This document shows, piece by piece, positions 1 through 64,000 of a stretch of 64,000 bases of DNA. The notes beneath the pieces were generated by a model that was given only the letters and a program-made list of their open reading frames with translations, searched no databases and had not been told where the DNA came from. Position numbers and translations under genes: made by a program. Numbering within the stretch: the first letter of the stretch is position 1; each line of letters starts with the position of its first letter. Origin of the DNA: Duganella sp. 1224 (GTDB lineage: Bacteria > Pseudomonadota > Gammaproteobacteria > Burkholderiales > Burkholderiaceae_D); contig NZ_JACBYS010000001.1 in NCBI RefSeq assembly GCF_013408245.1, positions 1,054,001 through 1,118,000 on the forward strand, written 5' to 3'.

Positions 1-944
1 GCGCTCAGGTCTTTCAGGCCTTCATACAGTTCGTCGAAGCGGGCATCGAACTGGTTCAGCACTTCCTCGCTGCTGGTGTTGCGGCTGTAGGGCAGGGTGG
101 CGCCCCAGACTTTGTCGCGCTCGCCGCGCTCGGCGTCCTGGAAGAATTCATTGAAACCGGTGATCAGGTCGGCCTTGGTGAACAGCACGTAGACCGGGGC
201 GTGCACCTCCAGCCGTTCGGTCAGTTCCTGCACGCGCTGGCGCAGATTCTTGGCCAGGTTGATGGCGAACTCGGGACGGTTGCGGGTCAGTTCCGCCACG
301 CTGACGGCGATGATGATGCCGTTGATCGGCGCCTTCTTGCGGTATTTTTTCAGCAGGTCGAGGAAGCCGAACCACTCGCCGCGGTCTTCATCCACCACCG
401 AATAGCGGCCGGCGGTATCGAGCAGGATGCCGTCGGTGGTGAAGAACCAGTCGCAGTTGCGGGTGCCGCCCACGCCTTGCACGATTTTGCTGTCGGCGAA
501 AGGGAACTGCAGGCCGGAGCTGGCCACCGCCGTGCTTTTGCCGGCGGCCGGATTCCCGATGATCATGTACCACGGCAGTTCGTACAGCGCCGCGTTGCCG
601 GAGGTTTGCCCCAGCTTGGAATTTTTGATGGTGTTGATGGCCTCCAGCATGCGGGTGCGCAGCGCCTCGGTTTCCTGGCGTTGGGCCGGATCGGCCTTGA
701 CCGGCTTGGACGCCTGCTGCTCCAGCATGTCCCCCAGCTTGCCGGCGGCGCGCTGGGTCTTGCGGTAGCGCCAGTACCAGACGATGGCGCCAAACGCCAG
801 CGCGATCGCCAGCACGATCCACGGCACCGACGGCGGCCATTGCAGCAGCGCGCTGGCGAGGAACAGCAGCGCCGCGAAGGCCAGCCAGCCGATGACGATC
901 AGCGTGCGGCGTTGGGTCAGAAACAGCCAGAATTTTTGCATCAT
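1..944 (-). CDS. tssM: TssM (IcmF/VasK), T6SS inner-membrane complex ATPase-like subunit, N-terminal part
   Basis: This is the N-terminal 314 codons of TssM, the inner-membrane component that joins the TssJL complex and anchors the type VI sheath; the frame stays open to the window edge. Two hydrophobic segments lie near residues 15-35 and 42-60. A P-loop GNPAAGKST is at residues 130-138, followed by a Walker-B-like segment ILLDTAG. The region around FTKAD is typical of the IcmF N-terminal domain. Translation starts at one of two adjacent ATG codons (944 or 941); there is only a weak GAG upstream. It is the third gene of a leftward operon, 25 bp after the ketosynthase-like gene. The full protein is normally about 1,200 residues, so three quarters lie outside. 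The family call is secure; the state of the missing part is unknown. Confidence 0.93.
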   Translation of the reverse strand, partial: MMQKFWLFLTQRRTLIVIGWLAFAALLFLASALLQWPPSVPWIVLAIALAFGAIVWYWRYRKTQRAAGKLGDMLEQQASKPVKADPAQRQETEALRTRMLEAINTIKNSKLGQTSGNAALYELPWYMIIGNPAAGKSTAVASSGLQFPFADSKIVQGVGGTRNCDWFFTTDGILLDTAGRYSVVDEDRGEWFGFLDLLKKYRKKAPINGIIIAVSVAELTRNRPEFAINLAKNLRQRVQELTERLEVHAPVYVLFTKADLITGFNEFFQDAERGERDKVWGATLPYSRNTSSEEVLNQFDARFDELYEGLKDLS

Positions 945-969
945 GATTGGACTCGGTTGCTTTGGAATG

Positions 970-2409
970 TCATGCCGCTGGCGCCGGACGAACCAGCGCG
1001 GCGCTGCGGCGGTAAGGATCTTCGTTGCTGATGCTGAGCGCCGGGCCGCCGCGCTGCCGCACCTCGGCGTCGGCCACCGCCAGCGCGGTCAGCCAGGCGA
1101 CGGCGCCGCAACTGCCGCTGCCCGTGCCCATGCTGATGACGTCCGCGCCGGGATCGAGCTGCGGCGCGGCCGCCGTCACCACGTGCATCAGTTCTGTCAC
1201 GCGGGTGGTGCGGTGGCCGGTGTCGGCGGTCACCAGTTCGATGGCGGCGCCGTCCACCTGCGCTTCCTTCAGCACGTCGGCGATGGCGCTGGACAGGCAG
1301 GTGTCGGTGTCGCGCTTGACGGTGTCGGCGGAGGCGGCGCGGCGGCCGGTGTGCACCGCCTGCAGCACGCAGCCGTCGGCGTCGAGCTGCCGCGCCACCA
1401 CGGCGTCGGCCAGCAGCAGGCCGGCCGCGCCTTCGCCCGGTATGTGACCCTGCGGGCGCGCGGCGGTGTACAAGGCGTTTTGATTGGACAGGCGGCTGAC
1501 GGCGCTGTCGCTGAGCTGCGAAGCGGCGGCCATCACCAGCGCCAGCGTCGGTTGCCGCGGATTGGCGGCGCGCTGCAGCAGTTGCGCCAGCAGCGCGCCG
1601 GCATCGTCGTCCTGCTGCGGCATCGCGGGCGCAATCAGCGACTGCGGCCAGCCGGCCTGCGTGGCCAGCAGGCGTAGCCATTGCCAGCCGAGGTCGCGCT
1701 GCGCCGGTTGCCATTCCGCCGGCCACAAGACCAGCAGCTGCAGCACCGGCGGCGCCACCGCAGCCGGGGTGTCGGGTGGCAGGCGGCCCTGCTGGCGCGC
1801 CTGCTGCTGCTCCAGCCACGGCGCCAGGTCGCGGTGCAGCGTGGTGTGCGCCATCAGATCGGTCAGCACCGCGCTGGCCGCGCCAAGCGCGCGCCACTGG
1901 GCGGCGTCCAGGCGCGGATCGTCCAGCTGCTGCTGACGGCGCCATTGCTCCAGTTCCTCGCGCAGCGCCGCATCGCCGGCGTCGGGCAGGCGCGCGCTCA
2001 GGATAGGGTAGCCCTCGTCGTCATACAGTTCGCTGTCGAGCTGGGGGCGGGCCCGGTGTTCGGCCAGCGCGGCGCGCAATTCGTCGACCGATTCACCGTG
2101 CGGCGCGCGCACCGCGGTGGCGGCGATGGTCAACGCGGCCGGCAGCGGCGCGGCAGCCAGGGCCTCGGTCGCGGTGCTGGCGTTGCCGGCGATGGTGCTG
2201 GCCTCTGGCGCGGCTGGTGCGGTGGCGCGTGCCCATGCCTTGCGGCCGGCCCACCACGCCGTCAGCAGCAGCAGCGGCAGCACCAGCAGGTACAGCACCA
2301 GTTCACTGGTGGCCGGCATGCGATTTGTCTCGCGCCAGAACCAGATGGCGCCGCCCCAGCTGCCGCCAAACGCGAGGGCAGTCAAGGCAACGTTGCGTAA
2401 CCAGACCAT
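970..2409 (-). CDS. T6SS-locus membrane protein with degenerate ketosynthase (thiolase-fold) domain
   Basis: The 479-residue protein has two N-terminal hydrophobic segments (about residues 5-25 and 38-57), a charged middle region, and a C-terminal half that resembles beta-ketoacyl synthases. PGEGAAG at 324-330 matches the GEGA turn of that family. An AHGTST-like position reads TADTGH (394-399), and the GHxxGAAG position reads TGSGSCGA (429-436). The DTACSSS nucleophile motif is not visible and the second catalytic histidine is replaced, so condensing activity is unlikely. The start has a good upstream GAGGAG. It lies 16 bp after the M15 peptidase gene and 25 bp before tssM, so a structural or scaffolding role in the secretion apparatus is inferred. 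It could correspond to one of the unnamed accessory genes next to tagX and tssM in other T6SS clusters. No function is claimed. Confidence 0.7.
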   Translation of the reverse strand: MVWLRNVALTALAFGGSWGGAIWFWRETNRMPATSELVLYLLVLPLLLLTAWWAGRKAWARATAPAAPEASTIAGNASTATEALAAAPLPAALTIAATAVRAPHGESVDELRAALAEHRARPQLDSELYDDEGYPILSARLPDAGDAALREELEQWRRQQQLDDPRLDAAQWRALGAASAVLTDLMAHTTLHRDLAPWLEQQQARQQGRLPPDTPAAVAPPVLQLLVLWPAEWQPAQRDLGWQWLRLLATQAGWPQSLIAPAMPQQDDDAGALLAQLLQRAANPRQPTLALVMAAASQLSDSAVSRLSNQNALYTAARPQGHIPGEGAAGLLLADAVVARQLDADGCVLQAVHTGRRAASADTVKRDTDTCLSSAIADVLKEAQVDGAAIELVTADTGHRTTRVTELMHVVTAAAPQLDPGADVISMGTGSGSCGAVAWLTALAVADAEVRQRGGPALSISNEDPYRRSAALVRPAPAA

Positions 2410-2425
2410 TACTTGTCGTCTCCTC

Positions 2426-3259
2426 TTATTTCATCACGCCGGTGCGGCGCAGCTCCGTGTGCCCGAAGTCCATCATCTTCCAGCGCCCGCCCCAAGTCAG
2501 CCCCATCGATTCGGCCACTTCACCGTACAGCTGATAGCCGCGCATGGCCCACGGATCGCGTTCTGAAATGACCAGCTTGCCGTCGCGCAGGAATGCGCAG
2601 TCGGCAGCCAGGCCATATTGGTGCCAGCTCTGGAAAGCGGCGGCATTGGTCACGCTCGACCCCATCGCCGCCAGCGTGTTCTGGCGCTCCGGGCTGCGGT
2701 AACCTTCCAGCAGCGCCATGTCATAGCCATATTTTTCCTTCATGATGCGGAACACCATCAACAGGCGCTGCGCGTAGACGCTGTCCAGCAGCGCCCAGTC
2801 GCGGCTGGCCGACACCAGCATCGGCCGCTCCAGCTGCACCTCGGCGGTGGTGAACACCAGCGGCGGCAGCGCAGGCGGCGGCACCAGCTGCTCGCCCGCC
2901 AATAGCCCGGCCACTTGCGTGTTGACCTCGCGCGTCGAGCTGTCGAAGCCATTCAGCGACGGCCGCGCCAGCAACAGCGCCAGCAGCGGCGGCATCGTCA
3001 GCAGCGCCAGGCCGCCCAGGCACAGCAGGTAATGCTCGGCGAAAAAGTCGCGCAGACCGCCCACCGATGCCTTGCCGGTGCGACCCAACGCACCCAGTTC
3101 GGCGCGGCGGCGATCGGCCAGACGGCCCAGCTTTTGCTGCAGGCGCGCATTGGCCCCGGCCAGTGCCGACACCACGAATTCGCGCCCGGACGGGAACAGC
3201 ACCATCCAGCTGATGAAGCACGCGAGCACAAAATAAAGAGTTACCACCAGTAAAAACAC
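2426..3259 (-). CDS. tagX: M15-family peptidoglycan peptidase, TagX-like T6SS accessory protein
   Basis: The 277-residue protein has an N-terminal membrane anchor (about residues 3-24), a second hydrophobic segment near 78-98, and a C-terminal VanY/M15 metallopeptidase-like domain. Motifs include the GYRSPERQ segment, SWHQYGLAAD (zinc-ligand His and Asp of the SxHxxGxAxD pattern), and GLTWGGRW followed by DFGH, which carries the last zinc ligand. In Acinetobacter, TagX is a T6SS-encoded peptidoglycan hydrolase thought to open the wall for assembly; the same role is inferred here from family and operon position. The start is a GTG with GAGGG about 4-5 bases upstream; an overlapping ATG at 3261 is in another frame. 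It is the first gene of the leftward T6SS operon. Confidence 0.82.
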   Translation of the reverse strand: MFLLVVTLYFVLACFISWMVLFPSGREFVVSALAGANARLQQKLGRLADRRRAELGALGRTGKASVGGLRDFFAEHYLLCLGGLALLTMPPLLALLLARPSLNGFDSSTREVNTQVAGLLAGEQLVPPPALPPLVFTTAEVQLERPMLVSASRDWALLDSVYAQRLLMVFRIMKEKYGYDMALLEGYRSPERQNTLAAMGSSVTNAAAFQSWHQYGLAADCAFLRDGKLVISERDPWAMRGYQLYGEVAESMGLTWGGRWKMMDFGHTELRRTGVMK

Positions 3260-3330
3260 ATCACCCTCAGCGCAGACTAATGTCTAAAAAGCATTGCTCT
3301 GAGTATATATTAGGGATCTGACAAGCCCGC

Positions 3331-3388
3331 GCACGATTGAATTGCCGAGTCGTGCGGCACATTTTTCTTGTTTGTCGTAAAGTCGTGC
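3331..3388. promoter_or_regulatory. Inverted repeat in the divergent T6SS promoter region
   Basis: The 151-bp gap between the two divergent T6SS operons contains GCACGA (3331-3336), its inverted copy TCGTGC (3350-3355), and a third TCGTGC at 3383-3388. This arrangement could be an operator serving both operons. No protein can be assigned from sequence alone. Confidence 0.3.
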
Positions 3389-3410
3389 GAAATTAACAAG
3401 GGAGCTGATT

Positions 3411-4175
3411 TTGCAACGTGAAGAAGACCGCCGTCCGTCCAGCGGCCGTCCCAGCCTGCTGTCGCAGGCGCCGCAGGCGGAATCTGGGCGCACCAGCGTG
3501 TTTGATGGCCTGGAACGCCGGCCAGCAGGCGGCGCGTCGGCCGCGCCGGCCGCCAAGCGGGCCCGCAAGCCCGTGCTACTGGCGGCTGCCGTTGGCATCG
3601 TGGTGCTGGCCGCCGGTATTGGCATCTGGCTGGCCGCCGAGCCGGAACCGGTATTGACCGTGGCCGCCGCGCCGGCGGCTGCGCCTGCGCCGGCTGCGCC
3701 GTCCGCCGCCGCATCGGCGCCGGCAGCGCCCGCCGCCACTATCGTCGAAGACACGGCCGCCGTCAGTGCGCCAGCTGACGCCCGTTCGCTGAAAGAGGTG
3801 CTGAACGACATTCCGCCCAAGGCGCCGCACGCCGAGTTGACGGCGGCGTTGGAAAAGCCGCACAAGCCGGAGCACAAGAAAACCGAGAAGGCGGCGCAAA
3901 AGCCGGCGCAGGTCGCCAAGAAGACCGAGGCCAAGCCCAAGCCCAAAGCGCAGCCGGATAACGACGTCACGCTGCTGGCCGCGCTGATGACCCATGTGCA
4001 GTCGGCCAAGACGCCATCCAAGGAACCCTCGACGCCGGCCTACCAGCTGAAGCAATGCGGCCGCATGAACGAAGCGGGCGCCGCCCAATGCCGCGCCCAC
4101 CTGTGCGCGACCACCGCCAGCAAGGAGCCTGAGTGCAAGCAGCCGGCGGCGGTGAAAACTGCTGCCGAATCATGA
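3411..4175 (+). CDS. Membrane-anchored Ala/Pro/Lys-rich protein preceding vgrG
   Basis: The 254-residue protein has a cytoplasmic N-terminus of about 50 residues, one transmembrane segment (about 54-76), then a low-complexity Ala/Pro stretch and a Lys-rich stretch. The C-terminal region holds four cysteines (QCGRM, AQCRAHLC, ECKQ), which could form disulfides in the periplasm. Translation starts at TTG with AGGGAG seven bases upstream. The stop overlaps the vgrG ATG in an ATGA, so the two are translationally coupled. I do not recognise the family. Context suggests a cell-envelope accessory of the VgrG/effector operon, for example a wall-spanning or loading factor, but this is inference. Confidence 0.65.
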   Translation: MQREEDRRPSSGRPSLLSQAPQAESGRTSVFDGLERRPAGGASAAPAAKRARKPVLLAAAVGIVVLAAGIGIWLAAEPEPVLTVAAAPAAAPAPAAPSAAASAPAAPAATIVEDTAAVSAPADARSLKEVLNDIPPKAPHAELTAALEKPHKPEHKKTEKAAQKPAQVAKKTEAKPKPKAQPDNDVTLLAALMTHVQSAKTPSKEPSTPAYQLKQCGRMNEAGAAQCRAHLCATTASKEPECKQPAAVKTAAES

Positions 4176-7159
4176 GTGCCGCGCTTCAAACAGTCCTGTC
4201 CACACTGGCCCAGTTCTCCAGCGCCACCCGTCTGTACGAACTGAGCCTGGGTGGCGACGACGACACCGACTTGGGCTCCGGCGGCCTGCTGGTCGAAGCG
4301 TTTGCCGCCGACGACAGCGTGCAGGGCGTCGGCCCGCGCGACGTTATCGTGCTGTCCACCAACGCTTCGGTTGAACTGGCGCCGCTGCTGGGCAAGCAGG
4401 CCGCGCTGGCCGTCAGCCTGGCCGATGGCACGCGCACCCACTTCCGCGGCGAAATCACGCAAGCCGCCATGCTGGGCAGCGAAGGTGGCCTGGCGCGCTT
4501 CCGCCTGCGCCTGACGCCGTGGCTGTGGCGCCTGGGCCAGGTCCGCAACAGCCGCGTGTGGCAAGACCGCACGGTAGTGGAAATCGTCGACGAAATCTTC
4601 GAAGGCTATGCGCCGCGGGCGCAATGGCGCTGGAGCGAGGAAACTGAACCGTTCATGGCCGACGCCGTCGCGCGCAGCTACTGCTGCCAATACCGCGAAT
4701 CCGACCTGGAGTTCGTGCAACGCCTGCTGACCGAAGAAGGCCTGGCCTGGCGCTACGAACACACCGACGACGGCGTGGCCGTGGTGCTGTTTGCCGACAG
4801 CAGCCAGCTCAGCGCCACGCCGGAAGACGCCAGCAGCGTGGCCGGCGGGGGCATCCGCTTTCACGGCGCGCGCGTCGGTGAGGCGTCCGACACCATTCAG
4901 GCGCTGCAGGCGCGGCGCCGCGTGACGGCATCGCTCACCACCTTGCTCAGCTACGATTACAAGGCCAAGCAAGCCGTCAACGCCAGCACGCCGTCGCGGC
5001 TGCCATCCGGCAAGCTGCCGCCGCTGGAAAGTTACGACGTGCCCGGCCAATATGCCTACGCCAACGCCGCGCAGGCGCAGCGCTATGCCGACATCCAGAT
5101 GCAGGGCCGGGAAGCCGCCGCCCAGCTGTGGCATGGCCGCTCGACCGTGCGCACCATGGCCGCCGGCACCCGCTTCACGCTCACACAAGGGCCGCTGAGC
5201 ACAGACGGCGAGCAGGCCTACGTTCTGCTGCGCGTACGTAGCGTCGGCGTCAACAACCTGCCGTCGCCGGCGCAGCAGGCGCTGGCCGAGTTGTTCGGGC
5301 CGATTCCTGAACTGTTGCAAGGGGTAGCCGCCGACGCCCCCGACGACTTCGCCCTGACCATCGCCCAAGCGCGCCAGAGCGGCTACGCCAACCGTTTTGA
5401 CGCGGTGGCGGCCGACGTCATCTGGCGTCCGCAATTGCCGGGCAGCGACGGCCGCAGCCATCCGAAGCCGACCGCGCGCGGCGCCCAGAGCGCGATCGTG
5501 GTCGGCGCTGATGGCCTGAGCCACCCGGCCGGCGCCGACGAACTGTACTGCGACAAGCTGGGCCGCGTGCGCATCCGCTACCACTGGCAAGACAGCGGCG
5601 GCGCCACCTGCTGGGTGCGCGTGGCGCAGCGCTCGGCGGGCGGCGGCATGGGCAGCCAGTTCCTGCCGCGCATCGGCCAGGAGGTGCTGGTGCAATTCAT
5701 CGAGAACGACATCGACCGGCCCATCATCATCGGTGCGCTGTACAACGGCCAGGGCGAGGGCGGTGTGGCGCCTACGCCAGGGGGCGCCAACGACGGTGAC
5801 GACGCATCATCGATCTTCCAGCCCGCCTCGGATCATGCGGTGTCTGCCCAAGGCAACATTGCCGGCGGCAACAGCCCGCTGTGGCACGGTGCGTCGGGCG
5901 ACAGTAGCGGCCACCGTAACGCCGCCGCGCTGTGGGGCGTGCGCAGCAAGGAATTCGGCGGCTCCGGCTATAACCAGCTGCTATTCGACGACACCGACGC
6001 CCAAGGCCGCGTGCAGCTACGCTCCACCCACGCCGCCAGCGAACTGAATCTGGGCCACCTGATCCACAGCGCCGACAACTATCGCGGCAGTCTGCGCGGA
6101 CAGGGCGCCGAGTTGCGCACCGATGCTTACGGCGCAGTGCGCGCCGGCGCCGGCCTATTGATCTCCAGCTACAAACTCGATCACAGCGCCATGCGGCGCG
6201 ATCCGGCCGGCGACAACGCCGCCGGCATCGCGTTGCTCAAGCAAGCCGTCAAGCTAGGGGAAACCTTTAGTGACGCGGCCAAGACGCATGAAACCGTGGC
6301 GCTGGCCGGCCATATCGGCGCGGCCAAGGCGAACGCCAGCACGCTCGATCCGAACGCGCCGCCGCTGCAGGCGATGCTGACGGCGGTGTCGGGTATGGTC
6401 GGCAACGCCAGCCTCGACGCGGCCAAGGCCGATGCTGCGGAAAAGAAAACCGCACCGGGCGACGACCAGTTGCCGCACGCCAGCGCGCCGATCATCGCCA
6501 TCAGCGGCAAGCGCGGCATCGGCGTCACCTCCGGCGCGGCGGTGCAAATGGCCAGCGGCGAAACCATTTCGCTCATGAGCGGCAACGACAGCCAGCTCAT
6601 GGTCGGCGGCCAGCTGCGCGCGCACAGCGGCCAGGCTATCGGCGTGCTGGGCGGCGCGGTCAAGGCCGGCGAGGGCGGGCTGGGCATGCAGCTGGTCGCC
6701 GCCAAGGACGCCATTGACGTCCAGGCCCAGGCCGACGAACTGAAAGTGCAGGCGCGCGACGACATCAACATCGTCAGCGCTAACGCCAGCGTGGACTGGG
6801 CGGCGGCCAAGCGCATCAGCCTGTCCACCGCCGGCGGCGCCAACATCACCATCGAGGGCGGCAACATCACGGTGCAGTGCCCCGGCAAGTTGACTATCCA
6901 TGCCGGCAAGAAAAATTTTGGTGGCGCGGCCAGCCTTAGCGCGGACATGCCTTTGTTGCCACGCGGGACATTGGCGTTCGATGAAAAGTTCCAACTGTTG
7001 GATCCCGCTGGCGATCCTATCAAAAACATGCGCTATGCCATCGTCAAGGAGGACGGCGGCCGTATTGAAGGTGTCACCGACGGCGAAGGCCGAATTCCAC
7101 TGCAGAGCGGCTTCAGGCCGGAGAATTTGCAAATCGTTATTCTAGGTGTTGCGAAATAA
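4172..7159 (+). CDS. vgrG: VgrG (TssI) T6SS spike protein with C-terminal extension
   Basis: The 995-residue trimeric spike protein sits at the tip of the Hcp tube and carries effectors. The N-terminal third is the gp27-like part (CQYRESDLEFVQRLL around residues 170-185). The gp5-like OB fold follows near 455-535 (DKLGRVRIRYHW, then IGQEVLVQFI and DRPIIIGALYN). A long beta-helical DUF2345-type region reaches about residue 925. The last 65 residues (from LPRGTLAFDEKF) look like a separate small beta domain, which in other VgrGs can bind a cognate lipase effector. I chose the ATG at 4172, which overlaps the previous stop, over an in-frame start 13 codons upstream. The effector gene follows nine bases after the stop, which supports cargo pairing. 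Confidence 0.95.
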   Translation: MSAALQTVLSTLAQFSSATRLYELSLGGDDDTDLGSGGLLVEAFAADDSVQGVGPRDVIVLSTNASVELAPLLGKQAALAVSLADGTRTHFRGEITQAAMLGSEGGLARFRLRLTPWLWRLGQVRNSRVWQDRTVVEIVDEIFEGYAPRAQWRWSEETEPFMADAVARSYCCQYRESDLEFVQRLLTEEGLAWRYEHTDDGVAVVLFADSSQLSATPEDASSVAGGGIRFHGARVGEASDTIQALQARRRVTASLTTLLSYDYKAKQAVNASTPSRLPSGKLPPLESYDVPGQYAYANAAQAQRYADIQMQGREAAAQLWHGRSTVRTMAAGTRFTLTQGPLSTDGEQAYVLLRVRSVGVNNLPSPAQQALAELFGPIPELLQGVAADAPDDFALTIAQARQSGYANRFDAVAADVIWRPQLPGSDGRSHPKPTARGAQSAIVVGADGLSHPAGADELYCDKLGRVRIRYHWQDSGGATCWVRVAQRSAGGGMGSQFLPRIGQEVLVQFIENDIDRPIIIGALYNGQGEGGVAPTPGGANDGDDASSIFQPASDHAVSAQGNIAGGNSPLWHGASGDSSGHRNAAALWGVRSKEFGGSGYNQLLFDDTDAQGRVQLRSTHAASELNLGHLIHSADNYRGSLRGQGAELRTDAYGAVRAGAGLLISSYKLDHSAMRRDPAGDNAAGIALLKQAVKLGETFSDAAKTHETVALAGHIGAAKANASTLDPNAPPLQAMLTAVSGMVGNASLDAAKADAAEKKTAPGDDQLPHASAPIIAISGKRGIGVTSGAAVQMASGETISLMSGNDSQLMVGGQLRAHSGQAIGVLGGAVKAGEGGLGMQLVAAKDAIDVQAQADELKVQARDDINIVSANASVDWAAAKRISLSTAGGANITIEGGNITVQCPGKLTIHAGKKNFGGAASLSADMPLLPRGTLAFDEKFQLLDPAGDPIKNMRYAIVKEDGGRIEGVTDGEGRIPLQSGFRPENLQIVILGVAK

Positions 7160-7168
7160 GGACTCGTG

Positions 7169-8887
7169 ATGTCATCAGTACCACCCAACAGAGAGCGTGG
7201 CCAACAGGCGCGATTCGACGCCAATGGCAAGCCGACCTTCGACTGGCAACTGACCGGCAGCAGCTTGCTCGATACAGTCAAGCTGACTTTGCCGCCTATG
7301 GTTTCGCTGCCGATTATTTTTGTGCCCGGGATTATGGGCAGCAATTTAGCTGATTTGGACGGAGAGCCAGTTTGGCTGCTTAACAGTACAAGAGGACAGC
7401 CGATCGGGTTGGCATGGCGCTGGGCTAGCAAAGGCCCGGGGGCGCGCCAGCAAGTATTACATCCACAGCGGACGAATGTCTACAAGGACGGGAATGTGCC
7501 CAAGAAAATCGCGGGGTCAGTCAGCCGCCGCGAGACTTACACGGAACGTGGTTGGGGAGAGGTAGGTGAAACCAGCTATCATGAATTCTTGCTTTGGTTA
7601 GAAGATAAGATGAACGGGCAAGGGTTTAATCCAGCTCAATGGCAGGACTTTTTTTACACTTCCATCAGTGCCACGCCGACACCCGGAGCGCCCCGCCCTG
7701 AACCCAAACTTTATCCCGGCATTCCCATGGTAATGAATGGTTTGCCTGTGATGGCCGAGGAAGGGCATGTCACCGCTCCGATTATGTCTGATGATTTATT
7801 AAAGCGCGCTAAATGCCGCTTCCCTGTTTATGCCTGTGGCTACAACTGGCTTGCCTCCAATGAAGTGGCCGGAGCAAGGCTTAAGGCGCGAATAGAAAAA
7901 ATTATCGCGGAAAATAACAGAGGAGCTTACAAGTGTCATCAGGTGATATTAGTTACTCATTCAATGGGAGGACTCGTTGCCCGCTTTTGCGCACAGTTAC
8001 CTGGCATGCAGGATAAAATCGCGGGTGTTGTCCATGGTGTTATGCCTGCTGTCGGCGCTGCCGTTGCCTATCGACGTTGCAAGGTGGGAATGCGAGACGA
8101 GGATTTTGGCGCGGCGCTGGTGATAGGCTCTTCGGGGCAAGAGGTGACTGCTGTATTTGCGCAAGCGCCGGGAGCGCTGCAATTATTGCCGGCGCATGGG
8201 TATCGGCCACGCTGGCTATCGGTATCCGATTCACAGGGCAAGAACATTCTGAATCTGCCCGCTGCTGATCCCTATGAAGAAATTTATTTGGTTAAAGACC
8301 GTTGGTGGGGACTGGTGAGGGAAGAGTGGTTATCGCCGGCTAACGGAACGCCGATAGACTGGAATGAGTTCAGCAAAAACGTCATGCGAGCGAAAGATTT
8401 TCATAACAAAATCTCCGGGCGTTATCATCCGCATACATTCATTTACTATGGTGCGGGAGAGGGCGCGCAAGCCAGTTTTGAGAACATCAAGTGGCAGATG
8501 CGTAAAGGCTTGCTGCCAGAGCAGGGGAAACCACCGACAGAGCGTCAGGCTACCGTCTACACGCACAATATGGTGCGAGAGTCAGGCAAAAATAAGATCT
8601 TTGTTGGAGGGGCAACCGAAGTACAGTCAACTTACGGCCCGTTCGGTGGGAGCGTGGTTACCTATGACACCAGTTTTTGGGAAATTCAATGTGCCATGCA
8701 AGATGGCAGGGGAGATGGTACCGTGCCCGCAAGCTCCGGCATGGCGCCTCGACGTGATGGTGGAAGCCATATTCGCCAGCAGTTCCGGCTACATGGCTTT
8801 TCACATGAACCATCTTATAAAGATCCGACTGCACAACGTGTCACCCACTATGCAATAACAAAGATAGTCGCATTGGCTCAACTATGA
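7169..8887 (+). CDS. Predicted T6SS phospholipase effector, Tle4/PGAP1-like alpha/beta hydrolase
   Basis: The 572-residue protein begins with FVPGIMGSN, the oxyanion-loop segment of PGAP1/LCAT-like lipases, and has the nucleophile elbow THSMGGLV with Ser265. Likely acid and base are Asp516 (GDGTVP) and His542 or His546 (HGFSHEP). No signal peptide is present, as expected for cargo delivered by VgrG. The ATG at 7169 has AAGGA six bases upstream; a GTG one codon earlier is less likely. The gene lies between vgrG and a Tli4-like lipoprotein and overlaps the latter by ATGA, an effector-immunity arrangement. Base composition turns noticeably more AT-rich than in vgrG, suggesting a swapped cargo cassette. 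The Tle4 label rests on the PGAP1-like motif plus the Tli4-type neighbour. Confidence 0.85.
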   Translation: MSSVPPNRERGQQARFDANGKPTFDWQLTGSSLLDTVKLTLPPMVSLPIIFVPGIMGSNLADLDGEPVWLLNSTRGQPIGLAWRWASKGPGARQQVLHPQRTNVYKDGNVPKKIAGSVSRRETYTERGWGEVGETSYHEFLLWLEDKMNGQGFNPAQWQDFFYTSISATPTPGAPRPEPKLYPGIPMVMNGLPVMAEEGHVTAPIMSDDLLKRAKCRFPVYACGYNWLASNEVAGARLKARIEKIIAENNRGAYKCHQVILVTHSMGGLVARFCAQLPGMQDKIAGVVHGVMPAVGAAVAYRRCKVGMRDEDFGAALVIGSSGQEVTAVFAQAPGALQLLPAHGYRPRWLSVSDSQGKNILNLPAADPYEEIYLVKDRWWGLVREEWLSPANGTPIDWNEFSKNVMRAKDFHNKISGRYHPHTFIYYGAGEGAQASFENIKWQMRKGLLPEQGKPPTERQATVYTHNMVRESGKNKIFVGGATEVQSTYGPFGGSVVTYDTSFWEIQCAMQDGRGDGTVPASSGMAPRRDGGSHIRQQFRLHGFSHEPSYKDPTAQRVTHYAITKIVALAQL

Positions 8888-9855
8888 AATTTTTTGTCAG
8901 CGTATTCTTTTTTTTGCTTGTTGTCGGATGTGACGCAAGAAAAAATGCCCCTGTAACCCACATAAAAACAAATTCAGTCATGAAAACACAGTGTATTGGA
9001 CGTAGTCTTGTGGACTTGCCGGACGGGTACGGCCTAAAGTCCGGTGCCTCAGCCGCATTTACTCCTCAACAGGTTGCGGTCGAAAGCGCCCGAATCGATG
9101 TGCGTGTCAAACCAATAGAAAACCAGACCGCGTTCGTTGCAGCGATCAAGACACGCCAAGCGGAGTTGGCAGATGCTAGCCACGGCGAGACGGACAAGCT
9201 GACGCTCACCCGTGAGTTGCCCGATGGCGCAGTGCTGTATCGGGTCAATGAGATAGCCGACGCCTATCAGAGCGAGATCCATTGGCTGCTTCGCGATCAG
9301 TACTTGGTCGCGACCATTCACTCATATAAAAATCAGGCTCCGCAGGCCGAAGAATTGCTGTTTGCGCTGATGAAAAATATTGCGCCTCAAGAGACGCCAA
9401 ACGATGCGCCAGGATCATTTTGTTTTAGTGGACTAAGCGTGAGCGGGTCATATCGCGCCGAATCGGCCACCTTACGCTTTAAGAACCCTGCTTCGCCCGA
9501 CATCGTATTTGCCGTCGATGTCGACACCTTCCGTCCCGATGATGCTGAATCGCTATTGCAGCGCGTTGGCGGCCCAGACTCTTTGCTAAGAAAATTTGAG
9601 GCCAGAGAATCGGTGCTGCGAAAAGGTGAATTGACGGTGTCTGGCATGAAAGCCCAGGAATGGGGGGCTTCTGTCGAGTTGGGGGAGGAGAAAGAAAAAC
9701 AACTAGGCTTTACCCTGGAAACGATGCGAGCGGCACCGTCGCCGGCCGCGCCTAAAATTCACTTCGAAATGACAGTAAAAGGAAATAGTGCAAAGGACGA
9801 AGCAGGGATGTTGGCATTGTGGGATAGCGTCACTAGAACCATACGGCCCCGGTGA
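8884..9855 (+). CDS. Tli4-like T6SS immunity lipoprotein
   Basis: The 323-residue protein has a hydrophobic leader ending in the lipobox VVGC with Cys16, so it is a predicted periplasmic lipoprotein. Asp17 directly follows the cysteine, a signal that in enterobacteria keeps lipoproteins in the inner membrane. The motif TQCIGRSLVDLP after the leader and the two-part alpha+beta layout match the Tli4 N- and C-terminal domain family. Its expected job is to bind and neutralise the lipase encoded just upstream, which would otherwise attack the cell's own periplasmic phospholipids. The ATG overlaps the effector stop. Composition is AT-rich like the effector. The family is judged by eye from characteristic segments. 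Confidence 0.82.
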   Translation: MKFFVSVFFFLLVVGCDARKNAPVTHIKTNSVMKTQCIGRSLVDLPDGYGLKSGASAAFTPQQVAVESARIDVRVKPIENQTAFVAAIKTRQAELADASHGETDKLTLTRELPDGAVLYRVNEIADAYQSEIHWLLRDQYLVATIHSYKNQAPQAEELLFALMKNIAPQETPNDAPGSFCFSGLSVSGSYRAESATLRFKNPASPDIVFAVDVDTFRPDDAESLLQRVGGPDSLLRKFEARESVLRKGELTVSGMKAQEWGASVELGEEKEKQLGFTLETMRAAPSPAAPKIHFEMTVKGNSAKDEAGMLALWDSVTRTIRPR

Positions 9856-9923
9856 AACGCACGCTTCTAAGCTGCTTGTCTAAATAAACCATGAGCGCTA
9901 GATTTTGCGACGCGGTATCAAAA

Positions 9924-9958
9924 AACGCCCCGCGCGGCGTGTTGCCGGGCGGGGCGTT
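9924..9958 (-). terminator. Rho-independent terminator of dctA
   Basis: The arms AACGCCCCG (9924-9932) and CGGGGCGTT (9950-9958) pair perfectly. Read on the minus strand, the hairpin is followed by a run of six T, directly after the dctA stop. The remaining 120 bp between tli4 and dctA show nothing else. Confidence 0.88.
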
Positions 9959-9976
9959 CAGTGGAAACGGACGGGC

Positions 9977-11281
9977 TTAAGCGCGCACCGGCTCCATTGG
10001 TTCCAGGTCGTCGGCTTGCACGGTCGAGCCTGGATTGGCCAGTTCGGCCTTCATCTTGTCGTGGTCCAGTTCTTTTTCCCAGTTCGACACGACCATCGCG
10101 GCCACGCCGTTGCCGACGAAGTTGGTCAGCGCGCGGCATTCCGACATGAAGCGGTCGATGCCCAGGATCAGCGCCATGCCGGCCACCGGAATGTCCGGCA
10201 CCACGTGCAGCGTCGCGGCCAGCGTGATGAAGCCGGCGCCGGTGATGCCCGACGCGCCTTTCGAGGTCAGCATCGCCACGCCGAGGATGGTCAGTTCCTG
10301 CAGCAGCGTCAGCTCGGTGTTGGTGGCCTGGGCCACGAACAGGGCGGCCATGGTCATGTAGATGTTGGTGCCGTCCAGGTTGAACGAGTAGCCGGTCGGG
10401 ACCACCAGGCCCACCACCGATTTCGGGCAGCCCAGGCGTTCCAGTTTGCGCATCAGCGATGGCAGCGCCGATTCCGACGAGCTGGTGCCCAGCACGATCA
10501 GCAGTTCTTCCTTGATGTACAGGATAAAGCGGCCGATCGAGAAGCCGGTCAGGCGTGCCACGGTGCCCAGCACCACGATGACGAAGATGGCGCAGGTGGC
10601 GTAGAAGCAGCCCATCAGGGTGGCCAGCGGCAGCAGCGATTTGATGCCGTATTTGCCGATGGTGAAGGCCATGGCGCCAAACGCGCCGATCGGGGCGACT
10701 TTCATGACGATGTTGACCACGCCGAAGATGGCGTGCGAGGCGTCGTCGATCAGCTTGACCAGCGGCTTGCCGCGCTCGCCCAGCAGCGAGATGGCGAAGC
10801 CGAACAGGATGGCGATCAGCAGCACTTGCAGGATGTCGCCCTTGGCGAAGGCGTCGACCACCGTGTTCGGGATGATGTTCATCAGGAAGTCGGTGGTGGT
10901 CAGCGGGTGCGCCTTGGTGGTGTACTGCTCGATGGCCTTGGTGTCCAGCGTGGCGGCAGTGGCGTTGAAGCCGGCGCCCGGCTTGACCAGGTTGGCCACG
11001 AACAGGCCGATCACCAGCGCGAAGGTGGAAATCACTTCGAAGTACAACAGCGCCTTGCCGCCCACGCGGCCGATCTTCTTCACGTCCTGCATGCCGGCGA
11101 TGCCGGATACCACGGTGCAGAAGATCACCGGGGCGATGATCATTTTGATCAGTTTGATAAAGCCGTCGCCCAGCGGTTTCATGGCCACGCCACTGTCCGG
11201 GTAGAACACGCCCAGCAGAATGCCGCAGGCGATGGCGAACAGGACCTGTACGTACAGGACTTTATAGAATGGTTTTTTCAC
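9977..11281 (-). CDS. dctA: C4-dicarboxylate transporter DctA
   Basis: The 434-residue inner-membrane symporter of the DAACS (SDF) family takes up succinate, fumarate and malate with protons. The sequence opens with [15 protein letters not shown] and shows the expected eight or so hydrophobic segments. The serine-rich reentrant loop reads [12 protein letters not shown], and the second signature [15 protein letters not shown] is intact. Length matches the family (about 430). The start ATG is preceded by AGGAG in the leader. It is a single-gene unit ending in a strong terminator. A 10-bp inverted repeat (11331-11378) lies just upstream and may bind a regulator; no DctB/DctD pair is seen here. 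Confidence 0.97.
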
Positions 11282-11330
11282 GGGGTCTCCTCGTGTGTTT
11301 CTGTGAGGAGTGCATCATCGCTCAGGCGGA

Positions 11331-11378
11331 CAGATATCACTATTGTGGAAACCCGCAAATTCGCGGTGGTGATATCTG
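11331..11378. promoter_or_regulatory. Inverted repeat upstream of dctA
   Basis: CAGATATCAC (11331-11340) and GTGATATCTG (11369-11378) are perfect 10-bp inverted repeats 28 bp apart, centred about 75 bp upstream of the dctA start. This could be a two-site operator or the base of a leader hairpin. The binding protein is unknown. Confidence 0.45.
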
Positions 11379-11406
11379 CGCCTGCTTGCAGTACCCCGGA
11401 CGGAAA

Positions 11407-11432
11407 GGTCTGGCCCCGTGCGGGGGCAGACC
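11407..11432 (-). terminator. GGTCTG-type hairpin between bdhA and dctA
   Basis: GGTCTG, one mismatch, CCCC, a GTGC loop, GGGG, mismatch and CAGACC form an imperfect hairpin, with TTT after it on the minus strand. It lies downstream of bdhA and may end that transcript. The sequence is related to the GGGTCAGACCCC palindrome at 24297. Confidence 0.4.
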
Positions 11433-11477
11433 CTGGCTGCCGCGGTGTGCGGGGTGGGACGGCGCCGTCCGCGCCCC

Positions 11478-12272
11478 TTATTGGGCGACCCAGCCGCCGT
11501 CCATGTTCCATGCCACCCCGCGCACTTGCCTGGCCGCGTCGGAACACAGGAAGACCGCCAGCGCGCCCAGTTCTTCCGGCGTGACGAACTCGCCGGAAGG
11601 TTGTTTGTCCGCTAACAGCGCTTTTTTGGCCTGCTCGTTGCTGATGCCGTCCCGGGTGGCGCGGTCGTCGACCTGTTTCTGTACCAGCGGCGTCAGCACG
11701 AAGCCGGGACAGATGGCGTTGACCGTCACGCCGGTCGTGGCGGTTTCCAGCGCGTTGGCCTTGGTCAGGCCGATCAGGCCGTGCTTGGCGGCGACGTAGG
11801 CCGATTTGCCGGCCGATGCCACCAGTCCGTGGGTGGACGCCAGGTTGATGATGCGGCCCCAGTTTTTCTCGCGCATGCGCGGCAGCACCAGCCGCGAGGT
11901 ATGGAACGCCGAGCTCAGGTTGATGGCGATGATGGCGTCCCATTTGGCCACCGGGAAGTCCTCGACGTTGGCCACGTGCTGGATGCCGGCGTTATTCACC
12001 AGCACATCCACGCCGCCGAACTTGTCTTCTGCGTAGCGGATCATGGCCTCGATGTCGTCCGGCTTGGTCATGTCGGCGTTGTGATAGGCGACCTGCACCC
12101 CAAACTCCGCGGCCAGATCGGCCCGCAGCCGCTCGATCTCGCCGGCGTCGCCAAAGCCGTTCAGCAGCACGTTGGCGCCGTCCGCCGCCAGTGCGCGGGC
12201 AATGCCCAAACCGATGCCGGAGGTCGATCCGGTGACCAGTGCCGTTTTGCCGTTCAAAGTCTTGTTTGCCAT
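11478..12272 (-). CDS. bdhA: 3-hydroxybutyrate dehydrogenase
   Basis: The 264-residue short-chain dehydrogenase/reductase interconverts 3-hydroxybutyrate and acetoacetate with NAD, used in polyhydroxybutyrate turnover. The nucleotide-binding TGSTSGIG motif is at residues 14-21 and NNAGIQH follows. The catalytic tetrad is recognisable as Asn, Ser (NLASTHG region), and YVAAK. The NGFGDAGEIE and HGLVAS segments are characteristic of bacterial 3-hydroxybutyrate dehydrogenases rather than FabG. The gene diverges from a hydrolase operon across 127 bp. Length is as expected. Confidence 0.93.
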   Translation of the reverse strand: MANKTLNGKTALVTGSTSGIGLGIARALAADGANVLLNGFGDAGEIERLRADLAAEFGVQVAYHNADMTKPDDIEAMIRYAEDKFGGVDVLVNNAGIQHVANVEDFPVAKWDAIIAINLSSAFHTSRLVLPRMREKNWGRIINLASTHGLVASAGKSAYVAAKHGLIGLTKANALETATTGVTVNAICPGFVLTPLVQKQVDDRATRDGISNEQAKKALLADKQPSGEFVTPEELGALAVFLCSDAARQVRGVAWNMDGGWVAQ

Positions 12273-12399
12273 ACTGTCCTCTGGAGGGTTGGTGATTGAA
12301 TGCGCGCTGCGTTACACTTCGCTAAGATTTTAGCCACAACGCGGTAAAATGGTATGTCTGAACATCTGCATAAGTTTAAATAACCATTAAGGGAACCGC

Positions 12400-13275
12400 A
12401 TGCTCGAAGCAAAAATAAAGTCCGTTCAATGTCTGTCGCTGGCCGGCCTGCATCGCATGTCCTACAAAGAATGGGGGGATGAGGGCAATCCCAATGTGCT
12501 GCTGTGCGTCCACGGCGTGACCCGCGTCGGCGACGACTTCGACAGTATGGCGCGCGCCTTCGCCAGCGATTACCGCGTGATTTGCCCGGATATCGTCGGC
12601 CGCGGCCGCTCGGACTGGCTGCGCAACCCGCAGCTGTACGTGATTCCGCAGTACGTCAGCGACATCGTGACGCTGCTGGCACGCGTGCTGCCGGACGAGC
12701 ATCAGCAAGTCGACTGGTTCGGCACCTCGATGGGCGGCCTGATCGGCATGGGGCTGGCGTCGCTGCCGGGCAACCCGATCCGCAAGCTGGTGCTGAACGA
12801 CATCGGCCCGACGCTGGCCACGCAGGCCATGCAGCGCATCGGCGACTACATCGGCCAGGACCTGCGCTTCGACAGCTTTGAGCAGGGCGCCAGGTTTGTG
12901 CGCGACGTGTCCGTCTCCTTCGGCGAGCATACCGAGGACGAATGGCACAAGCTGGCCGCCGACGTGCTGCGCCAGGACAAGGACGGCAAGTGGGTGCGCC
13001 ATTACGATATGGGCTTGGCCCTGCCGTTCCGCTCGGCCACGCCCGAGAAGGCCGAGGCTGACCAGGCCATGCTGTGGGCCGCCTACGACGCCATCACCTG
13101 TCCGACGCTGTTGCTGCGCGGCGCCCAGTCGGACCTGCTGTCGCCGGAAACGGCGCAGCAGATGACGCAGCGCGGCCCCAAGGCGCAACTGGTGGAAATT
13201 CCGAACGTCGGCCACGCGCCGACCTTCATCCACGACGACCAGATTCAAATAGCAAAGCAATTCCTGTTAGGTTAA
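12400..13275 (+). CDS. Alpha/beta hydrolase
   Basis: The 291-residue cytoplasmic protein is of the alpha/beta hydrolase fold. HGVTRVG forms the oxyanion segment, GTSMGG is the nucleophile elbow with serine, a late aspartate lies in the QSDLLSP region, and the catalytic histidine is in NVGHAP. The ATG has AAGGGAA just upstream. It is the first gene of an apparent operon with a RidA protein (6 bp away) and relA (7 bp further). Its substrate cannot be told from sequence. Similar hydrolases precede relA in related genomes, as far as I recall. Confidence 0.9.
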   Translation: MLEAKIKSVQCLSLAGLHRMSYKEWGDEGNPNVLLCVHGVTRVGDDFDSMARAFASDYRVICPDIVGRGRSDWLRNPQLYVIPQYVSDIVTLLARVLPDEHQQVDWFGTSMGGLIGMGLASLPGNPIRKLVLNDIGPTLATQAMQRIGDYIGQDLRFDSFEQGARFVRDVSVSFGEHTEDEWHKLAADVLRQDKDGKWVRHYDMGLALPFRSATPEKAEADQAMLWAAYDAITCPTLLLRGAQSDLLSPETAQQMTQRGPKAQLVEIPNVGHAPTFIHDDQIQIAKQFLLG

Positions 13276-13281
13276 ACAAGT

Positions 13282-13632
13282 ATGGAAATCAAACGACTGC
13301 ACGTGGGCAAGCGCCTGTCCGAAGTGGCGATTCACAACAACACCGTCTACCTGGCCGGCCAGATCGCCGAGGACACCTCGGCCGACATCCGCGGCCAGAC
13401 GCGCGAGGTGCTGGGCCACGTCGACCGTCTGCTGGCCGAAGCCGGCAGCGACAAGACCTGCATCCTCAGCTGCCAGATCTACATCAGCGACCTGGCCAAC
13501 TTCGCCGGCATGAACGAGGAGTGGGACGCCTGGGTGCCGCAGGGCCACACGCCGCCGCGCGCCACGGTCGAGGCCAAGCTGGCCGATCCGAAGTGGCTGG
13601 TGGAAATCGTCGTCATCGCCGCGCAGCGCTAG
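13282..13632 (+). CDS. RidA/YjgF-family protein
   Basis: The 116-residue protein is of the RidA (YjgF/YER057c/UK114) family, which in its best-known members hydrolyses reactive enamine/imine intermediates made by PLP enzymes. The motif VYLAGQIAED near the N-terminus and the arginine in PPRATVEAKLADP match the family; in RidA the latter arginine binds the carboxylate of the substrate. The C-terminus VEIVVIAAQR is typical. It sits between a hydrolase and relA with very short gaps, so it is probably co-transcribed. It may belong to one of the Rid subfamilies without shown deaminase activity. Confidence 0.92.
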   Translation: MEIKRLHVGKRLSEVAIHNNTVYLAGQIAEDTSADIRGQTREVLGHVDRLLAEAGSDKTCILSCQIYISDLANFAGMNEEWDAWVPQGHTPPRATVEAKLADPKWLVEIVVIAAQR

Positions 13633-13639
13633 GAACATC

Positions 13640-15892
13640 ATGGTATCGACCACTGCGCTGAACAGCGTCACGTCGGAGCAGTTGGTGCAAGGCCTGACGC
13701 CCGACGAAAGCGCCCGCATGCTGGCGGCGCTGGAATTCGCCAGCACCGCCTACGCCGACAAATTATGCAGCAGCGGCCAGCCGGCGCTCGACTTCGCGGT
13801 CGGCGTGGCCGGCACGCTGGCCTTTCTGCGCACCGACCTGGAAACGCGCCTGGCCGGCCTGATGTTCGAGCTGACCGTGCTGGACACCGAACAGGCCGCC
13901 GTCATCGAGCCGCGCTTCGGCCAGGACGTCAACGAGCTGGTGTCCGGCGTGCGCCAGCTGATCCGCCTGCGTGAGCTGACGCAAAATCAAAGCGGCGCCG
14001 CCGCGCCCGGCCGTGGCCGCAACGCCCAGCAACTGGCGGTGGCGCAGGTCGAAACACTGCGCAAGATGCTGCTGGCCATGGCCTCCGACATGCGCGTGGT
14101 GCTGGTGCGGCTGGCGTCGTGCGTGACCACGCTGCGCTATTTTGCCGACATCAAGCTGTTCAACGACATGACCGCCGCCTACGGCCGCGAAACGCTGGAC
14201 CTGTACGCGCCGCTGGCCAACCGTCTCGGCATCTGGCAGCTGAAATGGGAGCTGGAGGACCTGTCGTTCCGCTTCATCGAACCGGAAACGTACAAGCGCA
14301 TCGCCAAGATGCTGGAAGAAAAGCGCATGATGCGCGAAGGCTTCGTCACCAACGCCATCGCGCGGCTGCAAGCGGAGATGGCGGCGGCCGGCATCCAGGC
14401 AGAGGTGTTCGGCCGGCCCAAGCACATCTACTCCATCTGGAGCAAGATGAAGGGCAAGGAGCTGGACTTTACCGACCTGTACGACGTGCGCGCCTTCCGC
14501 GTGATCGTCGCCGACGTCAAGACCTGCTACACCGTGCTGGGCGTGGTGCACAATATCTGGACGCCGATTCCCAAGGAATTCGACGACTACATCTCGCGAC
14601 CCAAGCCGAACGGCTACCAGTCGTTGCACACGGTGGTGACGGCCGAAGATGGCCGGCCCTTGGAAGTGCAGATCCGCACGCAGGAGATGCACAGCTTCGC
14701 CGAATACGGCGTGGCCGCGCACTGGCGCTACAAGGAAACCGGCGGCTCCACCTTCACCGCCCAGCAGTACGACGAAAAAATCGCCTGGCTGCGCCAGCTG
14801 CTGGCGTGGAAGACCGACGTCGCCGACGCCGTGGTCGGCGAGGAAGACCAGCAGCGCGAGTGGGTGGAAAAACTCAAGGCCGCGGCGCTGGACGACCGCA
14901 TCTTCGTGCTGACGCCGCAAGCGCGCGTGATCGAACTGCCGGTCGGCGCCACGCCGATCGACTTCGCCTATCACCTGCACAGCGACGTCGGCCACCGCTG
15001 CCGTGGCGCGCGCGTGGACGGCATCATGGTGCCGCTCAACACGCCGCTGAAAAACGGCCAGACCTGCGAAATCATCACCGCCAAGGGCGCCCCCGGCACC
15101 GCCGGCCCGTCGCGCGACTGGCTGAGCGACGAATACACGGTGGCGACCCGTACCCGCTCGAAAATCCGCGCCTGGTTCCACGCCATCGACATGCAGGAAA
15201 CGCTGTCGCACGGCCGCGCCATGGTGGAAAAAACGCTGCAGCGCGAAGGCAAGACGGCGGTCAACCTGGAGGCGCTGGCCAACAAGCTCGGCTTCGCCAA
15301 GGTGGACGATTTGTTCCTGTCGGTCGGCAAGGACGAGTTCAGCCTGCGCCACATCGAGCAGGCGCTGCACGACAGCGGCGAGCCGGCCGAGCCGGTGGAC
15401 GAAGTCTTCCTCGGCAAGAGCCGGGCATCGAGCGTCGAGCAGGGCGCCAAGTCGGGCGTGCTGGTGGTGGGGACGGATGGCTTGATGACGCAGCTGGCCA
15501 AGTGCTGCAAACCGGCGCCGCCGGACGGCATCGTCGGCTTCGTCACGCGCGGCAAGGGCGTGTCGATCCACCGCGCCACGTGCAAGAACTTCGCCGAAAT
15601 GCGCGCCAAGGCACCGGAGCGGGTGATCGTGACCGAGTGGGGCCGCGCCGGCGCCGACACGGTCTACCCGGTCGACATCTTCATCCTGGCCAACGACCGC
15701 CAGGGCCTGCTGCGCGACATTTCCGAGATCTTCTCGCGCGAGAAAATCAACGTGATCGGCGTGAACACCCAGTCTGCCAAAGGCTTCGCCCGCATGACCT
15801 TCACGGCTGAAATCGGCGCCACCGCGCAGCTGCAGAAAGCCCTGAACGCCATCGCCGAAGTCACCGGCGTCCAGGAAGCCCGCCGCGCCTAA
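13640..15892 (+). CDS. relA: RelA, (p)ppGpp synthetase I
   Basis: The 750-residue stringent-response enzyme makes (p)ppGpp from ATP and GTP/GDP on stalled ribosomes. The N-terminal hydrolase region is degenerate: the HD motif expected of SpoT is replaced (MFELTVLDTEQ), so hydrolysis is unlikely. The synthetase domain (about 240-370) is intact and carries the EFDD motif at 313-316, the EXDD signature of monofunctional RelA rather than the RXKD of SpoT. A TGS domain (about 415-470, RIFVLTPQ) and a C-terminal ACT domain (about 670-745) follow. Start ATG has AGGA five bases upstream. The stop codon abuts a 79-bp palindromic repeat. Confidence 0.96.
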   Translation: MVSTTALNSVTSEQLVQGLTPDESARMLAALEFASTAYADKLCSSGQPALDFAVGVAGTLAFLRTDLETRLAGLMFELTVLDTEQAAVIEPRFGQDVNELVSGVRQLIRLRELTQNQSGAAAPGRGRNAQQLAVAQVETLRKMLLAMASDMRVVLVRLASCVTTLRYFADIKLFNDMTAAYGRETLDLYAPLANRLGIWQLKWELEDLSFRFIEPETYKRIAKMLEEKRMMREGFVTNAIARLQAEMAAAGIQAEVFGRPKHIYSIWSKMKGKELDFTDLYDVRAFRVIVADVKTCYTVLGVVHNIWTPIPKEFDDYISRPKPNGYQSLHTVVTAEDGRPLEVQIRTQEMHSFAEYGVAAHWRYKETGGSTFTAQQYDEKIAWLRQLLAWKTDVADAVVGEEDQQREWVEKLKAAALDDRIFVLTPQARVIELPVGATPIDFAYHLHSDVGHRCRGARVDGIMVPLNTPLKNGQTCEIITAKGAPGTAGPSRDWLSDEYTVATRTRSKIRAWFHAIDMQETLSHGRAMVEKTLQREGKTAVNLEALANKLGFAKVDDLFLSVGKDEFSLRHIEQALHDSGEPAEPVDEVFLGKSRASSVEQGAKSGVLVVGTDGLMTQLAKCCKPAPPDGIVGFVTRGKGVSIHRATCKNFAEMRAKAPERVIVTEWGRAGADTVYPVDIFILANDRQGLLRDISEIFSREKINVIGVNTQSAKGFARMTFTAEIGATAQLQKALNAIAEVTGVQEARRA

Positions 15893-15895
15893 CTC

Positions 15896-15974
15896 CGGGG
15901 TCAGGTCCTCCATTTCTACACGGCCTCAACCGCGTTGCGGTTGAGGCCGTGTAGAAATGGAGGACCTGACCCCG
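15896..15974. repeat. 79-bp perfect palindromic hairpin, copy 1 (relA/gst junction)
   Basis: Two 38-bp arms pair without mismatch around a 3-base GTT loop. The arm begins CGGGGTCAGGTCCTCC and continues with ATTTCTACACGG. It starts 3 bp after the relA stop and ends 4 bp before the gst stop, so it fills the whole convergent gap. It is identical to copy 2 and shares all but its tip with copy 3. A bidirectional terminator or a REP/MITE-like element is possible. Confidence 0.95.
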
Positions 15975-15978
15975 TCTT

Positions 15979-16578
15979 TTATGCGTGCGCTTGCTCTGCG
16001 GCCAGCGTGGCGGGGCGCGCGGCGACGCGTTTTGTGTGGCTGGCGATGGCCGGCCATTGGTCCAGGCTGATGTCAAAGAAGCGGAACCAGCCCAGGACGG
16101 TGTACAGATAAGCATCGGCGACGGTGTAGCTGTCGCCCACCAGCCATGCTTGCCGCTGCAGCGTGGTGTCCAGTATCGGCACGCGGCGGAGCAGGCGCTC
16201 GCGGACGATCGCCTGAGCGGCTTCGGGCAGGTCGCTGTTAAATAGCGGCGTGATGCCGGCGTGGATCTCGCTGGTGATGAAGTTCAGCATTTCCTGCAAC
16301 CGTACACGCGGCCAGCTGCCGGGCGGCGGAGCCAGCCTTGCCTCCGGCTTCAGGTCGGCCAGATATTGAAGGATGACCGGTCCTTCCGTCAGAATTTCTC
16401 CATTGTCCAGTTCCAGTGCCGCCACGTAGCCTTTCGGATTGATGGTGCGAAAGTCCCTGTTGTCAGCGGTGCGCTTGGTGTGGTTGTCGACCTTGATTAA
16501 TGCATGCGGCAGGCCCAGCTCGTGCAGGACGATCAGCGGCGACAGCGAGCAGGTCTGCGGTGCGTAATACAGCTTCAT
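15979..16578 (-). CDS. Glutathione S-transferase, beta class
   Basis: The 199-residue protein has an N-terminal thioredoxin-fold domain and an all-helical C-terminal domain. The start MKLYYAPQTCSLSP places Cys10 where beta-class bacterial GSTs bind glutathione. The cis-proline segment YVAALELDNG and the ILTEGPVILQYLA motif complete the glutathione site. The C-terminal WLVGDSYTVADAY carries the N-capping box. It diverges from a LysR regulator across 92 bp, so regulation by that protein is likely. The stop TAA lies 4 bp from a 79-bp palindrome. Confidence 0.92.
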   Translation of the reverse strand: MKLYYAPQTCSLSPLIVLHELGLPHALIKVDNHTKRTADNRDFRTINPKGYVAALELDNGEILTEGPVILQYLADLKPEARLAPPPGSWPRVRLQEMLNFITSEIHAGITPLFNSDLPEAAQAIVRERLLRRVPILDTTLQRQAWLVGDSYTVADAYLYTVLGWFRFFDISLDQWPAIASHTKRVAARPATLAAEQAHA

Positions 16579-16670
16579 TGTGGCTTCCTTTCATGGTGAG
16601 CCGTCACTGTAGCCAGCGCGCCGGTCCGCTGTAAAATGAATACTTCAGAAACTATCTATCAGTTTTTCTA

Positions 16671-17534
16671 ATGATGAATTTGGGCCATTGGCGCTTGCTG
16701 GCCGCAGTGGCGGACTTGCGCAATATCTCGCGCGCTGCGGAGCAGGTCGGCTTGTCGCAGTCTGCTGCCAGTCAGGCGATTGCGCAGATGGAAGCGTCGC
16801 TGGGCGCACCCCTGCTGGTGCGTGAGAAACGGGAGGTCAGCCTGACGGCGTTCGGCGAGCAGGTAATGCGGCATGCGCGCACCATGCTGTCGGAATTCGA
16901 CGCGATCCGCGCGCTGGGCGACGCGGCGCGCGGCCTGCAGGCCGGCCGCATCCGGCTGGCGACATTTCCGTCGGTGTTGGCCACCGTGTTGCCGGGACTG
17001 CTGGCGGCGTTCAGGCGGCGTCATCCCGGCATCGATGTGGTGGCGCTGGAGGGGACGGATGAGGAGGTGGAGGCGTGGCTGGCGGCCGATACGATCGAGC
17101 TGGGCGTGGTGCTGAATCCGGCGCCGCAACGCGAGGCGGTGATCATCGGCCGCGATGCATGGGTGGCGCTGCTGCCGGCGCAGCATGCGCTCGGGCGCCG
17201 CTCCAGCGAACAGGGCGTGACGTGGCAGGAGCTGGCCGACCAGCCGTTTGTGCTGGCCACCGGCGGCTGCGATGTCCACGCGCAACGTCTGGCGCAGCAG
17301 GCCGGCGTGACGCTGGCCGATATTCGCGTCACGGTCCGTGATCTGGCCAGTGCCGCGGTGCTGGTGCGCGAGGGCTTGGGCGTGTCTGTGATACCGGAAT
17401 CAGCCTTGCCGCAGGACCAGCGCGGCTTGCGGATGATGCAATTGCAGCCGCGGCTCTATCGCGAATTCGGCCTCGTGTGCTCTCGCGCCGGCCGCGCTTC
17501 GCCGGCGGTGCAAGCGTTCCTGCGCGAGTTGTAA
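16671..17534 (+). CDS. LysR-family transcriptional regulator
   Basis: The 287-residue protein has the N-terminal LysR helix-turn-helix (about 3-60; ISRAAEQVGLSQSAASQAIAQ) and a periplasmic-binding-like effector domain. It diverges from gst. In the shared 92-bp promoter, AGAAACT (16647-16653) faces AGTTTTTCT (16661-16669) as an imperfect inverted repeat that could be its site. The first ATG at 16671 is followed directly by a second, and either may be used. The effector is unknown. The end carries a duplicated TAACTCCG just before copy 2 of the long palindrome. Confidence 0.92.
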   Translation: MMNLGHWRLLAAVADLRNISRAAEQVGLSQSAASQAIAQMEASLGAPLLVREKREVSLTAFGEQVMRHARTMLSEFDAIRALGDAARGLQAGRIRLATFPSVLATVLPGLLAAFRRRHPGIDVVALEGTDEEVEAWLAADTIELGVVLNPAPQREAVIIGRDAWVALLPAQHALGRRSSEQGVTWQELADQPFVLATGGCDVHAQRLAQQAGVTLADIRVTVRDLASAAVLVREGLGVSVIPESALPQDQRGLRMMQLQPRLYREFGLVCSRAGRASPAVQAFLREL

Positions 17535-17545
17535 CTCCGTAACTC

Positions 17546-17624
17546 CGGGGTCAGGTCCTCCATTTCTACACGGCCTCAACCGCGTTGCGGTTGAGGCCGT
17601 GTAGAAATGGAGGACCTGACCCCG
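17546..17624. repeat. 79-bp perfect palindromic hairpin, copy 2 (lysR/cat junction)
   Basis: The 38-bp arms and GTT loop are identical to copy 1. The flanks also match: ACTCC on the left and GTCTTTTATGC on the right, the latter containing the stop codon of the leftward gene. With copy 1 it brackets the 1.57-kb gst/lysR pair. Confidence 0.95.
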
Positions 17625-17628
17625 TCTT

Positions 17629-18270
17629 TTATGCCATTGTTTGGGCGATGCGGGTGGCGATCGCTTGGGCCAGCAGGTGGACGTGGTAGCCGTCGACGAA
17701 GCCGTGGTGGGCTTGCACGGCCATGGTCATGGTCAGCTTGCCGTCGTCGCGCGGGGCGCTGTAGCGGCCCCAGGCCAACGAGGGGATGTCGTAGGTCTTG
17801 TGCTCGTAGATCGGGTGTTCGATCGCGGACAGCTTTAGCCACGGCATGCAGGTGATGTAGATGTTGCGGCGCTGCTCGTATTCGCTGAGGCCTTCGGCCG
17901 TGTTGATCAGCTTGGTGGAGGTTGCCGCTTGCTGGGCTGCAGCGACGCTGCGGGCGATGAACTCGTTCAGGTCGTCGGTCATCACGAAGCGCGCGAAGTT
18001 GAGGTTGTGGTCCTGGTTGAGCACGGTATACGAGGCCCAGAAGTCGTCGATCTTGATCACTTCGCCCTGGTAGATACGGTACATGTAGTTGTCGATGCCC
18101 TTGATCGCATGCAGCACGTGGTACAAGAAGAAGTGGAAGCTCGGCAGCCCGCGCGCTTTGCAGTAAGGCCGGAAGTCCGGCACTTCCAGCTCGAAGCTCA
18201 GGTTGACCAATGGGTTTTCGAACGACGCAAAAGCGTTGTATCGGTCGCGGCGTTTTTCAAAATTCTGCAT
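17629..18270 (-). CDS. Chloramphenicol acetyltransferase-family protein (type A)
   Basis: The 213-residue protein is of the CAT fold, which transfers acetyl from acetyl-CoA to hydroxyl groups. The catalytic motif HHGFVDGYH (His188-His189, Asp193) matches the HHxxxDGxH signature. NPLVNLSFELEVPDF and the RYSAPRDDGKLTMTMAVQ stretch are typical, and length is normal for trimeric CATs. Whether it acts on chloramphenicol cannot be decided; many chromosomal homologues have other or unknown acceptors. It is a single gene between the palindrome at its 3' end and a serine-hydrolase operon. Confidence 0.88.
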   Translation of the reverse strand: MQNFEKRRDRYNAFASFENPLVNLSFELEVPDFRPYCKARGLPSFHFFLYHVLHAIKGIDNYMYRIYQGEVIKIDDFWASYTVLNQDHNLNFARFVMTDDLNEFIARSVAAAQQAATSTKLINTAEGLSEYEQRRNIYITCMPWLKLSAIEHPIYEHKTYDIPSLAWGRYSAPRDDGKLTMTMAVQAHHGFVDGYHVHLLAQAIATRIAQTMA

Positions 18271-18317
18271 AGATGGCGTGGTTCATTCGTGAGGCGACAG
18301 CATTATAGCGGTCGGCC

Positions 18318-19361
18318 TCATTTCGGCAGCGTCGCTCCCAGCAGGTCATACGCAAACTCGTCCATCGTTTTTTGCGACAGGTCGGTGTTGTTGAGGATGA
18401 TGACTGTTTCTTCGCCGTCGAGGCGGTGGCCAAGGACGGCGCGGTAGCCGCCGGTGCGGCCGGTTTCCCAGGCGTAGGTGTGGCGCTGGCCGTTGCGCTC
18501 CAGCGTTTTGACGCGGCCGCCCAGCGTGTAGTTTTCGCTCGGCACTTCAATGTGCGTCATCGCTTGCAGCGATTGCGGACTGAGGAAGCCGCCGTTGAAG
18601 ACGGCGCGGGCGGCGTTCAGGAGGTCGGTGGCGCTGCTGTAGTAGCCGCCGGAGGCCACCATGTAGTGCTGGTGCGCGTCCACCTTGCGCGCCGGCGGCT
18701 GGATGGTGGCGTAGGCTTCGGCCGCGCCGGCACGGTCGGTGCTGGTGGCCGACAGGTTCAGCGGATCAAGCGTGATGGCGCGCATCGCTTGCTGGTAGGG
18801 CATGCCGGTCGCTGCTTCGATGATGCCGATGACGATGTACCAGTTGGTCGAGACGTAGTCGAAGCGGCTGCCGGGTGGGAAGATCAGCTCGCCCGAACAG
18901 AAGCGGTCGATGGCCTGGCGCGTGGTCAGCGGCAGGAAGCGTACTTCCGGATCGGCTTTCAGCGCCGGCGTAAACTGGTTGGGAATGCCGCTGGCGTTGG
19001 ATAGCAGGTGCCGCAACGTTACCTTGTCGGCGCCGTCTGCGCGATACCACGGCAGCAGCTTGCCGATGGTGACGTCCAGGTCCAGCTTGCCGCTTTCGAC
19101 CAACTTGAGCACGGTGGTGGTGGTCAGCCACTTGGAGATGGAGCCGACGGCAAAGCGCGTGTCCTCGCGCACCGGCGTGCCGTCTTCAATGTTCGACAGC
19201 CCGAAGGTTTGTACGGACACCGGCATCCCGCGCCGCGCCAGCATGACGAGGCCGTAGAAAGGCTGCCTGGCGGCGAAGGCTTCGGCGACCGGGTTGTTGG
19301 CGAAGGCGCTGGCGCCCAGTAGCGTGGCGGCGCTGCCGCACAGGAAGTGGCGTCGTTTCAT
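18318..19361 (-). CDS. Serine hydrolase, beta-lactamase/D-Ala-D-Ala carboxypeptidase-like, Tat-exported
   Basis: The 347-residue protein is of the class C beta-lactamase-like family (S12). The leader KRRHFLCGSAA contains a twin-arginine-like RRxFL motif, so folded export is likely. SISK is the SxxK nucleophile motif, YVST stands at the YxN position, and a glycine-rich TGGY occurs in place of KTG. Substrates in this family range from peptidoglycan peptides to esters and D-amino-acid peptides; none can be chosen here. It overlaps the upstream serine-hydrolase gene by ATGA, so the two are translationally coupled. Confidence 0.88.
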   Translation of the reverse strand: MKRRHFLCGSAATLLGASAFANNPVAEAFAARQPFYGLVMLARRGMPVSVQTFGLSNIEDGTPVREDTRFAVGSISKWLTTTTVLKLVESGKLDLDVTIGKLLPWYRADGADKVTLRHLLSNASGIPNQFTPALKADPEVRFLPLTTRQAIDRFCSGELIFPPGSRFDYVSTNWYIVIGIIEAATGMPYQQAMRAITLDPLNLSATSTDRAGAAEAYATIQPPARKVDAHQHYMVASGGYYSSATDLLNAARAVFNGGFLSPQSLQAMTHIEVPSENYTLGGRVKTLERNGQRHTYAWETGRTGGYRAVLGHRLDGEETVIILNNTDLSQKTMDEFAYDLLGATLPK

Positions 19362-20335
19362 GGAGGCGTGTCGAGAATGGCTTGCAGGATGGCGGCGGAG
19401 CGGCGCTGGCCGTAGCCCTTGCCATAGGCGCTGGAGGTCACCACCACCACCGACCGCGAGGCGGGAATCACGTAGATCTTGTTGCCGCCGTTGCCGGAGG
19501 CGAAATGCACGACGGTGTTGCCGTATGTCTTCTGGTACCAGAAATAGCCGTAGTGGTCGGCGTAGCGGTCCACCTCGCCAATGGCCACGCGCGGCGCGAG
19601 CGCGGCTCGCAGCCAGGCGGCGCTGATCACGCGGCGGCCCTGGTACATGCCCTGGTCCAGCACCATCTGGCCGATGCGGGCCAGGTCGCGCGTGCGCAGG
19701 AACAAGTTGCCCTGGCCCTTGGGATGATGGGCGGCGTCACGCAGCCATTGCCAGCGCGTGATGCCGAGCGGCGCGAACAGCGCTTCGCGCGCGAACGCTT
19801 CCAGGTCCATGCCGGTCGCCTGTTCGATGGTGATGCCGGCCACGTACGAGGTCAGCGAGTTGTAGCGGTAGCGGGTGCCGGGCGTGGCGTCGGCCGGCAC
19901 CGCCAGCGCGAAGGCGATTGGATCGGCGGCCTCGTCCAGTTTGTCCTCGTTGCCGGGCGAGGCGGGGTCCTCGTCGAAGGCGGCCAGGCCGGAGCGCATG
20001 GTCAGCACCTGGTCCAGCGTGACGCCTTGCAGCGCCGTGCCTTTGGCGGCGGGCCAGTAACTGTCGATGCGGCCGTCCGGGCTGAGTTTGCCACGGTCGG
20101 CGGCCGCGCCGACCAGCAGGGCGGTGATGCTTTTGCCGGCCGAGCGGATGTCGTGCAGCGTGTCGGCGGTTTCGCCGTTGTAGTAGCGCTCGGCGACGAT
20201 GACGCCGTCGCGCATCACCAGCACGCTGCGCAGGTCGGGATGTTGGTCGCGATCCCAGCGTGCCAGCACCTCCTCCAGTGGCTGCGCCAGCGCGGGCAGG
20301 GCGGTCAGCAGCAGCAGGCACAGAAGTTTTTTCAT
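19358..20335 (-). CDS. Serine hydrolase, beta-lactamase-related, Sec-exported
   Basis: The 325-residue protein starts at MKKLLCLLLLTALPALAQ, a clear Sec signal peptide; the frame is open for 67 more codons upstream but that part lies within the CDF gene. Motifs are SAGKS (SxxK), YNS (YxN type) and HFASGNGG (HxG type), giving the expected order of the S12/AmpH-like family. The gene follows the CDF exporter by 5 bp and overlaps the next hydrolase by four bases. Paralogy with the downstream gene is distant. Substrate unknown. Confidence 0.9.
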   Translation of the reverse strand: MKKLLCLLLLTALPALAQPLEEVLARWDRDQHPDLRSVLVMRDGVIVAERYYNGETADTLHDIRSAGKSITALLVGAAADRGKLSPDGRIDSYWPAAKGTALQGVTLDQVLTMRSGLAAFDEDPASPGNEDKLDEAADPIAFALAVPADATPGTRYRYNSLTSYVAGITIEQATGMDLEAFAREALFAPLGITRWQWLRDAAHHPKGQGNLFLRTRDLARIGQMVLDQGMYQGRRVISAAWLRAALAPRVAIGEVDRYADHYGYFWYQKTYGNTVVHFASGNGGNKIYVIPASRSVVVVTSSAYGKGYGQRRSAAILQAILDTPP

Positions 20336-20340
20336 GGCGA

Positions 20341-21276
20341 TCAGTAAGGGGCTTTGCCTTGCGGCGCGACTTCCGCCTGCAGCGTGGTGTGATCGATGCC
20401 GTGCTTTTCCAGCAGCATGGCCTTGATGCGGTGGAGGATGTCCGGCCAGCGCGCCAGATCGGTGATTTCGACGTGGCCTATCAGCGCCGGTTCGCCCGGC
20501 GACATATCCCACACGTGCAGATCGTGCACCGAGCACACGCCTTCCACCTGCTCCAGGTCGGCGCCGACCTTGATGTAGTCGATCTGCTCGGGCACGCCGC
20601 CCATCAGGAAGTGATAGGACTCGCGCAGCACGCCGACAGTCGAGCGCAGTATCAGCAGCGCCACGAACAGCGACAGCAACGGGTCGATCTGCATCCAGCC
20701 GGTGTAATAGATCACCGCGCCCGATACCAGCGCCGCCACCGAGCCAAGCAGGTCGCCCAGCACGTTGACCAGCGCCGCCCGCGTATTCATATTGCTATCG
20801 CCGCGCGACAGCAGCCAGGCCAGCACCAGGTTCACCGCCAGGCCGATGCCGGCGACGATGAACACGGTGGCGCCATGTACCTGTTCCGGACGCGAGAAGC
20901 GGCTCAGCGCCTCGTAGCCGATCCAGCCGACCAGCAACAGCAGTACCAGGCTGTTGACGAACGCCGCCAGCGCCTCGGCGCGGCCGAAGCCGAACGAGTG
21001 GCGCGCCGATGGCGGCCGCTTGGCGATGACCTGCGCCAGCAGCGCCAGGCCGAGCGCGGCGGCGTCGGTGACCATGTGGCCGGCGTCGGAAATCAGCGCC
21101 AGCGAATTGGACATGAAGCCGGTCACCACTTCCACCACGGCGAAGCCCAGCGTCAGCAGCAGCGACCACGCCAGCACCGACTGGCTGCGCTGCACGGTGT
21201 AGTGTTTATAGCGGGCGTCGCCGGCGCGGTGTTCGTGCAGATGGGCGGACGGCGAGGGCGAGGTGTGTGCTTGCAT
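20341..21276 (-). CDS. Cation diffusion facilitator (ZnT/CzcD-like metal exporter)
   Basis: The protein has six transmembrane helices and a C-terminal cytoplasmic metallochaperone-like domain (from about residue 215; VHDLHVWDMSPG). Metal-site motifs are SDAGHMVTDA in helix 2 (HxxxD) and NVLGDLLGS in helix 5. The His-containing N-terminus HLHEH fits Zn/Co/Cd transporters of the CzcD/ZitB branch. I chose the ATG at 21276 (311 residues) because the segment after it starts like CzcD. An ATG at 21330 in the same frame would add 18 residues; neither has a good ribosome site. It is first in an operon with two serine hydrolases. Confidence 0.9.
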   Translation of the reverse strand: MQAHTSPSPSAHLHEHRAGDARYKHYTVQRSQSVLAWSLLLTLGFAVVEVVTGFMSNSLALISDAGHMVTDAAALGLALLAQVIAKRPPSARHSFGFGRAEALAAFVNSLVLLLLVGWIGYEALSRFSRPEQVHGATVFIVAGIGLAVNLVLAWLLSRGDSNMNTRAALVNVLGDLLGSVAALVSGAVIYYTGWMQIDPLLSLFVALLILRSTVGVLRESYHFLMGGVPEQIDYIKVGADLEQVEGVCSVHDLHVWDMSPGEPALIGHVEITDLARWPDILHRIKAMLLEKHGIDHTTLQAEVAPQGKAPY

Positions 21277-21378
21277 GGACGGCTTGTCGAATGGGAATAG
21301 CAATAGTGTAATGTATGTCCGCCCGGCCATGGTTTGATGTCTTCATAGGAGAAATAGAAATGTTTCCGATGATTACCC

Positions 21379-21407
21379 TTGTTTTTCTTCCGATCGCTCT
21401 CTATAAT
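21379..21407 (+). promoter_or_regulatory. Sigma-70 promoter of the tRNA-Val pair
   Basis: TTGTTT (21379-21384), 17 bp, then a perfect TATAAT (21402-21407), followed 10 bp later by the first tRNA. The gap from 21277 to 21417 contains nothing else obvious. Confidence 0.8.
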
Positions 21408-21417
21408 GCTGGTCTTC

Positions 21418-21494
21418 GGGCGGTTAGTTCAGCTGGTTAGAATACTTGGTCGACATCCAAGGGGTCGGGGATTCGAATTCCTCACCGCCCACCA
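21418..21494 (+). tRNA. tRNA-Val (anticodon GAC), copy 1
   Basis: The 77-nt cloverleaf includes an encoded CCA. The acceptor GGGCGGT/ACCGCCC pairs fully, the D stem is GTTC/GAAT, the anticodon stem is CTTGG/CCAAG and the T arm is GGGGA-TTCGAAT-TCCTC. The anticodon loop reads TCGACAT, placing GAC at 34-36 and so decoding GUC/GUU. Position 33, nearly always U, is C here. Confidence 0.92.
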
Positions 21495-21531
21495 GAATTC
21501 GTAGTAAAGCAGTACAATTGAGCAGGTCAAC

Positions 21532-21608
21532 GGGCGGTTAGTTCAGCTGGTTAGAATACTTGGTCGACATCCAAGGGGTCGGGGATTCGAATTCCTCACC
21601 GCCCACCA
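21532..21608 (+). tRNA. tRNA-Val (anticodon GAC), copy 2
   Basis: It is identical over all 77 nt to copy 1, 114 bp downstream, with a 37-bp spacer. C33 is present again. The two are probably co-transcribed from the promoter at 21379. Confidence 0.92.
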
Positions 21609-21718
21609 GTATATGTAAGAGCGAGAAAGGCAATCACGGTTATGACACCGCGAACTACTACCAAGCTTTGGGAGTGACGCTAGTCAACGGGATTCTTTTG
21701 CTTGAAGAAAAGAGAAAA

Positions 21719-21742
21719 ACGCGGCTAGCCCGCGTTTTTTTT
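21719..21742 (+). terminator. Rho-independent terminator after the tRNA pair
   Basis: ACGCGG (21719-21724), a 5-base loop, CCGCGT (21730-21735) and a run of eight T. It separates the tRNA transcript from thrS. Confidence 0.85.
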
Positions 21743-21791
21743 CGTCTGCATTTTTTAAACACCGGCCCGCGCGCCGGCATTGGAGATCACC

Positions 21792-23699
21792 ATGATTTCA
21801 GTTCGCCTTCCTGATGGTTCCGCCCGTGAATTCGACGGTCCAGTCACCGTTGCTCAAGTGGCGTCCAGCATCGCCACCAGCCTCGGCAAGGCCGCGCTGG
21901 CTGGCAAGGTCGACGGTAAAGTCGTCGATACGTCCTACCTGATCGACAAGAACGTCGATCTGGCCATCGTCACCGACAAGGATCCAGAAGGCCTGGATGT
22001 GATCCGTCACTCGACCGCGCACTTGCTGGCCTACGCCGTCAAGGAATTGTTCCCGGACGCGCAAGTGACCATCGGCCCGGTCATCGACAACGGTTTCTAC
22101 TACGACTTCTCCTACAAGCGCCCGTTCACGCCGGACGACCTGGTCGCCATCGAAAAGAAAATGACCGAGCTGGCCAAGAAGGACGAGCCGGTCACCCGCA
22201 AGGTGCTGCCGCGCGACGAGGCGGTTGCCTACTTCAAATCCATCGGCGAAGACTACAAGGCGGAAATCATCGCTTCGATTCCGGCAGGCGAGGACGTGTC
22301 GCTGTACAGCGAGGGCAACTTCACCGACCTGTGCCGCGGTCCGCACGTGCCATCGACCGGTAAGCTGAAAGTCTTCAAGCTGATGAAGCTGGCTGGCGCC
22401 TACTGGCGCGGCGACAGCAAGAACGAGATGCTGCAGCGGGTCTACGGCACCGCCTGGGCGAAAAAGGAAGACCAGGAGCAGTACCTGCACATGCTGGAAG
22501 AGGCGGAGAAGCGCGACCACCGCAAGCTGGGCAAGCAGCTGGACTTCTTCCACTTCCAGGACGAGGCGCCGGGCCTGGTGTTCTGGCATCCGAAGGGCTG
22601 GACCATCTGGCAGCAGGTGGAGCAGTACATGCGCAACAAGTACCAAGTCAACGGCTACCAGGAAGTCAAGGCGCCGCAGATCCTGGACGCCAGCCTGTGG
22701 GGCAAGACCGGCCACTGGGACAACTACCGCGAAAACATGTTCGTCACCGAATCGGAAAACCGCTCGTACGCGCTGAAGCCGATGAACTGCCCGGGTCACG
22801 TGCAGATCTTCAACAGCAACATGCGTTCGTACCGCGACCTGCCGCTGCGCTACGGCGAGTTCGGCCAGTGCCACCGCAACGAGCCGTCGGGCGCGCTGCA
22901 CGGCATCATGCGCGTGCGCGGCTTCACCCAGGACGATGGCCACATCTTCTGCACCCACGAGCAGATCCAGCCGGAAGTGGTGGCTTTCCACACGCAAGCG
23001 ATGGAAGTGTATTCGGATTTCCATTTTCATAACATCGAGGTCAAGCTGGCGCTGCGTCCGGACAACCGCATCGGCTCGGACACCATCTGGGACGAGGCCG
23101 AAGAGGCGCTGCGGGCCGGCCTGCGCGCCTGCGGCGTGACCTGGACCGAGCTGCCGGGCGAGGGCGCGTTCTACGGTCCGAAGATCGAGTACCACCTGAA
23201 GGATTCGCTGGGCCGCCCATGGCAGGTCGGCACCATGCAGGTCGACTTCTTCATGCCGGAGCGCCTGGGCGCCGAGTACGTGGCGGCCGACAACACCCGC
23301 CAGGTGCCGGTCATGCTGCACCGCGCGATCGTCGGTTCGATGGAGCGTTTCATCGGCATCCTGATCGAAAACTATGCGGGCGCGCTGCCGGCGTGGCTGG
23401 CGCCGGTGCAGGTTTCGGTGCTCAACATCTCCGATGCGCAGGCCGAATATGTCTCCCAAGTGGCTGAAAAGCTGCGTCGCAGCGGGTTCCGCGTACAGAC
23501 CGATTTGCGCAACGAGAAAATAAACTATAAAATACGTGAACATTCCGTCCAAAAACTGCCGTACATCCTCGTGGTGGGCGACAAGGAGCGGGATGCCAAC
23601 ACCGTCGCCGTGCGGGCACGGGGCAATGTCGATCTGGGCGTCATGTCCGTCGATGCCCTGATAGAGCGACTTCAGCAAGACGTCGCCACCAAGGCCTGA
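21792..23699 (+). CDS. thrS: Threonine-tRNA ligase
   Basis: The 635-residue class II synthetase charges tRNA-Thr. Domains in order: TGS (1-60, [17 protein letters not shown]), the editing domain with the zinc-type HSTAHLLA motif (about 75-80), catalytic core with [12 protein letters not shown], then the C-terminal anticodon domain. The ATG at 21792 has GGAG about 8 bases upstream; a TTG four codons earlier is in frame but less suitable. It heads the classical thrS-infC-rpmI-rplT-pheS-pheT-ihfA order, with 38 bp before infC. Confidence 0.97.
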
Positions 23700-23737
23700 G
23701 CGCACTGGCATTTCATTAGATTTTAAAAGGAATCACC

Positions 23738-24259
23738 ATAGCTACTGACAAGTCGCATCGCATCAATGGCGAAATCACTGCCCCTGAAATGCGTTTAACT
23801 GGGGTCGATAACGAGCCGCTCGGTATCGTGACTTTGGCCGAAGCCTTCCGCCTCGCGGAAGAGGCAAACGTCGACCTGGTGGAAATCGCGCCTAACGCGA
23901 ACCCGCCGGTCTGCCGTTTGATGGACTACGGCAAATTCAAGTATTCGGAGCAGAAAAAGGCTCACGAAGCGAAATTGAAGCAAAAAGTCATCTCCGTGAA
24001 GGAAGTCAAATTCCGTCCGGGTACCGATGACGGCGACTACAATATCAAGCTGCGTAACCTGATCAAGTTCCTGGAAGACGGTGACAAAACCAAGATCACC
24101 CTGCGCTTCCGCGGCCGCGAGATGGCGCACCAGGATATTGGTTTCCGTATGCTGGAACGTCTGAAGGCCGACCTGGAGCCGCATGGCCAGGTCGAGCAGT
24201 TCCCGAAAATGGAAGGCCGTCAGATGATCATGGTGCTGGCGCCGAAGAAAAAGAAGTAA
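23738..24259 (+). CDS. infC: Translation initiation factor IF-3, AUA start
   Basis: The 173-residue factor prevents premature 50S joining and checks initiator-tRNA/codon pairing. The reading frame [13 protein letters not shown] begins at an ATA codon at 23738, with AAGGA six bases upstream. No ATG, GTG or TTG exists in frame until ATG at 23789, which would delete the conserved RINGEI N-terminus. A non-canonical start (AUU in E. coli) is the known basis of IF-3 autoregulation, because IF-3 itself rejects such codons. Both IF-3 domains are intact and the end (MVLAPKKKK) is normal. Confidence 0.95.
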
Positions 24260-24296
24260 CCCACGGCCGCCCCAACGGGTGTGCTGCCGCGATTGT

Positions 24297-24326
24297 AGGG
24301 TCAGACCCCGTACGGGGTCTGACCCT
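24297..24326. repeat. 30-bp perfect palindrome between infC and rpmI
   Basis: AGGGTCAGACCCCGT joins its exact reverse complement with no loop. TTT follows on the + strand, so it may terminate or pause infC transcription. It ends 3 bp before the -35 of a promoter for rpmI. The GGGTCAG core is shared with the long palindromes elsewhere in the window. Confidence 0.9.
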
Positions 24327-24329
24327 TTG

Positions 24330-24358
24330 TTGCTTTGGGGTGAAAGCTGATATATAAT
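24330..24358 (+). promoter_or_regulatory. Internal promoter for rpmI-rplT
   Basis: TTGCTT (24330-24335), 17-bp spacer and perfect TATAAT (24353-24358). The resulting leader before rpmI would be about 120 nt, room enough for an L20-binding control structure. Confidence 0.7.
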
Positions 24359-24460
24359 CGTCGGCTGTAGTAAATGTAGTGGACTCGCATCCGCTGCAAA
24401 AACAAGTGAGAGCAGGCATCTAAGCGTGGCAGTGGGCCACCACCTGTAATCCTGTTTAAT

Positions 24461-24488
24461 AGGAGCTGTCCGAGAGGGCAGAACATCT
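24461..24488 (+). promoter_or_regulatory. Hairpin between Shine-Dalgarno and rpmI start
   Basis: AGGAG (24461-24465) is 23 bases from the ATG, too far for normal use. The bases between include CTGTCC-GAGA-GGGCAG (24466-24481), a six-pair stem with a GAGA tetraloop. If folded, it leaves 7 bases between AGGAG and ATG. The alternative is that GAGGG inside the hairpin acts as the ribosome site. Either way structure should affect rpmI translation. Confidence 0.5.
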
Positions 24489-24686
24489 ATGCCAAAAATG
24501 AAAACCAAGAGCTCCGCGAAAAAGCGTTTTCGCGTGCGTCCAGGTGGTACCGTTAAATCGGGTATGGCTTTCAAGCGCCACATCCTGACCAAGAAGACGA
24601 CCAAGAACAAGCGTCAACTGCGCGGCACCCGTAACATCGATGCGACCGACGTCCAGCGCGTCTACGCAATGATGCCATCCGCTTAA
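24489..24686 (+). CDS. rpmI: 50S ribosomal protein L35
   Basis: The 65-residue basic protein of the large ribosomal subunit starts [14 protein letters not shown], the L35 signature, and ends near VYAMMPSA. It precedes rplT by 25 bp, the usual pairing. In E. coli L20 represses this pair by binding the leader. A promoter and a hairpin at the ribosome site precede it here. Confidence 0.97.
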
Positions 24687-24711
24687 TCTCACACTCATTT
24701 AAGGAGCTACT

Positions 24712-25071
24712 ATGCCTCGAGTAAAACGTGGGGTTACTGCGCGTGCCCGTCACAAAAAAGTACTGAACCTGGCCAAAGGCTATCGCGGCCGTCGCAGCAA
24801 GGTATACCGTATTGCCAAGCAAGCAGTGATGCGCGCTGGCCAGTACGCCTACCGCGACCGTCGTAACAAGAAGCGCGTCTTCCGTCGTCTGTGGATCGCT
24901 CGTATCAACGCCGCTTCCCGTGAGCATGGCGTGACCTACAGCGCCTTCATGAACGGTCTGAAGAAAGCTTCGATCGAGCTGGACCGTAAGGTTCTGGCCG
25001 ATATGGCTGTGATGGACAAACCAGCGTTCGCTGCGATTGTCAACGTCGTTAAAGCTAAAATCGCTGCTTAA
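24712..25071 (+). CDS. rplT: 50S ribosomal protein L20
   Basis: The 119-residue rRNA-binding assembly protein starts with [15 protein letters not shown] and contains the conserved [17 protein letters not shown] stretch. It is needed early in 50S assembly and is the likely autoregulator of rpmI-rplT. AGGAG lies upstream of the ATG. A terminator-like hairpin follows before pheS. Confidence 0.97.
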
Positions 25072-25097
25072 TTTCTAAGCGCTGATTTACGCAAGAG

Positions 25098-25131
25098 AAC
25101 GGGGCAAGGGTCACACCTGTGCCCCGTTTTT
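25098..25131 (+). terminator. Terminator or attenuator between rplT and pheS
   Basis: AACGGGGCA (25098-25106) and TGCCCCGTT (25120-25128) pair perfectly around 13 bases and end in five T. Since the pheST operon lies just downstream with no clear new promoter, it may act as a leaky terminator or attenuator that sets pheST level. Confidence 0.75.
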
Positions 25132-25153
25132 GATTCAAGGATAAGAAAAACGC

Positions 25154-26173
25154 ATGGACTCCCTGGAACAACTCGTCGCCTCCGCAGTGCAGGACTTCGA
25201 CGCGGCCAAAGATGACGCCGCCGCACTGGAAAACGCCAAAGCCAAATACCTGGGCAAGACCGGCCAGATCACCGAATTGATGAAGGGTCTGGGCAAGCTC
25301 GACCCGGACGCCAAGAAGGCCCAGGGCGCGCTGATCAACGCCGCCAAGCAGCAGATCGAAGCCGCGCTGACCGCGCGCCGTGACGCGCTGGCCGAAGCCC
25401 AGCTGCAAGCCCGCCTGAACGCCGAAGCGATCGATGTCACCTTGCCAGGCCGCGGCCGCGCCGGCGGTGGCATCCATCCAGTGATGCGCACCTGGGAACG
25501 TGTGGAAGAAATCTTCCGCTCCATTGGTTTCGACGTGGCCGACGGCCCGGAAATCGAGACCGACTGGACCAACTTCACCGCGCTCAACAGCCCGGAAAAT
25601 CATCCGGCCCGTTCGATGCAGGACACCTTCTACATCGAAGGCAACGACAGCCAGGGCAAGCCGCTGCTGCTGCGCACCCACACCTCGCCGATGCAGGTCC
25701 GTTACGCGCGCAGCCACACGCCGCCGATCAAGGTGATCGCGCCGGGCCGCACCTACCGCGTCGACAGCGACGCCACCCACTCGCCGATGTTCCACCAGGT
25801 CGAAGGCCTGTGGATCGCCGAGAACATCAGCTTCGCCGACCTCAAGGGCGTGTACCTGAACTTCGTCAAGGCCTTCTTCGAGACCGACGACCTGCAGGTG
25901 CGCTTCCGTCCGTCGTACTTCCCGTTCACCGAACCGTCGGCCGAGATCGACATCGCGTTCGGCTCCGGGCCGCTGAAGGGCCGCTGGCTGGAAGTGTCCG
26001 GCTCGGGCCAGGTGCACCCGTCGGTGGTGCGCAACTTCGGCCTGGACCCGGAAAAGTACATCGGTTTCGCGTTCGGCTCCGGCCTGGAGCGCCTGACCAT
26101 GCTGCGCTACGGGATCAACGACCTGCGCCTGTTCTATGAAGGCGATTTGCGTTTCCTGAAGCAGTTCAACTAA
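25154..26173 (+). CDS. pheS: Phenylalanine-tRNA ligase alpha subunit
   Basis: The 339-residue catalytic subunit of the (alpha-beta)2 enzyme has an N-terminal coiled coil (1-90) and a class II catalytic core. Motif-2-like segments ([10 protein letters not shown]) and motif 3 ([15 protein letters not shown]) are intact. [14 protein letters not shown] and the SADIDIAFG-like SAEIDIAFG are typical. It is followed by a 70-bp double-hairpin repeat and then pheT, 102 bp away. Confidence 0.97.
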
Positions 26174-26183
26174 CACGGCCACT

Positions 26184-26253
26184 GTCGTCCCGGCGAACGC
26201 CGGGACCCATGCTGAGCATGCGTTCCATGGGTACCGGCCTGCGCCGGTACGAC
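26184..26253. repeat. 70-bp double-hairpin REP-like element, copy A (pheS/pheT)
   Basis: The outer GTCGT/ACGAC pair encloses two hairpins, GTCCCGGCG-AA-CGCCGGGAC and GTACCGGC-CTGC-GCCGGTAC, separated by CCCATG...CATGGG. A second copy of the same length and orientation, with stems changed on both sides, lies at 56234. Confidence 0.9.
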
Positions 26254-26275
26254 GGCACATACAAAAGGTTTGATT

Positions 26276-28702
26276 ATGCAATTCTCTGAAAATTGGCTGC
26301 GTACCATGGTCGATCCGAAGATGACTTCGGACGAACTGGCCCATCTGTTGACGATGTCCGGGCTGGAAGTGGAAGAAGTGGAACCGGTGGCGCCGCCGTT
26401 CTCCAACGTGGTCGTGGGTCACGTGCGCGAAATGATGAAGCACCCGAACGCCGACCGCCTGAACGTCTGCCAGGTCGACGTCGGCACCGGCACGCTGCTG
26501 AACATCGTCTGCGGCGCGCCGAACGTGCGCCCGGGCCTGAAAGTCGTGTGCGCGATGGCCGGCGCCGTGCTGCCGCCGGGCGCCGACGGCAAGCCGTTCC
26601 ACATCAAGGTGGGCCAGCTGCGCGGCGTCGAGTCGCAGGGCATGCTGTGCTCGGCCAAGGAACTGAAACTGTCGGAAGAGGGCAGCGGCCTGCTGGAGCT
26701 GCCGGACGACGCGCCGATCGGCAAGAACTTCCGCGACTACTACGCGTTGAACGACCTCAAATTCACCATCAAGCTGACCCCGAACAAGGCGGACTGCCTG
26801 TCGGTGCTGGGTGTGGCGCGCGAAGTGTCGGCGCTGACCGGCGTGGCGCTGAACGCGCCGACCTGCCGTCCGGTCGCGGTCAACCTGGACGAAAAGCTGC
26901 CGGTGAAAATCTCGGCGCCGGACCTGTGCGGCCGTTTCTCGGGCCGCGTGATCCGCGGCCTGAACGCCAAGGCCGCCACGCCGGACTGGATGAAGCAGCG
27001 CCTGGAGCGCAGCGGCCAGCGTTCGGTGTCGGCGCTGGTGGACATCTCCAACTACGTGATGCTGGAACTGGGCCGTCCGACCCACGTGTTCGACCTGGAC
27101 AAGATCCACGGCGGGCTGGACGTGCGCTGGGGCCGCCAGGGCGAATCGCTGAAGCTGCTGAATGGTAACACCGTGGCGGTGGACGAGTGGGTGGGTGTGA
27201 TCGCCGACGACCAGGAAATCGAATCGCTGGCCGGCATCATGGGCGGCGACGCCACCGCCGTCTCGCTGGACACCGAAAACATCTACCTGGAAGCCGCGTT
27301 CTGGTGGCCGAACGCCATCCAGGGCCGCGCCCGCAAGTACAACTTCTCGACCGACGCGGCGCACCGCTTCGAGCGGGGCGTCGACTACGCCACCACCGTC
27401 GAGCACATCGAGCGCATCACCGCGCTGCTGATCGAGATCTGCGGCACCGCCCACACCAGGGTCGGCCCGATCGACGACCAGATCGTCAACGTGCCGCAGC
27501 GCGCTCCCGTGCAGATGCGCACCGCGCGCGCGCAAAAGGTCATCGGCGTGGCGCTGGACGATCAAGTCATCGCCGATATCTTCACCCGCCTGGCGCTGCC
27601 GTTCACGCTGGAGAATGGCGTGTTCTCGGTGACCGCGCCGTCGTACCGCTTCGACATCGAAATCGAGGAAGACCTGATCGAGGAAGTGGCGCGCGTCTAC
27701 GGCTTTGAGAACATTCCGACCGTGGCGCCGGTGGCGGCCAACACCATGATCATCGCGCCGGAAAACACCCGTTCGCTGTTCGCCGTGCGCCACCAGCTGG
27801 CCGACCTCGGTTACCAGGAAGTGGTCAACATGAGCTTCGTGGAAGCCGCCTGGGAGCAGGATTTCGCCGGCAACGACAACCCGATCAAGCTGCAGAACCC
27901 GATCGCCAGCCAGCTGAGCGTGATGCGTTCGACGCTGGTGGGCAGCCTGGTGGCCAACGTCCGCTACAACCTGAACCGCAAGGCCAGCCGCGTGCGCGCC
28001 TTCGAAATCGGCGCCATCTACCAGCGCGACGCCAGCGTGGCCGACGGCCCGCTGACCGTGGCCGGCTACCACCAGCCGAAACGCGTGGCCGGCATCGCCT
28101 ACGGCCCGGTGGCCGACGAGCAATGGGGCCTGGACACCCGCGCGGTCGATTTCTTCGACGTCAAGGCCGACCTGGAGCACTTGTTCGCGCCGCTGCAACT
28201 GCGCTTCGTCAAGGCGGAGCACCCGGCGCTGCACCCCGGCCGCGCGGCGCACGTGCTGCTGGATGGCAAGGTCATCGGCTTCATCGGCGAGCTGCATCCG
28301 CGCTGGCTGCAGAAATACGAGTTGCCGCACGCGCCGATCGTGTTCGAACTGGATGCGATTGCCTTGCAGCAACGACCGGTGCCAAAGTATGATGAGATCT
28401 CCAAGTTCCCGGGCGCCACCCGTGACCTGGCGGTGGTCGTCAAGCAGGCGGTCCCGGCGCAGGATCTGCTGGATGCATTTAATGCTGCCGTGCAAGAGTT
28501 GCCACAAGGAAAAATTGTGCAAGCTATTGTTTTGTTTGATGAATATCGTGGTAAAGGTTTGGAGGCTGACGAAAAATCGCTTGCTTTCCGCTTTAGCTTG
28601 CAAGATACTCAAAACACGCTGCAGGACGATGTGGTGGAAGCCGTCATGGCCGCCGCCGGCGACGCCGCCAGGCAGAAACACGCTGCGCGTCTGCGTTCTT
28701 GA
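26276..28702 (+). CDS. pheT: Phenylalanine-tRNA ligase beta subunit
   Basis: The 808-residue protein has the N-terminal EMAP/OB tRNA-binding domain (about 40-150; [15 protein letters not shown]), the B3/B4 editing region (about 200-390), the B5 domain, a catalytically inactive class-II-like core, and the C-terminal ferredoxin-like anticodon-binding domain (from about 710; [17 protein letters not shown]). ATG at 26276 was chosen over a TTG two codons upstream. The coding sequence reaches into a slightly more AT-rich 3' end but shows no break. Confidence 0.97.
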
Positions 28703-28712
28703 GGCGCCCGGC

Positions 28713-28766
28713 GTCGTTCCGGCGGCCGGAATGACGTTGTTACCGGAGTCCGGCCATGCCGGACTT
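28713..28766. repeat. Single-hairpin REP-like elements between pheT and ihfA
   Basis: GTCGTTCCGG-CGG-CCGGAATGAC (28713-28735, one mismatched position) and AGTCCGGC-CAT-GCCGGACT (28748-28766) are two adjacent hairpins resembling half elements of the 70-bp family. The second contains the upstream-most ATG of ihfA in its loop. Confidence 0.7.
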
Positions 28767-29211
28767 GTTCATTTTTACTATAAGGCAGGGCTGGAAAATT
28801 AATAACAACGACGTTGATTCCGCCGTACTCCAATCCGCATTGGCTGCCGATTTGCACCGGGCCATGCAGGTTGCCAAAGTGCGCCAGGATGCGGAAAAAG
28901 ATTTGCCCACGCTGACCAAGGCGGAACTGGCCGAACTGTTGTTCGAGCAGGTCGGCCTGAACAAGCGCGAGGCCAAGGACATGGTGGAGACCTTCTTTGA
29001 CGAGATCCGCAATGCGCTGGAGCGCGGCGAGGCCGTCAAACTCTCCGGTTTCGGCAACTTCCAGCTGCGCGACAAGCCGCAGCGGCCGGGCCGCAACCCC
29101 AAGACCGGTGAAGAGATCCCGATCACGGCGCGCCGCGTCGTGACCTTCCACGCCAGCCAGAAACTCAAGGGCATGGTGGAAGAGAGCAATCCGATGGCGC
29201 GCGCCGCCTGA
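28756..29211 (+). CDS. ihfA: Integration host factor alpha subunit, start uncertain
   Basis: This DNA-bending HU-family protein works as a heterodimer with IHF-beta. The core from [15 protein letters not shown] to [10 protein letters not shown] is complete, with the [14 protein letters not shown] beta arm that inserts a proline into the minor groove. Up to 52 residues precede the core, longer than in E. coli. The ATG at 28756 has GGAG six bases upstream but sits in a REP-like hairpin. An in-frame ATG at 28864 gives 115 residues but lacks a ribosome site. An ATT at 28798 preceded by AGGG is a further candidate. It lies between pheT and a MerR gene, as in other betaproteobacteria. Confidence 0.92.
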
Positions 29212-29228
29212 GCCGGAGCTGAGTTGCA

Positions 29229-29642
29229 ATGAACGATCGCCTTGCCAAGTCGGAACTGGTCGTGCTGCCGCCGATCCCGGCCAAGCGCTACTTCACCATC
29301 GGCGAAGTCAGCGAGCTGTGCGGCGTCAAGCCGCACGTGCTGCGCTATTGGGAGCAGGAATTCACCCAGCTCAAACCGGTCAAGCGGCGCGGCAACCGCC
29401 GTTATTACCAGCACCACGAGGTGCTGCTGATACGCCGCATCCGCGAGCTGTTGTACGAGCAGGGCTTCACCATCAGCGGCGCGCGTAATAAACTCGACAG
29501 CCGTGCCTACGACAAGGCGGCGGCGGAGTATGATGCGGAAGCGGTCAACGGCGTGCATCCGTCGGCCGTTGTTCCGCCGCTGGACCGCGACTTGATACGC
29601 AGCGAATTGCTGGCCATCCTGGACTTGCTTAAACAAGGCTGA
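29229..29642 (+). CDS. MerR-family transcriptional regulator
   Basis: The 137-residue protein has an N-terminal winged helix-turn-helix (about 19-88; YFTIGEVSELCGV and LRYWEQEF) and a short tail without the cysteines of metal-sensing MerR proteins. It starts 17 bp after ihfA and is its usual companion in betaproteobacteria. The ligand and targets are unknown. Confidence 0.92.
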   Translation: MNDRLAKSELVVLPPIPAKRYFTIGEVSELCGVKPHVLRYWEQEFTQLKPVKRRGNRRYYQHHEVLLIRRIRELLYEQGFTISGARNKLDSRAYDKAAAEYDAEAVNGVHPSAVVPPLDRDLIRSELLAILDLLKQG

Positions 29643-29781
29643 ACGGACCCGCGCACTGCTGGCGCAAAGCGGGGCTGGCGTGACGATTGCTGCTATACTT
29701 TCAACATTATTCGATTATCAGCGACGCTGATGCACGGTGGCGGATAGCCCGACCTATGAACGGGCACGACGAGAGGAAACA

Positions 29782-30414
29782 ATGATACGCGTTGCCATTT
29801 GTGACGACCATCAAATTGTAAGAGCAGGCTTTAAACAGATTTTTTCTTCCTCGGATGATTTCGAGGTGGTGGCGGAAGCCGGTACCGGGCGCGAAGCGCT
29901 GGATATCGCCCGCCGAGAAATTTGCGATGTGCTGTTGCTCGATATCGCCATGCCGGACCAGAGCGGTATCGACACCTTGCGCACCATCCGCCAGGGCCAG
30001 CCCGATCTGCCGGTGCTGATCCTGTCGGGCTATCCGGCGCAGCAGTACGCCCTCAACCTGTTCAAGATGGGCGCCAACGGCTATCTGAACAAGGAATGCG
30101 AGGCGGACGAGTTGATCACCGCCGTGCGCACCGTCTACCAAGGGCGCCGCTACGTCAGCTCGCAGGTGGGCGAATTGCTGGCGCAGAGCTTCGACCGCGA
30201 CCCGAACAAGGCGCCGCACACCGAGCTGTCGGACCGCGAGTTCCAGGTGTTCCTGCGGCTGGCGCGCGGCGCCACCGTGTCGGACATCGGCGTGGCGCTG
30301 TCGCTGAGCATCAAGACCGTCAGCACCTACCGCACGCGCATCATGGAAAAGATGGGCATGCAGTCCAATTCGGACCTGACGTACTACGCCATGAAAAACA
30401 ATCTTCTGGATTAA
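29782..30414 (+). CDS. NarL/FixJ-family response regulator
   Basis: The 210-residue protein has a receiver domain (2-118) with acidic pocket DD near residue 8, phosphoacceptor Asp54 (LLLDIAMP) and the conserved Lys in LNKECEAD. A LuxR-type helix-turn-helix follows (about 145-205; IKTVSTYRTRIMEKM). The ATG at 29782 has GAGAGGA upstream; an in-frame start 15 codons earlier is not needed. The partner kinase gene starts 108 bp downstream. Targets unknown. Confidence 0.93.
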   Translation: MIRVAICDDHQIVRAGFKQIFSSSDDFEVVAEAGTGREALDIARREICDVLLLDIAMPDQSGIDTLRTIRQGQPDLPVLILSGYPAQQYALNLFKMGANGYLNKECEADELITAVRTVYQGRRYVSSQVGELLAQSFDRDPNKAPHTELSDREFQVFLRLARGATVSDIGVALSLSIKTVSTYRTRIMEKMGMQSNSDLTYYAMKNNLLD

Positions 30415-30522
30415 TTTCTGTTGCGCACTGTTGGAGTGCGTACAGACGCATCAATTTTTCTTCCAGTCTATAATTGGCAAGCTCGGCGTAGTCTCGCCGG
30501 GCCCCAATTGCGAAGGAAACGG

Positions 30523-32115
30523 ATGTACTTCACCGTCGAAACAGCGCCGCATCACCGCTTGCCGCTGTACAAGACTCTCTTGTGCGTGACTTGCGCGCTG
30601 CTGCTCATCGTCAACGGTTTCAGCCTGTTTCACAACCTACAGGCGCTGCGCGGCGCGCAAGTCCTGCTGAGCCAGACCGCGCGCGTGGCCGACCGCCTGC
30701 AATACCTGAATGTGCTGGTGCTGGACGCCGAAAGCAGCATGCGCAGCTATTTCCTGTCCGACCGCGATGCCTATCTTGGCCCGACGCGCACCGCGCTGGC
30801 CGACAGCGAGGCCGAGTTCAAGGAGCTGGAAAAGCTGTTGGCCGACAATCCGTCGCAACTGAAAAACCTGGCCCAGCTGCACACGCTGGTGCGGCGCCGC
30901 CTCAGCATCATGAGCCAGGCGCTGGACGTGTACCGCGACGGCGGGTTGCAGGAAATCGTCAAGATCGCCCGCCTCAGCGACGACCGCGCTTCCATGGACG
31001 AAATCCGCCTGCTGGTGGTCATCATGGAGCAGGAGCAGAACGAAACGCTGAACGCGCGCAGCGCCGTGTTCTACCAGGAGTACCAGAAGGCCGTGTGGCT
31101 GGGCGTCAGCATCAACGCGCTGGCGATCTTCGTGCTGGTGCTGTTCTACCAGCTGGTGCGGCGCAGCTTTGCGCACCGCGCGGCGGTCGAGCACGCGCTG
31201 CAAAGCGCCAACGAGAACCTGGAATCGACGGTGCAGCAGCGTACCGAGCAGCTGTCGGTGCTGTCGCGCCGCCTGATCAGCATCAGCGAGGAGGAAAAGG
31301 TGCGGCTGTCGCGCGAGCTGCACGACGAGCTGGGCGCCAACCTGACCTCGATCAGCATGGACATCGCCGCCGTCACGCAGCAACTGCGCCAGAGCCACCC
31401 GGAACTGGCCGAGCAACTCAAACGCGCCCGCGGCACGCTGGTGGAAACGGTGGAGATGAAGCGCCGCATCGTCGAGAATCTGCGGCCGAGCCTGCTGGAC
31501 AACCTGGGCCTGTGCGCGGCCATCGAAAGCTATTGCCAGGAATTCAGCCGCCTGTCGCAGGTGCGCTGCGACTGCAATGTGGCAGCCGAGATCGAGGGCC
31601 TGAGCCGCCATTCCGGCGACCTGTCGATCGCCTTGTTCCGCATCGTGCAGGAATCGCTGACCAATATCCGCAAGTACGCCAAGGCCACGCGCGTGACGGT
31701 CACGCTGAACCGCACGCAGGAGGGGCTGATGTTGCGGATTATCGACGACGGCATCGGCATCGCGCCGGACACCATCATCAAGCCGATGTCGCACGGCCTG
31801 CTGGGCATGCGCGAGCGCGCCTTGCAACTGGGTGGGGTGATGAATATCCGTCGCGGACGCAACGATACCGGAACCTGCATTGAAGTGGCGATACCGCTGC
31901 GCAGCCGCGACGACAACCCCGCCGCGCCGCCGTCCGCGCCGCCCACGCATGAGCGGCGCGCTCCCGGCGGCACCACGCCGACCATCCTGCCGCCGGCGAT
32001 TACCGAGGTGATCAGCAGCGCGCTACATCCGAGCGCAGACGGTCAAACTCCGACTTCGCCACCTTATAGCACTCGCCCGCATACGCCTCCAAGCCTGAGC
32101 GATCAAGTACAGTGA
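30523..32115 (+). CDS. CHASE3-type sensor histidine kinase, HisKA_3 family
   Basis: The 530-residue kinase has a first membrane helix (about 18-38), a CHASE3-like extracytoplasmic domain (about 50-195), a second helix (about 198-215), a coiled linker, then the HisKA_3 dimerisation box with His267 in SRELHDELGANL and a HATPase domain ending near residue 455. The start ATG has AAGGA seven bases upstream. It pairs with the NarL-type regulator directly upstream. The last 70 or so residues are a Pro/Thr/Ser-rich tail, and the final 35 codons overlap the 3' end of the oppositely oriented crp-like gene. Confidence 0.93.
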   Translation: MYFTVETAPHHRLPLYKTLLCVTCALLLIVNGFSLFHNLQALRGAQVLLSQTARVADRLQYLNVLVLDAESSMRSYFLSDRDAYLGPTRTALADSEAEFKELEKLLADNPSQLKNLAQLHTLVRRRLSIMSQALDVYRDGGLQEIVKIARLSDDRASMDEIRLLVVIMEQEQNETLNARSAVFYQEYQKAVWLGVSINALAIFVLVLFYQLVRRSFAHRAAVEHALQSANENLESTVQQRTEQLSVLSRRLISISEEEKVRLSRELHDELGANLTSISMDIAAVTQQLRQSHPELAEQLKRARGTLVETVEMKRRIVENLRPSLLDNLGLCAAIESYCQEFSRLSQVRCDCNVAAEIEGLSRHSGDLSIALFRIVQESLTNIRKYAKATRVTVTLNRTQEGLMLRIIDDGIGIAPDTIIKPMSHGLLGMRERALQLGGVMNIRRGRNDTGTCIEVAIPLRSRDDNPAAPPSAPPTHERRAPGGTTPTILPPAITEVISSALHPSADGQTPTSPPYSTRPHTPPSLSDQVQ

Positions 32116-32815
32116 TATTGCCGCGGCGGTAGGTGATCAGGCCTTCGTCCTGCAGCTTGCCGGCGGCGGCGGTGATGCTTTCGCGGCGCACGCCCAGCAT
32201 ATTGGAAATCATTTCTTGCGTGACCTTCAGCGAGTTCGATGGCGAACGGTCGAGACGGTCGAGCAGCCAGCGGCACAGCTTCTGTTCGATCGAGCTGTGG
32301 CGGCCGCCGACGGCGTTTTGCGCCATCTGCGCGAACAGCGCGGTGTTGTAGCGCATCAGCAGGGCCGGCAGCGCGCCGCCCTTGGCAAACGCGGCGCGCA
32401 GGTGCTCGGCCTTCATGCGGTAGCCGTAGCCGGCCGCCTGCACCACGGCGCTGCACATGGCGCGCTCGCCTTCGAACAGTGACACGCCGACCACGCCCTC
32501 ATGTCCTACCACGGCGATCTCGGTGGTGGCGCCGTCTTCCATGACGTACAGCAGCGAGACGATGGCGGTGGTGGGGAAGTGCACATACTCCATGGCGTTG
32601 CCGAACTCGAACAACTCTTTGCCAAATGGCAGTTGCACCAGTTCCAGGTGTTCAAACAAGGATTCCAGCACCTCGCGCGGCAAGGCCGCCAGCAGCTCGT
32701 TCTGCTGGGCGCCGCTGTAGGTGACCACAGGCCGGGACGTCACCTTGATCGGCTTGGCCGCCAGCGGCAGGGCGCGGGCGGTGCGGGCGGTGGCGTGGAC
32801 TTGGGTGTTGTTCAT
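32012..32815 (-). CDS. Crp/Fnr-family transcriptional regulator
   Basis: The 267-residue protein has an N-terminal cyclic-nucleotide-binding-like domain (about 40-160) and a C-terminal HTH_Crp domain (about 175-245; VTQEMISNMLGVRRESIT). It has no four-cysteine FNR cluster and lacks the usual cAMP-binding residues at the expected spot, so the signal is open. The ATG at 32815 has GAGGA six bases before it; a GTG four codons upstream was rejected. The 3' end overlaps the kinase gene by 104 bp in convergent orientation. Confidence 0.92.
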   Translation of the reverse strand: MNNTQVHATARTARALPLAAKPIKVTSRPVVTYSGAQQNELLAALPREVLESLFEHLELVQLPFGKELFEFGNAMEYVHFPTTAIVSLLYVMEDGATTEIAVVGHEGVVGVSLFEGERAMCSAVVQAAGYGYRMKAEHLRAAFAKGGALPALLMRYNTALFAQMAQNAVGGRHSSIEQKLCRWLLDRLDRSPSNSLKVTQEMISNMLGVRRESITAAAGKLQDEGLITYRRGNITVLDRSGLEAYAGECYKVAKSEFDRLRSDVARC

Positions 32816-33009
32816 GGTGTTCCTCACAAGCTAGTTACGTGTTGGGTGTAACTTTATGAGGAATGTTAATTATCGAACATAAGATCAGCGGACGCACAAA
32901 TGTAAGCATGGGCCATGCCCATTTGTAGTCCTGGTCCTACAGTGGACCCTGTCTTTATCGGAGAGGCAGCGGCATAATGGCACACATCCCGAACAGACGG
33001 CGCACGAAT

Positions 33010-33678
33010 ATGCATGTATTGGTGGTGGAAGACGACACCGTGTTGGCGGACGGCCTCAGCCGCGTGCTGGGCGGCCACGGCATGGCGGTGGAGGTGGTCG
33101 GCAACGGCGCCCAGGCGGACCAACTGCTGCAGCGCGCGGTCGGCGCCGAGGTCGTCGTGCTGGACATCGGCCTGCCCGGCATCGACGGTTTCGAGGTGGT
33201 GCGCCGCTTGCGCGCGCGCGGCAGCGCCGTGCCGGTGCTGCTGCTGACCGCGCGCGACGCCATCGAGGACCGCGTGCGCGGCCTGGAGCAGGGCGCCGAC
33301 GACTACCTGGTCAAGCCCTTCGCCACCGCCGAGCTGGTGGCGCGCGTGAAGGCGCTGGCGCGGCGCAACACGCCCAAGCCGGCCACGCTGGCGCTGGGCG
33401 ACCTGGCGCTGGACCTGGCCGCCAAGCGCGCGCGCGTCGGCGACAAGGTCATCGAACTGTCGGTGCGCGAATGGGCGGTGCTGGAGTATTTGTTGCAGCA
33501 CGCGGCGCGCGTGGTGTCCAAGCAGCAGATCATCGACGCCATCCTGCCTTGGGGCGACGACCTGACGCTGAACGCGGTGGAAGTGTATGTCTCGCGCCTG
33601 CGCCTGAAGATCGCCGACGCCGGCGTGTCGATCCGCACCATCCGCGGCTTTGGCTACATGCTGGAGCCGGCCGCATGA
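33010..33678 (+). CDS. OmpR/QseB-like response regulator
   Basis: The 222-residue protein has a receiver domain with phosphoacceptor Asp52 (VVVLDIGLPG), the Lys in DDYLVKPF, and a C-terminal winged helix (about 125-220; LTLNAVEVYVSRLRLKI). I chose the ATG at 33010 because it places the receiver at the normal position; an ATG at 32977 would add 11 residues and has GAGAGG upstream, so it remains possible. The stop overlaps the kinase start in ATGA. Similarity is to the QseB/TctD branch. Confidence 0.92.
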   Translation: MHVLVVEDDTVLADGLSRVLGGHGMAVEVVGNGAQADQLLQRAVGAEVVVLDIGLPGIDGFEVVRRLRARGSAVPVLLLTARDAIEDRVRGLEQGADDYLVKPFATAELVARVKALARRNTPKPATLALGDLALDLAAKRARVGDKVIELSVREWAVLEYLLQHAARVVSKQQIIDAILPWGDDLTLNAVEVYVSRLRLKIADAGVSIRTIRGFGYMLEPAA

Positions 33679-34661
33679 GCAGCATCCGCCTGCGCCTGCT
33701 GTGCTGGGTGATCCCGCCGGTGCTGCTGATGAATCTGCTGGCCGGCGCGCTGGCCTACATGCTGGCGCCGCCGCCCTTGCGCGAAGCGGTGCTGCGCACG
33801 CTGGTGCTGCTGGAAATGGTGTTCGGGCTGGCCTGCGTCGCGCTGGTGTGGTTCTCCGTCAGCAACGGGCTGCGGCCGCTGAACCGCCTGCGGGCCGAGC
33901 TGAACGCGCGCGAGGGCGACGACCTGGCGCCAATCGCGGCCGACCAGGTGCCGTATGAACTGGAGCCGGTGGTGGCGGCCTTGAATGAGCTGCTGGCCAA
34001 GGTGGGCGAGGGCGCGCAGGCGCGGCAGGCGTTCCTGGCCGACGTGGCGCACCAGTTGCGCACCCCGCTGGCCGGGCTGAAGACGCAGCTCGAATGGCTG
34101 GGCGTGCGCCACGCCGGCACCGAGACCGCACGCCCGGTCGGCCTGATGCTGTCCGCCACCGAGCGCATGATACGCCAGACCAACCAGTTGCTGGCGCTGG
34201 CCCGCGCCGCGCCGCGGCATTTCGAAAAGACCCGGCTGGAGCCGCTGGCGCTGGATGCGCTGGTGGCCGACGCCGTGCAGTCCTTTGTCGACCAGGCGGC
34301 GCGCAAGGACATCGACATCGGCTTCGACCTGGCGCCGGCCGTCATCCGCGGCGACCGTTTCCTGCTGCGCGACCTGATCGACAACCTGATCGACAACGCC
34401 ATCCGCTACACGCCGCCGCAGGGCGCGGTGACCGTGACCGTCCGCCCCGGCCTGCTGACGGTGGAGGATAACGGCCCGGGCATTCCGCCGGCGCGGCGCG
34501 AGCAGGTGTTCCACCGCTACGTCCGGCTGGACGACAAGACCGAGGGCAGCGGCCTGGGCCTGGCCATTGTGCGCGATATCGCCACCGTCCATGGCGCCAG
34601 CCTGAGCATTTCCGACCCGCCGGGCGGCCAGGGGGCGCTGTTCAGCGTGAAATTCCGCTAA
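33675..34661 (+). CDS. Sensor histidine kinase, TctE/QseC-like, reduced sensor
   Basis: The 328-residue kinase is short for its class. Two membrane helices (about 8-32 and 40-62) enclose under ten residues, so it lacks a real periplasmic sensor and may sense within the membrane. A HAMP-like linker, the H box VAHQLRTPLAGL (His126), N box DNLIDNAIRYT, and G boxes DNGPGIP and GSGLGLAIV are all present. It overlaps its response regulator by four bases and is followed, 100 bp on, by the minor-pilin operon, which may be a target. Confidence 0.93.
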   Translation: MSSIRLRLLCWVIPPVLLMNLLAGALAYMLAPPPLREAVLRTLVLLEMVFGLACVALVWFSVSNGLRPLNRLRAELNAREGDDLAPIAADQVPYELEPVVAALNELLAKVGEGAQARQAFLADVAHQLRTPLAGLKTQLEWLGVRHAGTETARPVGLMLSATERMIRQTNQLLALARAAPRHFEKTRLEPLALDALVADAVQSFVDQAARKDIDIGFDLAPAVIRGDRFLLRDLIDNLIDNAIRYTPPQGAVTVTVRPGLLTVEDNGPGIPPARREQVFHRYVRLDDKTEGSGLGLAIVRDIATVHGASLSISDPPGGQGALFSVKFR

Positions 34662-34690
34662 GTTTGTGCGCTTGTCAGCGGTTTGTCAGG

Positions 34691-34743
34691 ATTTCCACAG
34701 GGAAATGTCAGCCGTCGGCGTTATACTGTCTCCACGTGGAAAT
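34691..34743. promoter_or_regulatory. Inverted repeats in the minor-pilin promoter region
   Basis: ATTTCCAC (34691-34698) and GTGGAAAT (34736-34743) are perfect 8-bp inverted repeats around a TATACT -10-like box (34722-34727). Nested inside are ATTTCC-ACAG-GGAAAT and the palindrome TCCACGTGGA. This looks like an operator site; the adjacent OmpR-type regulator is an obvious candidate binder. Confidence 0.5.
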
Positions 34744-34761
34744 ATTTCAAGCGGGGACATC

Positions 34762-35184
34762 ATGAAACGCGCGCGCGCCGGCTTTACCCTGATCGAATTG
34801 CTGGTGACCATCGCCATCATCGGCATTCTGACGGCGGTGGCCTTGCCGATGTATGGCGACTACGTCACCCGCAGCCGCCTGACCGAGGCCTTCACCGCGC
34901 TGGGCGCGGCGCAGCCGGCCGCCGAGCAGTTCTGGCCCAACAGCCGCAGCTACGCCAACTTCGACACCGCCACCGGCTTCCCGGCCGCCACCGCCAACTT
35001 CACTTACGCGCTGAGCAACGCCAGCGCCTCGACCTACACGCTGACCGCCACCGGCATCGGCAAGATGAGCGGCTTCGTCTACACGCTCGACCAGAATGGC
35101 CGGCGCGCCACCACCGCCAGTCCGTGGGGCACCAACAGCAGTTGCTGGGTCGACCGCAAGGGTGGGCAATGTTCGTCCAACTGA
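34762..35184 (+). CDS. pilE: Type IV pilin-like protein, PilE type
   Basis: The 140-residue prepilin has the short leader KRARAG, a cleavage site before FTLIELLVTIAIIGIL with Glu5 of the mature protein, and a globular part ending in two cysteines (SCWVDRKGGQC) that should form the D-region disulfide. The start at 34762 is just before the leader; an open frame upstream is not used. It resembles the minor pilin PilE of the fimT-pilVWXY1E cluster rather than the major pilin. The following gene overlaps it by 16 bp. Confidence 0.88.
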   Translation: MKRARAGFTLIELLVTIAIIGILTAVALPMYGDYVTRSRLTEAFTALGAAQPAAEQFWPNSRSYANFDTATGFPAATANFTYALSNASASTYTLTATGIGKMSGFVYTLDQNGRRATTASPWGTNSSCWVDRKGGQCSSN

Positions 35185-35798
35185 GGTGGCAGCGCGGCTT
35201 CACGCTGATCGAGATGATGGTGGCCATCGTCGTCATGGGCGTGTTGCTGGCCATCGCCATTCCCAATATGAGCGCCTGGCTGCTGGCTTCGCGCGCGCGC
35301 TCGGCCAGCGAGTTTTACATGGAGGGTTTCAGCATGGCGCGGCGCGAGGCCGTCAGCCATAACAGCGCCAGCCGCATCTCGCTGACCGTCAATCCCGGCA
35401 CCGGGCAGATGGACTGGCAGGTCGACATCTGCTTCCCGCGCCCCGGCACGCCGTGCGACGACAACAGCGCCGGCTGGTCCACGCCGGACGCCGCCGCCGC
35501 CAACGACCCGCAGGGCGCGGCCGGCTTCCGCTCGGTGTTGCGCGCCGCCAGCGCCTTGCCAGGCACCGACGTGCTGCAACCCAGCATCACGCCGGAGGGC
35601 GCGACCAGCGTCTACTACACGCCGCTCGGCTGGGTCGACACCACCGTCGACAACCGCCTGACGCAGCTGCGGCTCGATCCGTCCAGCGCCTACGCGCACG
35701 ACGTGCCGGCCAGCGCGCTGGCGGTGTCGCTGGCCGGCATGCCAACCAAGTGCGACCCGACCAAGGCGGCCGGCGATTCGCGGGCGTGTCCGCCATGA
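35169..35798 (+). CDS. fimT: Minor pseudopilin FimT/GspH family
   Basis: The 209-residue prepilin has the leader MFVQLRWQRG and a cleavage site before FTLIEMMVAIVVMGVL. The body carries the GspH/FimT-like region starting with RARSASEFYMEGFSMARREAV, and two cysteine pairs. FimT-like minor pilins can bind DNA during natural transformation in some species, a role not shown here. The ATG overlaps the preceding gene, and the stop overlaps pilV (ATGA). Confidence 0.85.
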   Translation: MFVQLRWQRGFTLIEMMVAIVVMGVLLAIAIPNMSAWLLASRARSASEFYMEGFSMARREAVSHNSASRISLTVNPGTGQMDWQVDICFPRPGTPCDDNSAGWSTPDAAAANDPQGAAGFRSVLRAASALPGTDVLQPSITPEGATSVYYTPLGWVDTTVDNRLTQLRLDPSSAYAHDVPASALAVSLAGMPTKCDPTKAAGDSRACPP

Positions 35799-36214
35799 CG
35801 CGCCGCCGGCACAGCGACAAGCAACGCGGCATTGCCTTGCTGGAGGTGATGATCGCGCTGGTGATCCTTGGCATCGGCCTGCTGGGCGCAATCGGCATGC
35901 AGGCGCGCGCCTACGCGGCGCTGTCGGACGCAGGCCAGCGCGCCGAGGCCACGCTGGCCTGCGAAAAGCTGGTCGGCACCATCAGCACCGATGCCGCCAA
36001 TGTGGCCAACTACGCGCTGGCCGAGGGCGCCACGCCGAACGCCACCATCGGCCCCTGGGTACGCGAGACCACGGCTGCGATCCCCGGCGCCGTCATCTCG
36101 GTGGTGGTCACGCCGCAGGCGCGCCGCAGCCAGGTCGACATCAGCATCCGCTGGACTCGCAAGGCGGGCGCGGCGGAAATCCGCCAACAGCTCACCGCTT
36201 ACATAGGATCCTGA
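35795..36214 (+). CDS. pilV: Type IV pilus minor pilin PilV
   Basis: The 139-residue prepilin has the leader MTRRRHSDKQRG, then IALLEVMIALVILGIGLLG, the PilV-type N-terminal helix with Glu5. PilV helps prime pilus assembly together with PilW, PilX and PilY1. It overlaps fimT by four bases and is followed by pilW after one base. Confidence 0.88.
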   Translation: MTRRRHSDKQRGIALLEVMIALVILGIGLLGAIGMQARAYAALSDAGQRAEATLACEKLVGTISTDAANVANYALAEGATPNATIGPWVRETTAAIPGAVISVVVTPQARRSQVDISIRWTRKAGAAEIRQQLTAYIGS

Positions 36215-36215
36215 C

Positions 36216-37415
36216 ATGCGCCGCCTCTCCGTTGTGCGCCGCGTGGCCGGCTTCTCGCTGGTGGAGCTGATGGTCAGCGTGGTGATCGGCATGCTGGCCA
36301 TCCTGTTCGCCACGCGGCTGGTCATCGGCGGCGAAAAGAGCAAGGATGGCGCGGTCGGTGGCTCCGATTCGATGCAAAACGGCATGCTGGCGCTGTACTC
36401 GATCAGCAACGACGCCGCGCAAGCCGGCTGGGGCATCAACGACCCGCTGGCGGCCGGCTGCCAGACCAGCTTCAGCGACACCGGCGGCTACGCGCTGGCG
36501 CAGATCAGCGTCGGCGGCGTCACCCGCACGCCGCTGGCGGCCGCCGTGATCCAGCCCGGCGGCAGCGGGCCGGACGTGATTTCGCTGTACGCCGGCAAAT
36601 CCGCCGCCGCCGTCGGTTCGCTGCGCACCAACGGCGCCATCGCCGCTGGCGCCGCCGTCTTGCCGACCACCACGCTGTCGCCGTTCGGCTTCGCCGCTGG
36701 CGACGTGCTGCTGGTGGTACCGGAACCGGCCACCGCCGCCAATCCGTCCTGCTCGATCGTGCAGATGAGCGGCGCCTTGCCCGCGCCTAACAACGACACG
36801 CTCACCCTGGGCAGCGGCAATAGCTTCCGCTTCGGCCCCGCTGGCGGCATCGCCAACGGCTACGCCCAGGGCGGCGGCCGCATCTTCAATCTTGGGCCGG
36901 CGGCGCGGCTGTCCTTCCATACGTGGTCGGTGGCCGGCGGCAACCTGCTGCTGCGCGCCACCGACCTGGCCGGCGCCGGCGCGCAGGGCGTGGCGGTGAC
37001 CGACAACATCGTCTCGATCAAGGCCCAGTACGGGCTGGACACGCGCACCTTCGCCGTCTACAACCCGCTGCCGGCGCCGGACGGTAATGGCGTGCAACTG
37101 ACCCAGTGGAGCAACACCATGATCGACGCCGACGGCGACCTTACCGTGGCCGGTCCCGGCGACTTCCAGCGCGTGGTGGCGCTGCGGCTGGCGGTGGTGG
37201 CGCGCAGCAAGCATCCCGAGCGGCCGGGCAGCGATGGCCATTGCCACACGGCTAACGCCCAGCCGGTGGTGTTCAACACGGCGGTGGGCGGGGCGGCGGC
37301 GGTGCCGGTCAGCGTCAATGTCGCCGTGGCCGGCGATCCGGTCGCCTGGCAGTGCTATCGCTACCGGGTGTTTGAAACCGTGGTTCCGGTGCGCAACGCG
37401 CAATGGAGGCCGTGA
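36216..37415 (+). CDS. pilW: Type IV pilus minor pilin PilW
   Basis: The 399-residue prepilin has a leader ending VAG and the helix FSLVELMVSVVIGMLAI. The large globular domain is typical of PilW, which with PilV and PilX forms the tip-priming complex. The C-terminal VAWQCYRYRVFETVVPVRN is a frequent PilW ending. The stop overlaps the pilX ATG in TGATG. Confidence 0.9.
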   Translation: MRRLSVVRRVAGFSLVELMVSVVIGMLAILFATRLVIGGEKSKDGAVGGSDSMQNGMLALYSISNDAAQAGWGINDPLAAGCQTSFSDTGGYALAQISVGGVTRTPLAAAVIQPGGSGPDVISLYAGKSAAAVGSLRTNGAIAAGAAVLPTTTLSPFGFAAGDVLLVVPEPATAANPSCSIVQMSGALPAPNNDTLTLGSGNSFRFGPAGGIANGYAQGGGRIFNLGPAARLSFHTWSVAGGNLLLRATDLAGAGAQGVAVTDNIVSIKAQYGLDTRTFAVYNPLPAPDGNGVQLTQWSNTMIDADGDLTVAGPGDFQRVVALRLAVVARSKHPERPGSDGHCHTANAQPVVFNTAVGGAAAVPVSVNVAVAGDPVAWQCYRYRVFETVVPVRNAQWRP

Positions 37416-38026
37416 TGCCGCGCCGCCCATCGTCGCCTCTGCCGTTGTTGCCGCGCCAGCGCGGCGTCGCCTTGCCGGTGATCCTGATCATGCTGACGGT
37501 GATGCTGGTGACCAGCATCTACCTGCTGCGCGCCAGCACCTCGACCACGCTGACCGTGACCAACCTGGCCTACGACGCCGCGCTCAGCAAGGAGGCCGAC
37601 CTCGGCGTGCACGCCGCCTTCGAGTGGCTGTCGCAGCCCACCACCAAGGCGCTGCTGCTGGCCGACAGCCCGGCCAACGGTTACGTCGCCAGCGTCAATC
37701 CGGTCTGGACCGTCAGCACGCCGGCCTTCTGGACCGGTTCGGTAACGGTTGATCCGGTGGGCGGCGGCAGCCGGGTGGAATACGTGATTCACCGCATGTG
37801 CACATTTGCGGGCGCCTACAACGCCACCACGCCCGCCGCCAACAGCTGCATGCTGAGCGCGGCGAAGCAGGGCGTGGCGGCGCCGGTGGCGCTGGGCTCC
37901 AGCCTGTCGCAGAACGCGCCGCAGTACGACGGCCAGCCGCAACTGCACTACGTGATCACCGCGCGCATCTTCGGGCCGCGCGGCGGCAACGTGGTGGTGC
38001 AGTCGGTCGTGATGATGGGGCCGTGA
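37415..38026 (+). CDS. pilX: Type IV pilus minor pilin PilX
   Basis: The 203-residue protein has a basic N-terminus and the PilX-type helix GVALPVILIMLTVMLV; as in other PilX proteins, position 5 of the mature chain is not a glutamate of the usual kind. I chose the ATG at 37415, which has GGAGG five bases upstream and overlaps the pilW stop; an ATG four codons earlier is in frame. PilX lies just before pilY1 and links it to the priming complex. Confidence 0.85.
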   Translation: MPRRPSSPLPLLPRQRGVALPVILIMLTVMLVTSIYLLRASTSTTLTVTNLAYDAALSKEADLGVHAAFEWLSQPTTKALLLADSPANGYVASVNPVWTVSTPAFWTGSVTVDPVGGGSRVEYVIHRMCTFAGAYNATTPAANSCMLSAAKQGVAAPVALGSSLSQNAPQYDGQPQLHYVITARIFGPRGGNVVVQSVVMMGP

Positions 38027-38093
38027 GGCGCGGCCGGCAGCCTGCGCAGGTCGCGGGCGGCAATTGGCGATTTTTGAAATGGATGATCGAATC

Positions 38094-41000
38094 ATGAAAT
38101 ACCCACTGTCCCTGATGGCCCGCCGCGCCTTGCTGCCGTTGATGCTGCTGGCATCGGCGGCGGCGCTGGCCGCCGCCACGCAGATCGCCCAGGTGCCGCT
38201 GCTGAACATCACCGGCACCGGCACGGTCAAGCCCAACCTGATGCTGCTGTTCGATAACTCCGGCTCGATGGACCAGGCTTACACGCCGGACTACGTGGAC
38301 GACGCCATCTGCCGCGGCGGCGCCACGCTGGCCGCCAGCGCGGTCAGCTGCTCGCCCGGCCATCCGCCGTACATGACGTCCGACTTCAACAAGCAGTACT
38401 ACAACCCGGCCATCCTGTACGCGGTGCCGGTACGCGCCGACGGCAGCCTCTACCCGTCCCAGACCGCCGCCAACACCAGCAACTGGGGCAACGTCAGCAA
38501 CGACGGCTTTGGCGTCCGCTACAGCGTGCTGGGCGGCAGCGCCAGCAGCACCGCCTCCTCGGTCAACCTGGTGACCGGCTTCCCCGATCTGCGCTGGTGC
38601 AACCCGAACAACAACAGCGACTGCGGCGTCAACACCACCACCTACACCTACCCGGACGCCAGCCACACCTCGGCCAGCGCCATCTACGGCGCGCCGTACT
38701 ACTACACCATCGGCGTGACCGAGTACTGCACCGACGATACCATGACCGTGTGCCGCACCACCTCGGCCGGCGCCGGCGCGCCGCCCAACTATCCGGTGCC
38801 GGTCAAGGTCCGCTGGTGCAACGACAAGACGCTGACCAATTGCCAGGCCAAGCAGGTGGGCGCGTTCAAGTATCCGCGCTATTCGACCTCGGCCGGCTCG
38901 GTGGCGGCCTACGCCACCATCGCCATCGGCACCTCGGCCAGCACCGGTTCGCTGTCGGTCAGCAGCGTCAGCATCAATGAAAACGGCAGCAACGTCACGC
39001 TGACGTCCGGTGCCGTGACGGCTGCGGGCGGCACCACCACCGCCATCAACCGCCAGGCCATGGCCAGCGCGCTGGCGTCGAACATCAACAACAACGGCGC
39101 GGCCACGCAATACCTGGCCTGCGTGCGCACGCCCACCGGCGTCAGCAATGTGCCGACCTGCGCCAGCCTCGGCATCACGCTGAGCGCGGACAACATCGTT
39201 GCCGTGGTGGCGGTCGATTGCACGGCCACGCCCAAGAGCGCCGCCACCTGCCCGCGCATTTTCGACGCCTCGCGCGCCGGCTACGCGCTGACCGTGGCCA
39301 CCTCGCCATCGGCGGCGGTGCCGTCGACCGCGCTGCTGACCATCAGCGGCACCGCCGCCAATTCGTTGCTGCTGTTCACCACCGTCAAGCTCGACAGTAC
39401 GACGCTGGCCAACAACATCTCGATCCCGCGCAACGCCAGCGCGGCCACGGCGGCCAGCGCCATCGTCAACGCCATCGGCACCGGCGCCAACGTGCGCGCC
39501 TACGTCGGCGGCAACAACGTCACGACGATCTGCGGCGCCGCCACCAACCGCAGCGTTTGCCTGGTGAACGTGGCGGCCACCGGCAATGGGCAGGTGCCGT
39601 CCGCCTCGGCCGTGTCCGGGCTGACGTTCAGCGCCACCAACAGCGCCGGCTACGCCGACACCATCCCGATCACCACCGCGCCGATGTCGGGCGGCTCGAC
39701 CGGGCCGAGCAGCTTCACCCGCGTCAACATTGTTTCCGGCAGCACCTATCCGAAGGGCAGCGACCGCACCGACTGCGTGGCCCAGGCCGGCGTCTGCACC
39801 TACCAGGAGGAGATGACCAACTTCGCCAACTGGTACGTCTACTACAAGACGCGCCTGCAAATGATGAAGACCTCGGTGGGCATCGCCTTCTCGGCGCTCA
39901 ACGCCAACTACAAGGTCGGCTATGCCAGATTGTCGGTGGCGGCCACCGGCGGCGCCATGGACATGGTACCGACCGACTTCACCGGCACCTCGCGCAGCAC
40001 CTGGTACACCAAGCTGTACGGCACCACCACCTCGGGCTCGACGCCCAGCCGGCCGGCGATGGACAGCGTCGGCCGCATGTTCGCCAACGTCACGCCCTAC
40101 CAGTACGCGGCCGGGCAGGAGGTGGTGCAGTTCCCGTGCCAGCAGAACTTCCTGATCTTCACCACCGACGGCTACTGGAACGGCGGCTCGACCCGCGACT
40201 ACGGCGACGGCTATTCGCCGATCGTCAACAACGACAACGTCGAAAGCACCACGCGCTTTTGCAGCTACGCGGCCGGCTGCGTTGACATCCGCGCGCAAAG
40301 CCAGCCGTCGCTGGCCGACGTTGCGCTGCACTGGTACAACGGCGGCTCCAGCACCGGCACCGTGTCGCTGCGGCCGGCGCTGGAGCCGAACATGAACAAG
40401 CCCGGCTCGGTGCCGGCGCGCTCCGGCGAAAACACCCACTTGCACATGAACACCTACACGCTGGGCCTGGGCGTGGACGGCGTGATGAACTACGACCCCA
40501 ACTACGACACCACCGCGCGCAAGGTCGGCGGCGACTTCTACAACCTGATCACGCGGGTGCAGACCGGCTGCCCATGGAACAACAACGGCCCCTACGTGTG
40601 GCCGAACCCGGACGTGACCAACACCGGCAACACGGTGCAGGAGCGGGTGGACGACCTGTGGCACGCCGCCGTCAACGGCCACGGCAAGTACTTCAGCGCC
40701 TCGCAGCCGAAGGAGGTGGTGGCCGGACTGAGCGAGGCGCTGTCGAACATGCAGATCCGCCTGGGCGCCGCCGCCGCGGCGGCCACCTCGACGCCCAATA
40801 TCTCGGTGCAGGACAACGACATCTTCTCGGACACCTTCACCACCGTCAAATGGTATGGCGAACTGTCGGCGCGCAAGATCAACGCCTCGACCGGCGAGGT
40901 CGGCACGGCGGTCACCTGGACCAGTTCGGACACCGTCGGCCGCAATCCCGGCGCCACCGGCCCGGCCGGGCGCGTCATCAAGATGCTGGACACCAGCAAT

Positions 41001-42716
41001 GGCGGCCTGAAGGAAGTCAGCTACGACAACATGAGCGCGCTGGAGAAGAGCTGGTTCAGCAACAAGTGCACGGCACTGGCGCAATGCACGCTGCTCACCT
41101 CGGCAGAGCGCGACACCGTCAACAACGGCGTCAACCTGGTCAACTGGCTGCGCGGCGCCCAGACCTATGCCGACGACCGCCTGTTCCGCGCCTACACGCT
41201 GACCGACCACACGCCGGCCGGCCTGAGCGGCCCGATTCCGATCGTGCTGGGCGACATCGCCTCGTCCAAGCCGGCCTACCTGCGCGACGCCCGCAAGAGC
41301 TACACCCGCGCCGGCTACGCCAGCTTCAAGGCCGGCACGCAGACGCGGCCGGCCACCGTGTTCACCGCCGCCAACGACGGCATGCTGCACGCCTTCGACG
41401 CCAGCAACGGCAACGAGCGCTGGGCCTACATGCCGCGCATTACGATGAAAAAGCTGTACCTGCAGGCCAGCACCACCTACGGCACCAACCACCAGTTCAC
41501 CACCGACGGCGCGCCCGAACTGGGCGACGTGCAGATTGGCGGCGTGTGGAAAACCGTGCTGGTGGCTGGCCTCAACGGCGGCGGACGCGGCTACTACGCG
41601 CTGGACGTGACCGACCCCACCAATCCGGTCGCGCTGTGGGAACTGTGCGCCGACAGCGCCATCTGCAGCCGCAACGACCCCGACCTCGGCCTCAGCTTCG
41701 GCAACCCGCAATTTGGCCTGTGGAACAACCAGTGGGTGGTGTTCCTGACCTCTGGCTACAACAACGTGCCAGGCACGGACGGCGTCAACACCGGCAGCGG
41801 CCAGGGCATCCTGTACATCGTCGACGTCGCCACCGGCGCGGTGCTCAAAAAAGTCTCGACGCTGACCGGCGACACCACCACGCCGTCCGGCCTGGCCAAG
41901 ATCACCGCCATCAGCAGCGACCCCAACCTGGACCCGGTCACCACCTACATCTACGGCGGCGACGTCAACGGCCGCATGTGGCGCTTCGACCTGACCGACA
42001 GCACCGGCGCCACCGTGCCGGTGGTCAAGATGGGCGACGCCGGCACCAGCAAGCCGATCACCACGCGGCCGGACGTGACGCTGTGCGCCATGACCAGCAG
42101 CAGCACCGACGCCGGCGTCACCAGCAGCGCCACCACCGCCCAGCGCGTGGTGTTGTTCGGCACCGGCCGCCTGCTGGACGTGCCGGATACCACCAACACC
42201 GACGTCCAGAGCCTGTTCCTGCTGAAGGACAGCGGCGCCACCATCAATGTGCGCGGCGCCAGCATGGTGCAGCAGACGCTGAGCCAGGTCGGCACCAGCA
42301 GCAACATTACCTTCGCGCTGAGCAGCAACCCGGTCGACCTGAGCCAGAGGGACGGCTGGTTCTTCGACTGGAGCGTGACGCCGGGCGAGCGCATGAACCT
42401 GGACCCGCAGATCGTCAGCGGCGTGGCCAACGTGGTGACCAACCTGCCGTCGTCGTCGTCGGCCTGCTCGGTGGGCGGCACCAGCAACGCCTACCAGGTC
42501 GACATCTGCACCGGCAACGCGCTGCCGAACACGCCGGCCGGCACCATCCTGTCGTCGGACTCGGCGGCGGTGGGCTTCATCATCTACCGGTTGCAGAATG
42601 GCCAGCTGAAGATGACCACCACGCTGGCCACCGGCGTCACCAAGACCACCCAGCTGCAGGAAGGCAAATCGGCCGAGGCGCACCGGGTCGGCTGGCGGCG
42701 GGTGCAGGGGGAATAA
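38094..42716 (+). CDS. pilY1: PilY1, type IV pilus tip adhesin and assembly factor
   Basis: The 1,540-residue secreted protein has a Sec signal peptide (1-28), and near residues 50-65 LMLLFDNSGSMDQ, a von Willebrand A-type metal-binding segment. A large low-conservation middle is rich in Thr/Ser/Ala. A C-terminal PilC/PilY beta-propeller runs from about residue 1,040 (FTAANDGMLHAFDASNGNE, then VLVAGLNGGGRGYYALDV and YIYGGDVNGRMWRFD). PilY1 sits at the pilus tip, is needed for pilus extension, and binds surfaces and calcium in Pseudomonas. The start ATG at 38094 directly precedes the signal peptide. Confidence 0.93.
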   Translation: MKYPLSLMARRALLPLMLLASAAALAAATQIAQVPLLNITGTGTVKPNLMLLFDNSGSMDQAYTPDYVDDAICRGGATLAASAVSCSPGHPPYMTSDFNKQYYNPAILYAVPVRADGSLYPSQTAANTSNWGNVSNDGFGVRYSVLGGSASSTASSVNLVTGFPDLRWCNPNNNSDCGVNTTTYTYPDASHTSASAIYGAPYYYTIGVTEYCTDDTMTVCRTTSAGAGAPPNYPVPVKVRWCNDKTLTNCQAKQVGAFKYPRYSTSAGSVAAYATIAIGTSASTGSLSVSSVSINENGSNVTLTSGAVTAAGGTTTAINRQAMASALASNINNNGAATQYLACVRTPTGVSNVPTCASLGITLSADNIVAVVAVDCTATPKSAATCPRIFDASRAGYALTVATSPSAAVPSTALLTISGTAANSLLLFTTVKLDSTTLANNISIPRNASAATAASAIVNAIGTGANVRAYVGGNNVTTICGAATNRSVCLVNVAATGNGQVPSASAVSGLTFSATNSAGYADTIPITTAPMSGGSTGPSSFTRVNIVSGSTYPKGSDRTDCVAQAGVCTYQEEMTNFANWYVYYKTRLQMMKTSVGIAFSALNANYKVGYARLSVAATGGAMDMVPTDFTGTSRSTWYTKLYGTTTSGSTPSRPAMDSVGRMFANVTPYQYAAGQEVVQFPCQQNFLIFTTDGYWNGGSTRDYGDGYSPIVNNDNVESTTRFCSYAAGCVDIRAQSQPSLADVALHWYNGGSSTGTVSLRPALEPNMNKPGSVPARSGENTHLHMNTYTLGLGVDGVMNYDPNYDTTARKVGGDFYNLITRVQTGCPWNNNGPYVWPNPDVTNTGNTVQERVDDLWHAAVNGHGKYFSASQPKEVVAGLSEALSNMQIRLGAAAAAATSTPNISVQDNDIFSDTFTTVKWYGELSARKINASTGEVGTAVTWTSSDTVGRNPGATGPAGRVIKMLDTSNGGLKEVSYDNMSALEKSWFSNKCTALAQCTLLTSAERDTVNNGVNLVNWLRGAQTYADDRLFRAYTLTDHTPAGLSGPIPIVLGDIASSKPAYLRDARKSYTRAGYASFKAGTQTRPATVFTAANDGMLHAFDASNGNERWAYMPRITMKKLYLQASTTYGTNHQFTTDGAPELGDVQIGGVWKTVLVAGLNGGGRGYYALDVTDPTNPVALWELCADSAICSRNDPDLGLSFGNPQFGLWNNQWVVFLTSGYNNVPGTDGVNTGSGQGILYIVDVATGAVLKKVSTLTGDTTTPSGLAKITAISSDPNLDPVTTYIYGGDVNGRMWRFDLTDSTGATVPVVKMGDAGTSKPITTRPDVTLCAMTSSSTDAGVTSSATTAQRVVLFGTGRLLDVPDTTNTDVQSLFLLKDSGATINVRGASMVQQTLSQVGTSSNITFALSSNPVDLSQRDGWFFDWSVTPGERMNLDPQIVSGVANVVTNLPSSSSACSVGGTSNAYQVDICTGNALPNTPAGTILSSDSAAVGFIIYRLQNGQLKMTTTLATGVTKTTQLQEGKSAEAHRVGWRRVQGE

Positions 42717-42785
42717 GTTGCTGTCGGCGGGGCCAAGAGCCGGTATAATCGAGGGTTTGCAGAACCGCCTCAGATCGCTCACACA

Positions 42786-44453
42786 ATGGTCAACGATACC
42801 GAAAACACAATCCCCGAGAACAATGACGACGCCGTCGCGGCGGCGTCCAGCGCCAAGACGCCGGCCCTGATCGCGCGCGAAGTGCAGCGCCGCCGCACGT
42901 TCGGCATCATCTCCCACCCGGACGCGGGTAAAACCACGCTGACCGAAAAACTGCTGCTGTTCTCGGGCGCGATCCAGATGGCGGGCACGGTCAAGGCGCG
43001 CAAATCGGGCCGCCACGCCACCTCGGACTGGATGGAAATCGAGAAGCAGCGCGGCATTTCGGTGGCCTCGTCGGTGATGCAGTTCGAATTCCGCGACCAC
43101 GTGGTCAACCTGCTGGACACCCCCGGCCACCAGGACTTTTCGGAAGACACCTACCGCGTGCTGACGGCAGTCGACTCGGCGCTGATGGTGATCGACGCCG
43201 CCAAGGGCGTGGAAGCGCAGACCATCAAGCTGCTGGACGTGTGCCGCATGCGCAACACGCCAATCGTCACCTTCATGAACAAGATGGACCGCGAAACGCG
43301 CGATCCGCTGGAACTGCTGGACGAGCTGGAATCGGTGCTGAAGATCAAGTGCGCGCCGGTGACGTGGCCGATCGGCATGGGCAAGAACTTCCGCGGCGTG
43401 TACCACCTGCTGAACGACACCATCATGCTGTTCAAGGCCGGCGAGGAGCGCGCCGACGGCGCCTTCGAGCTGATCGAAGGCATCGACAACCCGCGCCTGC
43501 AGGAAATGTTCCCGCTGGAGATGGACCAGCTGCGCATGGAAGTGGAACTGGTGCACGGCGCCTCCAACCCGTTCGACCTGGAGCAATTCCTGGCGGGCGT
43601 GCAGACGCCGGTGTTCTTTGGCTCGGCGATCAACAACTTCGGCGTGCGCGAGATCCTGTCGGCGCTGGTCGACTGGGCGCCGGCGCCGCGCGAGCGTGAC
43701 GCCACGGTGCGCGCGGTCGATCCGAAAGAAGAACCGTTCACCGGCTTCGTGTTCAAGATCCAGGCCAATATGGACCCGGCGCACCGCGACCGCATCGCCT
43801 TCCTGCGCGTGTGCTCGGGCCGCTTCGAGCGCGGCATGAAGGTCAAGCACCTGCGGCTGGGGCGCGAGGTCAAGGTATCGTCGGTGGTGACCTTCATGGC
43901 ATCGACCCGCGAGCAGGTGGAAGAAGCGTACGCCGGCGACATCATCGGCCTGCCGAACCACGGCAACATGCAGATTGGCGACTCGTTCTCCGAAGGCGAG
44001 CAGCTGACGTTTACTGGCATCCCGTTCTTCGCGCCGGACTTCTTCCGCCAGGTGCGCATCCGCAACCCGCTGAAAATCAAGCAATTGCACAAGGGCCTGC
44101 AACAGCTGGGCGAAGAAGGCGCGGTGCAGGTCTTCAAGCCGGTGCAAGGTGGCGAGCTGGTGCTGGGCGCGGTCGGCGTGCTGCAGTTTGAAGTGGTGGC
44201 CAGCCGCCTGATGAACGAATACGGCGTTGACGCGGTGTTTGAAAGCACCAGCATCAGCAGCGCGCGCTGGGTATCGAGCGAGGACAAGAAAGCGCTGGCC
44301 GACTTCGAAGCGGCGCTGGGCCACAACGTCGCCTACGACGCCGCCGGCAACCTGGCCTACCTGGCCACGTCCGGCGTCAACCTGCGCCTGACGCAGGAGC
44401 GCTGGCCCAAGCTGCAATTCCACGCCACCCGCGAACACTCCGCCAAGCTGTAA
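42786..44453 (+). CDS. prfC: Peptide chain release factor 3
   Basis: The 555-residue GTPase recycles RF1/RF2 from the ribosome after termination. G1 is [14 protein letters not shown]3 [13 protein letters not shown]4 NKMD. RF3-type domain II and III segments such as [14 protein letters not shown] and [15 protein letters not shown] are present. An N-terminal extension of about 30 acidic residues precedes [10 protein letters not shown], which is longer than the E. coli protein. The stop is 4 bp from a long palindrome shared with two other convergent junctions. Confidence 0.97.
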
Positions 44454-44457
44454 ACTC

Positions 44458-44543
44458 CGGGGTCAGGTCCTCCATTTCTACACGGCCTCTACCGTACGCG
44501 AGCGTACGGTAGAGGCCGTGTAGAAATGGAGGACCTGACCCCG
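44458..44543. repeat. 86-bp perfect palindromic hairpin, copy 3 (prfC/nnrD junction)
   Basis: The 41-bp arms pair exactly around CGAG. The outer 31 bases of each arm equal copies 1 and 2. The tip differs: CCTCTACCGTACG replaces CCTCAACCGC, with matching change on the other arm. It again fills the gap between two convergent stop codons. Confidence 0.95.
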
Positions 44544-44545
44544 GG

Positions 44546-45439
44546 TTAAACGCGGAGGAGGGCGGGGACTTCGGTGCTGAGCTCGCGGGCGAGGTAGCCT
44601 AGCGGGCCGTGTTTCAGCGCCAATTGTTCGCCCGCCAGCGCGTGCAACGCGATGCCCCAGGCGGCTGCCTGTTCCAGCGTCGCGCCGCGCGCGGCCAGGC
44701 CAGTGATGATGCCGGCCAGTACGTCTCCCGATCCCGATATCGCCAATCCGGCATTGCCGCCTTCGTGCCGCCATTGGCGGCCGTCCACCGTCGCCACCAC
44801 CGTCACCGCGCCTTTCAGGGCTACCGTCGTTTGCCAGCGTTGCGCGGCCAGGCGGGCGGCGGCTTCCGGCTGGGCCTGGATGTCGTGCTTGTCGGCGCCG
44901 GTCAGGCGCGCCAGTTCGCCGGCGTGCGGCGTTAGCAGTACGGGGCGGTCGAAGCGGAAGCCTGCGGGAGTGGACGCCGCGTCACAGGCGGCGTCGCGGC
45001 CGACGATGCTCATGCCGGCCGCGTCCAGGATCAGGTGGGTGTCGGCGCAGTGTGGCAGCAGGGCACGGACCAGATGGCAGCAGGCGGCGTCATCCTGCAT
45101 GCCGGGGCCGATCAGGACGGCACTGGCCTGGCTGCAGGCGTGATGCAGGCTGGCGGCGTGGTCGGCCAGCAGGCCGCCGTCTGGCGTTTCTTCCAGACTG
45201 ATCACGCGCGCTTCCGGCACGGCGGTGCCGATGTGGGCCGCCACGCTGGCGGCGGTGGCGATGGTCAGCTTGCCGGCGCCGGCCCGCAAGGCGGCGCTGG
45301 CGGCCAGCAGCACCGCGCCAGGCATCTCGCGCGCGCCGGCGACGATCAGCACATGCCCGCGCGCTTCCTTGTCGGCATCGGCGCCCGGCATCGGCAGGGG
45401 CCACTGGCGCAGCAGGGCGGGCGTGATGTCCTGGTTCAT
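44546..45439 (-). CDS. nnrD: ADP-dependent NAD(P)H-hydrate dehydratase
   Basis: The 297-residue ribokinase-fold enzyme repairs hydrated NADH/NADPH. The signature NAGLAISGSGDVLAGII is intact, and PHAGELARL and GHVLIVAGAR are typical. In many bacteria it is fused to the epimerase NnrE; here it is a stand-alone dehydratase, and no epimerase gene is near. The ATG at 45439 overlaps the stop of the upstream phosphatase gene by four bases; the long open frame upstream is not used. Confidence 0.93.
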   Translation of the reverse strand: MNQDITPALLRQWPLPMPGADADKEARGHVLIVAGAREMPGAVLLAASAALRAGAGKLTIATAASVAAHIGTAVPEARVISLEETPDGGLLADHAASLHHACSQASAVLIGPGMQDDAACCHLVRALLPHCADTHLILDAAGMSIVGRDAACDAASTPAGFRFDRPVLLTPHAGELARLTGADKHDIQAQPEAAARLAAQRWQTTVALKGAVTVVATVDGRQWRHEGGNAGLAISGSGDVLAGIITGLAARGATLEQAAAWGIALHALAGEQLALKHGPLGYLARELSTEVPALLRV

Positions 45440-46200
45440 GATTTGGGAGCGGCTGGCTGATCCGCTTCGTGCGTCACCGGCGTGCCGGCCTGCTCCAGCG
45501 GGGCGACGAAGTTGGCTTGCACCAGCTTGAGCTTGCCATTTTTGCCAGCGTGCGGGTCGAAGCGGTATTCGGTGATGCCGCAGTTGGGCACGTCGCCGCC
45601 GCGGTCGATCGCCAGGATGGCGTCCTCGTCCAGCCGCTCCAGCAGGTAGCGGAAGCAGTTGACGATGACCTGATGACCGACGATCAGCACACGTTCGCCG
45701 CGGTACTCGCGTGTAATGGTGTCGATCACGCTGCGCAGCCGCAGGATGACATCGCACCAGCTTTCGCCGCCCGGTGGCCGGAAGTAGAACTTGCCGACGT
45801 GGGCGCGCTGCTCGGCGAGCTCGGGATACTTGTCGCGGATGCCAAGCGGCGTCAGCCGGTCGAGGATGCCGAATTCCTTCTCCCGCAGGCGCTCGTCGGC
45901 GGCGACGGCAGTCAATTGCGCGCGGTCCAGCCGGTCCAGCACGGCTTGGGCGGTGGCGCGCGCGCGCACGTAGGGCGAGTGCAGCACGACTGTCGGTTGC
46001 CCGTCCGGCCCCAGCGCGTGGAACCAGTCGCTCATGGCGCGGGCCTGGCGCTGGCCAAGTTCCGATAGCGGAACGTCAACATCACGGTCGGCGATGTCGA
46101 TCAGGAGTTGCTTGCTGGCCTCAGCGGCGTCGCGCGCAACATTGCCGGCGCTTTGGCCGTGCCGCACCAGCCAGAGTTGCTGAGGCCATTTCTGCTCCAT
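45436..46200 (-). CDS. Histidine phosphatase (phosphoglycerate-mutase-like) family protein
   Basis: The 254-residue protein has the catalytic LVRHGQSAGN with the phospho-accepting His, the second His in LIVGHQVIV, and an Arg/Glu pair in REKEFG. The family includes cofactor-dependent phosphoglycerate mutases and varied phosphatases; the sequence around REKEFGILDRL suggests a phosphatase rather than GpmA. It lies between xth and nnrD with overlapping stop and start codons on both sides, so the three are one operon. Confidence 0.9.
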   Translation of the reverse strand: MEQKWPQQLWLVRHGQSAGNVARDAAEASKQLLIDIADRDVDVPLSELGQRQARAMSDWFHALGPDGQPTVVLHSPYVRARATAQAVLDRLDRAQLTAVAADERLREKEFGILDRLTPLGIRDKYPELAEQRAHVGKFYFRPPGGESWCDVILRLRSVIDTITREYRGERVLIVGHQVIVNCFRYLLERLDEDAILAIDRGGDVPNCGITEYRFDPHAGKNGKLKLVQANFVAPLEQAGTPVTHEADQPAAPKS

Positions 46201-46985
46201 CACGCTATCCTTTTCAAATCGAGTTCCACCCAGACCGGCGTATGGTCGCTGGGCTTCTCGCGGCCGCGCACGTCGCGGTCGACTTCGGCGGCTTTCAGTG
46301 CCGGCGTCAGTGACGGGCTGAGCAGCAGATGGTCGATGCGCAGACCGGCATTGCGGCCATAAGCGTTGCGGAAATAATCCCAGAAGGTGTATATGACTTC
46401 GCCAGGATGCATGGTGCGCAGCGCGTCGCACCAGCCCTGCTCCAGTAGTCGGTGGAAGGCGGCGCGTGTTTCGGGACGGAACAGGGCATCATCGACCCAG
46501 CGTTCCGGTTTATACACGTCTAATTCCGTGGGCATGACGTTGAAATCGCCGGCCAGTATCGCCGGTGCACCGCTGTCGATTAATTGCGCGGCATGCGTGA
46601 TTAATCGTTCGAACCATTTAAGTTTATAGTCGAATTTCGGTCCGGGCGCTGGATTGCCATTCGGCAGATATAAACCGCCGATAATGACGCCATTTACCAC
46701 GGCCTCAATATACCGACTTTGCACATCGTCCGGATCGCCCGGCAAACCGCGCCCGGTTTCCGTCGGCGTCTCGCCCTTCGCCAATATGGCGACGCCATTC
46801 CAGCTTTTTTGGCCGTGCCAGATGGCGCCATAGCCGGCGTTATTGATGTCCTGCTCGGGGAATTTCTCCTGCGGGGCTTTTAGTTCCTGCAGGCAGACGA
46901 CATCCGGCCGGGTTTCATCCAGCCACTGCAGCAGGGCGGGCAGGCGGGCACCGATGCCGTTGACATTGAAGGTAGCGATACGCAT
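46200..46985 (-). CDS. xth: Exodeoxyribonuclease III
   Basis: The 261-residue AP endonuclease/3'-5' exonuclease works in base-excision repair. Active-site segments are NVNGI, LQELKA (metal-binding Glu), LAGDFNVMP (Asp, Asn) and RIDHLLLS with SDHTPV (Asp, His). Length fits the XthA family. It is first of the xth-phosphatase-nnrD operon, overlapping the next start by one base. It diverges from a GntR gene across about 180 bp. Confidence 0.95.
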   Translation of the reverse strand: MRIATFNVNGIGARLPALLQWLDETRPDVVCLQELKAPQEKFPEQDINNAGYGAIWHGQKSWNGVAILAKGETPTETGRGLPGDPDDVQSRYIEAVVNGVIIGGLYLPNGNPAPGPKFDYKLKWFERLITHAAQLIDSGAPAILAGDFNVMPTELDVYKPERWVDDALFRPETRAAFHRLLEQGWCDALRTMHPGEVIYTFWDYFRNAYGRNAGLRIDHLLLSPSLTPALKAAEVDRDVRGREKPSDHTPVWVELDLKRIA

Positions 46986-47102
46986 ACAGCAAGTTTATCG
47001 CGCAAACCGCATGACAGGAGTGCGTTGGCGCACCTAATTCTGTCCAGTCGTGCCAAGGGTTGGCATGATCCAGCCAACATCTGGCGTCAATCCACGTAAT
47101 GC

Positions 47103-47131
47103 TTGACAGTTGCAGCCGTTGGATCTACTGT
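47103..47131 (+). promoter_or_regulatory. Promoter of the gntR-ABC operon
   Basis: A perfect TTGACA (47103-47108), 17-bp spacer and a weak TACTGT (47126-47131). The -10 is overlapped by the operator at 47129-47148, fitting repression. Confidence 0.7.
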
Positions 47132-47148
47132 ATTAACCAACTAATACA
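47129..47148 (+). promoter_or_regulatory. Probable GntR/YtrA operator
   Basis: TGTATTA-ACCAAC-TAATACA is a perfect 7-bp inverted repeat, 15 bp before the regulator's ATG and over its -10 region. The form matches sites of YtrA-type GntR proteins, which usually repress their own operon. Confidence 0.75.
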
Positions 47149-47163
47149 CAAATACAGAAGCTG

Positions 47164-47550
47164 ATGGCCACGCACACCGCCGCCTTGTTTTCGATAGCGA
47201 CCGGCTCGTCCGATCCTATTTACCGCCAATTAATCGAACAGGTCCGGCGATTCATTGCGGCTGCCGTGTTAAAACCGGGCGATATTTTGCCATCCGTGCG
47301 GGAAGTGGCGCTGGCGCTGGCAGTCAACCCCATGACGGTTTCCAAGGCTTATAACATGTTGGAAACCGAAGGATTATTAAGCCGTGCGCGTGGTGTCGGT
47401 ATGTTGGTGGCGGAAGGGAAATCGCCACAAGGTCGGGAAAAGCTTTTGATACCGACCTTGGAACGGGCCGCCGCCGAAGCCCGTCAATTGGAGCTTGATC
47501 CGGAAACTGTGTTGCAACTATTTGCCAAAATTCTTGGGGAAAATAAATGA
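47164..47550 (+). CDS. GntR-family regulator, YtrA subfamily
   Basis: The 128-residue protein has an N-terminal winged helix (about 10-85; IYRQLIEQVRRFIAAAVLKPGDILPSVRE in outline) and only a short C-terminal dimerisation tail, the YtrA pattern. These regulators control adjacent ABC transporters, here the two following genes; the stop overlaps the ATPase start. The inducer in other YtrA systems is often a cell-wall-active antibiotic; that is not shown here. Local base use is more AT-rich than in the flanking genes. Confidence 0.92.
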   Translation: MATHTAALFSIATGSSDPIYRQLIEQVRRFIAAAVLKPGDILPSVREVALALAVNPMTVSKAYNMLETEGLLSRARGVGMLVAEGKSPQGREKLLIPTLERAAAEARQLELDPETVLQLFAKILGENK

Positions 47551-48260
47551 ATCCAGTGGTGGTGGAAAATCTGCATAAGGCGTTTGGCGCGCAGCAAGTA
47601 TTACAGGGCGTGAATTGGACCATTGCGCCGGGCAAGGTGATCGGTTTATTGGGCCGTAATGGCGCCGGTAAATCGACTTTATTGGAATGCCTGCTTGGCT
47701 TGCGAGAATCGGATAGCGGCACAAGCCGCCTGTTTGGCCAGCCCGTCACCGCGTTGGACGAGCACTCCCGCGCCAGCATTGGCTATGTGCCGCAGAAATC
47801 CGACCTGTTCGAGTGGCTGACGCCCGTGCAACTTCTGGCCTATTTTAAATCGCTCTATCCCCGCTGGAACCAGCCCAAGGTGGACGCGCTGATGGAGCGC
47901 TGGGGTTTCCAGGGGGAGGCGCGCGACCGGCAGATCAGCCAGTTGTCGGGCGGACAACGCCAGCGCCTGTCCATCATCCGCGCCCTGGCGCACGATCCGC
48001 AATTGCTGGTGCTCGACGAGCCGGTCGCCAGCCTGGACCCGGTCGGCCGCCGCGATTTTCTGCAGGAACTGATCAGCGACGTCATCGAGCGCGACACGAC
48101 CGTCATCTTTTCCACCCACATTCTGTCCGACCTGGAGCGGGTAGCGCTGGATGTCGCGTTCTTGCAAGGCGGCAAGATCGTCCTGCAAGGCGCGCTGGAT
48201 GAGTTGCTTGAAGGTAAAAATCTCAGCCTGGAAGACTTGTTTGTCGAGGTCACGAAATGA
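47547..48260 (+). CDS. ABC transporter ATP-binding protein
   Basis: The 237-residue ATPase has Walker A GRNGAGKST, signature LSGGQRQRLS, Walker B LLVLDEPVASLDP and the switch His in STHILSDLE. It resembles the ATPases of YtrB/CcmA-type exporters that pair with a large hydrophobic permease. It overlaps both neighbours by four bases, so regulator, ATPase and permease are translated together. Confidence 0.94.
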   Translation: MNPVVVENLHKAFGAQQVLQGVNWTIAPGKVIGLLGRNGAGKSTLLECLLGLRESDSGTSRLFGQPVTALDEHSRASIGYVPQKSDLFEWLTPVQLLAYFKSLYPRWNQPKVDALMERWGFQGEARDRQISQLSGGQRQRLSIIRALAHDPQLLVLDEPVASLDPVGRRDFLQELISDVIERDTTVIFSTHILSDLERVALDVAFLQGGKIVLQGALDELLEGKNLSLEDLFVEVTK

Positions 48261-49675
48261 ACGCCGCGCTGCGTCATTCGTATGGACCCTTGCTGGCCCA
48301 GTTGGTGCAGGACAAGGCCCTCTACCGCCAGATGATACGGACGACCGTATTATTCGCTGTCACCCAGCTCGTCCTGTTCACCAGCCACGCCGGCCTGGGC
48401 AGCGACATGGACAAGCTGCTGCTCATGTTGATGCCATGGATATTGCTGCAAATGTGGGCGGGCGCCTTCATGCGCAATGCCATCCGCCAGAACCGGCCGG
48501 AGTACGCTTGCCTGGTGCCGAATCTGCGCTGCCGCCTGCTGCGGCTCACTGCCGGCCTGTACCTGGCGAATACCGCGCTGTTTTCCGTCGCGACGGGACT
48601 GGTCTTCGGGCATCCCGGCTATGGCCTGGTGCTGGGCGGCGCGATGACGGTCCTGATGATCTTGATGCATCGCTTCAGGGCGCTCTCCTGGGGGATGGTG
48701 CTGGCGATCCCGTTCGGCACCAAGTTCCTCATTGAGGGCGCGCCGTCGCTGCTTGGCGCCGTCAGCGAAGTCACGTTGACGTTGGCGGTCACACCGGTGG
48801 CGGTGCTGCTTGGTGGCTGGGGCTTGCGGCAGCTCCTGCAACAAGGCGGCGACCGCCATTGGACGTGGCAAGCCAGCTACAGCCAGCGCCAGGACGCGTG
48901 GACCGGCGTGCACACGCCGGCCGCCGGGGCGCCGGTTCGTTCGCGTCTGCGCAAGCTGTTTCTATTCTTCTACGTGGCGGCGCTGCGCCGCGACAGCCGG
49001 CCCGGCGTTGCCGCTGGCCGCGCCATGACGCACGTGCTGGGCCCCGGCACCCATCCCGCCACGGTGATTGCCTATTCGCTGGCTTCGACCGCGCTGGCGC
49101 TGGCCGCCGCCTGGTTCAACGACAGCCCGCCGGTTGTCATGATCACCACCACCTGCCTGGTGCAGTTGGGCGCGGTGCTGGTGTATGCGTTCAGCGCGTC
49201 CGATGATGTGGTGCTGCACGGCCCCGAACAACAGCTGTATCTGCTGACGCCGGCCGCGCCCGCCGCCAGCGCCATCAATCGGCTGCTGAACGCGATGCTG
49301 CTGCGCCGCGCGCTTGCCGTCTGGCTGGTGTCGCTGGCCTGCGCGGTCGCGCTCGACTCGACACTGGCTGGCCGCCTGACATTGCGTGGCCTCAGCTTCA
49401 TGCTGGCCATGAGCATGCTGTGGACGGTGACGCCGCTGCTGCGCAACTACGCCATCGCGCCGGCGCGCCGCCTGGGCATGCAGTGGACGGCGGTCATCGT
49501 GATCATGGTGGTGGCGTGCCTGACCATGCTTGCCATGTCGCGGCTCGTCTCGCACTTCGCCTGGTATGAGGTGGGCAGCGCGATCGGCTTCGGCGCGCTG
49601 GCCTATCTGGCGCTGCGCTGGCGGACGCTGATGGCGCTGCCGCCGGTGCTGCCGGCCGGACGGCTGGCGCGGTAG
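48257..49675 (+). CDS. ABC transporter membrane protein
   Basis: The 472-residue protein has about ten hydrophobic segments (first near 33-52 and 60-78, others to the C-terminus) and a soluble loop near 200-260. It is the permease of the ATPase encoded just upstream. I do not recognise a substrate-specific family; antibiotic or lipid export is possible given the YtrA regulator. The gene ends 3 bp from a convergent small membrane-protein gene. Confidence 0.85.
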   Translation: MNAALRHSYGPLLAQLVQDKALYRQMIRTTVLFAVTQLVLFTSHAGLGSDMDKLLLMLMPWILLQMWAGAFMRNAIRQNRPEYACLVPNLRCRLLRLTAGLYLANTALFSVATGLVFGHPGYGLVLGGAMTVLMILMHRFRALSWGMVLAIPFGTKFLIEGAPSLLGAVSEVTLTLAVTPVAVLLGGWGLRQLLQQGGDRHWTWQASYSQRQDAWTGVHTPAAGAPVRSRLRKLFLFFYVAALRRDSRPGVAAGRAMTHVLGPGTHPATVIAYSLASTALALAAAWFNDSPPVVMITTTCLVQLGAVLVYAFSASDDVVLHGPEQQLYLLTPAAPAASAINRLLNAMLLRRALAVWLVSLACAVALDSTLAGRLTLRGLSFMLAMSMLWTVTPLLRNYAIAPARRLGMQWTAVIVIMVVACLTMLAMSRLVSHFAWYEVGSAIGFGALAYLALRWRTLMALPPVLPAGRLAR

Positions 49676-49678
49676 CGG

Positions 49679-50020
49679 CTAGCTGGTCATCCGCTTCCCA
49701 AGCCATACCACATCGATCAGGGCGCCGATCCAGCCGACCAGCATCACTGCCGCAGCCAGGTTGGTGGCCGGATTGTCGATACCGGACGCGTGCACGCGGT
49801 CGAGGATGGCAAACGGATCAAGCGCCAGCCTGCCTTCGTTAAGCTCCTGCTGCAACTGCGACACCAGTTGCAGCATGCTGCCCAGCAGGTACAGCACCGC
49901 CAGCGCGGTCGGCACCAGGAACAGCATGCCGCGCGACGCGCGTCGTGGCCGCAGCGCCAGGTGGCCCAGTCCGGGAAACAGCAAGGCCGAGATCAACGCC
50001 GCCCTGATCGATGCTTTCAT
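49679..50020 (-). CDS. Small membrane protein, unknown
   Basis: The 113-residue protein has hydrophobic segments near 5-25, 32-53 and 88-106, with an amphipathic, Gln/Glu-rich stretch between the last two. The opening ALLFPGLGHL with a basic patch RPRRASRG resembles small inner-membrane proteins of no known function. ATG at 50020 has AGGAG upstream. It is a single gene. Confidence 0.7.
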   Translation of the reverse strand: MKASIRAALISALLFPGLGHLALRPRRASRGMLFLVPTALAVLYLLGSMLQLVSQLQQELNEGRLALDPFAILDRVHASGIDNPATNLAAAVMLVGWIGALIDVVWLGKRMTS

Positions 50021-50116
50021 AATGCTCCTGTTGTTACTGTGTGCCGATTGACCGAGCGCAAGATTGCACCACGGCAGCCAGCGTAGATTACAACATCTTG
50101 GCTGTCAGGGGGAATC

Positions 50117-50551
50117 ATGCGTGCGTGGATCATTATCGCTGTGTTGACGAGTTGCGTGGCGCACGCCGCGCCGGCCGAAAAGGACGCGGTGGCACTGGCC
50201 GAGAAAGGCGCGCAGTTCGTGCGCGCACACGGCAAGGCCGAGATGATTGCCCGCATCAACAGCAAGGATCCTGAATTCAACCAGGGCGCGCTGTACCTGG
50301 CCATGCGCGACATGCAGGGCATCACCATCGCCCATCCGACCACGGCGCTGATCGGCAAGAACCTGCTGGACGTGCCGGACGCCGACGGCAAGCTGTTCCG
50401 CCAGGAGATGGTGGCGCTGGCCAACGGCGTTGGCCATGGCTGGGTGGACTACAAATTCCGCAATCCGGAGACGGGCAGGGTCGAGGCCAAGCGCACCTAC
50501 GTGCTGCGGGTCGGCGACGTGGCGCTGGAAGCCGGCATCTACAAGCACTGA
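50117..50551 (+). CDS. Secreted single-Cache-like sensor protein
   Basis: The 144-residue protein has a signal peptide (about 1-18, ending AHA) and a body like the single Cache fold (sCache_2): ALAEKGAQFVRAHG, then LYLAMRDMQGITIAHP and the closing WVDYKFRNPETGR with YVLRVGD. Such domains bind small ligands in receptors. Here it is a free periplasmic protein, and the chemoreceptor gene begins 27 bp downstream, so the two may form a split sensor. ATG has GGGGG nearby. Confidence 0.85.
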   Translation: MRAWIIIAVLTSCVAHAAPAEKDAVALAEKGAQFVRAHGKAEMIARINSKDPEFNQGALYLAMRDMQGITIAHPTTALIGKNLLDVPDADGKLFRQEMVALANGVGHGWVDYKFRNPETGRVEAKRTYVLRVGDVALEAGIYKH

Positions 50552-50578
50552 GCGGCCGTGCTGCGTTCACTTCATCCC

Positions 50579-52210
50579 ATGCTCAGTAAACTGAAGATCG
50601 GGCCCAAGCTGCTGCTGGCGCCGGGCGTGGTGCTGATCCTGCTGATCGCGCTGTCGGCTGGCGCGTATCTCGGGCTGCTGCGCCAGAACCAGTCGCTCGA
50701 TAACATGGTGCAGCAGCGCGCCGTGCGCCTGAAGGCGGCGGCCGACCTGGTGGCCGGCGCGCACAAGGCGCATACCGAAATCTACCAGCTGCTCACGTGG
50801 ATCAACGCCAGCTTCTCGGCGCCGCGCGTGGACGCGCTGGTGCGCGACATTCATCTGCGGCATGCGGCGCTGGACCGCCAGTTCGCGCAGTTGGAGATGG
50901 CCACGCAATCCAGTCCGGCGGAGCGCCGCTTCGTGGTGCAGTCGCAAGCCGCGCATACGGTCTACGTCAAGGCGATGCAGGACGTGATCGAGCTGGCGAT
51001 GGCCGACCAGTCGATGGCGGCCAACGCCATGTCCAAGGCCGAGCGGGCGTTCGACGTGGTGGCGCAGCGGCTGGAGGAGTTGTCCCAGCTCGAACAAAGC
51101 CTGAGCGAGCGCGCCTACGCGGACGCCGAAATGGATTTCCGCGTGCTGTCCACGTGGATGCCGATTGTGGTGGCGCTGTCGATTGCCCTGTCGCTGCTGG
51201 TGACCATGGCAGTGCGCAACGCCATGCTGAAAGAAGTGCGTGAGATCGGCGCGGCGGCAGTCGATCTGGCCGAAGGCAACCTGACGGTGCGCCAGCGCGT
51301 GTACGGCCGTGACGAAATCGCCGAGACTTCGCGCGCGCTTGATACCAGCATCCGCAATCTGAACACCACGCTGAAAACCATCCTGGCCAGCGCGCAGTCG
51401 ATCGACAACGCCTCGCGCGAGATCGCCCAGGGCAACGTGGTGCTGGCACGCCGCACCCGCGCGCAGGCCGGCACACTGGAGGAAGCCGGCGACGTCATGC
51501 GGCAACTGGGCGTCCAGCTATCCGACACCGCCACGCACGCCGAACTGGCGGGCCAGCTGGCGCACTGCGCCAACAGCTTCGCGGCGCGCGGTGGCGGCGT
51601 GGTACAGCGGCTGGTGGTGACCATGGCATCGATACGCGGCAGTTCGCGGCGCGTGGTGGAGATCGTCGGCGTGATCGATGGCCTGGCTGTGCAGACGCAT
51701 ATGCTGGCGCTTTCGGCCGCCGTGGAAGCCGCGCGCGCCGGCGAGCATGGCCAAGGTTTCGCCGTGGTGGCCAGTGAAGTGCGGACGCTGGCCCAGCGCT
51801 CCGCATCGGCCGCGCAGGAAATCAAGCTGCTGATTGCCGATTCGGTGGCGGAAATCGACAGCGGTACCCGTTCGGTGGAGGAAGCTGGCGACAGCATGAC
51901 GGAGATCGTGGCCTCGGTGCGCCAGCTCAGCGACATCATGGCCCAGATCGGCGATGCCAGCGGCCAGCAAGCAAATGGTGTGCAGGGCGTCCAGCAAGCC
52001 ATGGTCAGCCTCGATCAGGTCACGCAGCAGAATCTGGCGCTGGTCCAACAGGCCGCTGCTGCTGCCAGCACCTTGCAGCGGCAGGCGCTCTATCTGTCGG
52101 AGGCGGTTGCCATCTTCAAGCTGGATGAAGGCGTTGAGCCGCCGGATGCCACGCGTCCGGCAGGCAGCGCGCGCGTGGTGCGTTTGCGTTTGGCGTCGGT
52201 TCGCAGTTAG
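50579..52210 (+). CDS. Methyl-accepting chemotaxis protein
   Basis: The receptor has a first membrane helix (about 8-30), a four-helix-bundle periplasmic domain (about 35-185), a second helix, HAMP (about 205-260) and a cytoplasmic signalling domain. The hairpin tip reads [32 protein letters not shown]. The usual N of NLLALNAA is altered in two places (HMLALSAA), which is uncommon in the CheA/CheW contact zone. No CheR-binding pentapeptide ends it. Start may be the ATG at 50579 or a GTG at 50558. It overlaps the convergent next gene by its stop codon. Confidence 0.92.
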   Translation: MLSKLKIGPKLLLAPGVVLILLIALSAGAYLGLLRQNQSLDNMVQQRAVRLKAAADLVAGAHKAHTEIYQLLTWINASFSAPRVDALVRDIHLRHAALDRQFAQLEMATQSSPAERRFVVQSQAAHTVYVKAMQDVIELAMADQSMAANAMSKAERAFDVVAQRLEELSQLEQSLSERAYADAEMDFRVLSTWMPIVVALSIALSLLVTMAVRNAMLKEVREIGAAAVDLAEGNLTVRQRVYGRDEIAETSRALDTSIRNLNTTLKTILASAQSIDNASREIAQGNVVLARRTRAQAGTLEEAGDVMRQLGVQLSDTATHAELAGQLAHCANSFAARGGGVVQRLVVTMASIRGSSRRVVEIVGVIDGLAVQTHMLALSAAVEAARAGEHGQGFAVVASEVRTLAQRSASAAQEIKLLIADSVAEIDSGTRSVEEAGDSMTEIVASVRQLSDIMAQIGDASGQQANGVQGVQQAMVSLDQVTQQNLALVQQAAAAASTLQRQALYLSEAVAIFKLDEGVEPPDATRPAGSARVVRLRLASVRS

Positions 52211-52614
52211 GCGGCGCGCCAGCGGTCGCCGGCTTTCTGGATGTAGTGAGTGTAGAAATACTTCCACGGCATCGCCAGTGGAATGATGATGGCGACCGCG
52301 CATTCAAAGACGGTGGCGGTGATGGCGTCATCCATCGTGCCGCTTTGCCAGGCCGGCAGGGCGACCAGCAGCAGCCAAAGCGATTTCCACATCAACTCCC
52401 ACAGCAGCAACGGCAGCATTTGCAGCGGATAGCGGATGCCGGCGATGCACAGCAGGCTGAATGCGGTCAGCATGCATTTGACCACGCCTTGTGACAGGCC
52501 CCACGGCTCGGCGTGACGAAGTACGCCTGGCCACACCACCAGCGCCAGTCCCAGCGCGATAATCAGATACACAGCTCTCAGCGAATACAGGCGAAACAGC
52601 GATACTTGCGGCAT
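52207..52614 (-). CDS. Membrane protein, unknown
   Basis: The 135-residue protein has four hydrophobic segments (about 12-30, 45-62, 68-88, 98-118) and a basic, aromatic C-terminus (KYFYTHYIQKAGDRW). ATG has GGAGT upstream. It is the last gene of a leftward operon after the ArsR-like regulator and the 78-residue protein, 23 bp from the latter. No function is recognised. Confidence 0.75.
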   Translation of the reverse strand: MPQVSLFRLYSLRAVYLIIALGLALVVWPGVLRHAEPWGLSQGVVKCMLTAFSLLCIAGIRYPLQMLPLLLWELMWKSLWLLLVALPAWQSGTMDDAITATVFECAVAIIIPLAMPWKYFYTHYIQKAGDRWRAA

Positions 52615-52637
52615 GGTGCGGCACTCCTTAGGTTGGA

Positions 52638-52874
52638 TTACTCGACTTCCTTCAGTACTTTTTCAATCGCGATGATGCGGGTTTTCAGATCGGCCAGCGC
52701 GGCCGCAGTTTGCTCCTGCGCCGCCACGGCACGTTCGGCGAGGGCGCGGTAGGCATCGGCGCTTTCCGCTTGCAGCTCGGCTTTCTTGATGGTGGTCTGT
52801 GAACGGATCAGGAAAATCAGAAAGACCGTTCCGAACAGAATGGCAATGGTGGTGATGTAGACCGGCTCAGACAT
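52638..52874 (-). CDS. Small membrane-anchored coiled-coil protein
   Basis: The 78-residue protein has a transmembrane segment (about 5-22, ITTIAILFGTVFLIFLI) and a charged helix rich in Ala, Glu and Lys (about 28-78) likely to form a coiled coil. The ATG at 52874, with GAGG five bases upstream, was preferred over an open frame 17 codons longer. The gene is 7 bp from the ArsR-like gene and probably under its control. Unknown role. Confidence 0.78.
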   Translation of the reverse strand: MSEPVYITTIAILFGTVFLIFLIRSQTTIKKAELQAESADAYRALAERAVAAQEQTAAALADLKTRIIAIEKVLKEVE

Positions 52875-52881
52875 GGGCGCC

Positions 52882-53208
52882 TCATTTATCGTTGGTGTTA
52901 GACAGGGTAGGTTCTGCTTCGGCAATCGTGGCCGGGGTCAGGTTGATGGCAAACGGCGCCGCCTCAAAAAAATTAAGCGCCTTGCCGTCTTCCGACAGCT
53001 CCATCTGGCTGGTCACCAGGCCGGCTTCCTCCAGCTTCTGCAGATGCAAATGCAGTAGCGGGCGGCTGATATTCAACTCACGCGCCAGCTGGCTGACGTA
53101 ATTGCGGCCGCCAGCCGACAGCGCCGCGATCACCCGCAGGCGATGCGGATTGGACAGCGCAGACAGCGTCGCCAACAACTGATCACCAGTGAGATTTTTT
53201 GATTTCAT
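52882..53208 (-). CDS. ArsR-like winged-helix transcriptional regulator
   Basis: The 108-residue protein has the ArsR-type winged helix (about 8-85): LSNPHRLRVIAAL, then YVSQLARELNISRPLLHLHLQKLEEAGLV in outline. No cysteine metal site is present, so it is not a classic metal sensor. It heads a small operon with two membrane-protein genes. ATG at 53208 was chosen over an upstream start that adds 16 residues. Confidence 0.88.
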   Translation of the reverse strand: MKSKNLTGDQLLATLSALSNPHRLRVIAALSAGGRNYVSQLARELNISRPLLHLHLQKLEEAGLVTSQMELSEDGKALNFFEAAPFAINLTPATIAEAEPTLSNTNDK

Positions 53209-53264
53209 GTGTAAAGAATATCTGACAGGTGAAAGCAATGCAAGAAAAATCTGCAAGCAAAAAA

Positions 53265-53287
53265 AATCCCGGCACGAGGCCGGGATT
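53265..53287 (-). terminator. Rho-independent terminator of gcvTHP
   Basis: AATCCCGGC (53265-53273) and GCCGGGATT (53279-53287) form a perfect stem with a short loop, followed on the minus strand by eight T. It separates gcvP from the ArsR operon. Confidence 0.9.
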
Positions 53288-53307
53288 TTGAGGAGATCGA
53301 ATAAAGA

Positions 53308-56202
53308 TTATTCGTAGTCGCTGATCGGCGCGCAGCCGCAGAACAGGTTGCGGTCGCCGTAGACGTTGTCGGCGCGGCCGACTGGCGGCCAGTACTTCTG
53401 CTTGCGCAGCGATGGCACCGGATAGGCCGCCACTTCACGCGAGTACTTGCGCTCCCACACGTCGGCGGTCAGCACCTCGGCGGTGTGCGGCGCGAACTTC
53501 AACGGGTTGTCCAGCTTGTCGAACTCGCCGCTTTCCACCTTGGCGATCTCGCCGCGGATGGCGATCATGGCGTCGATGAAGCGGTCCATCTCGACTTTCG
53601 ATTCCGATTCGGTCGGCTCGATCATCAGCGTGCCCGGCACCGGGAACGACATGGTCGGCGCGTGGAAGCCAAAGTCCATCAGGCGCTTGGCCACGTCTTC
53701 ATTCGAGATGCCGGTGGCATCCTGCAGCGGACGCAGATCAATGATGCACTCGTGCGCCACCAGGCCATCGTGGCCGGTGTACAGCACCGGGAAGTGCGGC
53801 GCCAGGCGGCGGGCGATGTAGTTGGCGTTGAGGATCGCGGTTTCGGTGGCGGCGGTCAGGCCCTCCGCGCCCATCATGGCGATGTACATCCACGAAATCG
53901 GCAGGATCGACGCCGAGCCGTATGGCGCCGCCGATACCGAACCAATGCCGGCGTTGTCGCGGATGTAGCCGTTCGAACGCTGGTTCGGCAGGAACTTGGC
54001 GAGGTGCGCGCCAACGCCGATCGGGCCGACGCCTGGGCCGCCACCGCCGTGCGGAATGCAGAAGGTCTTGTGCAGGTTCAGGTGCGAGACGTCGCCGCCG
54101 AACGCGCCAGGTGCGGCCACGCCGACCAGTGCATTCATGTTGGCGCCGTCGACGTACACCTGGCCGCCGTGGCTGTGGATGATGTCGCACAGTTCGCGGA
54201 TGCCTTCTTCGAACACACCGTGGGTCGAAGGGTAGGTGACCATGACCGCGGCCAGATTCTTCGAGTGCAGCTCGGCCTTGGCCTTCAGGTCGGCCAGATC
54301 GACGTTGCCGTTTTCGTCGCAGGCGGTGACCACCACCTGCATGCCGACCATCGATGCCGACGCCGGGTTGGTGCCGTGCGCCGACGATGGAATCAGGCAG
54401 ATGTTGCGGTGGCCTTCGCCACGCGACTGGTGGTAAGCCTGGATCACCAGCAGGCCGGCGTATTCGCCCTGCGAGCCGGCGTTAGGCTGCAGCGAGACGG
54501 CGGCGTAGCCGGTCACCGCGCACAGCATCTCTTCCAGCGAGGCGATCATCTCGCGGTAGCCCACGGTCTGCGCTTCCGGCGCGAACGGGTGGATGGTCGA
54601 GAATTCCGGCCAGGTCACCGGGATCATTTCGCTGGTGGCGTTCAGCTTCATGGTGCAGGAACCCAGCGGGATCATGGTGCGGTCCAGCGCCAGGTCCTTG
54701 TCGGCCAGCGAGCGCAGGTAGCGCAGCATCTCGGTTTCCGAGTGATAGCGGTTGAACACCGGGTGGGTCAGATAGGCCGAGCTACGCGACAGCGATTCCG
54801 GGAACGAGCGCTCGACGGCGGCTTCCACGGTGTCGAAGTCCGGGCCGTGGGCCGGGCCGCCGACCGGGTGCGAGAACACGGTCCACAGCAGGGCGATGTC
54901 TTCGCGGGTGGTGGTTTCGTCCAGCGACACGCCAACGTGGGTGGCGTCGATCACGCGCAGGTTGACGCCGTGCGAGTGGGCCGACGCGTGCAGCTGCTCG
55001 GCGTTCTTGACGTTGACGGTCAGGGTGTCGAACCAGCTGTCGTTGGTGATGGTGTAGCCCAGGGTCTTCAGGTTGGCGGCCAGCACGCCGGTCAGGCGGT
55101 GCACGCGCTTGGCGATCTGCAGCAGGCCTTGCGGGCCGTGGTAGACGGCGTACATCGACGCCATCACCGCCAGCAGCACCTGCGCGGTGCAGATGTTCGA
55201 GGTGGCTTTTTCGCGGCGGATGTGCTGTTCGCGGGTTTGCAGCGCCAGGCGGTAAGCCTTGTTGCCCTGCGCGTCGATGGTCACGCCCACCAGGCGGCCC
55301 GGCATCGAGCGCTTGAATTCATCGCGGGTGGCCATGTAGCCGGCGTGCGGGCCGCCGAAGCCCAGCGGTACGCCAAAGCGCTGCGAGTTGCCGACGACGA
55401 CGTCGGCGCCCCATTCGCCCGGTGGCGTCAGCATGGTCAGCGCCAGCAGATCGGCGGCGGCAACCACCATCGCGCCCTTGGCCTTGACGGCTTCCACGTC
55501 AGCCTTGTAATCGCGCACGTTGCCGTTCACGCCAGGATATTGCAGCAGCACGCCGAAGCATTCGCCCACGCTGGCCAGTTCGGCCGGGTGGAAGGTCTTG
55601 ACGACGATGTCCAGCGGCTTGGCGCGGGTCTCGACCACTTCGCGGGTTTGCGGCAGCACGTCGTCGGCAACGTAGAACACGTTGGACTTCGACTTGCTCA
55701 CGCGCTGGATCAGCGTCATGGCTTCGGCGGCGGCGGTGCCTTCGTCCAGCATCGAGGCGTTGGCGATGCCCATGCCGGTCAGGTCGGTGATGGTCTGCTG
55801 GAAGTTCAGGATGGCTTCCAGGCGGCCTTGCGAAATCTCTGGCTGGTAGGGCGTGTAGGCGGTGTACCAGGCCGGGTTTTCAAAGATATTGCGCAGGACG
55901 ACGTTGGGCGTCAGCGTGTTGTAGTAGCCCTGGCCGATCAGCGACTTCAGGACCTTGTTTTTCGAAGCGATTTTTTTCAGCTTGTTCAGCGCTTCGTTTT
56001 CCGGCATCGGCTGGGTGTAGGCGCCCAGCGGCAGGGCGGCCTTGTTGCGGATATTGGCTGGCACGATGGCGTCGATCAGGGCGGCGCGCGAGGCGTAGCC
56101 GAGTACCGACAGCATCTCCTGCTGTTCGGCGGCGTCTGGGCCGATGTGACGGGCGATGAAGGCGTCGCGCGCTTCGAGTTGGGTCAGGCTGGTGCGGGTC
56201 AT
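53308..56202 (-). CDS. gcvP: Glycine dehydrogenase (decarboxylating), P protein
   Basis: The 964-residue PLP enzyme decarboxylates glycine and passes the aminomethyl group to the H-protein lipoyl arm. The PLP lysine is Lys712 in [16 protein letters not shown]. The N- and C-terminal halves are the usual internal duplication (FxxRHIGP at the start; [21 protein letters not shown]). Length matches homodimeric P proteins. It ends the gcvT-gcvH-gcvP operon; a 70-bp hairpin repeat and about 100 bp separate it from gcvH. Confidence 0.97.
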
Positions 56203-56233
56203 GATTGGGCGAGGGCAGAGAGAGAAATAAGCT

Positions 56234-56303
56234 GTCGTTCCGGCGCAGGCCGGAACCCATGCTGAGCTGGCGTTCTATGGGTCCCGGCGTACGCCGGGAC
56301 GAC
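56234..56303. repeat. 70-bp double-hairpin REP-like element, copy B (gcvH/gcvP)
   Basis: Same length and orientation as copy A at 26184. Stems are GTTCCGGC-GCAG-GCCGGAAC and GTCCCGGCG-TA-CGCCGGGAC. Changes relative to copy A occur in pairs that keep both helices. The element ends just before the gcvH stop. Confidence 0.9.
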
Positions 56304-56305
56304 GA

Positions 56306-56686
56306 TTACGCGCCGATGTTTTTGCCGTAGGCGGCGGCGTCCAGCAGGCCGTTGATCGCGCCGGCGTCGGTCGGCTTGATCTTGAACAGCCAGTTGGCGT
56401 AGGCGTCGGCGTTGATCGATTCCGGCGCGTTGACCACGTCCTCGTTCACGGCCACGACTTCACCGGCCACTGGCGCGTAGATGTCGCTGGCGGCCTTGAC
56501 CGACTCCACCACGGCGGCGTCGTTGCCGGCTTCGTAGCTGTCGCCGACTTTCGGCAGTTCGACAAAGACGATATCGCCCAGCGCGTCCTGCGCGTACTCG
56601 GTGATGCCCACGGTGACGGTGCCATCGGCTTCAGCGCGTACCCATTCGTGGGATTCGGTGTACTTCAGGTCTGCAGGAATGTTCAT
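56306..56686 (-). CDS. gcvH: Glycine cleavage system H protein
   Basis: The 126-residue shuttle protein carries lipoate on Lys64 (VESVKAAS). It moves the methylamine group between GcvP, GcvT and the lipoamide dehydrogenase. The sequence starts [14 protein letters not shown], as expected, with length in the normal range. It lies 31 bp after gcvT. Confidence 0.97.
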
Positions 56687-56717
56687 ATTGTAAGGCTCCA
56701 GAGGGTGAGGGTATGAA

Positions 56718-57839
<1,122 letters not shown>

Positions 57840-57899
57840 GGTCCGGTCCAAATCGAAAAGAGGTTAACAGGGAATGCGTAATGATTCCATCATGTTGCG

Positions 57900-58085
57900 C
57901 CCCTCTGTCCTTGGTACCTGAGAGATAGCGGAAAGCTGGTTCCGCACGCCCCTTCGGTGGGTTGCCGCTGCAACCTCTCTCCAGAGTTTGAGCCGTGTTG
58001 CGTGGCCCCCTGACCGGTCCTTTTGCCTGAGAGTTTTTGGGTAGTGCCCCTTCGGCGGCAACGCGTGTTTGCCCTCTCCCGATCA
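57900..58085 (-). promoter_or_regulatory. Tandem glycine riboswitch upstream of gcvT
   Basis: Read on the minus strand, two glycine aptamers lie in series. The first holds CGGGAGAGGGC...GCCGAAGGGGCA...CTCTCAGGCAAAAGGACCG. The second holds CTGGAGAGAGG...CACCGAAGGGGC...CTCTCAGGTACCAAGGACAGAG. Both show the conserved GAGAG/CTCTCAGG and CCGAAGGGGC elements of the family. It should switch on gcvTHP when glycine is plentiful. About 60 nt lie between the second aptamer and the gcvT ATG; a short U-rich or anti-SD expression platform may be there. It fills most of the 370-bp gap between gcvT and the ClpP-like gene. Confidence 0.95.
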
Positions 58086-58094
58086 AGACTCGGG

Positions 58095-58123
58095 AATATA
58101 TGTCAGAAGGGCCTGAATGTCAA
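58095..58123 (-). promoter_or_regulatory. Sigma-70 promoter of gcvTHP
   Basis: On the minus strand: TTGACA (58123-58118), 17 bp, TATATT (58100-58095). The transcript would begin just before the first riboswitch aptamer. Confidence 0.88.
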
Positions 58124-58213
58124 TCTTGCCCCCGGCGCGCACGAATGAACGTGGGGAATGCTGGAAAAGAAACAATTTGCTAGAATAAATCACACTATTT
58201 CGAGAGCCCAGCC

Positions 58214-58771
58214 ATGAGCCAAGAGCAAAATTATGATGGACACGCGTGGTTCACGCTGTCCGGCGACGTCAACAGCGACATGGTCCGCCGCGTGTTTGAC
58301 GCGGTTGCCGACATGACCGAGGACCGCATCACCACCGCCCACATCCTGATCCAGTCCAACGGCGGCTACGTCAGCGACGGCATCTGCCTGTACAACTACC
58401 TGAGCAAGCTGCCGATCAAGATCGTCACCTACAACGCCGGCGCGGTGGCGTCGATTGCCGTGATCCTGTATCTGGCCGGCAGCGAGCGCTACGCCAGCGA
58501 CACCGCGCGCTTCATGGTGCACAAGTCGCATGCCAGCGCGCCGCACGGCGCCCGGCCGGACGCGCTGCGCATCATCGTCGAGGGCTTGCAGGCGGACGAC
58601 GCCCGCACCGAGCAGATCCTGCGCAGCCACGTCAGGCTGACCGAGGACCACTGGCGCACGCATGAATATTCCGACCTGCACCTGACGGCGGGCGAAGCGC
58701 TGAAGGTGGGACTGATCAATGCCGTGGAGGATTTTGTGCCGCCAGGCGGTCACCGCGTGACCAACATCTGA
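58214..58771 (+). CDS. ClpP-like serine protease (stand-alone)
   Basis: The 185-residue protein is of the ClpP/crotonase fold. IQSNGGYVSDGICLYNYL matches the ClpP NSPGG-type loop only loosely. The triad is inferred as Ser80 (GAVASIA), His103 (FMVHKS) and Asp154 (SDLHLTAGEA), with spacing close to ClpP. The hallmark GMAAS is replaced by GAVAS, so this is not the housekeeping ClpP. No ClpX or ClpA gene lies beside it, and its partner and substrates are unknown. It diverges from the gcv promoter. Confidence 0.85.
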   Translation: MSQEQNYDGHAWFTLSGDVNSDMVRRVFDAVADMTEDRITTAHILIQSNGGYVSDGICLYNYLSKLPIKIVTYNAGAVASIAVILYLAGSERYASDTARFMVHKSHASAPHGARPDALRIIVEGLQADDARTEQILRSHVRLTEDHWRTHEYSDLHLTAGEALKVGLINAVEDFVPPGGHRVTNI

Positions 58772-58832
58772 GGCGTGGGAAGAGGGGACCCGATGCGGCG
58801 CGCGGGGCGCCGCATTACCGCTGCTTGTCTAC

Positions 58833-59027
58833 TTAGCGGTTGCCGGATTTGTTGCCGTCATTTTTATGGCTTTGACGGCCAGCTTCGACGTGCTGCTCAT
58901 GGGTGCCACCCTGGGTGCCGCGCGATCCGCTGGAGGAGCCAGCGCCGCCCGACTGCTTGTTGCTGCCTTGATTCGAGCCTTGTTTCGAGCCCTGGTTACT
59001 GCTGCTGCCTTTTTGGTTCGAGTTCAT
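58833..59027 (-). CDS. Small disordered Ser/Gly/Asn/Gln-rich protein
   Basis: The 64-residue protein is almost free of hydrophobic residues, with short repeats such as NQGSKQGSNQGSN and an end rich in His/Lys/Asn. Composition resembles small stress-induced hydrophilic proteins of the KGG/Con-10 kind, but the KGG motif is absent. The frame has an ATG start with AAGGAAT upstream. It could be a desiccation or osmotic-stress protein; this is inference. Confidence 0.65.
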   Translation of the reverse strand: MNSNQKGSSSNQGSKQGSNQGSNKQSGGAGSSSGSRGTQGGTHEQHVEAGRQSHKNDGNKSGNR

Positions 59028-59186
59028 TTTTGATTCCTTTGAAAAGTGAAAAGAACGTACTCGCCAGAATCGTCCCGGCTTTTCGATAGCTGAGGCGTTT
59101 CCGGTGACGCCATGATGCGTTTTTGAGCTCCGGCCCGGTATCGGAGTTCGTGCTGAGGGTCTGTAGGAGTACGCCTCACTTGCCGT

Positions 59187-60644
59187 TCAAAATTCTTCCC
59201 ACTCAACTTCCTTGCGCGCTGCGCGCGGCAATCTCGGCGGCGCGCCGCGTGCTGGCGTTGCAGGTGCCTTGTCGGGCGCCGGCCGGGTCGTCTCCGTAAC
59301 CGGCGAGGCCGTTGGCGCGGACGCCTCGGTGCCGACGGCAAACACGCTGATGGCGTCGCCCAGCTTGCCCGTCTCCAGCCGCATCGACGCCGCCGCGGCC
59401 GCCGCCTGCTGCACCAGCGCGGCGTTCTGCTGCGTGGCCTGATCCATGGCGGCGATGGCCTGGTTGACTTGTTCCAGGCCGGCCGTCTGCTCGGCGCTGG
59501 CGGCGGCGATTTCACCGATCAGGCCGGTCACCTGCTTGACGCTGCCCACCACCGCATCCATGGTCTTGCGCGCCTGGTCGGCCAGTTGGGTGCCGCGCGC
59601 CACCTTGTCGACTGAGTCGTCGATCAATTCCTTGATTTCCCGGGCCGCCGCCGCCGAGCGCTGCGCCAGGTTGCGGACCTCGGATGCCACCACCGCAAAG
59701 CCGCGCCCCTGTTCGCCGGCGCGCGCGGCTTCCACCGCCGCGTTCAGGGCCAGAATGTTGGTCTGGAACGCGATGCCGTCGATCACGCCGATGATTTCCG
59801 CGATCTTGCGCGAGCTGTCGTTGATCGAGGCCATCGTGCCCACCACCTGCGCCACGTCCTCGCCGCCGCGCACCGCCACGGCGGACGCCGACAGCGCCAA
59901 CTGGTTGGCCTCGACCGCGTGGCCGGCATTCTGGCGCACGGTGGCGGTCAGCTGTTCCATCGATGACGCGGTTTGTTCCAGTGCCGCCGCCTGCTGTTCG
60001 GTGCGCGCCGACAAATCCTGGTTACCCTGCGCAATCTCCGCCGCCGCGCCGCCCAGCGCCCGCGCGCCATGCTGCACCTGGCGGACGATGGCCTGCAGGC
60101 TGTCGTTCATGTGCTGCATGGCGCGCAGCAGCTTGCCGGTCTGGTTGTCTGGCTGCGGCGGAATCTGTGTGCCAAGGTCGCCGCTGGCGATGCGCTCGGC
60201 CACCGCCGTCGCCTGCCTCAGTGGCGTCGAGATTGAGCGGGCCGTCCACAGCGCCAGCAGCGTGCCGCCGGCCATCGCCAACAGCAGCAGGCTGTAGGTG
60301 ATGATGCGGGCGCCGGCGTACAATTCGCCGGTCTGCCGCGTTTCCTCCTGGCTGGCCTGGATGGCCGCGACCAGCAGCCGGCTGAGTTGCGTGTTGAGCG
60401 CGCGCGCCTGTTGCAGCTGTGTCTCGGTCGACGGCGCTGTGCCTTCGCCAAGCAGCGCCTCGTTGCGCCGCGACAAGGCCGCCGTGGTCTGCGGCAGCCA
60501 CGTGCCGGACAGTTCCGCTGCTGCGTGGTTGATGGCGTCGATGCGCGACAGGGCGCTCAGTCCTAGCAGTGCTGTCAGGCCGAGCACGACGGCAAAAGCG
60601 GCCAGCAGCTTGCGCGACGTTTCCAGGTTGTGCAGGAATTTCAT
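59187..60644 (-). CDS. Methyl-accepting chemotaxis protein with CheR-binding tail
   Basis: The 485-residue receptor has a first membrane helix (about 12-32), a short periplasmic part (about 33-108, half the usual four-helix bundle), a second helix (about 110-130), HAMP and a signalling domain with the normal tip [19 protein letters not shown]. The last residues EWEEF match the CheR/CheB tether pattern xWxxF. I took the ATG at 60644 with AAGGA five bases upstream; an ATG two codons earlier is in frame. The first helix may be followed by a deletion of helices in the ligand domain. Confidence 0.93.
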
Positions 60645-60817
60645 GGGCATCCTTGGTGGGCGGGAGGGAGTTTTATCTTAGGGAAACGCCAAGCTTGCTC
60701 GTTGAGGCGTCTCAAAATACGCAAAAAATTGGCGCTTCTTGGCTAATTGGTATTGCTTGATGGAAATATCATGTGACAAGGTAGGGATAAGCCCGACTTC
60801 GCCCAGCAGGTAAGCCC

Positions 60818-63553
60818 ATGGTTGCAACTCCAACAACATCCGCAGCGCCGAACAAGACGGTGTCGCCGCGTCACGCCTTGTTGGAGGAGTTGATCGGGAT
60901 CGCGCTCAAGCATGCCGGGGAACAGTATCTGGCGCTGGCGAGCAAGCTGGCCGGGGCGTTGATCGATGCCACCGATGGCGACACGCGGCTGATTCAGCAG
61001 CGTATCCGCGCCGGCAACCAGTTGCGCAACCGGAATTTCGCGTTTTTGCATCTGGCCAGCAGCGCGCTGGAGCGGGCGCTGCGGCGCGAGCTCGCCGAGT
61101 TGGCACCCGCCGCCAGGCGCGAGGCGCGTGCCGCCGCTCAGCCCTTGTCGCTGGTGCCGTTCGAGGAGATGGATCACAAGGTTGCGCTGTCTGGCGTCAG
61201 CAAGCCGTTTGAAAGTCTGCATGCGGATGCCTTGCAGACGCTGAATGTGCGGCTGGCGTTTTTGCTGGACCGGGATATCTTGCGGGGCAGCCAGAATCCG
61301 TTTCGGCCGGCGGTGTTTCTGCAGGCTTTGCAGCAGGCGTGGGTGGAGTTTGATACGGAGGAGGCCTCGGCGGAGTTGTTGCTGCCGTGGATTAAGCCTG
61401 GCATGTTCATTGAGCTGGGGCCGATGCTGGACGCGCTGAATTTGGCGCTGCAGGCTGGCGGCGTGCTGCCGGGGGGAGTGGATCGGTATCAGCGCCGCAA
61501 GTCGGACGGCGGTGTCGCGGTCGGGGCGGCCAAGACCAACCAGGCGGCGCTGGCGCAGCAGTTGCGGCAGTTCTTCGCTTCCAGCGAGGTGGCGGGCTCG
61601 GCGGCCGGACAGATTGTCGACGGCATCGCCAGCGGCATGCTGCAGGGCGCCGGCGGTGTCGACTTGACCATCCCGGATCTGCCCGCAGCCGCGCTGGCGG
61701 CCCGCAGCACATGGACGCCGAACGCCGACCTGCACGCCACCCGCAGCCAACCGGCCGGCGGCTCCGGGGCGCCAGGCCCCGCTCAGCACGCCACCCGCGG
61801 CCAGCCGGCCGGCAGCGCAGGTGCGCCGAGCGCCGCCCAGCACGTCACCCGCGTCCTGCCGGCCGGCGGCTCCGGTTCGCCGGGGGCCACCCTGGACGCC
61901 ACTTGCGGCCGGTCGGCCGGTGGGACGACGCCGGAGGTGGCGCGGCACGCCATGCGCGGCCAGTTGACCGACGCTACCGGCGGTCAGAGGGACGCGGCGG
62001 CGGCGGGTGCGGGCGTGGGCGAAACGGCAGTTGCCGGCGGCGCCGCAGGCGCCGAATCGACGACTGGCGACGTCGTGGCGCGCGGCGCAACGCCAATTGC
62101 TGGCATCGCGGCCGGCGCGAGCTGGACGCCAGGCGCGGCGCAGGGCTTCCATGCCGGCGCCTTGCCTAACGAGGACGCCCAGCGCCTCGCCCAGATCGGC
62201 GCCAGGCAGCCGCTGCTGGCCTACCTCGCGGAACTGCAAAAAGCCGTGCCTTACGAATCCATCGGCAACCTGGCCGCCGTCACCAGCGGCGCCTCGGCTG
62301 GCAACGTTTTCTACCTGCCCGCCCTCAAACACACCATGCCGCAAGGCAGCCTGACGCGCGCCGACGAATCCACCATCGACCTGCTATCCGCCGTCTTCGA
62401 CACCGTCTTCCGCGACCCCGGTATCTCCCCCGAGATCCGCGAACTGATCCGCTTCCTGCAAATCCCGGTGCTGCAAGCCGCGCTGGTCGACAAGAACTTC
62501 TTCTTCCAGGAAGCCCACCCGGCGCGCCGCCTGCTGGAACTGCTGTCGCGCATGGGCTGGGAGCAGCGCAAGGGCCCGGACGACCCGCTGTTCCAGGCCA
62601 TGCAGCGCAGCGTCGACCGCGTTGGCCGCGACGATCAGCACGAGCTGTCGGTCTTCACCGACGCCGTCAACGAGCTGGAGGCGTTGATACTGGCCGAGGA
62701 ACAAGCCGCCACCGCCGCCATCGCCGCGCCCATCGCCGCCGCGCTCAGGCAGGAAAAGAGGGCCGAGTCGAACAAGCTGGCCAAAAACGCCGTCGCGCTG
62801 CGTATCGGCAGCGGCGAGGTCATCGCCGTGATCGAAGCCTTCCTCGAGCAACGCTGGGTGTCGGTGCTGACCATCGCCTACAGCATCGAGGACGAGAAAC
62901 CCGGCGCCGTCAACAACGCCACCAACACCATGGACGACCTGATCTGGAGCGTCCGCCCCAAGCTGACCGCCGACGACCGCAAGCAGCTGATCGCCAGGCT
63001 GCCGGGCCTGCTGTCCGCGCTCAACAAATGGCTGGACGTGATCCGGTGGCAGGACGCCGACCGGCTGCAATTCTTCGCCGAACTGGCCGAATGCCACGCA
63101 TCAATCGTCCGCGCGCCGCTGGAGATGTCGCCGGCGCGGCAGGTCGAGATAGCCATGCAGGTGGCGCAGCGGGCCGCCGAACGCCGCCTCGCGCTGCAAG
63201 CCCGCGCCGACGCCGAGCGGCAGGCCCGTCCGCCAGAGGACGACGACCCGGCCGCCATCGCAGTCGATCACCTGGAGCGCGGCATGTGGCTGGCGTTCGA
63301 GCAGGAGGACGGCAGCAGCCGCAAGGTCAAGCTGGCGTGGATCAGTCCGCGCCGGACGCTCTACATCTTCTCCACCGCCGCGCGGCAGGAAGCGTTCTCC
63401 ATGCCCGGCGACGAACTCGCGCGCCGCTTCCGCGACGGCAGCGCCCAGGTCGTGCACGCCGAAGGCATCGTCGCCGTCGCGCTCAGCCAGGCCTTGTCCC
63501 GCGCTGCGGAAAACGATCCGGCGATGGCGAGCGCCGCCATCGGCCCCGCCTAA
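60818..63553 (+). CDS. DUF1631-family protein with internal tandem repeat
   Basis: The 911-residue cytoplasmic protein of the DUF1631 family has a helical N-terminal domain (about 20-290), a low-complexity middle (about 300-440) and a conserved C-terminal part (about 455-905). The end (MWLAFEQEDGSSRKVKLAWISP) looks like a small PilZ-like beta domain, suggesting cyclic-di-GMP or regulatory binding, but no RxxxR motif is evident just before it. In the middle, an 18-residue unit (ATRxQPAGGSGAPGxAQH) is repeated three to four times. No clear partner gene is adjacent. Function unknown. Confidence 0.88.
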   Translation: MVATPTTSAAPNKTVSPRHALLEELIGIALKHAGEQYLALASKLAGALIDATDGDTRLIQQRIRAGNQLRNRNFAFLHLASSALERALRRELAELAPAARREARAAAQPLSLVPFEEMDHKVALSGVSKPFESLHADALQTLNVRLAFLLDRDILRGSQNPFRPAVFLQALQQAWVEFDTEEASAELLLPWIKPGMFIELGPMLDALNLALQAGGVLPGGVDRYQRRKSDGGVAVGAAKTNQAALAQQLRQFFASSEVAGSAAGQIVDGIASGMLQGAGGVDLTIPDLPAAALAARSTWTPNADLHATRSQPAGGSGAPGPAQHATRGQPAGSAGAPSAAQHVTRVLPAGGSGSPGATLDATCGRSAGGTTPEVARHAMRGQLTDATGGQRDAAAAGAGVGETAVAGGAAGAESTTGDVVARGATPIAGIAAGASWTPGAAQGFHAGALPNEDAQRLAQIGARQPLLAYLAELQKAVPYESIGNLAAVTSGASAGNVFYLPALKHTMPQGSLTRADESTIDLLSAVFDTVFRDPGISPEIRELIRFLQIPVLQAALVDKNFFFQEAHPARRLLELLSRMGWEQRKGPDDPLFQAMQRSVDRVGRDDQHELSVFTDAVNELEALILAEEQAATAAIAAPIAAALRQEKRAESNKLAKNAVALRIGSGEVIAVIEAFLEQRWVSVLTIAYSIEDEKPGAVNNATNTMDDLIWSVRPKLTADDRKQLIARLPGLLSALNKWLDVIRWQDADRLQFFAELAECHASIVRAPLEMSPARQVEIAMQVAQRAAERRLALQARADAERQARPPEDDDPAAIAVDHLERGMWLAFEQEDGSSRKVKLAWISPRRTLYIFSTAARQEAFSMPGDELARRFRDGSAQVVHAEGIVAVALSQALSRAAENDPAMASAAIGPA
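61736..61963 (+). repeat. 54-bp coding tandem repeat in the DUF1631 gene
   Basis: Three 54-bp units (61736-61789, 61790-61843, 61844-61897) and a 51-bp degenerate unit (61898-61948) plus a partial one code for the motif beginning ATRxQPAGG. The frame is kept throughout. It is a likely site of copy-number variation. Confidence 0.8.
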
Positions 63554-63639
63554 AAAAGTTACGAGTGGTAAAGCTATGGCAAAAAGGCACTGCCCTGTGT
63601 TTTAATGCGTTGTGCAGTGCGGAATAATTGAGAGGAACT

Positions 63640-64000
63640 ATGATCTGGTGGCATTGGTTAAGTGTGATCGGCAGCCTGGCGGTGACCGGGCCGATCGGCG
63701 TGGCGATCGTGATGTGGCTGCTGGCCGGTAAATCATGGCGGCTGACAGCGATCTGGCTATTCCTGTTCGGCGCCGGCATGGCGCTGGTGGTCGCCACCAA
63801 GATGGCCTTCATCGGCTGGGGCATCGGCGTGGCCTCGGTGGACTTCGCCGGCTTCAGCGGCCACGCGATGCGCGCCGCCGCCGTCTACCCGGTGGTCGGC
63901 TTCCTTGTCACCCGCTCGTCGCCGCTGTGGGCGCGCCAACTGGGCACCGCCGCCGGCGTCGTGCTGGCGGTGCTGATCGCCATTTCGCGCGTCTACGTCC
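63640..64000 (+). CDS. PAP2-family membrane phosphatase, N-terminal part
   Basis: At least 120 codons run to the window edge. The frame starts at ATG 63640 with AGAGGA five bases upstream. Hydrophobic segments near 5-27, 33-53, 78-92 and 98-115 are present. GFSGHAMRAA matches the PSGH motif of PAP2 phosphatases, and AISRVYV at the edge is the start of the third motif (SRxxxxxH). PAP2 enzymes act on lipid phosphates or undecaprenyl pyrophosphate. The rest of the gene is not in this window. Confidence 0.8.
   Translation, partial: MIWWHWLSVIGSLAVTGPIGVAIVMWLLAGKSWRLTAIWLFLFGAGMALVVATKMAFIGWGIGVASVDFAGFSGHAMRAAAVYPVVGFLVTRSSPLWARQLGTAAGVVLAVLIAISRVYV

Follow-up and report, generated by a model that had tools for sequence, protein, structure and literature searches.

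Background

The TIR repeats of the RAYT-like 'TIRtrons' (PMC3733652) and the coevolution of RAYT and REP (PMC2817692) are already known, and the hairpins described here are of this kind. The passages of PMC3733652 (2013) devoted to TIRtrons describe a RAYT-like gene, coding for a 'TIRYT' transposase, between long non-REP inverted repeats, as is the case here; a GGGGWSAS end motif, matched here by GGGGTCAG; and moderately abundant dispersed copies, many of them dimers, which compare with 42 hairpins and 21 of a second family in this genome. Relative to that account, the features found here are hairpins that pair perfectly up to the tip, a placement just behind TAA stops at sites that stand empty in relatives, and apparent rewriting of the arms of orthologous copies. 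Neither Janthinobacterium nor Massilia is mentioned in the main text of PMC3733652. REPINs, in the portions of Bertels and Rainey 2011 (PMC3116915) dealing with their structure, are hairpins built of two inverted ends with a spacer between them, are linked to RAYT and show compensatory changes in the stem, all of which is also seen here; however, their ends are REPs with a GTAG/GTGG head, which the hairpin ends studied here lack, and their placement is called random in extragenic space, whereas here it is behind stops. In the RAYT-REP pairs, as treated in part of Nunvar 2010 (PMC2817692), rayt occupies a fixed locus, the flanking repeats vary between orthologues with palindromicity kept, and RAYT and repeat number correlate, as here; those are gammaproteobacterial repeats flanking rayt, whereas dispersed orthologous copies were followed here too.

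Among the matches listed from the open-licence literature, none dealt with concerted evolution of REP or REPIN repeats. That gene conversion might be involved is an old idea, as Higgins 1988 shows by its title ('evolution by gene conversion?'). How REP-like repeats keep both perfect pairing and the match to their transposase is, to our knowledge, an open question.

Hairpin inventory

The window, which is the whole stretch of 64,000 nucleotides analysed, contains three long perfect inverted repeats; the same search (arms of at least 18 nt, at most 60 nt apart) gave only two further pairs, imperfect and of 19-21 nt. Copies 1 (15896..15974) and 2 (17546..17624) have identical arms and tip, with 38-nt arms around the 3-nt tip GTT (15896-15933/15937-15974 and 17546-17583/17587-17624), and share the right flank GTCTTTTATGC. 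Copy 3 (44457..44544) has 43-nt arms with 2 nt between them (44457-44499/44502-44544), a tip unlike that of the other two and an inner stem that differs from theirs on both arms. Arms of 38, 38 and 41 had been read from the sequence alone, which is right for the first two and slightly short for the third.

Each hairpin fills the gap between two convergent TAA stops. Copy 1 lies 3 bp behind the stop (15890..15892, plus strand) of ORF 13640-15892, which we take from its protein sequence to be relA/spoT-like, and faces the stop (15979..15981, minus strand, TTA on plus) of a presumably gst-like ORF (15979-16578). Copy 2 is enclosed by the stops of the putative lysR-like ORF 16671-17534 (17532..17534, plus strand) and acetyltransferase-like ORF 17629-18270 (17629..17631, minus strand), and copy 3 by those of ORFs assumed to be prfC-like (42786-44453, stop at 44451..44453, plus strand) and nnrD-like (ending at 44546, stop at 44546..44548, minus strand). 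The gaps are filled as had been claimed, with a measured margin of 1-11 bp on each side instead of 3-11 bp. An Rfam search gave no family for these hairpins.

The family comprises 42 hairpins in the genome (G000), one of them probably counted twice at contig ends. A 29-nt arm with up to 3 mismatches had 40 and 39 matches on the two strands, and its reversed-pattern control had none in the genome. Perfect hairpins were 35 out of 40; uncompensated divergence of the arms would have counted against the sequence-only reading. The consensus ends are ACTCC-GGGGTC, and the GTAG/GTGG head of a REP or REPIN, being absent, was rejected as a description of them; GTAG is confined to near the tip, in part of the copies. 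Megablast against plasmid and phage collections gave no match.

Associated transposase

Outside the window, arms of the hairpin family flank a 278-aa ORF in the element G000:C1:1636547-1637488, with 36-nt perfect inverted repeats around the ORF spanning 954 nt. The ends of this element are identical to the first 26 nt of the outer arm GGGGTCAGGTCCTCCATTTCTACACGGCCTC of copy 1 (15897..15927, plus strand). The ORF matches Pfam Y1_Tnp (E 2e-11) and scores 72.6 bits, below the cut-off of 80, against NCBIfam REP_Tyr_transpos (NF047646); no solved structure matched it at E 0.001. NHxH and RYIVLNPVRA, which we take to be the HUH and catalytic Tyr motifs, are invariant across the aligned RAYTs (14 of 15), and the gene is of RAYT type, with a Y1_Tnp domain, HUH and catalytic Tyr. 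With regard to a MITE of a DDE element, the associated enzyme is Y1 and not DDE, and the empty sites show no consistent duplication. The locus is syntenic in relatives (right flank in 14/14, left in 13/14).

At least 8 hairpins were identified in 13 of 15 genomes with a RAYT orthologue (full-length, at least 60% identity) and in none of 59 without (Fisher 1e-12, both thresholds having been set after seeing the data). Exceptions are G047, with the RAYT and only 2 hairpins, and G001, whose RAYT has other ends and which has none; five genomes lacking such an orthologue contain 1-3 hairpins each. The motif GGGGTCAG, which fits GGGGWSAS, terminates both the RAYT element and the hairpin copies, although the search pattern itself required it for most copies; the RAYT ends of relatives carry mostly GGGGTCAG and some GGGGTCAAG. 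A second RAYT of the genome has other ends, and 21 hairpins carry those ends. Around a decayed RAYT-like stretch (G000:C2:135397) no inverted repeat was found.

Genomic placement

Gene context was determined for 39 of the 42 hairpins (leaving out L069, C10:12821 and C13:22994) by applying a dicodon gene finder of our own making to stretches some 2-7 kb long; the starts it gives are rough. A total of 35 of these 39 copies begin within 20 nt behind a stop codon, compared with 10.5% of intergenic positions, and 47 of the 50 stops adjoining copies are TAA. Stops make up 83 of 558 TAA sites (14.9%) in stops and intergenic DNA together. One copy lies inside a predicted gene and two at divergent junctions, the placements that would have counted against the sequence-only reading. 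Its 'exactly between convergent stop codons' describes the three window copies and only 15/39 genome-wide. We do not claim that convergent gaps are favoured in themselves: they already hold 3507 of the 9290 intergenic nt in the window, and by this yardstick 15/39 is no excess. The rule is a position directly 3' of a stop codon (TAA), in any orientation, with no preference for convergence.

At relA/gst (site A) and lysR/acetyltransferase (site B) many relatives lack intergenic DNA altogether, and others have different hairpin families in the gap, so the window hairpins are read as insertions. The lysR-like gene ends in TGA in 9 of the 12 relatives without a gap there, and comparison of empty orthologous sites gave no consistent target-site duplication. 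Different families have struck the same gap across species at site A, at prfC/nnrD (site C) and at the gene end L051. In 16 of 29 relatives the last carries a hairpin of GGGGTCA type, whose arms come in several versions; in 10 of the remaining 13 there is a stem that outscores the best of 20 shuffles, a weak control made from a single sequence of about 265 nt with coding DNA included.

Arm evolution

The joint change of both arms, proposed from copy 3, was borne out on 23 copies of the family, where 12 of 40 pairs changed on both sides and none on one side only. Selection for pairing, together with relatedness, could be the source of part of this covariation. In G000, 5 of 40 copies have GCC and not TCC.

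Two relatives, G002 and G007, have 15 loci in common, with collinear flanks of 91-99% identity and a divergence of 3.7%. Outer-arm letters 13-15 differ at 11 of these loci, at 9 of them cleanly in both arms, and in pair L180/L207 one arm only changed. Over 14 pairs (the indel pair L178/L208 set aside) there were 19 two-sided and 10 one-sided arm changes. The core, in contrast, is closest to that of the orthologue among 18 copies in 12 of the 15 pairs, another copy being slightly closer in the other 3. The match to the resident transposase is partial: in 5 of 15 pairs both species have in both arms the exact triplet flanking their own RAYT, in 4 pairs the G007 hairpin has TTC and the G007 RAYT has CTC, and only 8 of 18 copies in G007 match the RAYT in both arms. 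Two orthologous pairs of G057 and G058, with another arm type, showed no concerted change. What is new here is this combination of changed outer-arm letters at shared loci, mostly locus-specific cores and partial match to the own RAYT.

Discussion

We consider, with a probability of about 0.7, that the hairpins are a non-coding family sharing its ends with a RAYT-type gene, which likely mobilises them. The earlier suggestion of a mobile element of REP/MITE type preferring gene ends agrees with the dispersed copies, the empty orthologous sites and the RAYT-type gene that shares their ends; what the copies favour, however the genes are oriented, is the position 3' of a TAA stop, and not convergence. 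Judged from sequence comparison, cutting and moving of the hairpins by RAYT and a TAA-containing target are both likely. The enzyme (Y1, HUH) would bind and cut GGGGTCAGGTCC-ended single strands and mobilise the hairpins in this form into sites directly behind TAA stops. After insertion the outer arms would be rewritten by copying from other family members, through gene conversion at short identical arms that is perhaps begun by transposase nicks, and the first arm would then serve to correct the second within the hairpin; the population would drift with the transposase's own ends, each locus retaining its core. As a by-product on which selection may act, transcripts read in either direction would carry a strong hairpin at the 3' end.

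Intrinsic terminators have a GC-rich stem behind a stop codon, as here, but usually one far shorter than these hairpins, which mostly lack a T-tract and belong to a mobile family. It is conceivable, if somewhat improbable, that the hairpins serve first of all as intrinsic terminators working in both directions, or to protect mRNA 3' ends, and are kept by selection, with spread by the transposase secondary. The predicted RNA folds, whose energies reach -83 to -97 kcal/mol with a z of about -15 to -17, and the hairpins of several kinds at L051, with the weak control given above, agree with such a role. Tails are T-richer than background (mean 3.24 against 1.56 of 8), partly because TAA stops adjoin. 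No more than 16 of 78, however, reach 5 T of 8 (against a background of 1.4%), and when 48 unidirectional copies were compared, from four genomes that are partly related, downstream tails did not clearly exceed opposite ones (3.69 against 3.10 T, p 0.08). Sites A and B, moreover, have no intergenic DNA in many relatives. The promoter/terminator scan covered 14000-19500 and stops counting at 20 stem pairs; it is therefore blind to these stems, and its silence carries no weight either way. We regard as doubtful that these are ordinary RAYT-associated hairpins placed behind stops by purifying selection only, insertions elsewhere being lost, with arms covarying locus by locus since RAYT or mRNA 3' ends need pairing. 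The scarcity of copies in genes (1/39) and at divergent junctions (2/39) fits this, as do REPs that favour convergent and unidirectional junctions and supply stop codons, according to parts of PMC3733652, and REPs beside orthologous rayt genes that change yet remain palindromic, according to parts of PMC2817692. Purifying selection alone would however spread copies over intergenic DNA, not concentrate 35/39 of them behind stops or at the minority of available TAA sites that are stops, and locus-by-locus evolution hardly gives 11 of 15 changed loci at 3.7% flank divergence.

A bolder proposal, which we ourselves think unlikely to hold in full, is that the resident transposase governs this rewriting in trans. 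The dispersed 80-nt repeats of a genome would then undergo concerted evolution that depends on RAYT and makes them follow, in place, the ends flanking its gene; exchange would be limited to the outer arms, and the locus core would survive, sometimes inverted. Palindrome-directed repair, suggested by the sequence-only reading, fits part of the data, since the two arms of a copy are the same even in genomes with several types of arm, and leaves unexplained the likeness of arm letters from one locus to another in a genome. Horizontal import or repeated re-insertion would change arms at orthologous loci, and finds some favour in the different families occupying one gap across species (sites A, C and L051) and in the 3 of 15 pairs with a slightly closer core elsewhere; we think it very improbable given the collinear flanks, the 12 of 15 cores closest to their own orthologue and the lack of megablast matches in plasmids or phages.

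In this hairpin family two processes are separated, arm letters being alike across the loci of a species and cores mostly locus-specific, so that rewriting can be distinguished from re-insertion at single loci. The placement behind TAA suggests a gene-sparing target rule, or recruitment as gene-end hairpins.

The three hairpins and their family

The three palindromes of the window (15896-15974, 17546-17624 and 44457-44544), first described in a sequence-only reading, were recovered by inverted-repeat search as genuine, mismatch-free structures with arms of 38, 38 and 43 nt. As described there, they take up the gaps between convergent stops of genes which we take to be relA/gst, lysR/acetyltransferase and prfC/nnrD (names taken from the translations and from that reading). 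RNA folding of both strands gave -83 to -97 kcal/mol, with z about -15 to -17. The first two copies, spaced 1.65 kb, share tip and right flank and one may therefore derive from the other. A tandem duplication of TAACTCCG lies at 17532-17547, directly ahead of the second, and tandem glycine riboswitch aptamers (Rfam RF00504) were identified at 57895-58091 on the minus strand.

In the Duganella sp. 1224 genome (G000, 6.1 Mb) a 29-nt arm with at most 3 mismatches gave 40 and 39 matches on the two strands and the reversed control none; 42 hairpins present both exact 12-nt ends. Of the 40 counted for pairing, 35 pair without a mismatch, 4 with a single one and 1 with seven; those at C10:12821 (visibly imperfect in the genome listing) and C13:22994 lie outside this count. 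Contigs C8 and C13 each end in a hairpin (L037 and L039); the two are probably a single copy seen from two sides, since one orthologous locus (L182, in the related genome G002) matches both flanks; as both contigs end at this palindrome, it probably caused the assembly break. By eye, hairpins with unlike outer arms have inner stem modules in common (CACGAGC..CAACCGTAG is an example), as if these arms could be exchanged.

Position relative to stop codons

With genes called by a home-made gene finder, 35 of 39 copies begin no further than 20 nt past a stop (in 28 the distance is 3-6 nt), against 10.5% of intergenic positions in the same loci. The four exceptions comprise two at divergent junctions (L042, L054), one placed by the gene finder within a gene (L048) and one at a contig end (L037). 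The placement between convergent stops seen in the window does not extend to all copies, being found in 15 of 39, against 0.46% of intergenic positions. Adjoining stops were TAA in 47/50 cases versus 40/107 for other genes of these loci (Fisher 2e-12; a few genes are counted twice through the overlap of L001 with L003). The same placement was identified in relatives (25/27, 16/18 and 13/15, the first two each including a copy with flanking genes predicted to extend 39 nt into the hairpin) and is weaker in G058 (8/13).

The relA/gst site is readable on both sides in 14 of 29 relatives: there is no gap in 6, where the stops overlap as TTAA or CTAG, a gap of 5-11 nt in 4, a hairpin of other families in 3 and 554 nt of other DNA in 1. 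The lysR/acetyltransferase site is gapless in 12 of 14 readable relatives (9 with TTATGA or CTATGA) and holds a hairpin of another family in 2. At prfC/nnrD, readable in 12 of 29, GGGGTCAG hairpins were identified in 4 (one with the same arm type), 8-34 nt in 6 and other DNA in 2. TAA is frequently already there at the empty sites read, but lysR, which ends in TAA in G000, has TGA as its stop in 9 of 12 relatives. At another gene end, L051, 16 of 29 relatives have GGGGTCA-type hairpins in several arm versions; 10 of the other 13 have stems above the top of 20 shuffles, a weak, one-sequence control. In three relatives (L234, L245, L248) this gene end is taken by a further intergenic hairpin repeat, GTC..CCCGCGAAAGCGGG..-like.

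The resident transposase

Outside the window, one arm pair spanning 942 nt encloses a 278-aa ORF with a Y1_Tnp domain, a REP-associated tyrosine transposase (RAYT) gene whose best NCBIfam model is REP_Tyr_transpos (72.6 bits, below the cut-off of 80). NHxH and RYIVLNPVRA are unchanged in all RAYTs aligned (14 of 15). The gene sits still, as its right flank is syntenic in 14/14 relatives and its left in 13/14.

The genus is represented by 74 genomes, and 19 of these contain such hairpins. In 15 genomes a RAYT was identified at full length with an identity of 60% or more, and 13 of the 15 have at least 8 hairpins; none of the other 59 has that many and five have 1-3 (Fisher 1e-12, both thresholds being set after the data were seen). 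G047 has the RAYT and just 2 hairpins. None is present in G001, where the RAYT has different ends, or in G053, where the RAYT match is only partial (64%). The second RAYT of G000 has ends GGGGTCAGTGCCGACATTCGGACA, and 21 hairpins with GGGGTCAGTGCC ends are present in that genome. Among the matches listed in a scan of named genomes, the same end pattern was most frequent in Duganella and was also present in Massilia, Rugamonas, Rubrivivax, Haliea and several uncultured lineages.

Arm identity and change

Letters 13-15 of the RAYT arms are TCC in G000, CCC in G002, CTC in G007 and ATC in G023; in G019 one arm has TCC and the opposite arm CCC. The own triplet is present in both arms of 34/40, 20/27 and 8/18 hairpins of G000, G002 and G007 (the remainder of G007 including 5 TTC and 3 CCC); G019 has 7 TCC and 7 CCC among 15 hairpins fetched of 18, and for G023 6 of 31 were listed. 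The two arms of a copy agree in 39/40, 25/27, 17/18 and 14/15 cases (G000, G002, G007, G019). For G000, G002 and G007 the count exceeds every one of 2000 shuffles; that of G019 ties with the highest.

The suggestion that both arms change together was borne out: a comparison of 23 copies, each 84 nt long and 18 of them distinct, shows two-sided variation at 12 of 40 pairs and one-sided variation at none, with 99.7% of cells paired; slid controls gave 1-3 pairs. In 15 orthologous pairs of G002 and G007 (mean flank divergence 3.7%), 20 arm changes are two-sided and 29 one-sided. A single-base deletion in L178 accounts for 19 of the latter, and leaving its pair aside gives 19 and 10. Letters 13-15 are unlike in 11 pairs, with equal arms in both copies in 9 and without them in the L178 and L184 pairs; they are the same in the L168, L172 and L179 pairs, and in L180/L207 the change is confined to one arm. 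Both species present exactly their own RAYT triplet in both arms in 5/15 pairs. The core is closest to its own orthologue in 12/15, and in L171/L201 and L190/L193 the centre fits clearly better inverted. At each of six sites where G000, G002 and G007 all have a hairpin, one arm or both of the G000 copy depart from those of G002 and G007. Among five G057/G058 pairs, two track each species' RAYT at position 13 and two of another arm type are unchanged; the orthology of the fifth is doubtful, its left flank being just 62% identical. The G057 copy of this fifth pair, L291 (G057:C1:4139699-4139782), combines an arm of one family (TCCATTGC) with an arm of another (GACATTCGG). In most copies of G057 and G058 pairing is limited to about the outer 25 nt, the inner part being non-palindromic, unlike G000.

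Discussion

As to a possible role in termination, hairpin tails are enriched in T, with 3.24 of 8 versus 1.56 in the background; just 16/78 have at least 5 T, and the transcribed-side tail is not clearly T-richer (p 0.08). The element is of the kind described, in the portion consulted, by PMC3733652: RAYT-like genes with long TIRs and a common GGGGWSAS motif, REP ends there supplying stop codons. Portions of other works report REPINs with compensatory changes (PMC3116915), RAYT-REP coevolution at fixed rayt loci (PMC2817692), cleavage of GTAG REPs by TnpAREP (PMC8266576) and models of REPIN persistence (PMC8049555). Neither strict stop-side placement nor in-place rewriting at dispersed loci was found in these portions or among the results listed in searches of open-licence literature for concerted evolution of REP/REPIN repeats.

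Shared ends and co-occurrence make it likely that the RAYT spreads the hairpins. Selection on pairing alone is a possible account of the arm changes. The two-arm changes with cores kept lead us to infer, from sequence comparison, that arms would be rewritten from other copies and then corrected arm to arm.
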